From positions 1-37,492 of the forward strand of contig NZ_QNFZ01001065.1 in assembly GCF_003313395.1 (NCBI RefSeq): 37,492 nt of DNA, in the 5' to 3' direction. Position numbers and translations under genes: made by a program. This stretch comes from Nonomuraea lactucae. Lineage in GTDB: Bacteria; Actinomycetota; Actinomycetes; Streptosporangiales; Streptosporangiaceae. The notes beneath the pieces are model-generated. The model worked only from the letters and a program-made list of their open reading frames with translations, searched no databases and was not told the origin of the DNA. Positions 1-37,492 of this stretch are shown one piece after another. Within the stretch, counting starts at the first letter, position 1; the number at the start of each line of letters is the position of its first letter.

Positions 1-200
1 AGCCCGGCGGCGCCGCCCACGCAGACCGCGACGTGCAGGACGCCGTTGGGGCGCGCGTCGCCGTACAGGCGGCGCTCGATCGCCGTCGCGGCCCGCCCGA
101 ACAGCGCGACCGGGTGACCGGCGCGCGGATCGGCGATCAGCGCGTCGAGCACCACGCCCACCGCGATGCCCACCGCCCGCGACCGCAGGTCCGTCGTCAC
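1..200 (-). CDS. cobD: CobD/CbiB cobalamin biosynthesis protein, N-terminal part
   Basis: The minus strand reads from a GTG at position 200 out of the left edge, so only the first 66 or so codons are present. The translation has a hydrophobic start (AVGIAVGVVLDALIADP) and then GHPVALFGRAATAIERRLYG. This matches the N-terminus of adenosylcobinamide-phosphate synthase (CobD/CbiB), a membrane protein that attaches the aminopropanol arm in cobalamin synthesis. It marks the left flank as chromosome rather than mobile DNA. The family call rests on recognition of the HPV-LFGR region; the exact start is uncertain because no strong ribosome binding site is seen. Confidence 0.75.
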   Translation of the reverse strand, partial: MTTDLRSRAVGIAVGVVLDALIADPRAGHPVALFGRAATAIERRLYGDARPNGVLHVAVCVGGAAG

Positions 201-272
201 CGCCGCGCGTGACCGGTGAGACCGGGGCGCCCGTCCAGAACGAGAACTACCCGAAGAGAACATCAGGGGAAG

Positions 273-1055
273 TCATACCAGGTGGGCGCGGAGCGCGTCC
301 TCGTGGGTGTCCAGCCACGCCCCGGCCCGCCGGATGCGCTCGCCCGCCCCGTCGGCCCACATCCGCGCCCAGCCGCCCCCGGTGGCCGCCCGGTCGCGCA
401 TCTCCGCGTAGGACCGGTGGAAGCGGATCCTGGCCAGTTCGAGGAGCCGGCGGCGGTCGCGGGGCGGCACGCCGTACGCGTCGCAGAACAGCCGCAGCCG
501 CGCCCCCACGTCCAGCCCTTGCTGGAGCGGGTCGCAGTCCACGGGGTCGGCGATGGGGGCCCAGTGGCGGAGCGTGGTCACGATGTCGAACAACCGTGTC
601 GTCGGCCGTGCCAGATCAAAGTCGATCATCGCATGCGGCGTTCGGTCCCGAAAAATCACGTTATCCGGGGTCAAATCGCAATGCCCGATGACCTCCGGCG
701 GCGCGTCGTCGTTCGACCCGCCCTGCCAGCCGCCCCGGTCCAGCGGAAAGCCGGAGGTCGCGTCATGAAACCTCCGCAGCAGCCCGGCCAGCCCGGCCAG
801 CGCCTCATCCGTGACGGTCGCCGCCCGCAGCCCGGTCGTACCCGGAATGTAGGTGAGCACCTCACGCCCCAGCCCGTCCATCCCCACGACCCGCGGCGCT
901 CCCGCGAAACCCACGGCCTCGAGATGCCGGAGCAGGGCGTGCACGGCGGGCGTGAACGGGCCGACGGGCCTGCGTACGGTGTCACCGACGCGCACCACCC
1001 CGTCTGTCACGTCCCCACCCCGCAGCGGGACCTCGTGGAGGAGCGTCGCGACCAT
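273..1055 (-). CDS. APH-family phosphotransferase
   Basis: A 260-residue protein of the aminoglycoside/choline phosphotransferase fold. The catalytic loop reads IGHCDLTPDNVIF (His125, Asp127, Asn132), the Brenner-like motif, and MIDFDLA (Asp145, Asp147) is the metal-binding DFD motif. The first 60 residues hold the usual N-lobe strands, including RPVGPFTPAVHALLRHLEAVG. I chose the ATG at 1055; a longer reading frame to 1184 adds 43 residues of non-homologous type. Substrate cannot be told from sequence: such chromosomal homologues in actinomycetes are rarely proven resistance enzymes. It points towards cobD, about 70 bp away, and lies just outside the mobile element. Confidence 0.85.
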   Translation of the reverse strand: MVATLLHEVPLRGGDVTDGVVRVGDTVRRPVGPFTPAVHALLRHLEAVGFAGAPRVVGMDGLGREVLTYIPGTTGLRAATVTDEALAGLAGLLRRFHDATSGFPLDRGGWQGGSNDDAPPEVIGHCDLTPDNVIFRDRTPHAMIDFDLARPTTRLFDIVTTLRHWAPIADPVDCDPLQQGLDVGARLRLFCDAYGVPPRDRRRLLELARIRFHRSYAEMRDRAATGGGWARMWADGAGERIRRAGAWLDTHEDALRAHLV

Positions 1056-1196
1056 GCCACGAGAGCTTAGCCCCACATGCACGCTTCCCGCCTGGCCTTT
1101 TCCCCGCTGATCGCCGCCTTGTGAGGCACGCCCACGCCCTGACACGGTGAAATCGTGTGCGTGACACGTCGTCAGATCATGCACAATAAGGCGGGA

Positions 1197-1270
1197 GCGC
1201 CCTTAGCTCAGCTGGATAGAGCACCGGACTTCTAATCCGACGGTCGCAGGTTCGAATCCTGCAGGGCGCG
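1197..1270 (+). tRNA. tRNA-Arg (anticodon UCU)
   Basis: The acceptor arms GCGCCCT (1197-1203) and AGGGCGC (1263-1269) pair perfectly. The T arm is GCAGG-TTCGAAT-CCTGC (1246-1262) and the anticodon loop CTTCTAA gives UCU, which decodes AGA. CCA is not encoded. The bottom pair of the anticodon stem is a C-A mismatch if the arm is drawn as CCGGA/TCCGA. Everything downstream has mobile-element character, so the 3' half of this gene is the likely attachment site. Confidence 0.95.
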
Positions 1271-1331
1271 CTTCTCTGGCCAGGAAAAATCATGGTCTGA
1301 CCTGCGGGAACGCCAGCCGCTCAACTTCTGG

Positions 1332-1369
1332 CGTGTGCCACCGTGTGCCGGTCGTGGCCCTCGTGTGCC
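1332..1369 (+). repeat. Phased CGTGTGCC direct repeats next to the tRNA
   Basis: CGTGTGCC occurs at 1332-1339, 1342-1349 and 1362-1369, with a degenerate CGTGGCC at 1353-1359, giving near 10-bp spacing (10, 11 and 9). The array lies 62 bp past the tRNA 3' end and before the first element gene. Helical phasing close to an attachment site is typical of arm-type integrase sites or of sites for a DNA-bending protein. The binding protein is not identifiable here. Confidence 0.5.
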
Positions 1370-1436
1370 GCCGTTCGCGGACTATACGCGGATTGGTTTT
1401 GCCGTCCCCGGCCGCCTTCATGGCGGGGGTGCCGCG

Positions 1437-2609
1437 GTGACGGCCTCCGCTGCTCGCGTGTCGGACGCACCCGTTCTGGCCGTGGCGCCGTCGAAGGCAC
1501 TCATCCTGGCGTCTGTGCCGCGCGGCATGCGCCGCGCCTCCGATCAACAGGCGTTCCTGCGCGCTCTGCGTGAAGACCCCGAGGTGCTGGGCCTCCGCTA
1601 CGACGGGTACGGCAACCTGCTCCGCGTCGCGCAGGTGATCGCCTGGGCAGCCGACTGGAACACCATGTGCTCCCGGCCGACGATCGCCGGGATCTGCGAG
1701 CGGACCGGCCTGTCCAAGGCGTCCGTGAAGCGCTGGGTCCGCTGGCTGCGTGAGCACGGCTGGCTCGGCGTCGTCGAGCAGGGCACGACCGTCCGCTTTC
1801 GGAAGGGCACGAGCGCGGGCCTGGAAGACGACGGCCTGGGAAACCGCGCGGCCCTCTGGGTGCTGTGCATCCCTCGCGGCATCACGCCTGTTCCACCCGG
1901 AGACGCCTCGTCTGACCAGGTAAAACGCGTAAGTGAACCCCCTTCCTTGTCTCTCCCTAAGAGAGACAAGGAAGATCCCACGCGCACGCGCGAGGCCCCC
2001 CGCCGTGCCCGCCGAACCCCACGCATCTCGCCGACATGGGGCCTTCACCAATCGCCAGGGACCAAACGAGACAAGCTCAAGGCATGCGAACGGCTCCGGC
2101 AGGAGTCCACGACCCTGCGCCGGATGACGGCCTGGTACCTGCGATGGTTGCTAAAGCCCTTCCTCGTCGCTGGCTGGACCGTCGCCGACGTGCTGCACGC
2201 GCTCGACGTCCGGGCGGACGGCAGCGCGTGGACATACACGTGGTCGTCGGCGGACGAACTGCGGCATATCCCGGGCTGGGTGCGGCATCGGCTCGCGGCC
2301 TGGGTGGACGAGGACGGCCAGGTGCTTCCGTCGCGGTCGCAGCGCCTATCGTCCGCCGCCGATAGGCAGCGTGCTGAGCAGGAGAAGCGCAGGCGTGAGA
2401 GCCTGTCGGCGGCGGACGCCACCGGCGTCGGGTTGGTGGAGGAATCGCGGGCGAGCCGTGCGCAAGCGCTGGCGCCGCCGCCCTTGGCGGATCCGGCTCA
2501 GCGGTCCGATCCGAACGAGGCGTTCCGGGCGGCGCGTGCGGAGTTGGAGCGGCGTCGAGCGGAGCGCGAGGCGGAGATCGCGGCGGCGCTGGCGAGGAGG
2601 CGGCGGTGA
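1437..2609 (+). CDS. Winged-helix, replication-initiator-like protein
   Basis: About 390 residues if the GTG at 1437 is used. Earlier in-frame starts fall inside the CGTGTGCC repeat array and add unlikely sequence. Residues 79-113 form a helix-turn-helix (RPTIAGICERTGLSKASVKR, then a wing). A low-complexity linker follows, then a conserved-looking block near 266-288 (TWSSADELRHIPGWVRHRLA) and a charged coiled-coil tail. This layout matches helix-turn-helix initiator-like proteins of actinobacterial plasmids and phages. A 14-bp perfect hairpin in the linker-coding DNA (1942-1974) recalls initiators that carry their origin inside the gene. A role in replication is inferred; a regulator is the alternative. 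Confidence 0.6.
   Translation: MTASAARVSDAPVLAVAPSKALILASVPRGMRRASDQQAFLRALREDPEVLGLRYDGYGNLLRVAQVIAWAADWNTMCSRPTIAGICERTGLSKASVKRWVRWLREHGWLGVVEQGTTVRFRKGTSAGLEDDGLGNRAALWVLCIPRGITPVPPGDASSDQVKRVSEPPSLSLPKRDKEDPTRTREAPRRARRTPRISPTWGLHQSPGTKRDKLKACERLRQESTTLRRMTAWYLRWLLKPFLVAGWTVADVLHALDVRADGSAWTYTWSSADELRHIPGWVRHRLAAWVDEDGQVLPSRSQRLSSAADRQRAEQEKRRRESLSAADATGVGLVEESRASRAQALAPPPLADPAQRSDPNEAFRAARAELERRRAEREAEIAAALARRRR
1942..1974 (+). repeat. Perfect 14-bp hairpin inside the initiator-like gene
   Basis: CTTCCTTGTCTCTC (1942-1955) and GAGAGACAAGGAAG (1961-1974) are exact reverse complements around the 5-nt loop CCTAA. It codes for a Ser/Leu/Lys/Asp low-complexity linker between the winged helix and the C-terminal region. 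Third-position bias is lost here, so selection seems to act on the DNA or RNA rather than on the protein. It could be an origin element, a transcriptional pause or a regulatory hairpin. Confidence 0.6.
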
Positions 2610-2797
2610 ACCAGGCGGAGGGACTGGAGATGCTTCGCGCGGTGCTTCGGCAGACATCGCCCCGGGCCGCTGCTGTGATGCGCGAGCGTGAACGGGAGCG
2701 GGCTCGCCGGCGGGAGGCAGCGCGGGATCCGGGTCGGTGGAGGTTGGCGGACGTCGCAGCGGCTGAGGCGATTGAGCAGGCGTCCGTCCAGCGTTAG
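2606..2797 (+). CDS. Small charged helical protein
   Basis: A 63-residue Arg/Glu/Ala-rich protein starting with a GTG that overlaps the stop of the initiator-like gene by four bases, so the two are probably translationally coupled. No family is recognised; the middle (RERERERARRREAARDPGRW) predicts a long charged helix. After its TAG at 2795 the same frame stays open to the TAA at 2924, and that stretch again reads as a charged helix (EERRREVALAQARVRARAER). The annotated gene may therefore be a shortened version of a longer one. The stop sits in a degenerate copy of the dispersed palindrome. Confidence 0.5.
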   Translation: MNQAEGLEMLRAVLRQTSPRAAAVMRERERERARRREAARDPGRWRLADVAAAEAIEQASVQR

Positions 2798-3198
2798 CCG
2801 GTAGCGCAGCAGGCCGAGGGCAGTGCCGATGCGGAGGAGCGCAGGCGTGAGGTTGCATTGGCCCAGGCCAGGGTGCGTGCTCGGGCGGAACGGGCATCGC
2901 GACAAAGTGGCGAATCTGCAGAGTAAAGACCTCGATGCGGGACGCTCGCTACGAAACGCGCATAAGGCGTGTCATGGTCCACGCTGACGGACTTTCAGAC
3001 CGTCATCGGCCTTAGCGGTACACGAGATGTCCTTAGCGTCTCAGAAGCGACTTCACTGCACCTGAACTGCACGGACATGCACATGTGACAACTCCTATTA
3101 GATAGGTATACGAACGTGTGCTGATTCTGCTAGCATCGTCACAGCATCAACCAAGATCGAACACGTTCTGACCAGCCGAAACACGAAGGAAGAACGGC
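2798..3198. other. 400-bp intergenic region with two dispersed motifs
   Basis: It opens with the coding-like extension of the previous gene to 2926. After that GC drops. It contains one copy of the TGTCATRGTC motif (2968-2984), a half copy of the dispersed palindrome (TTAGCGGTAC, 3012-3021) and an AT-rich stretch near 3090-3135 (TATTAGATAGGTATACGAAC) that looks like a promoter for the next operon. No other gene is seen. Confidence 0.4.
2968..2984 (+). promoter_or_regulatory. Dispersed motif copy A (CGTGTCATGGTCCACGC)
   Basis: This copy shares CGTGTCATRGTC with sites at 32497-32511 and, inverted, 36686-36700, and TGTCATAGTCC with 18364-18374. It lies about 215 bp upstream of the gene at 3199. 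All four copies sit in large intergenic regions, as expected of an operator for an element-encoded regulator. Confidence 0.45.
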
Positions 3199-4098
3199 AT
3201 GAGCCGCACCACGGAGACCGACCAGGCCCGCCCGATCGACCGGCAGGCCCTCAACCGCATCCTCGACGCCATGCAGGGCATCTCCGCCCACGCCATCCAC
3301 TCCACCATCCCGGCCGAGGGGCGTCCCTCCATCCGTATCGCCTTCCCCGGCGTCACCCTCGACCGGCACGAGCTCGCGACCCTGTTCATCGACACCGCCG
3401 CGAAGGTCGAGGGAGACGAGTTCGCTATCGACCTGGGCCGCCACGTGTTCGGATGTGACCACGACGAGGCTCACCTGTGGCTGCCGAACACGGGCTTCAC
3501 TGACGAGTTGTCGCGCGTCCATCCCGGCGTCATCTCCGGGCCGGCCGACATTGCGGCCGACGCCAGCGCCGCCGACGCCGACAAGGAGGACGTGCTCGAC
3601 GCCATCGCCTGGTCCATCACATCCGCGCTCGACACACATCACCCCTTCATCCCGTTCGGAGCCTGCCGCGACAAGGCGCGGGAGGTCCTGGGCAGGGTCT
3701 TCGACGAGGGTGCCCACGAGCCGACATATCCCGGGCTCGACTGGGTCGGCATCGACGGCCACATCAGCCGCGCCGTAGAGGGTGGCCTGTTCAATGGCCA
3801 CCTGTATGAGCGGGACGGGCGGGCGACCGCCACCGTAAAGAGCGGACGCATCATCTCCACGCGAGCCGCGAAGCTGATCTGGCCGGACGCCTCCGCGCCC
3901 GCCCCTCAGGCCCCGGGTTCCCGCGACCACGCCCTCCACGTCGCCTTCAATGAGGTAATCGAGCGGGCGCAGGGCTGGGTCAAAGCGAACACTGCCACGA
4001 CCTCGACGGGCTCACGTACGACGACCTCACCGCCGAGGAGAGCACGGCGCTGCTCGCCCACCTTGCCGCCTAGCCGATTCCGTAAGCGGTACCGATAA
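3199..4098 (+). CDS. Unknown protein with a probable 3' frameshift
   Basis: The frame opens at an ATG preceded by GAAGGAAGAAC and is open for 299 residues. No family is recognised; it is acidic, soluble and strongly GC3-biased up to about position 3990. After that the reading frame turns into Thr/Ser/Arg-rich sequence, while the neighbouring -1 frame gives the far more natural LDGLTYDDLTAEESTALLAH and stops at 4071-4073. One extra C near 3990 would restore the join. The true product is probably about 291 residues ending there; the nominal C-terminus past about residue 264 is likely spurious. The dispersed palindrome and a terminator follow. Confidence 0.6.
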   Translation: MSRTTETDQARPIDRQALNRILDAMQGISAHAIHSTIPAEGRPSIRIAFPGVTLDRHELATLFIDTAAKVEGDEFAIDLGRHVFGCDHDEAHLWLPNTGFTDELSRVHPGVISGPADIAADASAADADKEDVLDAIAWSITSALDTHHPFIPFGACRDKAREVLGRVFDEGAHEPTYPGLDWVGIDGHISRAVEGGLFNGHLYERDGRATATVKSGRIISTRAAKLIWPDASAPAPQAPGSRDHALHVAFNEVIERAQGWVKANTATTSTGSRTTTSPPRRARRCSPTLPPSRFRKRYR

Positions 4099-4100
4099 CA
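4081..4100 (+). repeat. Dispersed palindrome, copy 1
   Basis: CGTAAGCGGTACCGATAACA matches the consensus CGTTAGCGGTACCGCTRACG with outer ATTC/GAAT arms. It ends 54 nt before the ATG at 4155. Confidence 0.7.
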
Positions 4101-4104
4101 GAAT

Positions 4105-4134
4105 GCGCAGCCCCGCCCACCGGCGAGGCTGCGC
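4105..4134 (+). terminator. GC-rich hairpin terminator
   Basis: GCGCAGCC (4105-4112) pairs with GGCTGCGC (4127-4134) around a 14-nt loop, followed by a short CTTA stretch. It lies between the 3199 and 4155 genes, directly after palindrome copy 1. There is no U tract, which is common in actinobacteria. Confidence 0.5.
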
Positions 4135-4154
4135 CTTACCCGGAAGGAATCACG

Positions 4155-4703
4155 ATGCTTGACCAGATCCCCGGCACCGTTCAGGTCACCAAAGCCTGCC
4201 TGGCCGCCCGCGGCGGCACCATCACCAAGGCCCTCGACGCCATCGCGTGGACGGACACCGCGCACCAGCCCGGCCCCTGGTCCGATGGCTTCTACCGCAA
4301 CACCCGCGACAGCGTCCGCGACTACGCCGCGCACATCTACGACATGCTCGACGGCTACCACCCCGACGTCGAGTTCGACGACCTGCGTCCCGAGCACCAC
4401 GACGAGTGCATCCGCTCCGTGGCCGCAAGCTTCGATGAACCCGGCGACGAGCGGCTCTGCCCGATCAAGCTGGCCGATCACCTGCTCGACGGACTGCGCA
4501 AGGCGGCCGCGCTGCGCGTGGAAGCCGGGGAGCACCTCAGCCGCACGTACTCGGACCTGAAGGTTGCGCTGGTGTCGCTGCTGCGCACCCAGTCTGTCGG
4601 CGTGAAGCTGGCCCAGGAGGCCATCGACCACGCGCTCACCACCGGCACCGGCACCGGCACCGGCATCCACCAGGCCGTCGAAGAGATGGACGGTCAGCTG
4701 TGA
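4155..4703 (+). CDS. Unknown 182-residue protein
   Basis: The ATG at 4155 follows GGAAGGAAT at suitable distance. The protein is acidic and mostly helical by eye, with no recognised domain. It shares the short block LDAIAW with the gene at 3199 (there near residue 135, here near residue 27), hinting at a distant paralogue. Near the C-terminus a perfect hexamer repeat, ACCGGC four times (4641-4664), encodes alternating Thr-Gly; repeat changes would alter length without changing frame. Its TGA overlaps the GTG of the next, interrupted gene, so it is part of an operon that also includes 4947. Confidence 0.65.
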   Translation: MLDQIPGTVQVTKACLAARGGTITKALDAIAWTDTAHQPGPWSDGFYRNTRDSVRDYAAHIYDMLDGYHPDVEFDDLRPEHHDECIRSVAASFDEPGDERLCPIKLADHLLDGLRKAAALRVEAGEHLSRTYSDLKVALVSLLRTQSVGVKLAQEAIDHALTTGTGTGTGIHQAVEEMDGQL

Positions 4704-4963
4704 GCGGCGCGACGACGGCCGCCAGGCGTACCGGGCTGGCCGACTAAATCCTGGACGCGCTCCGTGCCGCCAACCACAGCGATGAACGCTTCATCTGCCA
4801 GCAGGACGGGGTGTACGGGGACCTGTACGAAGCCCTCGTCAAGCTGCTGTGCGGCATCGGCTGGACCCGGGAGCAGGTGAGCGCGGCGATCGTGCACGCC
4901 GATCTCGACGGCGAATGCACTATGGCCGACGCACTCTTCGCCTGCCATGGGGTGGGCCAGTGA
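4700..4963 (+). pseudogene. Small gene interrupted by an in-frame TAA
   Basis: A GTG at 4700 overlaps the previous stop. The frame is coding-like throughout: about 90 percent GC at third positions and plausible protein sequence (ERFICQQDGVYGDLYEALVK). It is cut by a TAA at 4745-4747 after 15 codons. Past the TAA, 71 more codons run to the TGA at 4961. A single change from TAC (Tyr) to TAA would explain it. No family is recognised. Either the gene is dead, or translation restarts at an internal GTG, or the stop is read through. Confidence 0.6.
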
Positions 4964-5438
4964 GCTGGCCGAGCAGGTCCGCGACCGGATCGCGGATCTG
5001 TTCGACGCTCAGCCCGACTACGGGCCACAGCTCATGGACGCCGACTGGGACGGCGAGGCCGGCCGCATCATCGCCTGGGAGTGCGGGCCGGACGGCTGGA
5101 CGTACGTCGTCTCCTTCGGGGGTGCGCTCGAGTACGGCCCTGAGGCGCCCGAGCTATGTCTGCCCGCGGGCGTGTGGATCGACCGCAGCAACCACTACAG
5201 CGTGCGGGTGCTTCCGCTTCCCTGGCCAGAAGGTCAGCCTTTGAAGATCGTCACCCCGACTCCTGTGCCAGGCCACGACCTGGTCCCGCTGCCCGGTCAG
5301 GCGTTCCTCCGGCCCGACCACTCGTTCATCTGCGGCTGCGGCAACATCGCCGAGACTGGCGGGTTCCATCCCTGCACCGAGACCGGCGAACTGCTCGCCA
5401 ACGAGACCTACACCAACGGTGAGGAGAACCTCGCCTAG
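4947..5438 (+). CDS. Unknown protein with Cys-containing C-terminus
   Basis: A 163-residue protein overlapping the end of the interrupted gene by 17 bp. The first two-thirds is rich in Trp, Tyr and acidic residues; the C-terminal part has ICGCGN (near residue 127) and a further Cys in GGFHPCTET, suggesting a metal site. No family is recognised. After its TAG at 5436 the same frame continues for about 28 codons with coding bias and a Cys cluster (CWCGGC). The gene may therefore be truncated by a nonsense change. A strong hairpin follows at 5519. Confidence 0.6.
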   Translation: MGWASELAEQVRDRIADLFDAQPDYGPQLMDADWDGEAGRIIAWECGPDGWTYVVSFGGALEYGPEAPELCLPAGVWIDRSNHYSVRVLPLPWPEGQPLKIVTPTPVPGHDLVPLPGQAFLRPDHSFICGCGNIAETGGFHPCTETGELLANETYTNGEENLA

Positions 5439-5518
5439 CGGGGGGACTGCTGGTGCGGTGGCTGCGCAGAGATCGTCATCGACGCCCGCGAGCTGACGTC
5501 CCCACGTCTGACGGCGAA

Positions 5519-5547
5519 GGCCGGACCCACGCCACATGGGTCCGGCC
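5519..5547 (+). terminator. Strong hairpin terminator
   Basis: GGCCGGACCCA (5519-5529) and TGGGTCCGGCC (5537-5547) are perfect complements with a 7-nt loop. It closes the 4155-5438 operon and precedes the gene at 5624. No U tract is present. Confidence 0.65.
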
Positions 5548-5623
5548 ACCTATCACCAGCCAGTTCCACACGCCAATGAAGAACCAGAGGTTTCCCACAG
5601 TAACGCACCAGGAGGTGCAACAC

Positions 5624-5836
5624 ATGTTCGATGACGACTTCGGCGCCGAGGAGGAGGCGATCGAGACGGCCCGACGCGACGCCGACCTGGAACAGGTCGA
5701 GCTGGGCGCCGCTGGCGACGCCCTGTACGCCGCCTGCGACGAGATGGGTATTTGCCTGCACGGCGTCGTGTTCAGCCACCGCGTCGACGGCGGAGACGAC
5801 TACGAGGTGTTCTCCGACGCCGACCCGGGCCTGTGA
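5624..5836 (+). CDS. Small acidic unknown protein
   Basis: A 70-residue acidic protein (pattern FDDDFGAEEEAIETARRDAD) starting at an ATG 10 bp after an ideal AGGAGG. A longer open frame from 5453 runs through the terminator and is not supported. The acidity and small size resemble phage-encoded DNA-mimic or inhibitor proteins, but nothing specific supports such a role. Its TGA overlaps the GTG of the next gene by four bases. The next two genes also overlap by four bases, so 5624, 5833 and 6027 form one coupled operon. Confidence 0.65.
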   Translation: MFDDDFGAEEEAIETARRDADLEQVELGAAGDALYAACDEMGICLHGVVFSHRVDGGDDYEVFSDADPGL

Positions 5837-6030
5837 CCGGGCCAGACGACGGAATCACCTGGGATCGGCCGCGGGCGTACGAACATGGGCCGTGCATGGC
5901 GGTCGGCTGCAATGACCCGTGCGTGGCCGCCGTGGTGATCATTGACGGACACCGGTACCGGCTGTGCGCGGCTGACGCCACCGACATCCCTAGTTTCACC
6001 CCCAACCTGCTCGAAGGGAGCACCCCATGA
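5833..6030 (+). CDS. Small Cys-containing protein
   Basis: A 65-residue protein from a GTG inside the stop overlap. Cysteines occur at GPCMAVGCNDPC and at YRLCAADA, compatible with a small zinc-binding module of the kind common among phage accessory proteins. The pattern GxPCxxxGC followed by YRLC suggests a metal-stabilised hairpin. The family is not recognised. Its TGA overlaps the next ATG (ATGA, 6027-6030). Confidence 0.6.
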   Translation: MTGPDDGITWDRPRAYEHGPCMAVGCNDPCVAAVVIIDGHRYRLCAADATDIPSFTPNLLEGSTP

Positions 6031-6317
6031 TGGTGGATCACGATCTGCCGTACGGCTTGGAGGATCACGCCGCCCTGGCGGCCGAGGATGACGTCGCGGC
6101 GACCATGTCAGGGTTCCGCCCGAACCGGGCCGCCCAGCAGATCATCGACAAGCTGCGGCTGTCCGGTTTCACCGTCAAGGTGCCTGACGCCCTGCACGGG
6201 ACCGCGTGGGACCTGACTCTGGACAAGCCCGGCATCCCATGGTTCGGCGTTCTGTACGTGTCCAAGTGGAAGGGGCGAGCGCTACGGATCTCCGTCACGT
6301 GGCACCCTGCCGGATAG
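6027..6317 (+). CDS. Unknown 96-residue protein
   Basis: The ATG at 6027 (or 6030) follows GAAGGGAGCAC. The second half reads as an alternating strand/helix fold (KLRLSGFTVKVPDALHGTAW, later FGVLYVSKW), but no family is recognised. It is the last gene of the coupled 5624-6317 operon. Third-position GC bias is strong, so the coding call is good although the function is unknown. Confidence 0.65.
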   Translation: MMVDHDLPYGLEDHAALAAEDDVAATMSGFRPNRAAQQIIDKLRLSGFTVKVPDALHGTAWDLTLDKPGIPWFGVLYVSKWKGRALRISVTWHPAG

Positions 6318-6335
6318 CCGGACAGGGAACGCCGG

Positions 6336-6484
6336 ATGGAGGGCGCCCGAAATATCCGGGCACGCATCAACCAGGTAACCCCTGGGGCTGGGCGATCGAG
6401 GATGCCTCACTAGCTCGTCGCCGGCGGCGACAAGACGGTGGACGCTTACCTGCCAAGCTCGGGCCACCTACCCCCATCCCTTAA
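6336..6484 (+). pseudogene. Frameshifted small ORF remnant
   Basis: From the ATG at 6336 the frame reads MEGARNIRARINQVTP and stops after 25 codons. The -1 frame from about 6381 continues naturally as WGWAIEDASLARRRRRQ and ends at a TAA at 6482-6484. Joined, this gives a 49-residue protein with an IRARINQVTPWGW start, reminiscent of short phage proteins beginning IRARLxxxTPGPW. One missing base within ACCCCTGG would explain the break. The family resemblance is weak. Confidence 0.35.
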
Positions 6485-6496
6485 CAGGAGAAATTC

Positions 6497-6516
6497 CGTA
6501 ATCAGTACCGCTGACG
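6497..6516 (+). repeat. Dispersed palindrome, copy 2
   Basis: CGTAATCAGTACCGCTGACG has a degraded left arm and a perfect right arm. It overlaps by two bases the hairpin at 6515-6553 and ends 66 nt before the ATG at 6583. Confidence 0.6.
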
Positions 6517-6553
6517 AAGTGGCTTGAGCCTGCCGAAGGCTCAAGCCACTTCG
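6515..6553 (+). promoter_or_regulatory. 16-bp perfect hairpin in the leader of the ArdC-like gene
   Basis: CGAAGTGGCTTGAGCC (6515-6530) and its exact complement (6538-6553) enclose a 7-nt loop, TGCCGAA. It ends 29 nt before the start codon, leaving room for the ribosome site GAGAAAGGAC. It may act as terminator/attenuator, as a 5'-stabilising stem, or as a protein-binding RNA. Confidence 0.55.
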
Positions 6554-6582
6554 CGTATCACCTGAGAAAGGACATCCGCGCG

Positions 6583-7827
6583 ATGACCAGCACCGATGAC
6601 CGCATGACCCCTGAAGAACTCGCCGCATGGCAGGCCCGGAAGGACGCTGGACGTGCCACCGCGAAGAGCATCGAAGTTCAGGTCGCCGCGGCGATGGCCG
6701 CCAACCCCGAGGTGATCGACGGGTTCAGGCTGTTCTGTGCGCGCATGGACGTCTACTCCATCCGCAACGCCATGCGGATCTTCGGCCAGAACCCCAAGGC
6801 CACGCACGTGCAGCCGCGCTTCTTCTGGGGCGGCTACGGCCGCGCCATCGCGGAGCCCGAGGCCGCCATCTGGATCATGGCTCCCAAGGTGGAGCGGAAG
6901 CACACCAAGGAGGTGGAGAGCCCGAAGACCGGCGAGGCCGAGACCGTCGAAGAGTCGTACAAGTTCTGGCCGGTCGAGGAGGTGTTCCCCGCCTCCGCCA
7001 CCGTGCCGAAGAACGGACCGTGCCCGTTCTGCGACACGGGGGAGGGCCAGCTCTGCCCCGACACGTGCCCGGTGATGCAGCCGCAGGACGGCCGCATCCC
7101 GTCCCGGGAAGACGTGACCGAGGCGCTGCGCAAGGTGCTCAAGCAGATTGGAGGGTTCGATGCCAGCGTACTCGCCGCGCTCGGCGATGACCCGCTGGGC
7201 GAGTACAGCGACGGCGTCACCTGGGGCACAGTCACGCTGACAAAGGGCGCCGCCCAGGGGCGCAAGCCGAAGACTCGCAGGTATCGATTCGTGCACACCG
7301 TGGACATGAGCCGGCCGGGCGTCCGCTACGCCATCGCCGGGCTTGGCGTCATCTGGATCGGCCCCTACGAGTTGGCCCGAGAGGGCGAGCCCGCCCTCCA
7401 GGTCCAGTATGGCGACAACGTGACCCGCGCGTGGGAGCTGTCCCACGCCCACACCTGGGACAGCTCCCGCACTGTGGCCGGCCCGCACGCCCCGATCCTA
7501 AACGGGGTGGAGTTTGCGTCCACCAGCATCATCTACCCCACCACGAGCTGGGACTACTTCAGCCCCTGGCGTGCGGGCCGAGCCCGCGTCCCGGAGACGA
7601 CCGCTCAGCAGATGGGCCAGATCGTCCGGCAGCTCTTGGAGCACTACCACGCCCTTCCGGAGGCCGACGAGCTGGACAAGGAAGGGGCGCGCCGCCGGGC
7701 CAGGCGGCGCGCGCGTGAGGCCCAAGAGGAGGTCAACCGACTGGCCGAGCAGGAGGCCCGCCTTGCGAGCCAGCGGGCCGGGGCCGAGCAGCGCGTCGCC
7801 GAGAACCGTGCCCTGGCCGAGCAGTGA
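6583..7827 (+). CDS. ArdC-like ssDNA-binding protein
   Basis: A 414-residue protein. Residues about 45-105 match the ArdC N-terminal ssDNA-binding domain: SIRNAMRIFGQNPKATHVQP, then FWGGYGRAIAEPE and IWIMAPKV, the usual NxxLIxxQxPxAT...W...GR...I.I.AP pattern. A Cys cluster follows (CPFC near residue 147, then CPDTC), and the C-terminus is an Arg/Glu/Ala coiled coil. The C-terminal HExxH metalloprotease of full ArdC is absent. ArdC proteins protect incoming plasmids from restriction; a similar role here is inferred. After the TGA at 7825 the frame stays open to 7914 with coding bias and a CKWC motif, so the protein may once have been longer. Confidence 0.7.
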   Translation: MTSTDDRMTPEELAAWQARKDAGRATAKSIEVQVAAAMAANPEVIDGFRLFCARMDVYSIRNAMRIFGQNPKATHVQPRFFWGGYGRAIAEPEAAIWIMAPKVERKHTKEVESPKTGEAETVEESYKFWPVEEVFPASATVPKNGPCPFCDTGEGQLCPDTCPVMQPQDGRIPSREDVTEALRKVLKQIGGFDASVLAALGDDPLGEYSDGVTWGTVTLTKGAAQGRKPKTRRYRFVHTVDMSRPGVRYAIAGLGVIWIGPYELAREGEPALQVQYGDNVTRAWELSHAHTWDSSRTVAGPHAPILNGVEFASTSIIYPTTSWDYFSPWRAGRARVPETTAQQMGQIVRQLLEHYHALPEADELDKEGARRRARRRAREAQEEVNRLAEQEARLASQRAGAEQRVAENRALAEQ

Positions 7828-7937
7828 CTGGCGCTGAAGAAGTGCAAGTGGTGCGACGACGCCGCCCGCGCCGTCAAACGACCCTGGCACGCGATGACGG
7901 TTTGGTCGCGCTGACCATTCTCACGATCCCGTCCGGA

Positions 7938-8444
7938 TTACCCCACCGGGTCAACCGGGCTCACCTCGAAGATGTCAGCACTGGCGGGATCGGCGACACA
8001 GGCGTCAGGGACTTTCAAACCAGCAGGCGGATGCGCTTTCCAATCAACGAATCCTCCCACGATCCTTACTGCGGCTCCTTCCAAAAGAGGAGAGCCGTTG
8101 TCGGGCAGGCGCACGCCGCGCTTGTCTTCTTGGCTAACGGGACGTGTCCCTGGCGGCCATAGGAGAACCACCGGACGTTCCGCCTGCTGTGCCCGCCTGA
8201 CGGTGAGGCATTTGGTTGATGCGCTGTAGGTCAGTTCGCCCGTGAGGAGCGCTTGCATCGCAGGGCCGGACCCGTCATGGAGGAGGATCCGCGGGTCTTG
8301 CCCTTCAACGGTTATGCGGTCCTGACCTTCGACGGTTGTGTGATCGGGCTGCGGTCCGCCGGACGTGCCAGTGCATCCGGCTGTGACGGCAATGACGGCG
8401 GCCAGAGTCGCGCGCAGTAAGCTCGTATGGATCTGCTCCTTCAC
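7938..8444 (-). CDS. Putative secreted lipoprotein
   Basis: A 168-residue protein from a GTG with a perfect GAGGAGGGG six bases upstream; the longer ATG at 8672 runs into the protease gene. The N-terminus has positive residues, a hydrophobic stretch (LLRATLAAVIAVTAGC) and a lipobox-like AVTAGC, so it should be lipid-anchored outside the membrane. After it lies a short internal repeat, TVEGQD twice. No enzymatic domain is recognised. It lies 92 bp downstream of the protease gene on the same strand, with a strong hairpin between. It could be a substrate, inhibitor or surface partner of the protease; that is inference from position. Confidence 0.7.
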   Translation of the reverse strand: MKEQIHTSLLRATLAAVIAVTAGCTGTSGGPQPDHTTVEGQDRITVEGQDPRILLHDGSGPAMQALLTGELTYSASTKCLTVRRAQQAERPVVLLWPPGTRPVSQEDKRGVRLPDNGSPLLEGAAVRIVGGFVDWKAHPPAGLKVPDACVADPASADIFEVSPVDPVG

Positions 8445-8460
8445 GTCCCCTCCTCGGGCG

Positions 8461-8503
8461 GACGCGCGTCCGGAGCCTGGCTCGAAGCTTCCGGACGCGC
8501 GTG
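8461..8503 (-). terminator. Long hairpin between protease and lipoprotein genes
   Basis: GACGCGCGTCCGGA (8461-8474) pairs with TCCGGACGCGCGT (8490-8502) over 13 bp. It lies just past the protease stop in the direction of transcription and ahead of the lipoprotein ribosome site, so it may terminate or attenuate read-through. Confidence 0.6.
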
Positions 8504-8536
8504 CACGTTGATCTCTAGTGCAACTGTGGCGCCATC

Positions 8537-9979
8537 TTAGGTCCCTGGCGGAGCCGTCCACACCTTCCAGGCCGCGCCGAGGGCAGAGGGAATGAGATAG
8601 GCGGGAGTGAAGCACGAGTTGGCACCGCACAGGCCCATGGTTATCCCCCAGGCAGTATTTCCCTTGTACCACGGGCCTCCACTATCACCCGCAATGCTGA
8701 TTTGGCGGTCCATGACAATGAGCCCACGCGCGTCCGGGTATGATAGGCCGATCTGGGAAATATTTGCGCACTTCGCTACGCGCGTGGACATGCCGAAGGC
8801 GCATATGTTCTGGCCTTTGGCTGGGCTAGTCCCGACGTAGTAGGCGTACCGCGCGTTGTTCCAGTCGTAGTAGAACGTCCTCGTCAAAACGAAATCGCCG
8901 CGAGTCCACGATGCGACGTCATAGCTCGAGGAACCACTGGCGTAGTCACTCAGCGTCTTGCCTAGATGCACGTTATGGTTGGCGTAGAGTGCGCCGCCTG
9001 TGCCGCAGTGCTGGGCAGTTGTCGTTCTGCGCTGGTCGGGGTCGTTGGGTTGGTTTTGGTTGATAATGTTGAACCCAGTTGTGCAGCCGCCGAGAAGGCC
9101 GCCGCCCCTCATATAGCTGTCTTGCGGAGTGACGAGGTCGTTCTCGGTAAGGCGCAGGCGAACACTGATCTTCTTGTTGGCTGGTTGCGCTGGCTGCAAC
9201 TGTGCCGATACGGCCCGCTGCCCGGTAGCGTCCCTAGGCATGCCGCGAGGCTTGACAGTGATCGTGACGACGCCGGTGTCAGTGTCGTAGCCGCCGGAGA
9301 GGGTCTCCACGAGGTCGCGTCGCGCACTCACCTGGGCAAATGCTGCATCCCGCGCCTGCTCCAGGTCTTTTTCCGAGAATCCCTTGCTGCCCACCAGTTC
9401 GACGGTTACCGGCAGCGTTTTGGCCAGCTCTATCGCGTCGGCGGGAATCTCGCCCTTGAACCCGATTTGCGCTCTGCGTCCATCATCGAGGACGGCGAGG
9501 CCGGAGAGCTCAGCGGGGTAACGCACTTCGAGCTTGGCGCCGACTTCGTTCAGGCGCGGTTGCCAGGCGATCGTTTCGATAGCCTCTTCAAGGGTGATCT
9601 TGTTGCCTTCGGCGGCGACCTTCAGGTCGGTCAACTCACTCACCCATAGATCGTCGATCTTCATTTCGGGCTCTACGACCGCTGGATCCACTCCGTCTTC
9701 CTTGGCTCGCGCGGTGACGCTCGGATTCGTAGCTACTGCGTGAGCCACATGGGCGTCGATCGCGTCAGCGAGAGTCATGTTCCGCTGCTTGGCGGTGCGT
9801 TTGATCGCCTCCAGCGTGGGGCGCTGCGGGACAGACTGTGAACCCCGGGGGAGCACGACAATCGTTGGGTCGTCGTCCGTGGCTGTGGCCGACGCTTGGG
9901 ATGGAGCAGCGAGGGTAGATGTGACCAGTGATGCGAGTGCGACCGTGATAAGTATTTTGCCCCTGGCCGGTAAATGCAT
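8537..9979 (-). CDS. Secreted trypsin-like serine protease (S1 family, with propeptide)
   Basis: A 480-residue preproprotein. I chose the ATG at 9979, which follows CGGAGG and starts a clear signal peptide (LITVALASLVTSTLAAPSQA). A propeptide-like region runs to about residue 290. The protease domain has the full triad: His324 in TAQHCG, Asp354 in SYDVASW and Ser433 in GDSGGPW, with paired cysteines around them. This resembles the alpha-lytic/streptogrisin-type enzymes of actinomycetes. It acts outside the cell. It is reverse-strand cargo between the ArdC-like and HU genes and is not an expected core function of a mobile element. Confidence 0.88.
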   Translation of the reverse strand: MHLPARGKILITVALASLVTSTLAAPSQASATATDDDPTIVVLPRGSQSVPQRPTLEAIKRTAKQRNMTLADAIDAHVAHAVATNPSVTARAKEDGVDPAVVEPEMKIDDLWVSELTDLKVAAEGNKITLEEAIETIAWQPRLNEVGAKLEVRYPAELSGLAVLDDGRRAQIGFKGEIPADAIELAKTLPVTVELVGSKGFSEKDLEQARDAAFAQVSARRDLVETLSGGYDTDTGVVTITVKPRGMPRDATGQRAVSAQLQPAQPANKKISVRLRLTENDLVTPQDSYMRGGGLLGGCTTGFNIINQNQPNDPDQRRTTTAQHCGTGGALYANHNVHLGKTLSDYASGSSSYDVASWTRGDFVLTRTFYYDWNNARYAYYVGTSPAKGQNICAFGMSTRVAKCANISQIGLSYPDARGLIVMDRQISIAGDSGGPWYKGNTAWGITMGLCGANSCFTPAYLIPSALGAAWKVWTAPPGT

Positions 9980-10357
9980 CGAACCTCCGCACGATCTTGA
10001 CAGGATGTCTTGATCATCATCAAGGTCTGAGACGACCCGTGCAAGAGACCAGTAGGCGGCCGAGATGACTCTGTGATCTGGTAACGCCACCGGTCGATTT
10101 CATCGAAACGCGGAGGTGTCCTGGCGAGCCGTTTGAGCGTCTACAACACGGAGGCCGTGTTCGTGACCAGCCAGACCTCAAACCGTAGTGGACCTCATCG
10201 TTGCGCAGAACTATCGCATCGCGATCGACGAGGCATGCAAGCGGGCTGCACTGGATGGTGCGCACCCGGAGGTGGCCTCGACGTGGCGTCCCCGCCCCAA
10301 CTGTCGAAGTAGGAGGTGACGCCCACAGCTGTTCAAGATTCACTGCTTGACCAACTC
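9980..10357. other. 380-bp region upstream of protease and HU genes
   Basis: It holds the divergent control region of the protease (minus) and HU (plus) genes. A small inverted repeat, CTTGAT-CATC-ATCAAG, lies at 10010-10025. No credible gene is seen; the reverse open frame 10020-10382 lacks coding bias. Confidence 0.35.
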
Positions 10358-10377
10358 CGTTAGCGGCAACGCTAACG
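10358..10377 (+). repeat. Dispersed palindrome, copy 3
   Basis: CGTTAGCGGCAACGCTAACG has perfect 8-bp arms with a variant centre. It ends 44 nt before the HU start codon, the spacing seen at several other copies. Confidence 0.75.
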
Positions 10378-10421
10378 ACCATCTACGCTGCCGATCAGCA
10401 ACAACGATCAGGGGAGAATCC

Positions 10422-10730
10422 ATGGACACCGGGAAGAACATCAAGACGAAGAGCGACATCATCTACGCCGTCATCGACCGGGCTGGAGCGCCCAGCCGTC
10501 GGATTGCCGAGCGGTATGTGAGCGGCGTGCTCGACTACATCCAGGAGCAGGTCGCGGACGGGAACACGGTGAAGATCACTGGGTGGGGCAAGTTCGAGCC
10601 CATTAAGCAGGCGGGGCGTGACGCCCGCAACCCGCAGACAGGCGAGCGGGTGCCCGTCGAGGCCAAGTGGGTCGTCAAGTTCCGGCCTGGCACGGAGTTC
10701 AAGCGGCAAGTGGCTGCGCGCCAGGCTTAG
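10422..10730 (+). CDS. HU-family DNA-binding protein
   Basis: A 102-residue protein starting at an ATG 6 bp after GGGGAGA; the longer frame from a TTG at 10347 would translate through the palindrome. HU/IHF signatures are present: the helical N-half (KSDIIYAVIDRAGAPSRRIAERYV), the turn TGWGKFEPI (residues 53-61), and the DNA-contacting arm ending NPQTGERVPV (70-79). It bends DNA as a dimer and may assist integration, replication or packaging of the element. It is a single gene with its own terminator. Host HU is elsewhere, so this is an element-borne copy. Confidence 0.92.
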   Translation: MDTGKNIKTKSDIIYAVIDRAGAPSRRIAERYVSGVLDYIQEQVADGNTVKITGWGKFEPIKQAGRDARNPQTGERVPVEAKWVVKFRPGTEFKRQVAARQA

Positions 10731-10751
10731 CTCTCATCTACTTCGCCAAGG

Positions 10752-10778
10752 GGGTCGCACCCATCATGGGTGCGGCCC
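10752..10778 (+). terminator. Terminator after HU
   Basis: GGGTCGCACCCA (10752-10763) pairs with TGGGTGCGGCCC (10767-10778), 12 bp with one G-T pair and a 3-nt loop. Confidence 0.6.
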
Positions 10779-10883
10779 GCGTCGTGTCTTACTACGCCGC
10801 CGCAGAACCACGACAAGCACCAGACACGCTTGCTGCGCGAGCCGTAGCGTACGGCTACGCGCCCCATTTCAAGGGAGGGGACG

Positions 10884-11771
10884 ATGGACTCCATCGCTGA
10901 AGGAAGGGCCCAGGCAAGGCGCGTTGAGGCCGCCTACGCTGCCTGGGCGGACAGGCTTGGGGTGAAGCGATCCAAATGCACCGTCTGTCTGTGCTCGTTG
11001 TTCGGGAAGCGGTGCTGCCAGGTTAGCTACGGCGTTAGTGGCTACGGCAGTGGACGCAGTGATCACTGCCGGAGGATGTGCCAGGATGACGACTACGGCA
11101 ACTGGGACCACGGCCGCCTGTGGATCAAGGACGGCCGGCCAGTCATCGCCACCGCCGAGGTCTACAACCATCAGTTCGCTCCAGAGGCTGCCAGCGGCTA
11201 CGTGCAGCGCTTGGAGCCGGGACGCCTCGCCGTCATCATCGGCAGCCGCACTGGTCCGCATTCGATGTGGAATCCCCGTGCCTGCACGCCGATCCTCGTG
11301 GTCAACCTGACCCATTCAGCGGGACGAGACCTTGCGGCATTGCTCGTTGCGATGGACGCGAACGCCACGATCATCGGCTACGAGCTGGAGGAGCCACCGC
11401 CTGGCCTTAACGCCGAGCCTTCAGAAGACGACGTTAAGGCTCCCTCGACGCCCCTCGATGCCCTGCTCGCCATGGCGGGAGTGAAGGTGAAGCCTCCGTA
11501 TGCCGCTTGGAAGAAGGGGAAGATGCGCCGATTCCTGGACGGCAAGGGCGAGCACCACCCGACCCACATCCTTGTCAAGGTCACCAATGGCCGTATGTGG
11601 TGGGACCTCGACGACCGGGCCCGAGCGCTCATCGGCGACGACATGGTGGCCTGGAATGCGAAGGGATACCGGACGATCCGGACAGGCTGCGTGAGCCGAC
11701 TGATCGAAGGATTCAGCGACCAGCTCGACCGGCTGGAATTTCGCCGACTGCCTGACCCTCCTGCGACGTGA
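10884..11771 (+). CDS. Unknown 295-residue protein with N-terminal Cys cluster
   Basis: The ATG at 10884 follows AAGGGAGGGG. The N-terminal 60 residues carry a possible zinc module (CTVCLCSLFGKRCC, then DHCRRMCQDD). A middle region follows (ATAEVYNHQF, later RTGPHSMWNPRACTP), then a Trp-rich C-terminal part (NGRMWWDLDDRARALIGDD). No known family is recognised. The gene has strong coding bias and stands alone between two terminators, so it is likely to have its own promoter in the 10780-10880 gap. A regulatory or defence role cannot be judged from sequence. Confidence 0.6.
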   Translation: MDSIAEGRAQARRVEAAYAAWADRLGVKRSKCTVCLCSLFGKRCCQVSYGVSGYGSGRSDHCRRMCQDDDYGNWDHGRLWIKDGRPVIATAEVYNHQFAPEAASGYVQRLEPGRLAVIIGSRTGPHSMWNPRACTPILVVNLTHSAGRDLAALLVAMDANATIIGYELEEPPPGLNAEPSEDDVKAPSTPLDALLAMAGVKVKPPYAAWKKGKMRRFLDGKGEHHPTHILVKVTNGRMWWDLDDRARALIGDDMVAWNAKGYRTIRTGCVSRLIEGFSDQLDRLEFRRLPDPPAT

Positions 11772-11783
11772 GAAGCGCGCTGC

Positions 11784-11803
11784 TGTTAGCGGCGATATTG
11801 TGA
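11784..11803 (+). repeat. Degenerate dispersed palindrome (left half)
   Basis: TGTTAGCGGC keeps the left arm of the repeat 13 bp after the stop codon of the preceding gene; the right arm (GATATTGTGA) is lost. Orientation again follows transcription. Confidence 0.4.
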
Positions 11804-11835
11804 CATCCGGGAGATGGCGGGATCGGTGAGCACGC

Positions 11836-11868
11836 AGAGGCCGCTCCTGGCGAGCGGGTGCGGCCTCT
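11836..11868. terminator. Bidirectional terminator
   Basis: AGAGGCCGC (11836-11844) and GCGGCCTCT (11860-11868) form a 9-bp stem between the convergent genes 10884-11771 and 11879-12397. Confidence 0.6.
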
Positions 11869-11878
11869 CGATCTCTCA

Positions 11879-12397
11879 TCACAGAGATGGGGGAGATGAT
11901 ACCCCGGGCTCCTGAGGCTCCTTCGGTCGCGGGATTCCCAAGTCGTCGAAGTAGGCATTCAGCACATCAGAGATGAACGGCCGGCCGCCCAGGTCTTCCC
12001 GCAGACAACCCTCGACGAGACGCGCCCGCGTGTTCCTGGTCAGCCGCACCATGATCAGCTTGCCGCCGCTCATGTTGTTCTTCTTGGGAGCTGGGATCTT
12101 CAGTTCGGCGTCCTCGGGCATCTCCTGCGGGATGCCGAGCGTGTCGCAGTAGGCGTTGATGGCTTCTTCCCAGATGTCCCTGACGCCCCTGCCTGTGCGA
12201 TCGTGAGCCTTCGTCATGCGGGAGTTCGTGGCGTCGTCCAGGCGGGTGCCGGTGTTGTGGAGAGTGGTCCACGTTGCCACGCGGCCGCGGGTGGGCGCGG
12301 CGGTGCGTCGCGGCGTCAGCGGTGCCGCTGACGGATTTTCCGAACGATTGGCCTCGTGGAACTCGACTTGCGAAGGTTCCGGTTTCTTGCGGGGCAT
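11879..12397 (-). CDS. Unknown basic protein with an internal repeat
   Basis: I chose the ATG at 12397 (PRKKPEPSQ start), which has GGAAG upstream; a GTG at 12280 is a real alternative because palindrome copy 4 would then lie 34-53 bp upstream, as at other copies. Two similar modules are visible: EEAINAYCDTLGIP and SDVLNAYFDDLGIP, each after a charged helix. The second is preceded by KLIMVRLTRNTRARLVE, which resembles a ribbon-helix-helix DNA-binding strand and helix. A small DNA-binding or partition-type protein is possible; no family is firmly recognised. It is the last gene on this minus-strand stretch and shares a terminator with its convergent neighbour. Confidence 0.55.
   Translation of the reverse strand: MPRKKPEPSQVEFHEANRSENPSAAPLTPRRTAAPTRGRVATWTTLHNTGTRLDDATNSRMTKAHDRTGRGVRDIWEEAINAYCDTLGIPQEMPEDAELKIPAPKKNNMSGGKLIMVRLTRNTRARLVEGCLREDLGGRPFISDVLNAYFDDLGIPRPKEPQEPGVSSPPSL
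12314..12333 (-). repeat. Dispersed palindrome, copy 4 (minus strand)
   Basis: Read on the minus strand it is CGTCAGCGGCACCGCTGACG, with perfect 8-bp arms and the same AATC-type left flank as plus-strand copies. It is the only inverted copy and lies in the only minus-strand gene that carries one. The paired change to C-G at positions 4 and 17 preserves the stem. Confidence 0.75.
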
Positions 12398-12586
12398 GGC
12401 GTGTGCTTCCGGGACGTGGCGTTGGTTGGCTGGTGCTGATGTCACAGTATTGCTTCGTGGCGCGTTTGTCGCATGCTGTAAGAACGTCAAGTACGCGTCC
12501 GGGACGGCATCGGGCCCGCGGCGCGGCCGCTGAAGGATCCACTCCGCTCCGGTCGTCCAGATTGTGAAGGTGTACGTACAACCCGA

Positions 12587-12621
12587 GAAACGCCCCGCCT
12601 TCGAATGAAGTGGGGCGTTTC
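12587..12621 (-). terminator. Terminator of the XRE-ImmA gene
   Basis: GAAACGCCCC (12587-12596) and GGGGCGTTTC (12612-12621) pair, and the inner CTTC/GAAG extends the stem. On the minus strand it ends in TTTC, close to a canonical intrinsic terminator. Confidence 0.75.
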
Positions 12622-12639
12622 CCTGCGTAGGTCGGTTCT

Positions 12640-13734
12640 CTATCTCACCAGGCGCAGTGACGGGGAGACAGGTGCCGTCGTCTGAGCACCGCCCCTCAGC
12701 GGCGTCGGAGTAAGCCCGAACACATGCTTATTCATTTCCTCTGCGGTGATGTGTAGAGCATCCGCTATCTGCGTGTGCGAGACGCCTTCCGCCCGCAGCG
12801 CCGCAAACACCTTGGTCATGAGTTGGGAAGACTCCCGCTTGATCCCCCCCGGCTCTTCTCGGCGATACCCCATCCGGGACAGGTTCGTCGACAATGCTCG
12901 GTAGCCCCACTCCGTCACCAGGTTGAGCTCGTGGAGACGGTAGGTCAGCGCCATGGCCGAGACCTTCCAGACGGATTTTGCCGCTAGAACCCGGTCGACA
13001 GTGGCGTTGTTGAGTCGCTTGGCGAGCACCGCTGTGGCCGGCATAAGGAGGGCCGACGCGAACTGCTGAGCCTGCTGCTCGGCCTCCCTGCCATGCGGGA
13101 TCTCGTGCTGGGGATGCAAAACTAGGTGCGCCAGCTCGTGCGCGCCGTCGAAGCGGCCTCGCTCACCTGATTTCCTCGTGTTGAGGATCACGTACGGTGT
13201 GCCCTTCCAGTAAAAGGAAAAGGCGTCGACTTCCAGGCATTCCTCGGCCAGGGAGAACACGCGAACACCGTGCATCTCAAGGAGATGCACCATGTTGCCG
13301 ATCGGAGCGACACCGAGGTTCCACAGTGCGCGCACCCGCTCGGCGGCCCACTCCGGATCTCGTCCTGGCAAGCTGGGGACGTCCGGGGCGGGCAGGCGAA
13401 ACCGCTCTTCCATCCACTCGTTGACCATGATGGCCATGCGGGCTGCGGCGAGGGCGGTGTCGCGCTGACCAGCCGTGAGCTTACTCGGCGCCCGGAAGCT
13501 TACCGCTTCCAGCGGGATTTCTTCGATCTCTTCGGCCGTCAAGAATGCGACTGGCATCTCTAGTGCCCTGGCCAGAGTCTCAAGAGCGGCAGTAGTGAGT
13601 TGTTCTCTTCCGTTCTCGTAGTCGGACAGGGTGCGGGTGCTGATGCCGCTGACCTGCTCAAGCTTGACCAGGGTCATCCCCCGGCGCTTGCGGGCCAGTT
13701 TCAGCCTTGATGGTGTGAATGAGTGCTTGTTCAT
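12640..13734 (-). CDS. XRE repressor with ImmA/IrrE metallopeptidase domain
   Basis: A 364-residue two-domain regulator. Residues about 8-65 are a Cro/C1-type helix-turn-helix (KLARKRRGMTLVKLEQVSGI, then STRTLSDYENGREQLT). Residues about 135-290 are an ImmA/IrrE peptidase with the zinc motif HELAH (His199, Glu200, His203). The C-terminal 70 residues contain another helix-turn-helix-like stretch (VSHTQIADALHITAEE). In ICEBs1 of Bacillus, ImmA cleaves the ImmR repressor to trigger excision; fused XRE-ImmA proteins are frequent in mobile elements. It probably controls induction of this element or serves the adjacent gene 13760-14419, which lies upstream in the same direction 25 bp away. Confidence 0.88.
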   Translation of the reverse strand: MNKHSFTPSRLKLARKRRGMTLVKLEQVSGISTRTLSDYENGREQLTTAALETLARALEMPVAFLTAEEIEEIPLEAVSFRAPSKLTAGQRDTALAAARMAIMVNEWMEERFRLPAPDVPSLPGRDPEWAAERVRALWNLGVAPIGNMVHLLEMHGVRVFSLAEECLEVDAFSFYWKGTPYVILNTRKSGERGRFDGAHELAHLVLHPQHEIPHGREAEQQAQQFASALLMPATAVLAKRLNNATVDRVLAAKSVWKVSAMALTYRLHELNLVTEWGYRALSTNLSRMGYRREEPGGIKRESSQLMTKVFAALRAEGVSHTQIADALHITAEEMNKHVFGLTPTPLRGGAQTTAPVSPSLRLVR

Positions 13735-13759
13735 GGTGCGCCTTGCACCCTACCGGGCG

Positions 13760-14419
13760 TCAGCGGCGCTCTACGGCCACGTCGAAGCTCTGGCCGTCGT
13801 CGTCGCCGGACTGGTCTGCGCTGGTCGGCACGTTCTCGAGGAGATACGGCGGTATGAGGATCCGTTCCCGCCAGCGGTCCACGTAACCGTTCCTCGTCAT
13901 CGAGGCCGGGAGGGACAGCTCTACCGCGATGCTGTCCAGCCCGACGTAGTACAGCAGGATCCAGGTCGCCCGGGGCGCCTTCTTGGTCGCAGCGCGCAGC
14001 TTGCGCCCGATCTCAGCATTGACCACGAACAACGCCAGTTGCTCGTTGTCCTCTACTACCTTGTGGTAGGTCGTGCCCTTGGCGTACCTGGTGGTTGGCG
14101 CTTCCCCGGTCTCGCTGCCCGTCTGCCGGTCGCCGGTGGTAGCGACGATCGCGAACTCGCCACCCGGGTGGATCGTCACTGGCAGCCCGCTCGGGTTGTC
14201 GTACGTCCACTCGTGGCGGCTCATGCGGATGCGGAAGTGCTCATTGGTGCGCCCCCACCTCGCCATTCCTGGCATCACGAGCGGCGCCGCCTCAGACCAT
14301 GATTTTGCTTCACCCTGGCCGGCCTCGAGACTGGCGTGGATGTCGTCGGCCGTCAGCCCCAGTTGGCCAAGCCGGTTCACTGCTGCTTGTTCTTTGAAGA
14401 CAACCTGTTGCACAGGCAC
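13760..14419 (-). CDS. Unknown partner of the XRE-ImmA gene
   Basis: A 219-residue soluble protein starting at a GTG at 14419, or more likely the GTG at 14413, which sits five bases after GAGAGG. It has a helical N-terminus and a mixed alpha/beta core (FRIRMSRHEWTYDNPSG, WILLYYVGLDSIAVELSLP) but no family I recognise. It is followed after 25 bp by the XRE-ImmA gene. Such pairs often consist of a target or toxin and its regulator. That is inference from layout only. Its TGA falls inside a degenerate CGTCAGCGG half-palindrome. Confidence 0.6.
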   Translation of the reverse strand: MPVQQVVFKEQAAVNRLGQLGLTADDIHASLEAGQGEAKSWSEAAPLVMPGMARWGRTNEHFRIRMSRHEWTYDNPSGLPVTIHPGGEFAIVATTGDRQTGSETGEAPTTRYAKGTTYHKVVEDNEQLALFVVNAEIGRKLRAATKKAPRATWILLYYVGLDSIAVELSLPASMTRNGYVDRWRERILIPPYLLENVPTSADQSGDDDGQSFDVAVERR

Positions 14420-14819
14420 CTCTCACGTCTCGGCTTCGCGAAATCCTCCCTCATTCGAGGTGGAAAAACAAGAAGATCCCGCGAGTGTCGTGGGCCAGAT
14501 ATAGAGCGGGTTATTGATCATGCAACGCAATGAAGCCCTGGCCTCTCTCATGAGGGGTCGTGCTCTCCGTCACGTGCAAGACGATCGGCCTGCGTGCCGT
14601 AACTGAGCCGCACCGTTGCTGCGCTCTTCTCGACGCTCCCCCGCACGTCCTCGATCAACGCGCCGCTGAGCGAAGCCGCTGAGGTAGATTGCTGCCGCGA
14701 TCGAATCTGCATGTATCGCGCGAGGGGGCCCCAGTCGGGTCACTGACCGGTTGGGGGCCTCCTGCTTGTGCCCGGCTCCCGAGGGACTATGGCGGCAACA
14801 CACCCGGGAGCCAGGCTGT
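14420..14819. other. 400-bp non-coding region with one hairpin
   Basis: It lies upstream of the 14419-12640 operon and downstream of the 15517 gene, both minus strand. Apart from the terminator at 14770-14816 and an AT-richer promoter-like part (14495-14530), I see no gene. The short open frames here lack coding bias. Confidence 0.35.
14770..14816 (-). terminator. Terminator-like hairpin
   Basis: GCCCGGCTCCCG (14770-14781) pairs with CGGGAGCCAGGC (14805-14816), with one mismatch in 12. It follows the minus-strand gene ending at 14820. Confidence 0.5.
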
Positions 14820-15517
14820 CTAGGGCGATGTCACTGATCTCATGCCTTGCAGCTCGACCACCTGGGGCGTGGCCAGCGCGAAGCGGTGGTGCTGGTAGTC
14901 AGCGACGAACACGTTGCGCGTAGTCGACACGAGAGTGCGAAGGACACCGGGGCGGTACAGGTGGGCCAGAACCCCGGCCGGTCTGACTCCTGCCACGGTG
15001 CAGAGGCTGACCCCTGGAGCCATTCCTCCATCGCCTTGGGGATGCAGTCCCAGCACGTCGGCGGCGCGTGGGTGCGTCCGGTCTTCAGGCCGGTGCGTTC
15101 GAAAGCGGTCTCCGGTAGCAGCCAAGGGACAAGGTCAGTTCGAGTGTCGGTCGCAGGACGGGCGCATACCTGGCACAGCAGCTTGTCCATGCATAGCCAC
15201 TGCCGATGCACATGCAACGTCCGTATGCGTTCTGGGCCGCGACGGGCCGGGTTGTGGCGTAGCTCGCGGATTCTGGCGCGCAGGATGCCGCGTTCCCAAG
15301 CCTTCGCCGATGGGGCTTTGACCCAGTCGCTGGGCTTGGAGTCCTGGTAAGCCAGGCGCAGCTTGCCCGCGTACGGCTCGAACCCGATTGGATCGGTCAC
15401 CAGTTCGTTGGAGTAGGCGATCACGTAGGGGATGACGGTGTAACCCGGCTTCGGACCAGGTAGCCGTGAATCGGGTGATTCGTATGCAGCAGGAGTTCGC
15501 GAGGCCGTGCGTTGCAT
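14820..15517 (-). pseudogene. Frameshifted Cys-rich protein gene
   Basis: From the ATG at 15517 the frame is coding-like to about position 15014 and includes two paired-Cys motifs, LLCQVCARP and PPTCWDCIPK, typical of a zinc-binding protein. It then degenerates into Ser/Arg/Trp-rich sequence. The alternative frame, ending at 14820, gives the natural VSLCTVAGVRPAGVLAHLYR and FVADYQHHRFALATPQVVEL. The break falls on a run of four C (15011-15014); one extra base restores a protein of about 230 residues. It lies divergent to the GntR genes. It may be a dead gene or a sequence error. No exact family is recognised. Confidence 0.55.
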
Positions 15518-15549
15518 ACGCTCACAGTAATAGGGGCTGTTCCAATCGG

Positions 15550-15567
15550 TATAGAGATTGTTCTATA
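15550..15567. promoter_or_regulatory. Operator-like dyad in the 15517/15627 divergent promoter
   Basis: TATAGA-GATTGT-TCTATA (15550-15567) is an exact dyad in an AT-rich 110-bp gap between divergent genes. The repeated GCATGTA (15579 and 15599) follows. GntR proteins bind such short dyads, so autoregulation by the downstream tandem-GntR genes is plausible. Confidence 0.45.
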
Positions 15568-15626
15568 TCATACAAAGGCATGTAGTCGCTGATGGAAGCA
15601 TGTACTGGCACATCTAGCGTTCGGGC

Positions 15627-16094
15627 GTGCTCAATCCTCGCGGGCCCGTGCCGCTCTACCGTCAGCTCGCCGACGTGCTGCGCAAGCAGATCGACGAAGG
15701 TGAGCTGCAGCCAGGCGCGCTCATGCCGTCCGAGGCCGATCTGATGTCGGAGTTTGGCGTTGCGCGGATCACCGCCAGGAACGCGATTCGGGAGCTGCGC
15801 GCGGCAGGCGTCATCTACACGATCAGGGGTGAAGGCTCGTTTGTCGGCCCGGAGAAGGCGCCGCGTGAGGTGCGCTCAGGCTGGGTGTTCCAGACGATCT
15901 CCAACGACCTGGCGGCGAAAGTCGAGGCCGGCGACTTCGAGCACGACATGCCGCTGCCGTCCGAGACCCAGCTTGCCCAGCAGTACGACGTCGCCAAGGG
16001 CACGGTACGGCGGGCACTGGCTCTGCTGCGAGAGCGCGGCATTGTCTACACCGTCGCAGGGCGTGGCACGTACCCCCGAACTCCTTCTCAATAG
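15627..16094 (+). CDS. Regulator made of two tandem GntR winged helices
   Basis: A 155-residue protein from a GTG. Two complete GntR-type winged-helix domains stand in line with no effector domain. Domain 1 (residues about 8-72) has LMPSEADLMSEFGVARITAR and a GEGSFV wing. Domain 2 (about 86-152) has LPSETQLAQQYDVAKGTVRR and a GRGTYP wing. Normal GntR regulators have one such domain plus a ligand-binding C-terminus and dimerise to bind a dyad. Here one chain could span both half-sites. KorSA, the GntR repressor of the Streptomyces element pSAM2, gives a precedent for GntR control of mobile elements. It precedes a three-domain relative by 36 bp. Confidence 0.88.
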   Translation: MLNPRGPVPLYRQLADVLRKQIDEGELQPGALMPSEADLMSEFGVARITARNAIRELRAAGVIYTIRGEGSFVGPEKAPREVRSGWVFQTISNDLAAKVEAGDFEHDMPLPSETQLAQQYDVAKGTVRRALALLRERGIVYTVAGRGTYPRTPSQ

Positions 16095-16130
16095 GTCTAC
16101 TCCCGTGCATGATCGCGGTACCGTGGGTGC

Positions 16131-16865
16131 GTGATCGACCCTCGTGAGGACAGCGCGAGCGCGGACACTCCGGGCCGGCGCGTCGCTGCGGCGGTCAGCG
16201 ACGGTATCAAGACGCAGCGATGGAAGCCGGGCGAACAGTTGCCGACTGAGCCCGAGATGCAAGCTGAGTACGGCGTCGGCCGGTCTGCTGTGCGCTCCGC
16301 GCTGCGACAGCTTCGTGAGCAGGGCACGGTCGTGACAGTGCCCTGCGTCGGCACGTTCGTCGCCGACCGGCGTGCCAAGGCGAAGCCACCGATGCCCGCC
16401 TCGCAGCGGCTCGTTGCCGACATCCGCGAGCAGATCACGTCCGGCCGCTTGAAGCCGGGAGATCAGCTCCCGCGCGAAAGTGAGCTGATCGACACCTACG
16501 GGGTGTCGTCCGCGCTCATCCGCTCAAGTCTTCGGACCCTGCGCGAGGAAGGGCTGATCTACTCGCGCGGCCGCGAGGGGCGGTTCGTCGGCCCCAGGAG
16601 CGCGCCGCGCCGGCGGCCGCCCACGCTGACGGAGAGGGTGGCGGCCGCGGTGGCCGAGCGCATTCAGGCGGGGGAGTTCGGGCCGGACGAGATGCTGCCG
16701 TCCGAAGCGGAGCTGGAGCGGCAGTACGCGGTGTCGAAGCTGACAGTGCGGGCCGCAGCGGCACTGCTGCGCGAGCAAGGCTGGGCCTACACCGTGCCTC
16801 ACCGCGGCACGTTCGTAGCCCCACGGGATAGGTGGCCGCAGCCGACGTCCACGGCACGCGCATGA
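16131..16865 (+). CDS. Regulator made of three tandem GntR winged helices
   Basis: A 244-residue protein from a GTG. Three winged-helix domains are visible at about residues 12-78, 86-152 and 164-230, each with the GntR pattern: LPTEPEMQAEYGVGRSAVR, LPRESELIDTYGVSSALIR and LPSEAELERQYAVSKLTVR, ending in GTFV or GRFV wings. No effector domain follows. Together with the neighbour it makes five winged helices in 1.24 kb, presumably by domain duplication. Its TGA overlaps a possible ATG of the XRE gene. A chain with three DNA-reading heads could bind repeated operators; which ones is unknown. Confidence 0.88.
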   Translation: MIDPREDSASADTPGRRVAAAVSDGIKTQRWKPGEQLPTEPEMQAEYGVGRSAVRSALRQLREQGTVVTVPCVGTFVADRRAKAKPPMPASQRLVADIREQITSGRLKPGDQLPRESELIDTYGVSSALIRSSLRTLREEGLIYSRGREGRFVGPRSAPRRRPPTLTERVAAAVAERIQAGEFGPDEMLPSEAELERQYAVSKLTVRAAAALLREQGWAYTVPHRGTFVAPRDRWPQPTSTARA

Positions 16866-16927
16866 GGAAAGATCACGTGTCGGACATTGTCGCCCTCCAG
16901 CCTGATCAAGGCCGGGAGAATCCCGGC

Positions 16928-17788
16928 ATGGCCGACACGTCAGTGCCCGAGCGGATCAGCCCCCCGATCCGGTTACTGCAACTCGGGCAGACCCTGCAAG
17001 GGTTACGCGAGCAAGCCGGACTGACCGGTCAGCAGGTCGCCGAACGGACCGGCATCACCTCCTCGGCGTTGTCGCGGCTGGAACGCGGCCAGAACCGGTA
17101 CGCCACCGCGGGTGACGTGCACACGCTGCTCAACCTGTACGGCGCGGAGCCGGACAGGCGGCAGGAGTGCCTTCGCCTAGTGACCACCGCCCGCATTACT
17201 CCGTACTGGGCCGAGCATCGGCGCGGCTTGGGCGGCCTCGTCGAGTACGTCGCGTACGAGACCGAAGCCGAGCTAATCCGCTACTGGCACCCGGTGCTCG
17301 TCCCCGGTCTTCTGCAGACAGAAGAGTACGCGTGGGCCGTTCTCACTGCGCTCCGCTTCGACGACGACCCGTCGGTGGTGGCCCTCAAGGTCCGTGCCCG
17401 GCTCGCCCGGCAGTGGATCACCCGCTGCCCTACACCGGCACAGGTGCATGCGATCGTTGCCGAAGGAGCGCTGCGGCAGCCGATCGGTGGCCCCGAAGTG
17501 CTGCGCGGCCAGCTCGACCGGCTCGCTCAGGAGGCGTTGATGCCGCACATCACTGTGCAGGTCCTGCCGAATTCCGTCGGCGCCCATCCGGGCATGTCCG
17601 GTGGGTTCGTGCTGCTCAGCCTCCCGAGTATGGGGGATGCACTGTTCGTAGAGTCGGGTGGTGGCGGCATAATCGACCGCGACGAGCAGCGGGTGGAGGA
17701 CAGTGGGCGGGTGTTCGGACGTCTGAGCGATATGGCGCTGTCGCCCGACGAATCCGCCCAGCTCATTTCGGACATCGCAAGGAGCTGA
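16928..17788 (+). CDS. XRE regulator with DUF5753 domain
   Basis: Residues about 15-70 form an XRE helix-turn-helix (QTLQGLREQAGLTGQQVAER, then SALSRLERGQN). The rest matches the DUF5753 domain that follows it in actinobacterial regulators (YETEAELIRYWHPVLVPGLL, TEEYAWAV, later ITVQVLPNSVGAHPGM and GFVLLSLP). I prefer the ATG at 16928; an upstream ATG at 16862 overlaps the previous stop and is possible. A 7-bp GCCGGGA/TCCCGGC hairpin lies directly before 16928. Such proteins pair with a DUF397 partner, which follows at 17791. The WhiJ-like families control development in Streptomyces; a role in controlling this element is inferred. Confidence 0.85.
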   Translation: MADTSVPERISPPIRLLQLGQTLQGLREQAGLTGQQVAERTGITSSALSRLERGQNRYATAGDVHTLLNLYGAEPDRRQECLRLVTTARITPYWAEHRRGLGGLVEYVAYETEAELIRYWHPVLVPGLLQTEEYAWAVLTALRFDDDPSVVALKVRARLARQWITRCPTPAQVHAIVAEGALRQPIGGPEVLRGQLDRLAQEALMPHITVQVLPNSVGAHPGMSGGFVLLSLPSMGDALFVESGGGGIIDRDEQRVEDSGRVFGRLSDMALSPDESAQLISDIARS

Positions 17789-17790
17789 TA

Positions 17791-18006
17791 GTGCTGATGG
17801 AGATCTGGGTGACGGCGTCCGAGTCGGGCGGCTGCGTCGAGGTAGCCCGCGCCGCTGACGGCGGTGTGCGGGTCCGCAACAGCCGCGACCGTGAGGGGCC
17901 AGTCCTAGTTTTCACGTCGGCGGAGTGGCGGGACTTCGTCAACGGTGTCCGCCGGCGGCGAGTGTTCGACCTGCCGGAGTGGCACGTCAGCGGTGTAGAG
18001 GCGTGA
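17791..18006 (+). CDS. DUF397 protein, partner of the XRE-DUF5753 regulator
   Basis: A 71-residue protein from a GTG six bases after AAGGAG. It has the DUF397 pattern: W-TASESGGCVEVARA, VRVRNSRDREGPVLVFTSAEW and a C-terminal basic stretch. The gene lies two bases after the DUF5753 regulator and must be co-expressed. DUF397 proteins are thought to bind and modulate their XRE partner; some such pairs behave like toxin-antitoxin systems. Its last 20 bp overlap the 3' end of a convergent gene. Confidence 0.88.
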   Translation: MLMEIWVTASESGGCVEVARAADGGVRVRNSRDREGPVLVFTSAEWRDFVNGVRRRRVFDLPEWHVSGVEA

Positions 18007-18220
18007 CGCTGTCGTAGCCGCGTAGGTACGCCTGCTCGAGTCGCGGCCGGGGGACTGGCCGCCAGACAGCGTAGGCAGAGCCCGCTGCGGCGAGCGTCAT
18101 CATTGCGGCCACGATCAGTGACAGCATCGGGCGGTTTGTGTCAGCGAAATTGACCAGAAATAGGACAATTCCGGCGGCGTGGATGACCGCTACCGTCAAG
18201 ACGCGGCCCTTTCGATCCAT
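17987..18220 (-). CDS. Small two-helix membrane protein
   Basis: A 77-residue protein from an ATG with GGGGGG five bases upstream; the longer frame to 18421 reads through low-GC promoter sequence. Two hydrophobic segments are visible (VAVIHAAGIVLFLVNFA and LSLIVAAMMTLAAAGSAYAV), with a basic, Pro/Arg-containing tail. No family is recognised. It is transcribed towards the DUF397 gene, with the two 3' ends overlapping by 20 bp, so the transcripts may interfere. Confidence 0.6.
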   Translation of the reverse strand: MDRKGRVLTVAVIHAAGIVLFLVNFADTNRPMLSLIVAAMMTLAAAGSAYAVWRPVPRPRLEQAYLRGYDSVTPLHR

Positions 18221-18356
18221 CGCACCCCCCTCTGAGTTCGGCGGCCGAATTCCGGTTCGACGCCAACGATATACGCGCTCGGGATTCTCGCGATATGCCA
18301 TGAACCTCGGGTGATGCGAGATCGTTACGGCTTGATCCCTTGCGGGTTGTCCGACA

Positions 18357-18403
18357 CATGGCATGTCATAGTCCGGCCAAACCGAAACTCTAGACATGCC
18401 ATG
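18357..18403. promoter_or_regulatory. Operator region: 11-bp dyad plus TGTCATAGTCC motif (copy B)
   Basis: CATGGCATGTC (18357-18367) and GACATGCCATG (18393-18403) are exact inverted copies 25 bp apart. The left copy runs into TGTCATAGTCC (18364-18374), the dispersed motif also seen at 2968, 32497 and 36686. The site lies between the divergent membrane-protein gene (18220) and the secreted-peptide operon (18491). Spacing of arm centres is 36 bp, suggesting two bound dimers. Confidence 0.55.
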
Positions 18404-18490
18404 ACAAAAACCTTTACACATATCACTCCTGGCTCGCGGCAGGCGTTTGCCCGGTAGTCAACATATTCCCGCTAGACACAAGGAGTGATC

Positions 18491-18706
18491 ATGACGTTCC
18501 ACCCCCACCCCCGGAAGATCGGGCTCATATGCGCAGCGGCGATCCTCGCGGTGAGCAGCCACACCGCGGGCGCGTCCGCCCAGGACGACCCCAACCCGAC
18601 GCCGACCACCTCCGAAGCGGCCCAGGTCAGCGACAGCACCCACACCCCCAAGCCGACTGCTTCCAGCGACCCCGCATCTCCGCAGGGCGACCACGGCGGC
18701 TGGTGA
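18491..18706 (+). CDS. Small secreted peptide precursor
   Basis: The ATG at 18491 follows AAGGAG five bases upstream; a GTG at 18485 lies inside that site. The 71-residue product has a basic N-terminus and a hydrophobic signal (KIGLICAAAILAVSSHTAGA) with an ASA cleavage site near residue 32. The released part would be a 40-residue Pro/Thr/Ser/Asp-rich peptide ending GDHGGW. No family is recognised. Its stop overlaps the start of a membrane protein, followed by a LuxR-type regulator, so the three are one operon. A signalling or surface role is conceivable but unproven. Confidence 0.65.
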   Translation: MTFHPHPRKIGLICAAAILAVSSHTAGASAQDDPNPTPTTSEAAQVSDSTHTPKPTASSDPASPQGDHGGW

Positions 18707-19011
18707 CCAGCAACGCGGTGACGACCATGCTCCCCAGACGATCGCTCGCAGACGCGGCCACCGTCATCGTCGGCCTCATCGCGTCGGTGGCGATCCTGCT
18801 GACCACGACGGCACCGCTCACCGGCGTTACTGTGCTGCTCGTACTCGTGTGGCTCGGTATCCCCATCCACGCCGGAACACGATTGCTCGCGGCAGTCTTG
18901 TATGCCCGAGCTGAGCGGTCTGCGTATCGTCTGGGGGCTGATCACGCCCGCTACAGAATGCATGTCGCCTTCAACATGGAAGAACGACAAGACGTAGGAC
19001 GAAGATCGTGA
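18703..19011 (+). CDS. Small membrane protein
   Basis: A 102-residue protein from a GTG within the four-base overlap with the peptide gene. Two hydrophobic segments (TVIVGLIASVAILLTTTAPL and GVTVLLVLVWLGIPIHAG) are followed by a basic, soluble tail of about 45 residues (YARAERSAYRLGADHARYR). The stop overlaps the GTG of the TrmB-LuxR gene. It could sense, export or immobilise the upstream peptide; this is inference from operon order only. No family is recognised. Confidence 0.65.
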   Translation: MTSNAVTTMLPRRSLADAATVIVGLIASVAILLTTTAPLTGVTVLLVLVWLGIPIHAGTRLLAAVLYARAERSAYRLGADHARYRMHVAFNMEERQDVGRRS

Positions 19012-19967
19012 ACCTACTTAGGATGAGCAGACTGGACGAGCGCGTCTACCGGCAGCTTGCGGAGCACGGCGAAACCCCCATTGTGCTCCTCCAGCGACGC
19101 TTGGAACTCGGCGAGGAAGTCGTCGAAGCGGTCGAGCGGCTGCGGGCCCTCGGCTATGTCGTCGGGAACCCGCCCGACGCGCGCCGGCCCGATCAGATCT
19201 TCCAGGGACATATCCGCGCCCACGAGGCGGAGCTGTTCGCGACCCGCGCCCGCGTCGGCGAACTCCAGGAACTCTACGACCGCGCCTCCAGGCCGGCCGC
19301 CCGCGGCCCGGTCGCGCTGCTGACGTCGCGCACGCAGCTAAAGGAGGCGATGGACGACCTGGAGCTCAACGCCGAGCGGGAGCTGATGAAGTTCATCACC
19401 GCGCCGTACAGCCGACTGGGGGAAGTCCACGCTCCCGATGATCGGGCACGGCGCGACAGTGCTGGAACGCTCCGAATCCCCCGGCGGCGGGTCATCATCG
19501 AGCAGACTGTTGTGGACGACGACAAGGCGTTGGACGGCATCCGCAATGCGCTGCTGCTGCCGAACAGCGAGAGCCGGATCGCGGTCAATCTGCCGTACAA
19601 GCTGATCATCGCGGACGGGGAACGGGCGCTCGTGCCAGCCTACCCGCGTGACCATCCGGACAAGCTGTCCACACACCTCATCCAGGGCGGCAACGAGATC
19701 ATCGCCCACACCATGGTGTTCGAGCAGTGCTGGGCGATGGCCACGCCCCTCAGCGCGGATTCCAGCCGCTTCAGCACCGAACTCAGTGCGGAAGACCGGC
19801 AGATCCTGCAACTGCTGATCGGCGGCGCGACCAACGAGTCGATCGCGCGGCTGCTGGACGTTCATGTCCGCACGGTGGGGCGACGGTTGACCGAACTGCG
19901 TGAGCGGGCCGGCGTGACGTCTCGAGCGGCCCTGATTTCGCATGCGGCGCGAGAGTGGATGCTCTGA
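19008..19967 (+). CDS. TrmB-like/LuxR-type transcriptional regulator
   Basis: A 319-residue protein. The first 60 residues look like a TrmB-type winged helix (LDERVYRQLAEHGETPIVLL, then EEVVEAVERLRALGYV). A central alpha/beta region follows (RIAVNLPYKLIIADGERALV, HTMVFEQCWAMATPLS). The C-terminal 60 residues are a LuxR/GerE helix-turn-helix (LSAEDRQILQLLIGGATNES, IARLLDVHVRTVGRRL). This order is common in actinobacteria, often beside small peptide or natural-product genes. It is the third gene of a coupled operon with a secreted peptide and a membrane protein, which it may read out. It ends in a terminator shared with the convergent gene. Confidence 0.8.
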   Translation: MNLLRMSRLDERVYRQLAEHGETPIVLLQRRLELGEEVVEAVERLRALGYVVGNPPDARRPDQIFQGHIRAHEAELFATRARVGELQELYDRASRPAARGPVALLTSRTQLKEAMDDLELNAERELMKFITAPYSRLGEVHAPDDRARRDSAGTLRIPRRRVIIEQTVVDDDKALDGIRNALLLPNSESRIAVNLPYKLIIADGERALVPAYPRDHPDKLSTHLIQGGNEIIAHTMVFEQCWAMATPLSADSSRFSTELSAEDRQILQLLIGGATNESIARLLDVHVRTVGRRLTELRERAGVTSRAALISHAAREWML

Positions 19968-19991
19968 CCACCCCACGGGAGCGGGTGGTCA
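19965..19991. terminator. Bidirectional terminator containing both stop codons
   Basis: TGACCACCC (19965-19973) and GGGTGGTCA (19983-19991) are perfect complements. The TGA of the plus-strand LuxR gene is the first three bases, and the TGA of the minus-strand gene is the last three, so one stem ends both genes. Confidence 0.65.
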
Positions 19992-20483
19992 GCGGGCGCG
20001 CAGCATATCGATCTGCTGCTTGGTCGACTTCAGCAGCAAGTCCATCTGCTGGAGAAGGAACGTCTTCATTCGCTCCCGCTCGTCGTCGGTGGCGCCGGGC
20101 AGAGCACGAATCTCTTGCAGCCGCTCCTGGAGCTCGCGCTGCACCGTCTCCGGCGTCAGAGACAGGTCGAGGCCGGCCAGCCCGTCTTCTTGGCTGCGCT
20201 TGGCGATGATGTCGCGCAGTAGCTCGGCGGCCTCGGGCGCGCCGTCCTCGGCCAGCTCGTCGCTGGTGGCGCCGACGACGTAGGCCATCCAGGCGAGGTC
20301 GATGTCGGAGATGGTCTCGACCTTGCCGCCCTCGATGCGGCCCCACTTCATGTCGCTGATTGTGTATGGGGCGACGTCGTTGAATCGGCGGACGGCGGCT
20401 CGGACGGACAGCTCGCGCTGGAGCGTGTCGGTTCGCTTGCGTCGCCGGATGATGACGGCGACGCCGGGGGCAATGCTGGGCAC
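19989..20483 (-). CDS. Putative helix-turn-helix regulator
   Basis: A 164-residue protein from a GTG at 20483 with AAGGGG upstream; the ATG at 20549 would add a segment encoded by short tandem repeats. Residues about 10-75 look like a degenerate XRE-type domain (LQRELSVRAAVRRFNDVAPY, then TISDMKWGRIEGGKVETISD). The C-terminal half is a Glu/Arg/Leu helix (ETVQRELQERLQEIRALPG, then LLLKSTKQQIDMLRAR) likely to form a coiled coil. It faces the recombination operon across a 190-bp gap with paired operators and is a good candidate for its repressor. Confidence 0.65.
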   Translation of the reverse strand: MPSIAPGVAVIIRRRKRTDTLQRELSVRAAVRRFNDVAPYTISDMKWGRIEGGKVETISDIDLAWMAYVVGATSDELAEDGAPEAAELLRDIIAKRSQEDGLAGLDLSLTPETVQRELQERLQEIRALPGATDDERERMKTFLLQQMDLLLKSTKQQIDMLRAR

Positions 20484-20496
20484 AGGGGGCCCCTTC

Positions 20497-20532
20497 GGCG
20501 TTGTGGCGTTGGCGTTGTGGCGTGGCGTTGCA
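20497..20532. repeat. GGCGTTGT-type short tandem repeats
   Basis: GGCGTTGT, GGCGTT, GGCGTTGT, GGCGT and GGCGTTGC follow one another directly upstream of the preferred start of the minus-strand regulator. They may be operator units, or replication slippage products; they would be translated only if the ATG at 20549 were used. Confidence 0.45.
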
Positions 20533-20633
20533 ACAGTATCAACATGCATGTCGCGTCGCCCAGAGTGCGCGAAAAGTCGATCACGATACGCGACAGCGAT
20601 GTCACGCGAAGGATAAGTTACAACTGTTGCAAC
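20527..20633. promoter_or_regulatory. Paired operators between divergent genes 20483 and 20742
   Basis: GTTGCAACAGT (20527-20537) and ACTGTTGCAAC (20623-20633) are exact 11-bp inverted copies 85 bp apart. Each contains the palindrome GTTGCAAC. The region between is AT-rich (GATCACGATACGCGACAGCG). One regulator bound at both sites could control both promoters by looping. Confidence 0.55.
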
Positions 20634-20741
20634 TTAGATAGACATATGCATCAGCGAGCGATATTGTCGTCGTGTCGCGAGATGTACCGACAAGATCATT
20701 TAGTCGCGTGAACGCACCATCACCAGCACGAACGGAGCTCA

Positions 20742-21077
20742 ATGCCTGTCTTCGATGAAGTCGTCTGGACAAAGCCAGCGCCACGCCACGGCGCCCCAGA
20801 CCTCTCACGCATCGCCGATCAGCTCCGTGCCAAACCGGGTGAGATAGCGATCATCGCGGAGTTTCCCGCCGAGATCGCCAGCGGCAGCGCGGAGGCTGCA
20901 CGCCTCCGCAACGCCGTCAACAACGGTCGATTGGGGTTCGACGACCTCTCGGGACCATTTCGCGCCAGCACCCGAACCGTCACCGAACACGACGGGAGCA
21001 AGTGCGTCCGCGTCTTCGCTGTCTTTGCCAACGCCAATCCCGTTAGCGGTACCGCTGACGAAAAGGAGAACCGTTGA
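20742..21077 (+). CDS. Unknown protein with a palindrome-encoded tail
   Basis: A 111-residue protein and the first gene of the long operon to 30.1 kb. The ATG lies after GAACGGAGCTCA. The body (PDLSRIADQLRAKPGEIAII, later FRASTRTVTEHDGSKCVRVF) looks like a small alpha/beta fold; I do not recognise the family. The last residues, NPVSGTADEKENR, are encoded by dispersed palindrome copy 5. A similar tail ([10 protein letters not shown]) ends the collagen-like protein at 33581, so the repeat seems to have been added in-frame to existing 3' ends. The TGA overlaps the TTG of the next gene. Confidence 0.65.
   Translation: MPVFDEVVWTKPAPRHGAPDLSRIADQLRAKPGEIAIIAEFPAEIASGSAEAARLRNAVNNGRLGFDDLSGPFRASTRTVTEHDGSKCVRVFAVFANANPVSGTADEKENR
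21041..21060 (+). repeat. Dispersed palindrome, copy 5 (closest to consensus)
   Basis: CGTTAGCGGTACCGCTGACG is perfect except for a T-G wobble at positions 4 and 17. It is immediately followed by the AAAAGGAG ribosome site and, 13 nt on, the TTG start at 21074, while still coding for the tail of the previous gene. Confidence 0.8.
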
Positions 21078-22057
21078 CTGTCATCACCTTCACCCGTGAG
21101 CAGCGCATCGCCCACCTGGCCATGGACGCCGCCGAACACCGGCTCTGCGGCATCGGAGTCCTCTCTCGCCACCGGCTGATTCAAGCGCTGATCGACGACA
21201 CCGCCGAAGCCGACCGGCTCATCAACTCGGTCACCGAGCAGATCGAGAACAACCCCGTCTATCTAGTCACGATCGCCATCCTGGACAACCCGGTCGCCCT
21301 GGCTGCCGCCAGCGCCACCGACCTGGCCGACAAGCTGACCACCTTCCTGGCCCTGTACAAAGAGCTGCCGTGCAAGGTCGAAATCGACCTGGAGCAGGGC
21401 GACGGCCACGTCTACCCGCAGACGGGCGGCACCATCGCCATCTCCGTTCGTGAGATCGCGCCCACCTACACCGTCACCTGGATGACGAAGTGGGGGCAGC
21501 GGACCCGGCTGGACATCACCCGCAGCCTCTTCGACCGGAGGCTCGGCAAGAACCTCGGGCACCGGGCCGCACTCCCGTCCGGCGACGACCACCGGGTATG
21601 GGACATCGCCGTCCACGACAAGCACAACAGCGACGTCACCAACACGTTCGAGGTTCTCACCGGTGTCCGCAAGCCGGCCGACCGGGTGCCCTTCGCCGAA
21701 GCCCACATCGCGCTCGGCAGCGACACCGAGACGGTCATCCGCCACCTCGACGGCCTCGTCCAGCGGCACCCGCACCTGTGGGAGAGCTCGGCGCACGGCC
21801 TCTACCGCGTCTACCGGTACAAGGCCGCCGGCTACAGCGGCAGCATGATCGAGATCTGGAGCCAAGACCGCGGGCTGGTTGCGCTGTTCATCTCGCCGCT
21901 GGCGAAGGCGGTCCACCGCATCAACTGCATCGCGCTCAGCCTGCCGCTAACCACCACGCCGGACGCGGTCGATCGCCTGATCCGCGTTGCGCGGGGCTTC
22001 GCCGACTCCCCGCGCCGCGTCCTCCGCGAGTGGGCCGCCGGAGAGGTGACCGCGTGA
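21074..22057 (+). CDS. Unknown 327-residue protein
   Basis: It starts at a TTG overlapping the previous stop, with AAAAGGAGAA at ideal spacing. The helical N-terminal third (EQRIAHLAMDAAEHRLCGIG, later LINSVTEQIENN) is followed by mixed sequence with several Trp and Tyr residues (SMIEIWSQDRGLVALFISPL). No family is recognised. Strong GC3 bias and tight coupling on both sides (TTGA, then GTGA) show a real gene. Its position, ahead of YqaJ and RecT, suggests a recombination- or replication-linked accessory role. Confidence 0.6.
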   Translation: MTVITFTREQRIAHLAMDAAEHRLCGIGVLSRHRLIQALIDDTAEADRLINSVTEQIENNPVYLVTIAILDNPVALAAASATDLADKLTTFLALYKELPCKVEIDLEQGDGHVYPQTGGTIAISVREIAPTYTVTWMTKWGQRTRLDITRSLFDRRLGKNLGHRAALPSGDDHRVWDIAVHDKHNSDVTNTFEVLTGVRKPADRVPFAEAHIALGSDTETVIRHLDGLVQRHPHLWESSAHGLYRVYRYKAAGYSGSMIEIWSQDRGLVALFISPLAKAVHRINCIALSLPLTTTPDAVDRLIRVARGFADSPRRVLREWAAGEVTA

Positions 22058-22251
22058 AGCGGCTGTTCCCGTTCCCGGTCGACGATGAGATAGCAGGCAT
22101 GCTCCGCGCGATCTCTGCGGACCACCCGAGCGACCCGGTGTTCCGGACGCGGCACCGGCCGCCGTGGCGCGACCCCGCCAACCCGGCTGAGCAGGCCATG
22201 ACCCCCTTCGATGAGTGGCTCTACCACCGCGAGCAGAAAGACCTGAACTGA
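22054..22251 (+). CDS. Small unknown protein
   Basis: A 65-residue protein from a GTG in a GTGA overlap. It has the Pro/Arg-rich centre FRTRHRPPWRDPANPAEQ and an aromatic C-terminus. No family is recognised. Its TGA shares one base with the next ATG (TGATG), so translation is coupled to 22251-22637. It is typical of the small accessory genes packed into phage early operons. Confidence 0.55.
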   Translation: MKRLFPFPVDDEIAGMLRAISADHPSDPVFRTRHRPPWRDPANPAEQAMTPFDEWLYHREQKDLN

Positions 22252-22637
22252 TGCAGGGAGAGATCAAGAAGGGCGACCGGCTGAAGGTCACCATCCTCGA
22301 CTGCTACGCCGAGGCGGTTTCCACGACGTCGCGCGGCAGATTCCTTCACCTGGGCTTCTGGGATCAGGACGGCCGCCTGAACGTGGGCCCGCTCCCTCTG
22401 TCGTCCGACCACCTCAAGATCGAGGCTCTGACTCCGCACACCTGGCCGCCCTGCAGGGGCGATGTGTGGGAGGACGGGCACGGCGTGAAGTGGTTCGGCG
22501 TCTGTCCCATAGACGAGAACAAGGTGACCCTGTTCAGCGTCCGAGGCAGCTATCCCGCTAGCGGAGTCGACGAGCTGCTCCTGACAAATGGCCCGTGGCG
22601 GCTGGTCTACCGCGACGAAGCTGAACCGCCGTTCTGA
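22251..22637 (+). CDS. Unknown 128-residue protein
   Basis: A predicted beta-rich protein (GDRLKVTILDCYAEAVS, then FLHLGFWDQDGRLNVGPLP and later VKWFGVCPIDENKVTLFSV). The strand pattern suggests an OB-like or SH3-like barrel, which would suit a nucleic-acid role next to YqaJ, but this is a weak structural guess. The ATG shares a base with the previous stop, and its own TGA overlaps the YqaJ start. A short CCGCTAGCGG palindrome occurs inside (22556-22565). Confidence 0.55.
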   Translation: MQGEIKKGDRLKVTILDCYAEAVSTTSRGRFLHLGFWDQDGRLNVGPLPLSSDHLKIEALTPHTWPPCRGDVWEDGHGVKWFGVCPIDENKVTLFSVRGSYPASGVDELLLTNGPWRLVYRDEAEPPF

Positions 22638-23590
22638 TGACCACACTCACGACACCCACCGGCTGTTTCATCGGCCGGTGGGTCTCCGGAAGCCCCGAGT
22701 GGCACGCAGCGCGTCGGCACCGCATCGGCGGATCCGACGTCGCTGCGATAGTCGGCCTATCGAAGTGGCAGTCCAAGTACAGCCTGTGGTGCGAGAAGGC
22801 CGGGCTCATCGAGCCCGACCCGCAGACCGGCGACCAGACCCGCGGCCACATCCTGGAGCCCAGCGTGGCCAACTGGTTCGCGTACGAGCACCCGGAGTAC
22901 GAGGTCGTCGAGGCCGGGACGTACGTGCACGTCGACCCGGACCGGGATTGGCAGCTCTGCAACCCTGACCGGTTGCTCGTCCAGGACGGGCGTGTGGTCT
23001 GCGGGCTGGAGCTCAAGACCGACGCCGACGGCCGCGAGTGGGGTTCCTCGGGCACCGCAGAGATCCCGTTCTACTACCTCACTCAGGTCCGCTGGTATAT
23101 GGACGTGCTCGGCCTGCCCGAGTGGCGAGTCGCCGTGCTCATCGGCCGCGGCCTGGAGTTCCGCGAGTACATCATCCTCCCCGACGAGGCCGACGCCGAG
23201 TGGATGCGCAGGCAGGCCGAGGAATTTCAACTGTCGATCGCGTGGGACGAGATGCCGCCTGTGGACGGCCACAAGGCGACCGTCAAGGCCCTCCACAAGC
23301 GGCACCCGCTCATCGAGCCGAACACCATCTACGACATCTCCGACGAACAGGCCGCTCGATGGTTCCCCGTCCTCGCGAAGGAGAAGCAAGCAGCCGCCGC
23401 AGCGTCAGCGGCCAAGAAGGACGCGATGCAGGTCCGTGCCGAGCTGCTGGAGGCGATGGGCACCACCGCCCACGCCCGCTACGGCCGGATGAAGGTCGCA
23501 CGCCGCCAGTCCAAGCAGGGCGGCGCCCCGCACCTGGTCGTCGAAACCGACCTTCCCACGTTTCCCGAGCTGCAAGGAGCCGCAGCATGA
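22637..23590 (+). CDS. YqaJ-family phage recombination exonuclease
   Basis: A 317-residue nuclease. EWHAARRHRIGGSDVAAIVG (residues 21-40) is the standard YqaJ N-terminus. The catalytic PD-(D/E)xK core shows Glu74 in HILEPS, Asp111 in NPDRLL and ELK (Glu125, Lys127). The C-terminal third is helical and Ala/Lys-rich, then ends FPELQGAAA. YqaJ enzymes resemble lambda exonuclease and resect double-stranded ends to give single strands for the annealing protein. Here the annealing partner RecT follows with a four-base overlap (ATGA). The pair would support recombination-dependent replication or repair of the element. Confidence 0.9.
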   Translation: MTTLTTPTGCFIGRWVSGSPEWHAARRHRIGGSDVAAIVGLSKWQSKYSLWCEKAGLIEPDPQTGDQTRGHILEPSVANWFAYEHPEYEVVEAGTYVHVDPDRDWQLCNPDRLLVQDGRVVCGLELKTDADGREWGSSGTAEIPFYYLTQVRWYMDVLGLPEWRVAVLIGRGLEFREYIILPDEADAEWMRRQAEEFQLSIAWDEMPPVDGHKATVKALHKRHPLIEPNTIYDISDEQAARWFPVLAKEKQAAAAASAAKKDAMQVRAELLEAMGTTAHARYGRMKVARRQSKQGGAPHLVVETDLPTFPELQGAAA

Positions 23591-25062
23591 CGTCAACTAC
23601 CCCCAACCTGCCCGCCATCGCGACCTGGCCGGTTCCCGACCGCGTCCGCTACTCCGAGGAACTGGCCAAGGCGGGACTTCTGCCGGACGCCTACCGGCGC
23701 CAGCCGTCGAACGTCCTGTACGCGATCGAGTGGGGCATCGCGCTCAACATCGAGCCGATGGTCGCCATCGTCGAGGTCCATGTCATCAAGGGCAAGCCGA
23801 CCGCATCGGCGGGCCTGATGTCGGCACTGGTGCGCCGTGCCGGTCACAAGCTGCGCACGTGGGTGGACCACGACGAGCAGGGCAACCCCGTCAAGGCCGT
23901 CACCACAATCATCCGTGCCGACGACTCCGACTTCGAGTTCCGCTCCGAATGGACCATGCAGCGGGCTGCCCGGGCCGGGCTGGTCAAGCAGAACGAGAAC
24001 TACGGCAAGTACACCGAGCAGATGCTGAAGGCGCGCAGCGTGGGCGAGTGCGCCCGGGACGCGTGCAAGGAAGCGCTGCTCGGCTTCACGTACGTGCCCG
24101 AGGAGCTCGGCGCGCAGATGAACGAGGACGGCTCGTACGTCGTCACCGGCGCCACGGTGCAGGCGGGCGCGTCAGTCCGGGAGGCCGCCGCGGCTGCCCA
24201 GGAGGCGGCCGGCGTGGTCATGGCCAACAGCAAGAAGCTGAAGGACCTGGCCGACCTGATGGACGCCAAGGGCGTGAAGGACAAGCTCGGCTACATCAGG
24301 GAAATGTTCCCCGACCACGAGTTCAACTCGGCCCACGACCTCACCGCCGCGCAGGCTGACCAGGTGATCAATGCCCTCAACCGGGGCGTGAACCTGCCCG
24401 CCCAGCAGGACGCCCCCGACGAGGCGCAGAACAACAGCGCGCCCGCCAGCGAACCGGCCGCCCCGGCCCCAGCCGGCGAGCAGTCCGCGGCCGTCGACAA
24501 GGAGGATCCGGTCGAGGCCGACATCGTCGAGGACGAGCCCGCCGACCCCAAGGACCTGCGCGACCTCGGCATCCTCATGATGGAGCTAGGGATCACCCCG
24601 CACACCGGAAGGGGCTCCACGAAGCTGAATGACGAGGCCCGGTTCGCCTGGCTGTCGAAGTTCCTGGGTGTCAAAGTCGAGGGCTCGACGAAGAACCTGA
24701 CTCGCGACCAGGCGCAGCGTGCCCTCGCCGAGCTGAAGCGGCTCCAGGTCGAACGGGCTAAGCGGCGGTCCGGCCTGTACAAGCTGATCAACGAGTCGTT
24801 CAACCGGCTCGGCATCACCAACGCCGAGGACCGCTTCCGTGACATCTCGGACCTGCTCGGCCGGACGGTCATGAAGGCGGACGACCTCGCGTTCGACGAG
24901 GTGGAGACGGTGTCCGATCTGCTGGAGCAGGCGCTTGACACCGAGACGCCCCGGCCGACCTGGGACACGATGATCGACGCCGCCAAGAAGGCGAACCAGG
25001 CTCAGACGAAGGGCCAGGCGGACCAGGCGGGCCAGGTAGAGCAGCAGAGCGGCGGCTTCTGA
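23587..25062 (+). CDS. recT: RecT-family single-strand annealing protein with long C-terminal extension
   Basis: A 491-residue protein. Residues about 15-200 match RecT annealing proteins: EELAKAGLLPDAYRRQPSNV, IEPMVAIVEVHVIKGKPTAS, AGLMSALVRRAGHKL, then YTEQMLKARSVGECARDACK. A Pro/Ala/Glu-rich linker (about 280-320) leads to an extra helical region to residue 491 (LRDLGILMMELGITPHTGRG, later ERFRDISDLLGRTV in altered form). Typical RecT is about 270-330 residues, so the extension is notable; it may bind partners at forks. It acts with the YqaJ exonuclease directly upstream. Start ATG 23587 overlaps the yqaJ stop. Confidence 0.88.
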   Translation: MTSTTPNLPAIATWPVPDRVRYSEELAKAGLLPDAYRRQPSNVLYAIEWGIALNIEPMVAIVEVHVIKGKPTASAGLMSALVRRAGHKLRTWVDHDEQGNPVKAVTTIIRADDSDFEFRSEWTMQRAARAGLVKQNENYGKYTEQMLKARSVGECARDACKEALLGFTYVPEELGAQMNEDGSYVVTGATVQAGASVREAAAAAQEAAGVVMANSKKLKDLADLMDAKGVKDKLGYIREMFPDHEFNSAHDLTAAQADQVINALNRGVNLPAQQDAPDEAQNNSAPASEPAAPAPAGEQSAAVDKEDPVEADIVEDEPADPKDLRDLGILMMELGITPHTGRGSTKLNDEARFAWLSKFLGVKVEGSTKNLTRDQAQRALAELKRLQVERAKRRSGLYKLINESFNRLGITNAEDRFRDISDLLGRTVMKADDLAFDEVETVSDLLEQALDTETPRPTWDTMIDAAKKANQAQTKGQADQAGQVEQQSGGF

Positions 25063-25292
25063 TGGCCTCCACGGAGATCGCCATCCGCCACGTGGTGACG
25101 TTCCGGGAACCGACCTTCTGCGACCGAATCGAGGTACCGCTCGTACGGCCGTTGCCGAAGAACACCCTCGACCCGCGCTACGTGACCTGCTGGGACCACC
25201 GGACCGCGGGCGACTGCCGCGAGGCCGAACTGGCCGAGGACATCCACGAGCTTCGGTGGGAGCGGGACCACATGCTTCGCGTAATGCGCTAG
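25062..25292 (+). CDS. Small Cys-containing protein, probably truncated
   Basis: A 76-residue product starting with the ATG that shares one base with the recT stop. It contains EPTFCDRIEVPL and YVTCWDHRTAGDCREAELAE, a spaced Cys/His set suggesting metal binding. After its TAG at 25290 the same frame stays open for 53 codons with almost every third base G or C, and adds further cysteines (CKRTGC). The intact protein was probably about 130 residues, with Trp (TGG) where TAG now stands. No family is recognised. Confidence 0.55.
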   Translation: MASTEIAIRHVVTFREPTFCDRIEVPLVRPLPKNTLDPRYVTCWDHRTAGDCREAELAEDIHELRWERDHMLRVMR

Positions 25293-25454
25293 GAGCTGGC
25301 CGGACACGCGACCCACGCCTGGACCGAGGACAACCAGACCGACGAGGTTGCCGCGTGCAAGCGCACCGGCTGCCGGATGGTCCGCCGCATGGACCTCTAC
25401 TCCATCGGCGGCCACGCCGTCGTCCAGCGCGCCGAGCGCGGCTACACCCGATAA
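25293..25454 (+). other. In-frame coding-like extension after a TAG
   Basis: Fifty-three codons in frame with 25062, ending at a TAA at 25452, give ELAGHATHAWTEDNQTDEVA and MVRRMDLYSIGGHAVVQRAE. Codon bias equals that of flanking genes and no separate start or ribosome site is visible. This looks like the severed C-terminus of the upstream gene, or a readthrough extension. Confidence 0.5.
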
Positions 25455-25459
25455 CCCCT

Positions 25460-25501
25460 GTCCGGGCGTCTGCTGCCAGCGCGAGGACCGGGCGCCCGGA
25501 C
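25460..25501 (+). terminator. Hairpin between operon segments
   Basis: GTCCGGGCG (25460-25468) pairs with CGCCCGGAC (25493-25501) over 9 bp around a 24-nt loop, followed by a pyrimidine-rich tract. It lies in the only sizeable gap in the 20.7-28.1 kb operon. Confidence 0.45.
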
Positions 25502-25542
25502 GGTTCCAACTTCTCAACCCCTTCCGCAAGGACTCATTCTTC

Positions 25543-25935
25543 ATGACCAGCGACAACATCAGCCCTGCCGACCCGCTCGGGGTCGAACCGGCAATCACCG
25601 ACGACACGATCAAGATGCTCACGGAGAAGCGGGACGAACTGCACGTCCGCATGGAGCAGGTGCGCATCGCCGCCGACCAGGAAATCGCCATGCTGAAGGA
25701 CAGGGCGCGGCAGCTCGACTGGTTGATCCGCGTCGGCGAGCAGCGCCGCGTCCCCGGCCAGTCCGGGCCGGAGCAGATCATGTGCGGCTGCGGCCGCGTA
25801 GCGGTCTGGATGACGGGTTTCGGCTACTACCACGAAGTGAACGGCGAGCAGGTCCCGGCCGGTGACGCCTGCAAAGCCGACCCTCGTCCCATCCTCGCCA
25901 CGCCGGCCCGGCTGGAAGACGCCCCGGCCGCATGA
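25543..25935 (+). CDS. Coiled-coil protein with C-terminal Cys site
   Basis: A 130-residue protein from an ATG with AAGGAC upstream; the longer frame from 25348 overlaps the previous coding-like extension. Residues about 25-75 form a heptad-like helix (EKRDELHVRMEQVRIAADQE, IAMLKDRARQLDWLI). Near residue 86 is IMCGCGRVAVWM, and a later Cys lies in GDACKADP, so a small metal site is possible. No family is recognised. Its TGA overlaps the ATG of the next gene. Confidence 0.6.
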   Translation: MTSDNISPADPLGVEPAITDDTIKMLTEKRDELHVRMEQVRIAADQEIAMLKDRARQLDWLIRVGEQRRVPGQSGPEQIMCGCGRVAVWMTGFGYYHEVNGEQVPAGDACKADPRPILATPARLEDAPAA

Positions 25936-26210
25936 ACAGCAAGCTCATGCTGGCCGTGAACGCGGACGGCAGCGCCGACCTGACCGTGATCGACTACAAC
26001 GCGTGGCCCGGCCCGTACTGGTACGTCGTCGTGGACGACACACCCGCCTGCCCGGACCGGCCGTTGCCGCTGCCGTACGCGATACACCAGTTTCAGCGCT
26101 ACGCCCAGGAGGCGATCGACGGCAAGACCGGCGAGGTCGTCGAGATAGCCCAGTGCACCGAAGAGGACCTGCGCTGGGCCGGAGTCCCTGTGTCAGGAGG
26201 CGACGAATGA
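25932..26210 (+). CDS. Unknown 92-residue protein
   Basis: An acidic, aromatic-rich protein (NADGSADLTVIDYNAWPGPY, WYVVVDDTPACP) with no recognised family. It is coupled on both sides by ATGA overlaps, and codon bias is strong. It belongs to a run of short overlapping genes (25543-27146) typical of actinophage early regions. Confidence 0.6.
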   Translation: MNSKLMLAVNADGSADLTVIDYNAWPGPYWYVVVDDTPACPDRPLPLPYAIHQFQRYAQEAIDGKTGEVVEIAQCTEEDLRWAGVPVSGGDE

Positions 26211-26470
26211 GCCGCTACAACGACGACACGGGCCTGTGGGACTGCGGCATCCTCGTCATCGCCGCTGCCTCACCTACGGGGACGGCCAGGACAGTGGCGG
26301 CGGCGTTCGCGGCGGCCGATGAGACGATCGACGAGCTCGCCGCCGCGCTGGGCCGCAAGCCGTCGAACGTCCAGCCTCCGAAGGACTGGCTCATGGACTG
26401 GAACGACGACGAGGGTCCCACCTTCGACGACGTCCTGGCCACGCCCGAAGCCAGCGAGGCCGTTCAGTGA
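26207..26470 (+). CDS. Unknown 87-residue protein
   Basis: It starts at the ATG in an ATGA overlap. It combines an Ala-rich helix (TARTVAAAFAAADETIDELA) with an acidic Trp-containing tail (WLMDWNDDEGPTFDDVLATP). No family is recognised. Its TGA overlaps the GTG of the next gene. Confidence 0.6.
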   Translation: MSRYNDDTGLWDCGILVIAAASPTGTARTVAAAFAAADETIDELAAALGRKPSNVQPPKDWLMDWNDDEGPTFDDVLATPEASEAVQ

Positions 26471-26880
26471 AGATCCGTCCCATATGGCAGAAGGCATTCG
26501 GCCTTGGCCTCGTCGCCGGTCTGGCCGTGTTGTCATTCGTCAACGCGGGCGTGTTCTCGTTCATCACGGCGCTCGTGGCATGGATCATTGGCGCGCTGCT
26601 GGGGGTGGTCGTCGGCGCCGAGGGCGGCCGCCGTGACAACGCCAGGCGAATCGAGATGCTGGAGCAGCAGTACGAGCACGCCCTACAGACCGCGCGCACA
26701 GCTGTACACGGGCACACCGAGATTGCGGGGCGGCTGTATCGCGCGGAGGAGGACCTGCGCGCGGCACACGCCGATCAGGCGCGACTCCGCGCACAGCTCG
26801 ACGAGCTCGACCAGCCCGACGAGTTGTCCGAACTGGTCGAACTGGACCAGCCAGCGGCGGAGGCTCAGCCGCAGCCGTGA
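26467..26880 (+). CDS. Membrane-anchored coiled-coil protein
   Basis: A 137-residue protein from a GTG. Two closely spaced hydrophobic segments lie at the N-terminus (AFGLGLVAGLAVLSFVNAG and FSFITALVAWIIGALLGVVV), then a long charged helix (IEMLEQQYEHALQTARTAVH, EEDLRAAHADQARLRAQLDE) and an acidic Pro-rich tail. A membrane-tethered scaffold is possible; the size and topology also resemble holin-like proteins, but there is no lysis gene nearby. It overlaps both neighbours. Confidence 0.65.
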   Translation: MKIRPIWQKAFGLGLVAGLAVLSFVNAGVFSFITALVAWIIGALLGVVVGAEGGRRDNARRIEMLEQQYEHALQTARTAVHGHTEIAGRLYRAEEDLRAAHADQARLRAQLDELDQPDELSELVELDQPAAEAQPQP

Positions 26881-27146
26881 TCGACATGATCAGCAAGGTC
26901 GCAGACGTGGTCTGGGACGTCCTGGCCGTGGTCGGCGCCCTGACGGTGCTGGCCGCGGCCGGGGTGTCCTGGTTCGCCTGGTCCTCCCATCGGAAGGACC
27001 AGCGCCGCGCCAGGGCCCGCCGCGATGAGCAGGCATGGACGCACACACCGGACGCTGTCCGCGGCCCTGCTGGTCTGCCGCTCTGGCTGGACTTCGTACG
27101 CGACCACAACCTGCACAAGATCGATATACCGAAGGATTGGAAATGA
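26877..27146 (+). CDS. Single-pass membrane protein
   Basis: An 89-residue protein from a GTG in a GTGA overlap. One hydrophobic segment (VVWDVLAVVGALTVLAAAGV) is followed by a strongly basic stretch (SSHRKDQRRARARRDEQ) that would lie in the cytoplasm. No family is recognised. Its TGA overlaps the start of the RuvC-like gene. Confidence 0.6.
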   Translation: MIDMISKVADVVWDVLAVVGALTVLAAAGVSWFAWSSHRKDQRRARARRDEQAWTHTPDAVRGPAGLPLWLDFVRDHNLHKIDIPKDWK

Positions 27147-27694
27147 CGGCCCCCCGTGTCGCAGGCTGCGACATATCTCTGACAAGCACTGGCCTAGCCT
27201 TCAACACCGGCTGGTGCGCCACGGCCGGGCGCGGCAGCATCACAACGCTGCCGATCGGCGAGCGCACCACCGCGATACGTGAGGCTGCCGACAAGATCCT
27301 GCTCCACCTCGACACCGCCGACCTGGTGCTCGTCGAGAAGTTCGTGCTCGCCCGGGGCAAGGCTGGCGCGGGTGGCGCAGGAGAGCGGGCCCACCTGTAC
27401 TACCTCGTCGTAGATGCGCTGATCCACCGGATTGGCATCCCGGTGGTGGAGGTTCCGCAGTCCACGCTGAAGATGTACGCGACTGGGCGTGGCAACGCCC
27501 CAAAAGATGAGGTGAAGGACGCGGTGGCACGGCGTCTGCCCATTTTCGTGACCAGGGGCGTCAGCGACATGTGCGACGCAGCCATGCTGGCGGCGATGGG
27601 CGCCGACCACCTCGGCCACCCGCTCGCCACCATGCCGGCGGCGCATCGCAAGGCTCTGGACACAGTGACCTGGCCGGGGGCCGTGGCAGCATGA
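27143..27694 (+). CDS. RuvC-like Holliday-junction resolvase
   Basis: A 183-residue protein with the RNase H-like fold of RuvC. The first strand carries the catalytic Asp10 in GCDISLTSTGLAF, the second acid is Glu65 in LVLVEKF, and the C-terminal acids are Asp142 and Asp145 in SDMCDAAMLAAMG. A Gly-rich loop (ARGKAGAGGAGERAH) replaces the usual GxxxA region before the helix. Length matches bacterial RuvC (about 170-180). Such phage enzymes resolve branched recombination intermediates, which fits the YqaJ and RecT genes 2 kb upstream. It overlaps both neighbours by four bases. Confidence 0.85.
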   Translation: MTAPRVAGCDISLTSTGLAFNTGWCATAGRGSITTLPIGERTTAIREAADKILLHLDTADLVLVEKFVLARGKAGAGGAGERAHLYYLVVDALIHRIGIPVVEVPQSTLKMYATGRGNAPKDEVKDAVARRLPIFVTRGVSDMCDAAMLAAMGADHLGHPLATMPAAHRKALDTVTWPGAVAA

Positions 27695-27870
27695 CGCCCC
27701 TATTGGCCCTGCGTGCCGTCTTGGCAGTGATCGTCGCCTCTTCGTGGCATACCTACCTCGACCACAAGCCGATCGGTGTGATCGTCTTCATCGTCGGCAT
27801 GATCCTCTTCTTGCTCGTCCCGTACTACCGGCTCATGGGCGTCACCCGCGACGACGATCCCGAGGGCTGA
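27691..27870 (+). CDS. Small membrane protein
   Basis: A 59-residue protein from an ATG within an ATGA overlap. Two hydrophobic segments (LLALRAVLAVIVASSWHTYL and IGVIVFIVGMILFLLVPYYR) are separated by DHKP. A charged tail follows (TRDDDPEG). No family is recognised. The next ATG shares one base with its TGA. Confidence 0.6.
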   Translation: MTPLLALRAVLAVIVASSWHTYLDHKPIGVIVFIVGMILFLLVPYYRLMGVTRDDDPEG

Positions 27871-28010
27871 TGGACCAGCCCAACCTCGACGACGAGCTCG
27901 GCGAACCCGTGGTCGTGGACGGCGAGGTCGTCGGCTACCAACTCCCACTCCCTGAACCCAAGAAACCACCACGTGAACACACCCGCCCAGGCACACGACA
28001 CAAAGCGTAA
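27870..28010 (+). CDS. Very small acidic protein
   Basis: A 46-residue acidic, Pro-rich protein (LDDELGEPVVVDGEVVGYQL). Its TAA lies within dispersed palindrome copy 6, and a GTG in another frame (27973) opens the next possible gene before it ends. No family is recognised. The coding call rests on codon bias and the coupled start. Confidence 0.5.
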   Translation: MDQPNLDDELGEPVVVDGEVVGYQLPLPEPKKPPREHTRPGTRHKA

Positions 28011-28167
28011 GCGGAACCGCAAACGATCTAAGTCGCTAGCGCGACGGACCGCGATCTGGTCCCTCGACGGCGCCACGCTGCTGGCCGTCGTCGAGGGACC
28101 GGTCACCCCCGAAGACATGGCCGCCGCGCGGATGCTCGCCCTCCGCGCCACCCAGAGCACGACCTGA
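27973..28167 (+). CDS. Small basic protein overlapping palindrome copy 6
   Basis: A 64-residue protein from a GTG, overlapping the previous gene by 38 bp. The N-terminus is very basic (KRKRNRKRSKSLARR, partly encoded by the palindrome) and the rest is a short alpha/beta piece (WSLDGATLLAVVEGPVTP). No ribosome site is obvious, so the start is uncertain; a start within or after the palindrome is possible. No family is recognised. Confidence 0.5.
   Translation: MNTPAQAHDTKRKRNRKRSKSLARRTAIWSLDGATLLAVVEGPVTPEDMAAARMLALRATQSTT
28006..28025 (+). repeat. Dispersed palindrome, copy 6
   Basis: CGTAAGCGGAACCGCAAACG matches the consensus at 17 of 20 positions, with two mismatched inner pairs. It contains the TAA of the 27870 gene, as the stop of the 2606 gene falls in a degenerate copy. 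Confidence 0.6.
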
Positions 28168-28182
28168 CCAGCAGGAGGACCC

Positions 28183-28500
28183 ATGTCCGTCACCGCAGCC
28201 GACGTCATCGGCGAGGTGCTCGACCGAGGCGGGAGCCCGGCCGATGTGCTGGCCGCGCTCGCCCACGCCGGTATGCCTGTCCTCGAACCACTGGACGAGC
28301 TGGAGCCTGGGTGGCTCCCGACCACCCGGTATGGCCTGCAACTGGTGCGGCACGCCGCCCGCCTCACCGCCGAGGGCCAGACCTGCGAGGAGATCGCGGC
28401 CGAGCTGAACAAGAGCACGCGATCGGTGCAGCGCTACCTCGCCGCCGCGGTGCACTACGGGCTGCTCTACGCCCAGCGCCGGCAGAGGAGTCGCTGGTGA
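28183..28500 (+). CDS. Small helix-turn-helix protein
   Basis: A 105-residue protein with an excellent AGGAGG site five bases before the ATG. Residues about 55-95 form a helix-turn-helix (LVRHAARLTAEGQTCEEIAA, then ELNKSTRSVQRYLAAAV) resembling sigma-70 region 4 or LuxR-like domains. The N-terminal half is helical (VIGEVLDRGGSPADVLAALA). It may regulate the late part of the operon. Its TGA overlaps the next GTG. Confidence 0.7.
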   Translation: MSVTAADVIGEVLDRGGSPADVLAALAHAGMPVLEPLDELEPGWLPTTRYGLQLVRHAARLTAEGQTCEEIAAELNKSTRSVQRYLAAAVHYGLLYAQRRQRSRW

Positions 28501-28793
28501 ACGCCGCGGCGCAGCGGCGCGCGATCGCGGAGGCCGTGGCGGAGCTCGCGCGCCGTGTGTACGAGCGGGACCAGCTCCCGCCCGAGGAGCGGTCGGACCC
28601 ACGCGCGTTCGCCGCAGAAGTCGTCACGGGCATGCACGGCCACGGCTGGCGGCTCACCAACGCCAGACGACGAAGCTCGTGGATCTCCACGCCCATCCGC
28701 GACAACACCGCCACCACGGCGCGTGGCGCCGCGATGGCCCGCCAGTTACTCGAGCGCGGCCCCAACAACATCAACGAGGAGGAAGGCACATGA
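28497..28793 (+). CDS. Unknown 98-residue protein
   Basis: A helical, basic protein from a GTG in a GTGA overlap (RRAIAEAVAELARRVYERDQ, then GHGWRLTNARRRSSWISTPI). No family is recognised. The end of the gene contains the AGGAGGAAGG ribosome site of the next gene, and the two overlap by four bases. Confidence 0.6.
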   Translation: MNAAAQRRAIAEAVAELARRVYERDQLPPEERSDPRAFAAEVVTGMHGHGWRLTNARRRSSWISTPIRDNTATTARGAAMARQLLERGPNNINEEEGT

Positions 28794-29179
28794 TCGACGA
28801 CAAGGTGCCATTCGACCAGCACGGCAGCCTCGTCCGCGACCCCGGCCGGGTGACCGACGACACCGAAATCCACTGGGACTACCCAAAGCCGTTCGAAGCG
28901 CGGCTGCGCCTGGTCAAGACCAAGACCGCCATCGGCTACGGCAAGTACGTCACATGGGGCGAGGTCCACGGGATCCGCCGATTCCCCATGGCGATCGAGG
29001 ACCTGATGCCGGTCGTGCGCGGCACGCTCATCGACCACGGCGTGGTCGAAGCCTTCTGGATGCCGAAGATGCGGCGCGGCCGGCGCGGCGACGAGTACGG
29101 CATCGCCCTGCTGCCCAAGAAGCGGTTCCTGGAGCAGGAAGAACACCCGGAGGAAACCCCCGACGATGATGACGTTTGA
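28790..29179 (+). CDS. Unknown 129-residue protein
   Basis: The ATG at 28790 follows a strong GAGGAGGAAGG. The protein has KTKTAIGYGKYVTWGEVHGI and MAIEDLMPVVRGTLIDHGVV, a mixed alpha/beta pattern, and ends in EETPDDDDV. No family is recognised. It overlaps the next gene by 14 bp. Codon bias is strong. Confidence 0.6.
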   Translation: MIDDKVPFDQHGSLVRDPGRVTDDTEIHWDYPKPFEARLRLVKTKTAIGYGKYVTWGEVHGIRRFPMAIEDLMPVVRGTLIDHGVVEAFWMPKMRRGRRGDEYGIALLPKKRFLEQEEHPEETPDDDDV

Positions 29180-29444
29180 GGAGACCGTGATCTACAACGC
29201 GGTTGGGCCGTCGCTGGCGAAGACCAGCGACTGGCTGAGGTTCACAGCCCGACGCAACTTCGCCCGGGACGTCCTGGCGGCGCTGAAGGCCAGCAATCTG
29301 CTGGTCATTCCCGCGCCCGCGGTGGCCAGAGTGCGCGCCGACGAGCGCGAAAGCGCGATTGCGATCGTCCTCGACGCGCTGGCCACGCCCGGTGCCGAGC
29401 TCACCTCCGACGTTCAGACCCTGGTCGACCGTATCCGGGAATGA
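29166..29444 (+). CDS. Unknown 92-residue helical protein
   Basis: Two adjacent ATG codons (29166 and 29169) could start it. The protein is helical with Arg and Ala (FTARRNFARDVLAALKASNL, ARVRADERESAIAIVLDALA). It looks like a compact helical domain. No family is recognised. It overlaps the previous gene and lies seven bases before the next start. Confidence 0.55.
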   Translation: MMTFEETVIYNAVGPSLAKTSDWLRFTARRNFARDVLAALKASNLLVIPAPAVARVRADERESAIAIVLDALATPGAELTSDVQTLVDRIRE

Positions 29445-29450
29445 TCACTC

Positions 29451-29744
29451 GTGACCGCCCCTCAACTGCTCAAGCGAGCCTCCATCCGCCTGCTCGTCCG
29501 CGTCGTAGCCGAGGACCAGGGCGGCGGCGTGCTGTTCCGGCCGACCGGGCGCGGCCGCCTCGCGCTTGACGGTGCAGACTACGCCGTCGCACGTGAGACG
29601 TTCCGCGTGCCGTCCCAGCATGGCCTACTCGACGTAGAGCACCCAGAGCCCGGCGTGTTGAAGGTGCAGCTCACCCAGGCCGGACACGACTACCTCGACC
29701 GATACGAGGCCCGCCGCCCGGCCACGCGGAAGGTGGCGAGCTGA
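29451..29744 (+). CDS. Unknown 97-residue protein
   Basis: From a GTG, the protein begins LLKRASIRLLVRVVAEDQGG and contains LKVQLTQAGHDYLDRYEARR near the C-terminus, which resembles the recognition-helix and wing area of small winged-helix proteins (a final TxxGxxYL pattern). A DNA-binding role is possible but not firm. Its TGA shares one base with the next ATG. Confidence 0.55.
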   Translation: MTAPQLLKRASIRLLVRVVAEDQGGGVLFRPTGRGRLALDGADYAVARETFRVPSQHGLLDVEHPEPGVLKVQLTQAGHDYLDRYEARRPATRKVAS

Positions 29745-30092
29745 TGGGCCGGGGTCACCCCTACGACCCAGGAGACGGGTTCAGGCTCGTTGAGGACAAG
29801 GGTGGACCCTACCGGCCGCAGCGTGTGGCTGCGGCGATGGCGAAGGCGACGACCCTGTCTGCGCAGTCACCCGCAAAGCGGAATCCGCGCCTTGCGGAGA
29901 GCCGGTCGCGATCGTGCTCGTCCAGCTCACCTCGTACCAGCTCGGCCGCTCCGGCGGCACGGTCGGCGTGCCGTTACCTCGACGAAGGTCAGGCGGCGGC
30001 GCGAGGCCGCAACCGAGCAGGCGATGCGCAAGCTGGCCCGCTTCTTCAACGGCAGCATGGAAGATACCCGGGGACCGAGCAGCAGCCGATAA
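29744..30092 (+). pseudogene. Gene broken by two apparent frameshifts
   Basis: The ATG frame begins naturally (GHPYDPGDGFRLVEDKG) and then becomes Ser/Arg/Ala-rich. Two successive -1 frames continue a plausible protein: first GWTLPAACGCGDGEGDDPVC, then AIVLVQLTSYQLGRSGGTVG; from about 29968, VTSTKVRRRREAATEQAMRK and FFNGSMEDTRGP to a TAA at 30090. One extra G at about 29802 and another at about 29968 would restore one protein of about 115 residues with Cys motifs. No family is recognised. The nominal frame to 30172 is probably not real. Confidence 0.45.
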
Positions 30093-30179
30093 CGCTCACC
30101 GAGTGGCGGGGCGCATGCGGACTACTCTCTTGGAGAGGGCCCTATCCTGGGGTGATCCTTTCCCAAACATAGGATCTGA

Positions 30180-30881
30180 TTACGTGCGGTCTATCAGACT
30201 CATTGAGTTGACGCCGTCGAAGATCGAGTGAAGGCGGCTACGGTAATTGAGGCCCCAAAGTTCTCCATCTTCGGTGACAAACCGATATTCCGGCTTAGTC
30301 AACGGGTTCGGCAGCGAGTTATAGGCCGGTTCGAAGTCTTTGTACTGTGCGGTAATTTTTACCGGGATTTCCTCGCCGTTTGCGCGGAAAAACGATCCCT
30401 GGCCGATCTCGTGCAATGCGCCCTCGCCAGGCATCGGCTTCACGCGGGTGATGTATACCGAGTGACCAACCATGTCGTTGGGCAACCTGACCTGACCGGA
30501 GCATTCGGTGTCGAGCTGCAGGAAGTGTGGTGTGAGCTTGGCTGTGCCTGTGATCCTGATGGAACCACCGTCGAGAGTAAGCTCCCGCTCGACACGGTAG
30601 CTGGCTACTCCCATCGTTGCCATGTTGATCCCGCCATTACGCATGGACGCTCCAGCTCCGCAGCATGTGCTGATAACGGGCGTCGCAACCACGCATGGAT
30701 GGAAGTTCGGTGGGAGCTCATCGAAATTGAGGTCTACGTCATAGACCCCATTCGTGCGGAGCACCCCGGTCCCTGTGACCGAAAACTCCACATTGTTGAT
30801 GTTCGCTCTCGCGTGGACATTGATAGGCCAGGGCATTGTGATCTGTTCGCTCAGATCAGCCTTTCCAGCGATAGTCATCAT
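30180..30881 (-). CDS. Unknown lower-GC cargo protein
   Basis: A 233-residue protein on the strand opposite to its neighbours, with GAGAAGG before the ATG. GC content and third-position bias are lower than in the flanking operon, pointing to separate acquisition. The sequence is beta-rich (INVHARANINNVEFSVTGTG, IRITGTAKLTPHFLQLD, then YITRVKPMPGEGALHEIGQ), with paired Cys (STCCGAG). No signal peptide or known family is seen. Its own promoter and orientation fit a phage moron-type insertion. Confidence 0.65.
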   Translation of the reverse strand: MMTIAGKADLSEQITMPWPINVHARANINNVEFSVTGTGVLRTNGVYDVDLNFDELPPNFHPCVVATPVISTCCGAGASMRNGGINMATMGVASYRVERELTLDGGSIRITGTAKLTPHFLQLDTECSGQVRLPNDMVGHSVYITRVKPMPGEGALHEIGQGSFFRANGEEIPVKITAQYKDFEPAYNSLPNPLTKPEYRFVTEDGELWGLNYRSRLHSIFDGVNSMSLIDRT

Positions 30882-30963
30882 AAGCCTTCTCTTTCATCAT
30901 TCCCGATAGGGACAACCTGTCAAGTTCCCTAGATATTGCCTCCCACACCCATGAGTCGCATAC

Positions 30964-31248
30964 ATGGCACGATCGGTAGACTTATTTCACCTGACGGAGG
31001 CAAACTGTTTTGATTACTGGACTTATGGTGCCCTGAGGTCGAGGCCAGGCTCGGTTGGGAAACCGAGTCATTACGTAGCGCGAGAGCGCGGTGCCCCTGA
31101 TCTGATTACCCATCTTGGCGGTGCTGGGTGTACGGCGGCAGCAGCCACAACGGATACGTGCACGGAGCCGCGACCGTGTGGCCGACCGTGCTTTAACGTG
31201 GACGGCCACCAGCGCACCCTGCGCCTCCAAGCCCAGGTGGAGGCGTGA
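30964..31248 (+). CDS. Doubtful small ORF
   Basis: An open frame of 94 codons between the low-GC gene and the J-domain remnant. The first half lacks coding bias; the last 30 codons ([20 protein letters not shown]) are more convincing, and the TGA overlaps the next GTG. A shorter gene, or the 3' end of one cut by the insertion of the low-GC gene, is the likely explanation. Confidence 0.3.
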
Positions 31249-31515
31249 TCAAGAACGCGTACCGGCGCCTGGCCCGCCAGTTCCACCCTGACCTGCACCC
31301 GGGCGACACCGCGGCGGCCGAGCGATTCAAAGAGGTACTGAGGCGCGTACGACGTGTTGTCCGACCCGCGTCAGCGGGAGACGTACGACCTGAGCGGACG
31401 CAGCCGCGGCCCGGATGACATTCGTAAGCGGTACCGCATACGGTGTGGGCTCGACCACTTCCCTCGGTGGGCGGGTCCCCGCTTCATGTTTCTGGAAGGG
31501 AAGGGCGGCGCACGT
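31245..31515 (+). pseudogene. Truncated and frameshifted J-domain (DnaJ-like) remnant
   Basis: From the GTG at 31245 the frame reads [20 protein letters not shown] and [10 protein letters not shown], which are J-domain helix II, the essential HPD loop and the start of helix III. The next frame then gives [20 protein letters not shown], the usual J-domain end. One extra base near 31344 causes the shift. Helix I (the DYYxxLGV start) is missing. The second frame runs open through palindrome copy 7 into the downstream initiator gene. A full J-protein would recruit Hsp70, as in phage replication. As it stands it is probably inactive. Confidence 0.65.
31423..31442 (+). repeat. Dispersed palindrome, copy 7
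   Basis: CGTAAGCGGTACCGCATACG keeps pairing at positions 4 and 17 by the change to A-T. It lies at the end of the J-domain remnant and ends 73 nt before the initiator start. Confidence 0.7.
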
Positions 31516-32370
31516 ATGCCGTGGTTCAGGGTCGATGACGGATTCCACTCCCACCCCAAGACGCTCGTGTCGCGGCCGGCCGCGCTCGGGTTGTGGGTGG
31601 TGGCGGGGTCGTGGTCGTCGGCGAACTTGACCGAGGGGTTCATCCCGGATGCTGTGCTGCCGCGGCTGATGCCCGGCGCGAAGAAGCACGCGAACGAGCT
31701 CATCGCCTCAGGGCTGTGGAAGCGCGTGGAACGCGGCCCTGACAGAGGGTTTGCGTTCCATGACTGGTGTGATTACAACCCTTCCGCTGATGAGGTGCGC
31801 AGCGACCGCAAACGTGCGCGTGAGCGGATGAGGAACCTGCGTGCGCGACGCAGGCGAGACGAGGATCTAACAGGGGAAATAGAGGGGAGCGCACTGACAG
31901 CACCACCGGACGATCATGGAGGTGTTCGCGCGAACAACGAGCGAACGTTCGAGCGAACTTCGGAAGAAGTTCGCAACCCCGTCCCGTCCCATCCCGTCCC
32001 GTCCCGTGAGAGCTTCTCTAATCAGTCATCCATCCCGCCGTACCCCCCGCGCGACCAGGACGACCAGATAGACGGACAGGACTTTTCCCATGTAGATGAG
32101 ATGGTGATACGCGAGCTCGCTCCGCTCGCCGCGCAACCAATCACCGCCGCCCAGGCCGCACAGATCAGGCGCGACATCCTCGCCCGCGCCCGAGGCGCGG
32201 TGAAGAACCCCCACCGGTACATCCAGAGAGCGCTCCGAAGCGACCCCCACCAGTACCTGCCCCAACCACCCCGACCCGAGCACCGCGGCGCAGGCCGCAT
32301 GTGCCCAACCCACCCCTACATGCCCGAACCCTGCCGAGCCTGCGCAGCCGACCGCCTCGCCGCAGACTGA
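31516..32370 (+). CDS. Phage-type replication initiator-like protein
   Basis: A 284-residue protein from an ATG after GGAAGGGAAGGG. The N-terminal 85 residues (PWFRVDDGFHSHPKTLVSRP, LGLWVVAGSWSSANLTEGF, ELIASGLWKRVERG, FAFHDWCDYN) form the winged-helix domain typical of actinophage initiator or helix-loader genes. A basic helix follows, then a low-complexity linker whose DNA holds repeats and hairpins (31924-32008), and a C-terminal domain (AQAAQIRRDILARARGAVKN, RYIQRALRSDP, ending with three Cys). The order winged helix, repeat-bearing linker, C-terminal helix is that of lambda O, whose origin lies inside the gene. The role is inferred from this layout. Confidence 0.75.
   Translation: MPWFRVDDGFHSHPKTLVSRPAALGLWVVAGSWSSANLTEGFIPDAVLPRLMPGAKKHANELIASGLWKRVERGPDRGFAFHDWCDYNPSADEVRSDRKRARERMRNLRARRRRDEDLTGEIEGSALTAPPDDHGGVRANNERTFERTSEEVRNPVPSHPVPSRESFSNQSSIPPYPPRDQDDQIDGQDFSHVDEMVIRELAPLAAQPITAAQAAQIRRDILARARGAVKNPHRYIQRALRSDPHQYLPQPPRPEHRGAGRMCPTHPYMPEPCRACAADRLAAD
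31924..32008 (+). repeat. Iteron-like repeats inside the initiator gene (candidate origin)
   Basis: GCGAAC occurs at 31930, 31941 and 31953 (11-12 bp apart), and its inverse GTTCGC at 31924 and 31969. GCGAACTTC and GAAGTTCGC (31953-31961 and 31966-31974) form a perfect 9-bp stem with a GGAA loop, and GTTCGCGCGAAC is a perfect palindrome. A run of CCCGT/CCCAT pentamers follows (about 31979-32007), then AT-richer sequence. It encodes only a low-complexity linker. Confidence 0.55.
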
Positions 32371-32825
32371 CCCAGCACCACCCCGAAACCCGTTACCGAC
32401 ACACCACGCCAGACACCACCTGACCGTCGATGACGGGTTTTCGCATGCGCACTACAACAGGCATCAACGGACACCGCTCAGAACACCACCAAAAGACGTG
32501 TCATAGTCCACACGGGCGGTTGAACACCACTAGAGCAGTACGCAGAGACCACAGCAGCACCACAAGCGCTCACAGGCGACCACAGCACACCAACCAGTAG
32601 TACCAACACCACCCCCAGAAACAACCCGAGCCGGAAGATGCCGGCGGCGGGCCGGAAAGTCGGTGGCTGTGCGCTTCGGTGCGGCGTGGACCGTTGCTCT
32701 GGCTAACTATTAGCGAGCCTAATTGAGTTATCTAACCGTGATATTCATGCAGAGATCGTGAATATTGCCAACAAGTCGATAACTAACACTTGACGCCATG
32801 TTGTGCGTATAACAGGCTTCCGATC
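32371..32825. other. 455-bp non-coding region: AC-rich repeats and nested AT-rich dyads
   Basis: From 32371 to 32620 the strand is strikingly rich in A and C, with repeated words (GAACACCAC at 32481 and 32523, GACCACAGCA near 32548 and 32578). It contains TGTCATAGTCC motif copy C. From 32700 to 32785 it is AT-rich with two nested dyads sharing nearly one centre: AGTTATC/GATAACT (32726-32732 and 32778-32784) and ATATTCA/TGAATAT (32741-32747 and 32759-32765). This may be a promoter/operator of the collagen-like gene or part of a replication origin. No gene is seen. Confidence 0.5.
32497..32511 (+). promoter_or_regulatory. Dispersed motif copy C (CGTGTCATAGTCCAC)
   Basis: It matches copy A (2968) in CGTGTCATRGTCCAC at all positions but the R. 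It lies 127 bp after the initiator stop. Confidence 0.45.
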
Positions 32826-33581
32826 ATGCAAATTCGATCACTGACCAGGGCGGCGGGGGGCGCGCTAGCAAGCGCCTCACTCGCTGCCGCACTGGTCATC
32901 GCAGCAGGAAGGGCGGCACCCGACGTGTTCGGGATCGCCGCCATGGCCACCGACCCGCCTACCGCGTGCCCGACGACGGAACCGCAGGTGCAGTGCATCA
33001 TCGGTCCGCACGGTCCGGCAGGCCCCCAGGGTCCGGCAGGTCCGCAGGGTCCCCAGGGCATCCCCGGTCCGACCGGTCCCCAGGGCTCGCCTGGTCCGGA
33101 GGGTTCTCCCGGTCCGCAGGGTCCCAAAGGTGGCCGGGGCCCGCAGGGTCCGAAGGGTGACCCAGGTCCGCAGGGTCCGGCAGGCCCACAGGGTCCCCAA
33201 GGTGAGAAGGGTCCCACCGGTCCCGCTGGTTCCCCCGGTCCTGTCGGTCCGACGGGCGCGCAGGGCAACCCCGGCACGCCCGGACGGGACGGCACTAGCA
33301 AGGGTGGCACCATTGCCACGCCCACGCCCGGCAAGAGCGCATCCAGCGTCCGCCATAGTCCGTCACCATCGCCGAGCGACAGTCCCGCCGGGGGCAAGCC
33401 AGGCGCGGCGATCGACGCCGACAAGGCAGCCGACGACACCCCCGCCGCGTGGTGGCGCGGGCTAGGTGCGGCCGGAGTGCTGCTGCTCCTCGCCGCCACA
33501 CTGCTGTGGTGGTACGCGAGGCGACGCAAGGCCGAAGACGATGCGACCAATTCCGTTAGCGGTAGCGCTGGCGCAAGCTGA
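32826..33581 (+). CDS. Collagen-like membrane-anchored surface protein
   Basis: A 251-residue protein. I chose the ATG at 32826, which opens a signal-like hydrophobic N-terminus ([20 protein letters not shown]); an upstream ATG at 32798 is out of frame with it or lacks support. From about residue 60, 33 uninterrupted Gly-X-Y triplets run to about residue 158, rich in GPQ, GPA and GPT. A Ser/Pro-rich stalk follows, then a membrane segment ([15 protein letters not shown]) with an RRRK stop. It should form a trimeric collagen-like rod outside the cell, held by its C-terminus. Its last residues, [10 protein letters not shown], come from palindrome copy 8. Such proteins are usual on phage tails or spores, less so as anchored cargo. 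Confidence 0.85.
33554..33573 (+). repeat. Dispersed palindrome, copy 8
   Basis: CGTTAGCGGTAGCGCTGGCG can pair over seven positions if T-G wobbles at 3-18 and 4-17 are allowed. It lies in the last codons of the collagen-like gene and ends 64 nt before the next ATG. Confidence 0.65.
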
Positions 33582-33637
33582 ATCCGCCCCCGCCCACCAG
33601 GGGCAAGGGACATTCCTATCGAAAGGGCAGCAAGATC

Positions 33638-34315
33638 ATGGCAACCAGGGCCACCGGCAAAACCAGCACCGCCACCCCCGCCGCCGACGCGCCGAACCTC
33701 ACCCCCACTGAGGTGGTTGAGGACGCGATTGCCGACCTTCAGCGCGCCATCGAAGGGCATACCAGCAACAACCCGTTCGCGCTGGTTTACCGGCTTACTG
33801 GCTCGCGGCTGACGATCGCCGAAGTCGTCGCCATCCGCTCAACTGGTGCGACGCTCTACAGCGGTCCGACGCCCGCCGTCTTCGCGGCCAGTACGCCGAA
33901 GCCGACCGACGAGGAGCGCGCAGGCTGGTACTACGTGCCCGCCCGCGCCGGAGCCGCCGACCGCATCGCGCGGGGCTGTGGCCTGCTGGGCGTCACCCCG
34001 GATCACGTGCTCGCCATGTGGGCACCGGGCGCATCGGACCTGTCCGCACTGGCTAAGGCCAAGGACCCGTTCACGGAGGCCGAAGCCCTGTCCAAGGCAG
34101 CGGAGGTCAAGGCCGCCGAGAAGGTCAAAGCCGAGCGCGAGCGCGTGATCAAGAAGTCCGTTACCGACGCTGTCACGCTCGCGAACCTCGACCTCGACAC
34201 CCTGCCCGCTTGGCGGAAGGCGATCGAAGCGGGGGCAGACGTGGACGCGCTTTCCGAGGCGTGGACTAACGCGAAGTTGACCCCGCCCGCCGACGAGTCG
34301 GCCGACCAGCAGTAG
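33638..34315 (+). CDS. Unknown 225-residue protein
   Basis: The ATG follows GAAAGGGCAG. The N-terminus is Thr/Ala-rich, then comes a helical region ([20 protein letters not shown], later [19 protein letters not shown]). A long charged helix lies at about residues 150-185 ([33 protein letters not shown]). It looks like a soluble structural or nucleoid-associated protein but matches no family I recognise. It is followed by a terminator. Confidence 0.6.
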
Positions 34316-34341
34316 CCCCGCTGCGCACCCCTGATCGGGGC
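34315..34341 (+). terminator. Terminator after 34315
   Basis: GCCCCG (34315-34320) pairs with CGGGGC (34336-34341), and a second overlapping stem, CCCCT/AGGGG, can form. It begins at the last base of the stop codon. Confidence 0.45.
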
Positions 34342-34386
34342 AGGGGCCGCCCCCTATCACCAGCCCAACGCCACATTGGGAGAGAC

Positions 34387-35112
34387 ATGAACGAGCTACG
34401 AGCCGCCGCCATCGATGCCGCCGCCGCCGCCCATGACGCGTCCACCCGCTACCGGGGACACGGCGACGCCTGCCCCGGCTGCACGCTGAACCGCAAGTGC
34501 GAACTGTCGGTAGACCTCCAGGAAGCCGCGTACGCCGCCAGCCAGGCGGCCCGCGCCGCACTCCTCACCTACCTACCGGCCGGAACACTCGTGACCTACA
34601 AGGGCGCGGCGGCCCACCAGCACGGCGAATGGTGGGTCGCCGACACCGACCGTTCCACCCTGCACGGCGCATACCTCCTGACGCGCCCGCACGGCCAGGT
34701 CATCCAGCGCGTCCCCGTGGCTGACCTGGCCCCCGGGGACGAACCCATCCCGGACACTAACGGGATTCTGGCCGCCGTCCGTGAAGCCGTCGCCGAGCTG
34801 TGCGGCATCCTGGCAGCCTGCAATCTGCCGCTACCGGTGATCGTGGACGTGGACGGTCTGGGGCGCGTGATCGTCACGTACTCGTCCGCCGTGTATGTGC
34901 GGACCATGGCCGCAGCATTGGCGCGTAAGCAGTCCACGACCAGCGAGGCCAACGAACGCGCGTCCTACGCGATCGCCGCGCTCCGGTCCCTGAGCAGCAT
35001 GCGGACGTTCGCGCGCACCGGGGCGTTGACGCCCATCACCGTGGCGACAGACGCCGCGCGCAGGACGCGCGAGCAGATGCAGAAGCCGACCAAGCGCCCC
35101 ACGCAGACGTAG
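34387..35112 (+). CDS. Unknown Ala-rich protein with Cys motif
   Basis: A 241-residue protein with GGGAGA before the ATG. The Ala-rich N-terminal helix is followed by DACPGCTLNRKCELS (near residues 28-42), a Cys set suited to zinc. The middle has strands around WWVADTDRSTLHGAYLLTRP and a further region PVIVDVDGLGRVIVTYSSA; the basic C-terminus ends in KRPTQT. No family is recognised. It has a strong terminator after it and no overlap with neighbours, so it is probably monocistronic or follows 33638. Confidence 0.6.
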   Translation: MNELRAAAIDAAAAAHDASTRYRGHGDACPGCTLNRKCELSVDLQEAAYAASQAARAALLTYLPAGTLVTYKGAAAHQHGEWWVADTDRSTLHGAYLLTRPHGQVIQRVPVADLAPGDEPIPDTNGILAAVREAVAELCGILAACNLPLPVIVDVDGLGRVIVTYSSAVYVRTMAAALARKQSTTSEANERASYAIAALRSLSSMRTFARTGALTPITVATDAARRTREQMQKPTKRPTQT

Positions 35113-35130
35113 CGGCACGACGCCGATGCG

Positions 35131-35161
35131 AGCCCCGCGCGCCAGCCAGGCGCGCGGGGCT
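35131..35161 (+). terminator. Strong GC hairpin terminator
   Basis: AGCCCCGCGCGCC (35131-35143) and GGCGCGCGGGGCT (35149-35161) pair perfectly over 13 bp with a 5-nt loop. Confidence 0.7.
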
Positions 35162-35286
35162 GTCGCGCGTCCAAGATCACCCCCCGGGGGGCCGGTCCTC
35201 AGAAGGCTGGCGGACCGAAGTTGGCTTGGTTCGAGCGGAAACGAGTTGATCTTGTACTGTGGTGGGTCGTCTCGGGAGGTGGGTGT

Positions 35287-35994
35287 GTGGTGGCTGGTCA
35301 GGCGTGTGTGGGGCCGTGCAACGAGGGGTCGCGCGAGCGGTGGGCGGCGTTCTTGGAGGCTCGGGAGGCTCATGCGGATGCGGTGGATCGCTGGGTGCGG
35401 GAGGGCGGGAATGGGGAGCCGCCTGCGGAGCCGGTGGAGCCTTCGCTGAGTTGGCGGCCGGGGGAGCCGCTTGTGTGTGCCCGGTGTCGGGCGACGACTC
35501 GGCGGGCGTTGATCGCGGTGCGTGATTTGGCGGCGGTGCGCGCGGCGGAGGCTGATGGTCTTCGTCCTGCGTCGAGGTGGTCGAGGGTGTCGGGGACGCG
35601 GCCGCATGGTAGTCCGTCGCCGGTGGTAGATCTGCTGGACGGCCTGACGGGGGATCTGCTGAGGTTCGAGGCGGCGTATCTGCGTGCGCGGCGCTGGCCT
35701 GAGGCTGCGTCGGCTGGTCGTGGTGCGGAGGCGCGCGGCCGGGCGGTTGCGCTGCTGGTGGAGTATCTGCCGGGGGTGCTGGCGCTGCCGGAGTTGACAG
35801 AACTGGTCGACGTGGTGCTCTGCTGGGAGCGCCGTCTGCGGGAGGCGCCGGATTGGACGCCGGCGCGGTGCCGGTGTGGTGACCGGAATCTCTGGTGGGA
35901 CGCGAAGGTGGGGTATTTCGTGTGCTCGGCGTGCGGAAATCACGTGAGCGCGGTGGAGGAGCGGGGCCTGGTCGCCGACGAGGCGGGCGCCTGA
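35287..35994 (+). CDS. Zinc-ribbon-containing protein of unknown function
   Basis: I start it at the GTG at 35287 (or 35290), which has GGGAGGTG upstream; the longer frame from 35221 begins in the promoter area. Three Cys groups are visible: QACVGPCNEG near the N-terminus, LVCARCRATT in the middle and CRCGDRNLWWDAKVGYFVCS...C near the C-terminus, the last a typical zinc ribbon. Long Arg/Ala helices lie between. Proteins of this layout occur in actinophage genomes, where their role is unknown. Gene composition shifts to GTG- and TGG-rich codons compared with its neighbours. Confidence 0.65.
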   Translation: MVAGQACVGPCNEGSRERWAAFLEAREAHADAVDRWVREGGNGEPPAEPVEPSLSWRPGEPLVCARCRATTRRALIAVRDLAAVRAAEADGLRPASRWSRVSGTRPHGSPSPVVDLLDGLTGDLLRFEAAYLRARRWPEAASAGRGAEARGRAVALLVEYLPGVLALPELTELVDVVLCWERRLREAPDWTPARCRCGDRNLWWDAKVGYFVCSACGNHVSAVEERGLVADEAGA

Positions 35995-36083
35995 TCCGCC
36001 GCTGCCCTTGGCGGGCACCCGTCTTGGCCTGTACTCCGCGCGCCTTTTGATAAAACGATCATCACTCTGATTATGGTCATCAT

Positions 36084-36446
36084 GTGGCTTCAGAAGAGTT
36101 CTACGTCACGGCCGCGCAGGTGCTCCCGACTCTGCTGATCGCCTTGTCGGTGGAGATAGGTTTTATCTTGCAGCGGCTGCTGCGTCGCGGCATCAGGCAT
36201 CTGGACGCATACGAGGAGACACGCTTCGAGGATGTGATGGGCTCTGTAGCCCGTTGGTTCACGGTCAACCTAGTGCTCGGGTGCGCATTTCTGGTTGGTG
36301 AAGTGCTGGCGTTCCTGTCGATCGGATTCCGGTGGTTCAACTCCTGGACTTGCGCGTTGATCGGGCTGTGTGTGTTGACCATGACTGTTGGAGTCGTCGT
36401 TGTTCCGCTTGTGAGCGCTGTGCGGGTCTACACCGCAAAGGAATAG
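36084..36446 (+). CDS. Small multi-pass membrane protein
   Basis: A 120-residue protein from a GTG. Three hydrophobic segments are visible (VLPTLLIALSVEIGFILQ, FTVNLVLGCAFLVGEVLAFL and ALIGLCVLTMTVGVVVVPLV), joined by a basic loop (LLRRGIRHLDAYEETRFEDV). Coding bias is weaker than in the core operon. No family is recognised. A ribosome site is not obvious, and an AT-rich promoter-like stretch (36048-36080) lies directly upstream, so the mRNA may be leaderless. Confidence 0.6.
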   Translation: MASEEFYVTAAQVLPTLLIALSVEIGFILQRLLRRGIRHLDAYEETRFEDVMGSVARWFTVNLVLGCAFLVGEVLAFLSIGFRWFNSWTCALIGLCVLTMTVGVVVVPLVSAVRVYTAKE

Positions 36447-36492
36447 TCGGTTCAGGTCCTCCGGGTTGCTGCAGGATGGACCTGGAATCGGG

Positions 36493-36512
36493 CGTTAGCG
36501 GTTCTGCTGACG
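36493..36512 (+). repeat. Dispersed palindrome, copy 9
   Basis: CGTTAGCGGTTCTGCTGACG keeps both 7-bp arms, with a T-G wobble at 4-17. It lies 46 bp after a stop codon and 258 bp before the next start, ahead of a foldable region at 36539. Confidence 0.65.
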
Positions 36513-36538
36513 TTGCGGCTGGCCAGCGTGGTGTGTAA

Positions 36539-36612
36539 CACTTCGTGCGGGCAGGTGATCTATGCCCGTCGCGCGGTTCGACGCTGCGACCTGCGGAAAC
36601 CCTGACGAAGTG
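36539..36612 (+). ncRNA. Possible structured RNA (three-way junction)
   Basis: CACTTCGT (36539-36546) pairs with ACGAAGTG (36605-36612). Inside, CGGGCA/TGCCCG (36548-36553 and 36563-36568) and TCGC/GCGA (36569-36572 and 36586-36589) form two hairpins. The 74-nt length and closing stem recall a tRNA, but there is no T arm before the closing strand. The region lies in a 320-bp gap without genes. Confidence 0.25.
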
Positions 36613-36685
36613 CTGAGAGCGCCTCTAACAAGATCACCTTTCCGCCCATCTCCTGCTATGCGGACACGCGAGATCGCTCACGAGC

Positions 36686-36721
36686 GTTGACTATGACACG
36701 TCGATTCGCGTGATCACGTGT
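36686..36721. promoter_or_regulatory. Operator region: inverted motif copy D plus GACACGT/ACGTGTC dyad
   Basis: GTTGACTATGACACG (36686-36700) is the inverse of CGTGTCATAGTCAAC, close to motif copies A and C. GACACGT (36695-36701) and ACGTGTC (36715-36721) form a dyad, and the palindrome CGTGATCACG (36709-36718) overlaps it. The GTG at 36771 follows 50 bp later. Confidence 0.5.
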
Positions 36722-36770
36722 CCGGAATCGCCTAGTAGGTCCACGATCGCGACCATTGCGGGGGTGAGAC

Positions 36771-37004
36771 GTGCACCCAGCGACCGCCCGCCAAGCCGCC
36801 GCCCGGCTCGACCGCGAACCGGGCACCATCCGGCAGTGGGCCCGCCGCTACCAAGCGCGTGTCCTCGGCTGGGCCGGCCGGGAGGTCGTCTACGACTACG
36901 ACGACGTGGCCACGATCGAGGGCTGCATCTGGCGTGGCGATCCCGTCCCCCTGACACCTGAGGCCCGCGACGAGCGCCGCGCGGAGCTCCGCCGCGCCGT
37001 CTGA
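36771..37004 (+). CDS. Small helix-turn-helix protein
   Basis: A 77-residue protein from a GTG. Residues about 5-50 read TARQAAARLDREPGTIRQWA, then a loop and VVYDYDDVATIEGC. This is the MerR/excisionase-like pattern common among phage small proteins, where a helix-turn-helix is followed by a strand and a short helix naming the tether. It could be a recombination directionality factor or a small regulator. The operator dyad directly upstream supports controlled expression. The next gene follows after 15 bp. Confidence 0.7.
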   Translation: MHPATARQAAARLDREPGTIRQWARRYQARVLGWAGREVVYDYDDVATIEGCIWRGDPVPLTPEARDERRAELRRAV

Positions 37005-37019
37005 ACAGGAAGGCCCCTC

Positions 37020-37244
37020 GTGAAGATCAACAAGCGAATCGTCGGCGCCGAGCGCGCCCAGCTCGCCGCGGCGATCGGCGAACGGTACGCCGGCGGCGAC
37101 TCCGTCCGCGAGATCGCCGAGTCCATCGACCGCTCCTACGGGTTCGTCCACCGCCTCCTCGAAGAGGCCGGCGCCGAGCTGCGCCGCCGCGGCCGCAGTC
37201 GGCGTGCGACGAAGATGACCGCCCTGGCCGAACCGACCGCGTGA
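37020..37244 (+). CDS. Actinobacterial helix-turn-helix protein
   Basis: A 74-residue protein from a GTG with AGGAAGG upstream. The pattern ERAQLAAAIGERYAGGDSVR, EIAESIDRSYGFVHRLLEEA, GAELRRRGRSRRA matches a small conserved actinobacterial helix-turn-helix family, often annotated as transcriptional regulator, in which RSYGFVHRLL is the recognition helix. It probably binds DNA as a dimer. Its TGA overlaps the GTG of the next frame. Confidence 0.75.
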   Translation: MKINKRIVGAERAQLAAAIGERYAGGDSVREIAESIDRSYGFVHRLLEEAGAELRRRGRSRRATKMTALAEPTA

Positions 37245-37423
37245 CCCCGGACCAGGCCGCAGCCAAGGTGGGGGAAGGGCGGTTTCCGCCGGATGATCGG
37301 GGGCCGACGAACACGTTGGATGCCCGCGGTCGGCGAGTGGTCCGTGTGGATCGTCTGCTAGTGGTGGAGCAGGCGATGCGGGCGCGGCGATGCAATCGAG
37401 GGGGTACGGATAGGCGGGGTTAG
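37241..37423 (+). CDS. Possible small gene
   Basis: A 60-residue open frame from a GTG overlapping the previous stop (TPDQAAAKVGEGRFPPDDRG, then GRRVVRVDRLLVVEQAMRAR). The N-terminal part is coding-like and the coupling is typical of the element, but the end (RRCNRGGTDRRG) is less convincing. No family is recognised. Confidence 0.45.
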   Translation: MTPDQAAAKVGEGRFPPDDRGPTNTLDARGRRVVRVDRLLVVEQAMRARRCNRGGTDRRG

Positions 37424-37492
37424 TCTTCGGTCTGCCTGACGGCAGGCCCGTTCTGGGCTGAAAATCGGGGTGGTTGCCCGCCGACGTCGTCT

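Follow-up and report, generated by a model that had tools for sequence, protein, structure and literature searches.

Dispersed palindromes as candidate operators of an immunity repressor in a putative actinomycete prophage

Genes and palindromes of the window

The window, i.e., the whole stretch of 37,492 nucleotides analysed here, carries an element, very probably a prophage's early half, whose other half is taken to be contig C769; the host is very probably Nonomuraea or close kin. The genes needed for the following analyses are:

1197..1271, plus strand: tRNA-Arg bordering the element on its left
19989..20549, minus strand: 186-aa HTH protein resembling immunity repressors, proposed here as palindrome binder (initially annotated with a later start, as 19989-20483)
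20742..21077, plus strand: gene divergent from the repressor gene, in the Cro position of TurkishDelight (by position only)
22637-23590, plus strand: RecE-like exonuclease, downstream of the immunity region
23599-25062 (as scanned), plus strand: RecT-like annealing protein, downstream of the immunity region

The tRNA-Arg at 1197..1271 may represent the attachment site of the element. The window was scanned for places within 3 mismatches of CGTTAGCGGTACCGCTRACG, which returned nine 20-bp palindromes; none was expected by chance, the largest count in 100 dinucleotide shuffles of the window being 0.

4081..4100, plus strand: CGTAAGCGGTACCGATAACA, 54 nt ahead of the start of 4155-4703; G069 counterpart not found
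6497..6516, plus strand: CGTAATCAGTACCGCTGACG, 66 nt ahead of 6583-7827; G069 counterpart at 76463
10358..10377, plus strand: CGTTAGCGGCAACGCTAACG, 44 nt ahead of 10422-10730; G069 counterpart at 68279
12314..12333, minus strand: palindrome lying within 11879-12397, a predicted minus-strand gene, in its 5' part; G069 counterpart at 64219
21041..21060, plus strand: CGTTAGCGGTACCGCTGACG, exact consensus, inside the terminal part of 20742-21077, with 13 nt to the start of 21074-22057; G069 counterpart at 56264
28006..28025, plus strand: palindrome 5' of the HTH gene 28183-28500
31423..31442, plus strand: palindrome 5' of the replication-initiation gene, 73 nt from an ATG at 31516 taken from sequence reading; G069 counterpart not found
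33554..33573, plus strand: palindrome 64 nt ahead of 33638-34315
36493..36512, plus strand: palindrome 258 nt from the next predicted start; G069 counterpart not found

The initial annotation had described these nine copies as matching the consensus. All of them lie within 3 mismatches, but exact identity to CGTTAGCGGTACCGCTRACG occurs only at 21041, the other eight copies showing 2-3 mismatches. A palindromic position weight matrix (PWM) gave 23.2-31.3 for the nine copies and 7.1 for the tenth-best place, confirming that they are real and well separated from the window background, while the four degenerate copies proposed at 2792, 3012, 11784 and 13758 scored -10.2 to 3.6 and are not sites. 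The location of six copies 13-73 nt ahead of a start codon was reproduced, five by the gene finder (13, 44, 54, 64 and 66 nt) and that at 31423 by reading (73 nt). Similarly, the lone minus copy falls in a predicted minus-strand gene, whose G069 homologue also contains a site.

A genome-wide scan, proposed in that same annotation, confined the close matches to the window instead of spreading them over the chromosome: all 5 places in the 8.67-Mb genome with at most one mismatch to CGTNANCGGTACCGNTNACG were inside it. At exactly 2 mismatches 4 further places occurred in the window and 4 elsewhere in the genome, one of these in contig C769, and the 101 genome-wide places with 3 mismatches, compared with 45 for the reversed control, are mostly at noise level. 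The palindrome type of the window was not repeated in 199 other genomes of the family, 3 of which had one place within one mismatch.

Sites in related prophages, their placement and orientation

Related elements were collected via matches to the 19989 protein, so that its presence in 23/23 is by construction. Class-specific PWMs detected 184 sites in 24 contigs (23 elements and C769), divided into six sequence classes, and 0 sites on one composition shuffle per contig. Among the 27 loci examined, 4 whose 19989 homologue is more distant (G169, G051, G275b and G025) showed no class site. The comparison supports the view that the sites belong to the prophage and recur in the same gene gaps. The interval ahead of the 28183-type HTH gene held a site in 18/18 site-bearing elements with this gene, despite the differing sequence, as did that of the 33638-type gene in 6/6, of the Rep gene in 5/7 and of the 6583-type gene in 6/8; a site also preceded the major head gene in C769, G069, G702, G703 and G704. 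No site occurred in the gaps of 27035 (0/17), 16131 (0/15), 34387 (0/14), 22637 (0/9) and 20742 (0/9).

In N. thailandensis 14/17 matches fell in 62 kb of 13.8 Mb, and in N. sediminis 16/21 fell in 40 kb of 12.1 Mb. The G241 assembly (14.3 Mb, with contamination given as 9, which makes its status as a single genome uncertain) contains three of these prophages, whose repressors share 29-34% identity and whose palindromes fall into three classes, and 17/19 matches were of the own class of the element carrying them. A pattern scan of viral contigs that disregarded 19989 retrieved a virus of 91.6 kb that encodes a 19989 homologue and contains 17 palindrome places, compared with 2 in the reversed control; when 10 viral contigs from the pattern scans were searched for such a homologue, 8 lacked it, three of these being late-half fragments. 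Nine Rep-bearing elements without a clear 19989 homologue (370 kb) gave 5 scattered matches, at most one per element.

Overall, 122/184 sites were intergenic (random 16%), 127/184 were located -20..100 nt ahead of a start (random 19%) and 159/184 occurred within genes or between co-directional genes. Sites in co-directional gaps lay a median of 4 nt after the preceding stop codon and 52 nt from the next start. The comparison to stoperators and start-associated sequences drawn at first is apt, except that these sites are nearer to the preceding stop than to the next start.

The 20-bp palindromes show some left-right asymmetry, and when the related prophages were pooled the sites appeared to be oriented with transcription, as supported by the comparison: orientation was predicted correctly for 111/149 sites in 20 elements (30 random-orientation runs: mean 0.50, maximum 0.62). 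The core alone returned 99/149, level with the highest of 30 random controls, and prediction was poor in G084 (1/5), G339 (1/6) and G250 (3/7). The claim that palindrome direction follows transcription finds support only in the pooled elements and is weak in the window alone, where 5/8 sites were predicted correctly.

The candidate repressor and alternative explanations

The distance between 19989 proteins correlated with the distance between motifs across the 23 elements (Mantel r = 0.84), more strongly than that of each of ten other genes on the elements common to both. Partial r was 0.43-0.83 for 19989 versus -0.26 to 0.25 for the ten other genes given 19989, and a class-blind repeat of this comparison with eleven genes returned 0.38-0.78. 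For gene 34387 the raw r was 0.85 over the 14 elements that have it, compared with 0.88 for 19989 on the same 14, and RecE retained a partial r of 0.51 in the class-blind repeat (9 elements). The comparison supports the suggestion that the palindrome sequence class changes together with the 19989 protein. Alignment of the 19989 family with annotated immunity repressors by hhalign returned probabilities of 97.5% for TinyDot (E 6e-12) and 96.2% for TurkishDelight (E 2e-9). Of 11 family members, 7 matched the HTH_31 profile with E values no higher than 1, the best being 0.0018; the protein of the window scored 13.1 bits, below the cut-off of 27. The divergent region 20450-20760, the expected place of an autoregulatory operator, contained no site (best PWM score -2.7).

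Taken together, the motif correlation, the G241 prophages and the repressor profile matches favour 19989 among the three binders initially put forward, and sequence comparison lends good support to the initial suggestion that the palindrome is the operator of an element repressor. We propose, with a probability of roughly 0.6, that the palindromes are dispersed operators of the prophage's own immunity repressor, the HTH protein 19989-20549(-), oriented with transcription, through which lytic genes would be silenced; the assignment of the window to the early half of a tailed-phage prophage is part of this best explanation as a whole. The protein would bind the palindromes as a dimer and, in the lysogen, occupy the sites and keep lytic genes silent. 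Most sites might block or release elongating RNA polymerase between genes in a stoperator-like manner, since 159/184 are located inside genes or in co-directional gaps, frequently just past a stop codon and without a clear promoter signature; some may block initiation as well. More tentatively, and at somewhat less than even odds, the system may have evolved independently of the stoperators, with a dimeric repressor of another family and oriented imperfect palindromes just past stops that would stop polymerase gap by gap in a prophage of at least 70 kb, and with at least six specificities, the whole site set being rewritten in step with the recognition helix.

Phage repressors usually act at promoters, and lambda CI operators overlap promoters. 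Operators acting only on initiation, each overlapping a promoter, would agree with this usual mode, with the 21 of 105 sites in gaps of at least 20 nt that are in divergent gaps, and with the slightly higher promoter-like scores near sites (mean 5.27, n = 127) than at site-free starts (5.13, n = 1118; p 0.016). This reading is somewhat unlikely, as 80 of the 105 sites are in co-directional gaps, at that short distance past the upstream stop, and the consensus scan gave no clear -10/-35 signature around sites, strong scores (≥6.5) occurring at 3.9% of sites versus 2.5% of controls, although host-group promoters may not follow the consensus used. The binder might instead be another regulator of the element, namely the LuxR-like 19008, the tandem GntR, the XRE-ImmA 12640 or the 28183 HTH protein, which all look like DNA-binding proteins and whose distances also correlate with the motif (GntR r 0.82, 28183 0.81, 19008 0.66). 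However, their partial r given 19989 was -0.26 to 0.09 (class-blind repeat -0.30 to -0.08), tblastn at E 1e-4 on the 23 site-bearing elements, some truncated, found 19008 in 14, GntR in 15 and 28183 in 18, and XRE-ImmA 12640 was absent from all of them but the window, so that we regard this option as quite improbable.

The initial annotation had also suggested an RNA hairpin controlling translation or, as considered here, termination. The pooled orientation and the proximity to start codons would suit a transcript element, and the centroid of single folds formed the full hairpin in 5/9 window copies (10358, 12314, 21041, 33554 and 36493) and a partial one in 28006; the copies at 4081, 6497 and 31423, however, did not fold it, and only 21041 was much better than its own shuffles (z -3.6). 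An RNA stem is unsupported because arm covariation is absent: the native arms paired no better than arms exchanged between the sites of one element, whichever of the six classes was considered (W 0.773 vs 0.776, D 0.681 vs 0.691, A 0.668 vs 0.684, B 0.785 vs 0.815, C 0.600 vs 0.623, C2 0.620 vs 0.622), so no compensatory arm change was found. The covariation score was 0.098 vs 0.084 for shuffled sites (11 sites), with 154/500 shuffles equal or higher, and the stem-preserving changes noted at positions 4 and 17 were no more than chance. As an Rfam scan of the window moreover returned no match other than the tRNA, we consider a hairpin very unlikely. The partition site proposed there, parS-like and used by a phage ParB, recalls the ParB_N-domain protein encoded next to the C769 site at 25443. 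A parS site would be expected to show neither orientation nor gene-gap placement, and eight site-bearing genomes (G269, G256, G278, G340, G247, G339, G249 and G243) lacked a prophage-type ParB, giving only weak N-terminal matches of ~30-38% identity in reading frames of chromosomal-ParB length, which leaves this proposal little credit. A small mobile or selfish repeat that had multiplied inside the prophage, or an intergenic repeat of the host, would account for sites that are mostly intergenic and often just past a stop codon. It is hardly credible because the same gaps are kept while the sequence switches class; in addition, the sites are concentrated in the prophage in N. thailandensis and N. 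sediminis, the type of the window is not repeated across the 199 other family genomes, and the three classes of the G241 assembly are sorted by prophage.

Comparison with known dispersed phage sites

The best-known case of prophage silencing through many dispersed sites is that of the Cluster A mycobacteriophages. One binder family can be proposed here from covariation across 23 elements, which opens binding, specificity switching and the requirement for orientation to direct testing. This raises the question of how a whole site set switches specificity together, and the palindrome classes could yield orthogonal repressor-operator pairs.

Among systems with inverted repeats, the Cluster K ESAS are described in the excerpted text of PMC3203893 as 17-bp inverted repeats with a variable spacer, tied to SAS, upstream of starts and linked to gene families, with the left repeat nearer to consensus and subcluster-specific bases. 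Cluster O genomes carry more than 30 17-bp palindromes TGTTCGGNNNCCGAACA, many intergenic, with a predicted dimeric binder, little evidence of orientation, about one third inside genes and stable lysogens not recovered, according to sections of PMC4351075. Those portions of the two accounts name no binder (PMC3203893, PMC4351075). As far as so described, our sites resemble ESAS in being inverted repeats ahead of starts of particular gene families, with a left half nearer to consensus and group-specific bases, and Cluster O in being dispersed, often intergenic palindromes with a predicted dimeric binder. They differ in sequence: SAS GGGATAGGAGCCC matched the window once, at 16825 and with 2 mismatches (expected number 1.1), and TGTTCGGNNNCCGAACA had 0 matches at up to 2 mismatches.

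The annotated immunity repressors of TinyDot (Gordonia phage) and TurkishDelight (Streptomyces phage) share a homologous HTH region with the 19989 protein, and the order repressor(-), Cro(+), exonuclease, RecT of TurkishDelight is that of the window, with the repressor gene divergent from the early operon. No convincing dispersed palindrome was found in the scanned parts of phages with related annotated repressors. The homologue of these repressors in GMA1 is annotated as hypothetical.

The dispersed repressor sites of phiC31 are known as 'conserved inverted repeats'. When this phage was scanned de novo, one family of dispersed palindromes emerged, its 20-mer having 14 further copies; dispersed repressor sites of phiC31 are mentioned in the extract of PMC4557955. 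Both systems have dispersed palindromic sites, in our case putative repressor sites, but the phiC31 core CTACTCACGTGAGTAG is unrelated and had no match in the window at 3 mismatches. TinyDot was the only match of the 19989 protein among phage records at E 0.01, the phiC31 repressor not being matched. The early statement that the palindrome is none of the known sequences thus holds for the three searched in the window (SAS, Cluster O and phiC31).

Cluster A phages such as L5 and Bxb1 contain 20-30 repressor sites per genome, mostly not associated with promoters, in short intergenic gaps and oriented with transcription; these stoperators span 13-14 bp, are asymmetric and are each bound by a monomeric repressor that has two DNA-binding domains, and motif distance tracks repressor distance (excerpts of PMC6550527 and PMC9283540). 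On this partial description, the dispersal, the orientation with transcription (pooled 111/149), the short gaps and the motif that tracks the repressor are all shared, whereas the window sites are 20-bp palindromes. The 19989 protein showed no detectable similarity to the Bxb1 stoperator repressor gp69 (hhalign probability 0.3%). In our best reading of these sequences, the palindromes would work like stoperators or the phiC31 repeats, with a different site and a different repressor family.

The site set and its prophage

The initial annotation had placed nine copies of a 20-bp palindrome in the window, and a scan of both strands recovered these nine, at 4081, 6497, 10358, 12314 (minus strand), 21041, 28006, 31423, 33554 and 36493, as the places within three mismatches of the consensus, with none in 100 shuffles. 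The copy at 21041 alone matches the consensus exactly. With a palindromic position weight matrix the nine scored 23.2 to 31.3 and no other place in the window exceeded 7.1, the site set being thus sharply bounded; four degenerate copies proposed in the same annotation scored from -10.2 to 3.6 and were dismissed. The confinement of the copies to the element was borne out in the whole host genome (1068 contigs totalling 8.67 Mb, of which C771 makes up the window in full), where a symmetric pattern allowing at most one mismatch had all five of its places in the window. Across 200 genomes of the family, the window-type pattern at the same tolerance was found at three places in the own genome and at one place in each of three others.

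The window encodes RecE, RecT, a RuvC-like resolvase and a replication initiator (Rep), together with one XRE-ImmA protein and two tandem-GntR proteins. The features referred to in the text, and some noted beside them, are the following.

Features of the window and of C769, another contig of the same genome
Window left edge: tRNA-Arg
8537-10090 (-): protein with a GDSGGP motif, which we take to be typical of S1 proteases; no homologue in the related elements compared
12640-13734 (-): XRE-ImmA (peptidase M78) fusion with no match in the other site-bearing elements, a possible induction or anti-repressor factor
19989-20549 (-): 186-aa HTH protein, the proposed immunity repressor (19989 protein)
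33003-33265: 9-bp repeat array, collagen-like (Gly-X-Y) if translated, just ahead of site 33554 in the phage early region
37416-37492: final ~75 nt, also matching four further contigs of the host genome, so that C771 probably breaks at a repeat
C769, 25457-26176 (-): ParB_N-domain protein adjoining one of the prophage's late-half sites

In the related contig G069:C74 (G numbers denote other genomes holding related elements), many of the window's early genes are present in the same order, followed by genes for terminase, portal, major head and tape measure. Of these, the first three are also present on C769, which is collinear with the part of G069 absent from C771: the C771 genes map to 83.8-39.5 kb and the C769 genes to 37.7-7.5 kb of G069, the single exception being a weak C769 match (32% identity) at 94 kb. 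Since C769 is collinear with the part that C771 lacks, the two contigs, judging from gene order, very probably make up a single prophage of up to about 72 kb, one half on each. On C769 there are two further sites: one, of window type, is ahead of the genes leading to the large terminase, and the other precedes the major head gene. Four relatives are present on IMG/VR records of 51-99 kb.

Palindrome classes and their placement

Homologues of the 19989 protein occur at 39 places, 27 of which were examined with their flanks; the 12 outside this set lie in G277, G195, G268, G161, G180, G103 (two), G322, G160, G024, G190 and G050. At least three palindromes were present at 23 of the 27 places, sharing a superfamily but differing in sequence from element to element, while no class site was found at 4 of the 27, where the 19989 homologues are more distant. 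Motif classes were seeded by hand and then refined iteratively, and de novo clustering of palindromes by plain mismatch counts was uninformative, being dominated by GC-rich repeats.

Half-sites of the palindrome classes
Class W: CGTWAGCGGT
Class D: CGMMAGCGGT
Class A: YGATAGCGGT
Class B: CGTTGGCGGT
Class C: CGCAAGCGNN
Class C2: CGCAAGC/CGCTAGC; 3 seeds grew to 19 sites, the least certain class

The classes comprised 184 sites in 24 contigs, with none in shuffles (one per contig, keeping base composition only). Counting match rows, of which one palindrome can yield two, the class-A pattern had 14 of 17 rows inside 62 kb of prophage in a 13.8-Mb genome (reversed control, 2 rows) and 16 of 21 inside 40 kb of prophage in a 12.1-Mb genome (reversed control, 4 rows).

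Placement was evaluated against gene starts from our own codon-usage gene finder. Intergenic sites numbered 122 of 184, as against 16% of random places, and 127 of 184 fell between 20 nt inside and 100 nt ahead of a start (random places, 19%). The 105 sites in gaps of at least 20 nt were distributed over co-directional (80), divergent (21) and convergent (4) gaps; in the co-directional ones the site starts a median of 4 nt past the upstream stop and ends a median of 52 nt ahead of the next start. Naming window genes by their start coordinates, the gaps used across classes lie upstream of the 28183-type gene (18/18 elements), 33638 (6/6), Rep (5/7) and 6583 (6/8), and no site was found upstream of the RuvC-like gene 27035 (0/17), GntR (0/15), 34387 (0/14), RecE (0/9) or 20742 (0/9). 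In three late-half fragments, themselves found by pattern alone, a class-A site precedes the major head gene, and C769 and G069 carry sites of other classes before the same gene. By gene neighbours, 8 of the 11 sites of the window and C769 have a counterpart in G069, those without being 4081, 31423 and 36493. These shared gaps and counterparts indicate that position was largely kept and sequence rewritten.

Two arrangements were noted among individual sites. The site upstream of Rep (window 31423-31460; also in G084, G265, G256 and G271) often has one half from another class, with CCGCTTACG as its right arm and a similar stretch resembling GTGGGGGC behind it, which would fit a slower rate of change or a second function. 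Site pairs spaced exactly 27 bp start to start occur in G069 (76463/76490), G265 (4262/4289) and G028 (26448/26475; joined-locus positions) and could reflect cooperative binding of two dimers.

The candidate reader of the sites

Motif distance correlated with distance between 19989 proteins at r 0.84 over 23 elements, with p-values serving as guides only because neither the sites of related elements nor the distances between elements are independent. Ten other genes were each compared with 19989 on the elements having both, and 19989 gave the higher r in all ten comparisons; the closest rival by raw r, 34387, reached 0.85 on 14 elements, on which 19989 reached 0.88. Partial correlations for 19989 stayed at 0.43-0.83, as compared with -0.26 to 0.25 for the ten other genes given 19989, and a class-blind repeat returned 0.38-0.78 for 19989, RecE being the exception among the other genes (0.51, nine elements). 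Within the protein, the HTH and C-terminal parts tracked the motif about equally (partial r 0.42 and 0.33), and an exploratory comparison pointed to M67, in the putative recognition helix, as the residue best separating motifs.

Other binders were disfavoured, as the LuxR-like, GntR and 28183 proteins were found in some of the site-bearing elements but not in all and the correlations of other genes fade given 19989. A reader encoded by the host is argued against by G241, an assembly with contamination given as 9. Each of its three prophages of this kind has a palindrome class of its own, the three repressors being 29-34% identical to one another, and 17 of 19 matches belong to the class expected for their own prophage. 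The same sorting, the concentration of the sites in prophages and the gaps kept across classes disfavour a host or mobile repeat, and the reading as partition sites was disfavoured as well. Rep matches were obtained in 16 genomes, and the nine Rep-found elements examined as having no clear 19989 homologue (G103 among them, with a weak match at E 3e-4; G142, G150 and G108 outside the set) showed five scattered palindrome matches in 370 kb. Pattern scans of viral contigs, blind to 19989, matched 32 contigs. One is a 91.6-kb virus in which a 19989 homologue accompanies 17 palindrome places, and another is the previously known G269 record of 65.6 kb; ten contigs were searched for a homologue and none was found in eight, three of which are late-half fragments. 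We regard the 19989 protein as the probable reader of the sites.

A single-sequence search with this protein matched one phage record, annotated as the immunity repressor of Gordonia phage TinyDot (E 4e-3), and profile comparison of the 19989 family with that repressor (97.5%, E 6e-12) supported homology. Homology was likewise supported with the counterpart in Streptomyces phage TurkishDelight, also annotated as an immunity repressor (96.2%, E 2e-9). Local gene order in that phage is that of the window: Cro diverges from the repressor and is followed by exonuclease and RecT. Profile comparison revealed no homology to the Bxb1 repressor or to the window's XRE-ImmA protein, and sequence searches of the PDB gave no convincing relative. 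Of the 394 genomes of the class that were searched with the 19989 profile, four reached E 1e-8: the own genome, G069, another member of the family and a genome from outside the family.

No convincing dispersed palindromes were detected in the scanned parts of phages with related repressors (TurkishDelight, 50.0 of 93.6 kb; phiT46-1, 50.0 of 52.8; Squiddly, 50.0 of 57.5; TinyDot, 34.1 of 41.1; GMA1, whole), and site multiplication may thus be particular to this prophage group. Some families there exceeded their single shuffle, for example with 11 neighbours against 3 in TurkishDelight and 10 against 2 in TinyDot, but consisted of GAGCTC- or TCGACG-like words spread through genes and were judged codon noise.

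Candidate mode of action and known systems

The initial annotation had also considered an RNA stem, in which arms of the same copy should pair better than arms from different copies. They paired no better in any of the six classes, and a covariance test on a separate count of 11 copies detected no arm covariation; the full hairpin appeared in the centroid of 5 of 9 copies in single folds. The RNA stem is accordingly disfavoured by the lack of covariation. In classes A, B and C, re-dealing arms within an element raised the pairing slightly: in 494, 497 and 485 of 500 re-deals, respectively, it was at least as good as between the actual arms of a site. No clear -10/-35 signature was seen around the sites.

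The orientation with transcription claimed for the palindrome was supported in pooled elements, where a leave-one-out model with 5-nt flanks was right for 111 of 149 sites (30 random-orientation controls, at most 0.62); in the window alone it was right for 5 of 8. With the 20-bp core by itself, 99 of 149 were right, no more than in the highest control, and the prediction failed in G084 (1/5), G339 (1/6) and G250 (3/7). The left arm was the better one in classes D (17/20), C (9/10) and C2 (7/8); the counts were 13/21 in B, 6/11 in W and 30/61 in A, which has no left preference.

What the comparison supports is a set of sites that are linked to the prophage and conserved in position, show orientation in the pooled set and change in sequence along with a single repressor-like protein. 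The 19989 protein would bind them as a dimer and silence genes in the lysogen, with a block of elongation as the main mode, a detail to which we give slightly less than an even chance. For the combined reading as worded, in which the prophage's own repressor reads dispersed operators and silences mostly by blocking elongation, we estimate a probability of about 0.6. Two reports bear on this mode, one on C.Kpn2I, in which regulator dimers bound to DNA can form a roadblock (PMC6237814), and the other on stoperators, which no longer function once reversed (PMC9283540). The weight matrix placed no site in the immunity region, which speaks against a simple CI-like switch.

Searches of an open-licence library turned up no account of comparable sites from Nonomuraea prophages, and nothing on this system under Streptomyces phage repressor repeats or dispersed operators. 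The prophage sites would work like the Cluster A stoperators and the phiC31 dispersed repressor sites and resemble the Cluster K ESAS in arm asymmetry and association with genes; on the tests applied, they belong to none of the three.
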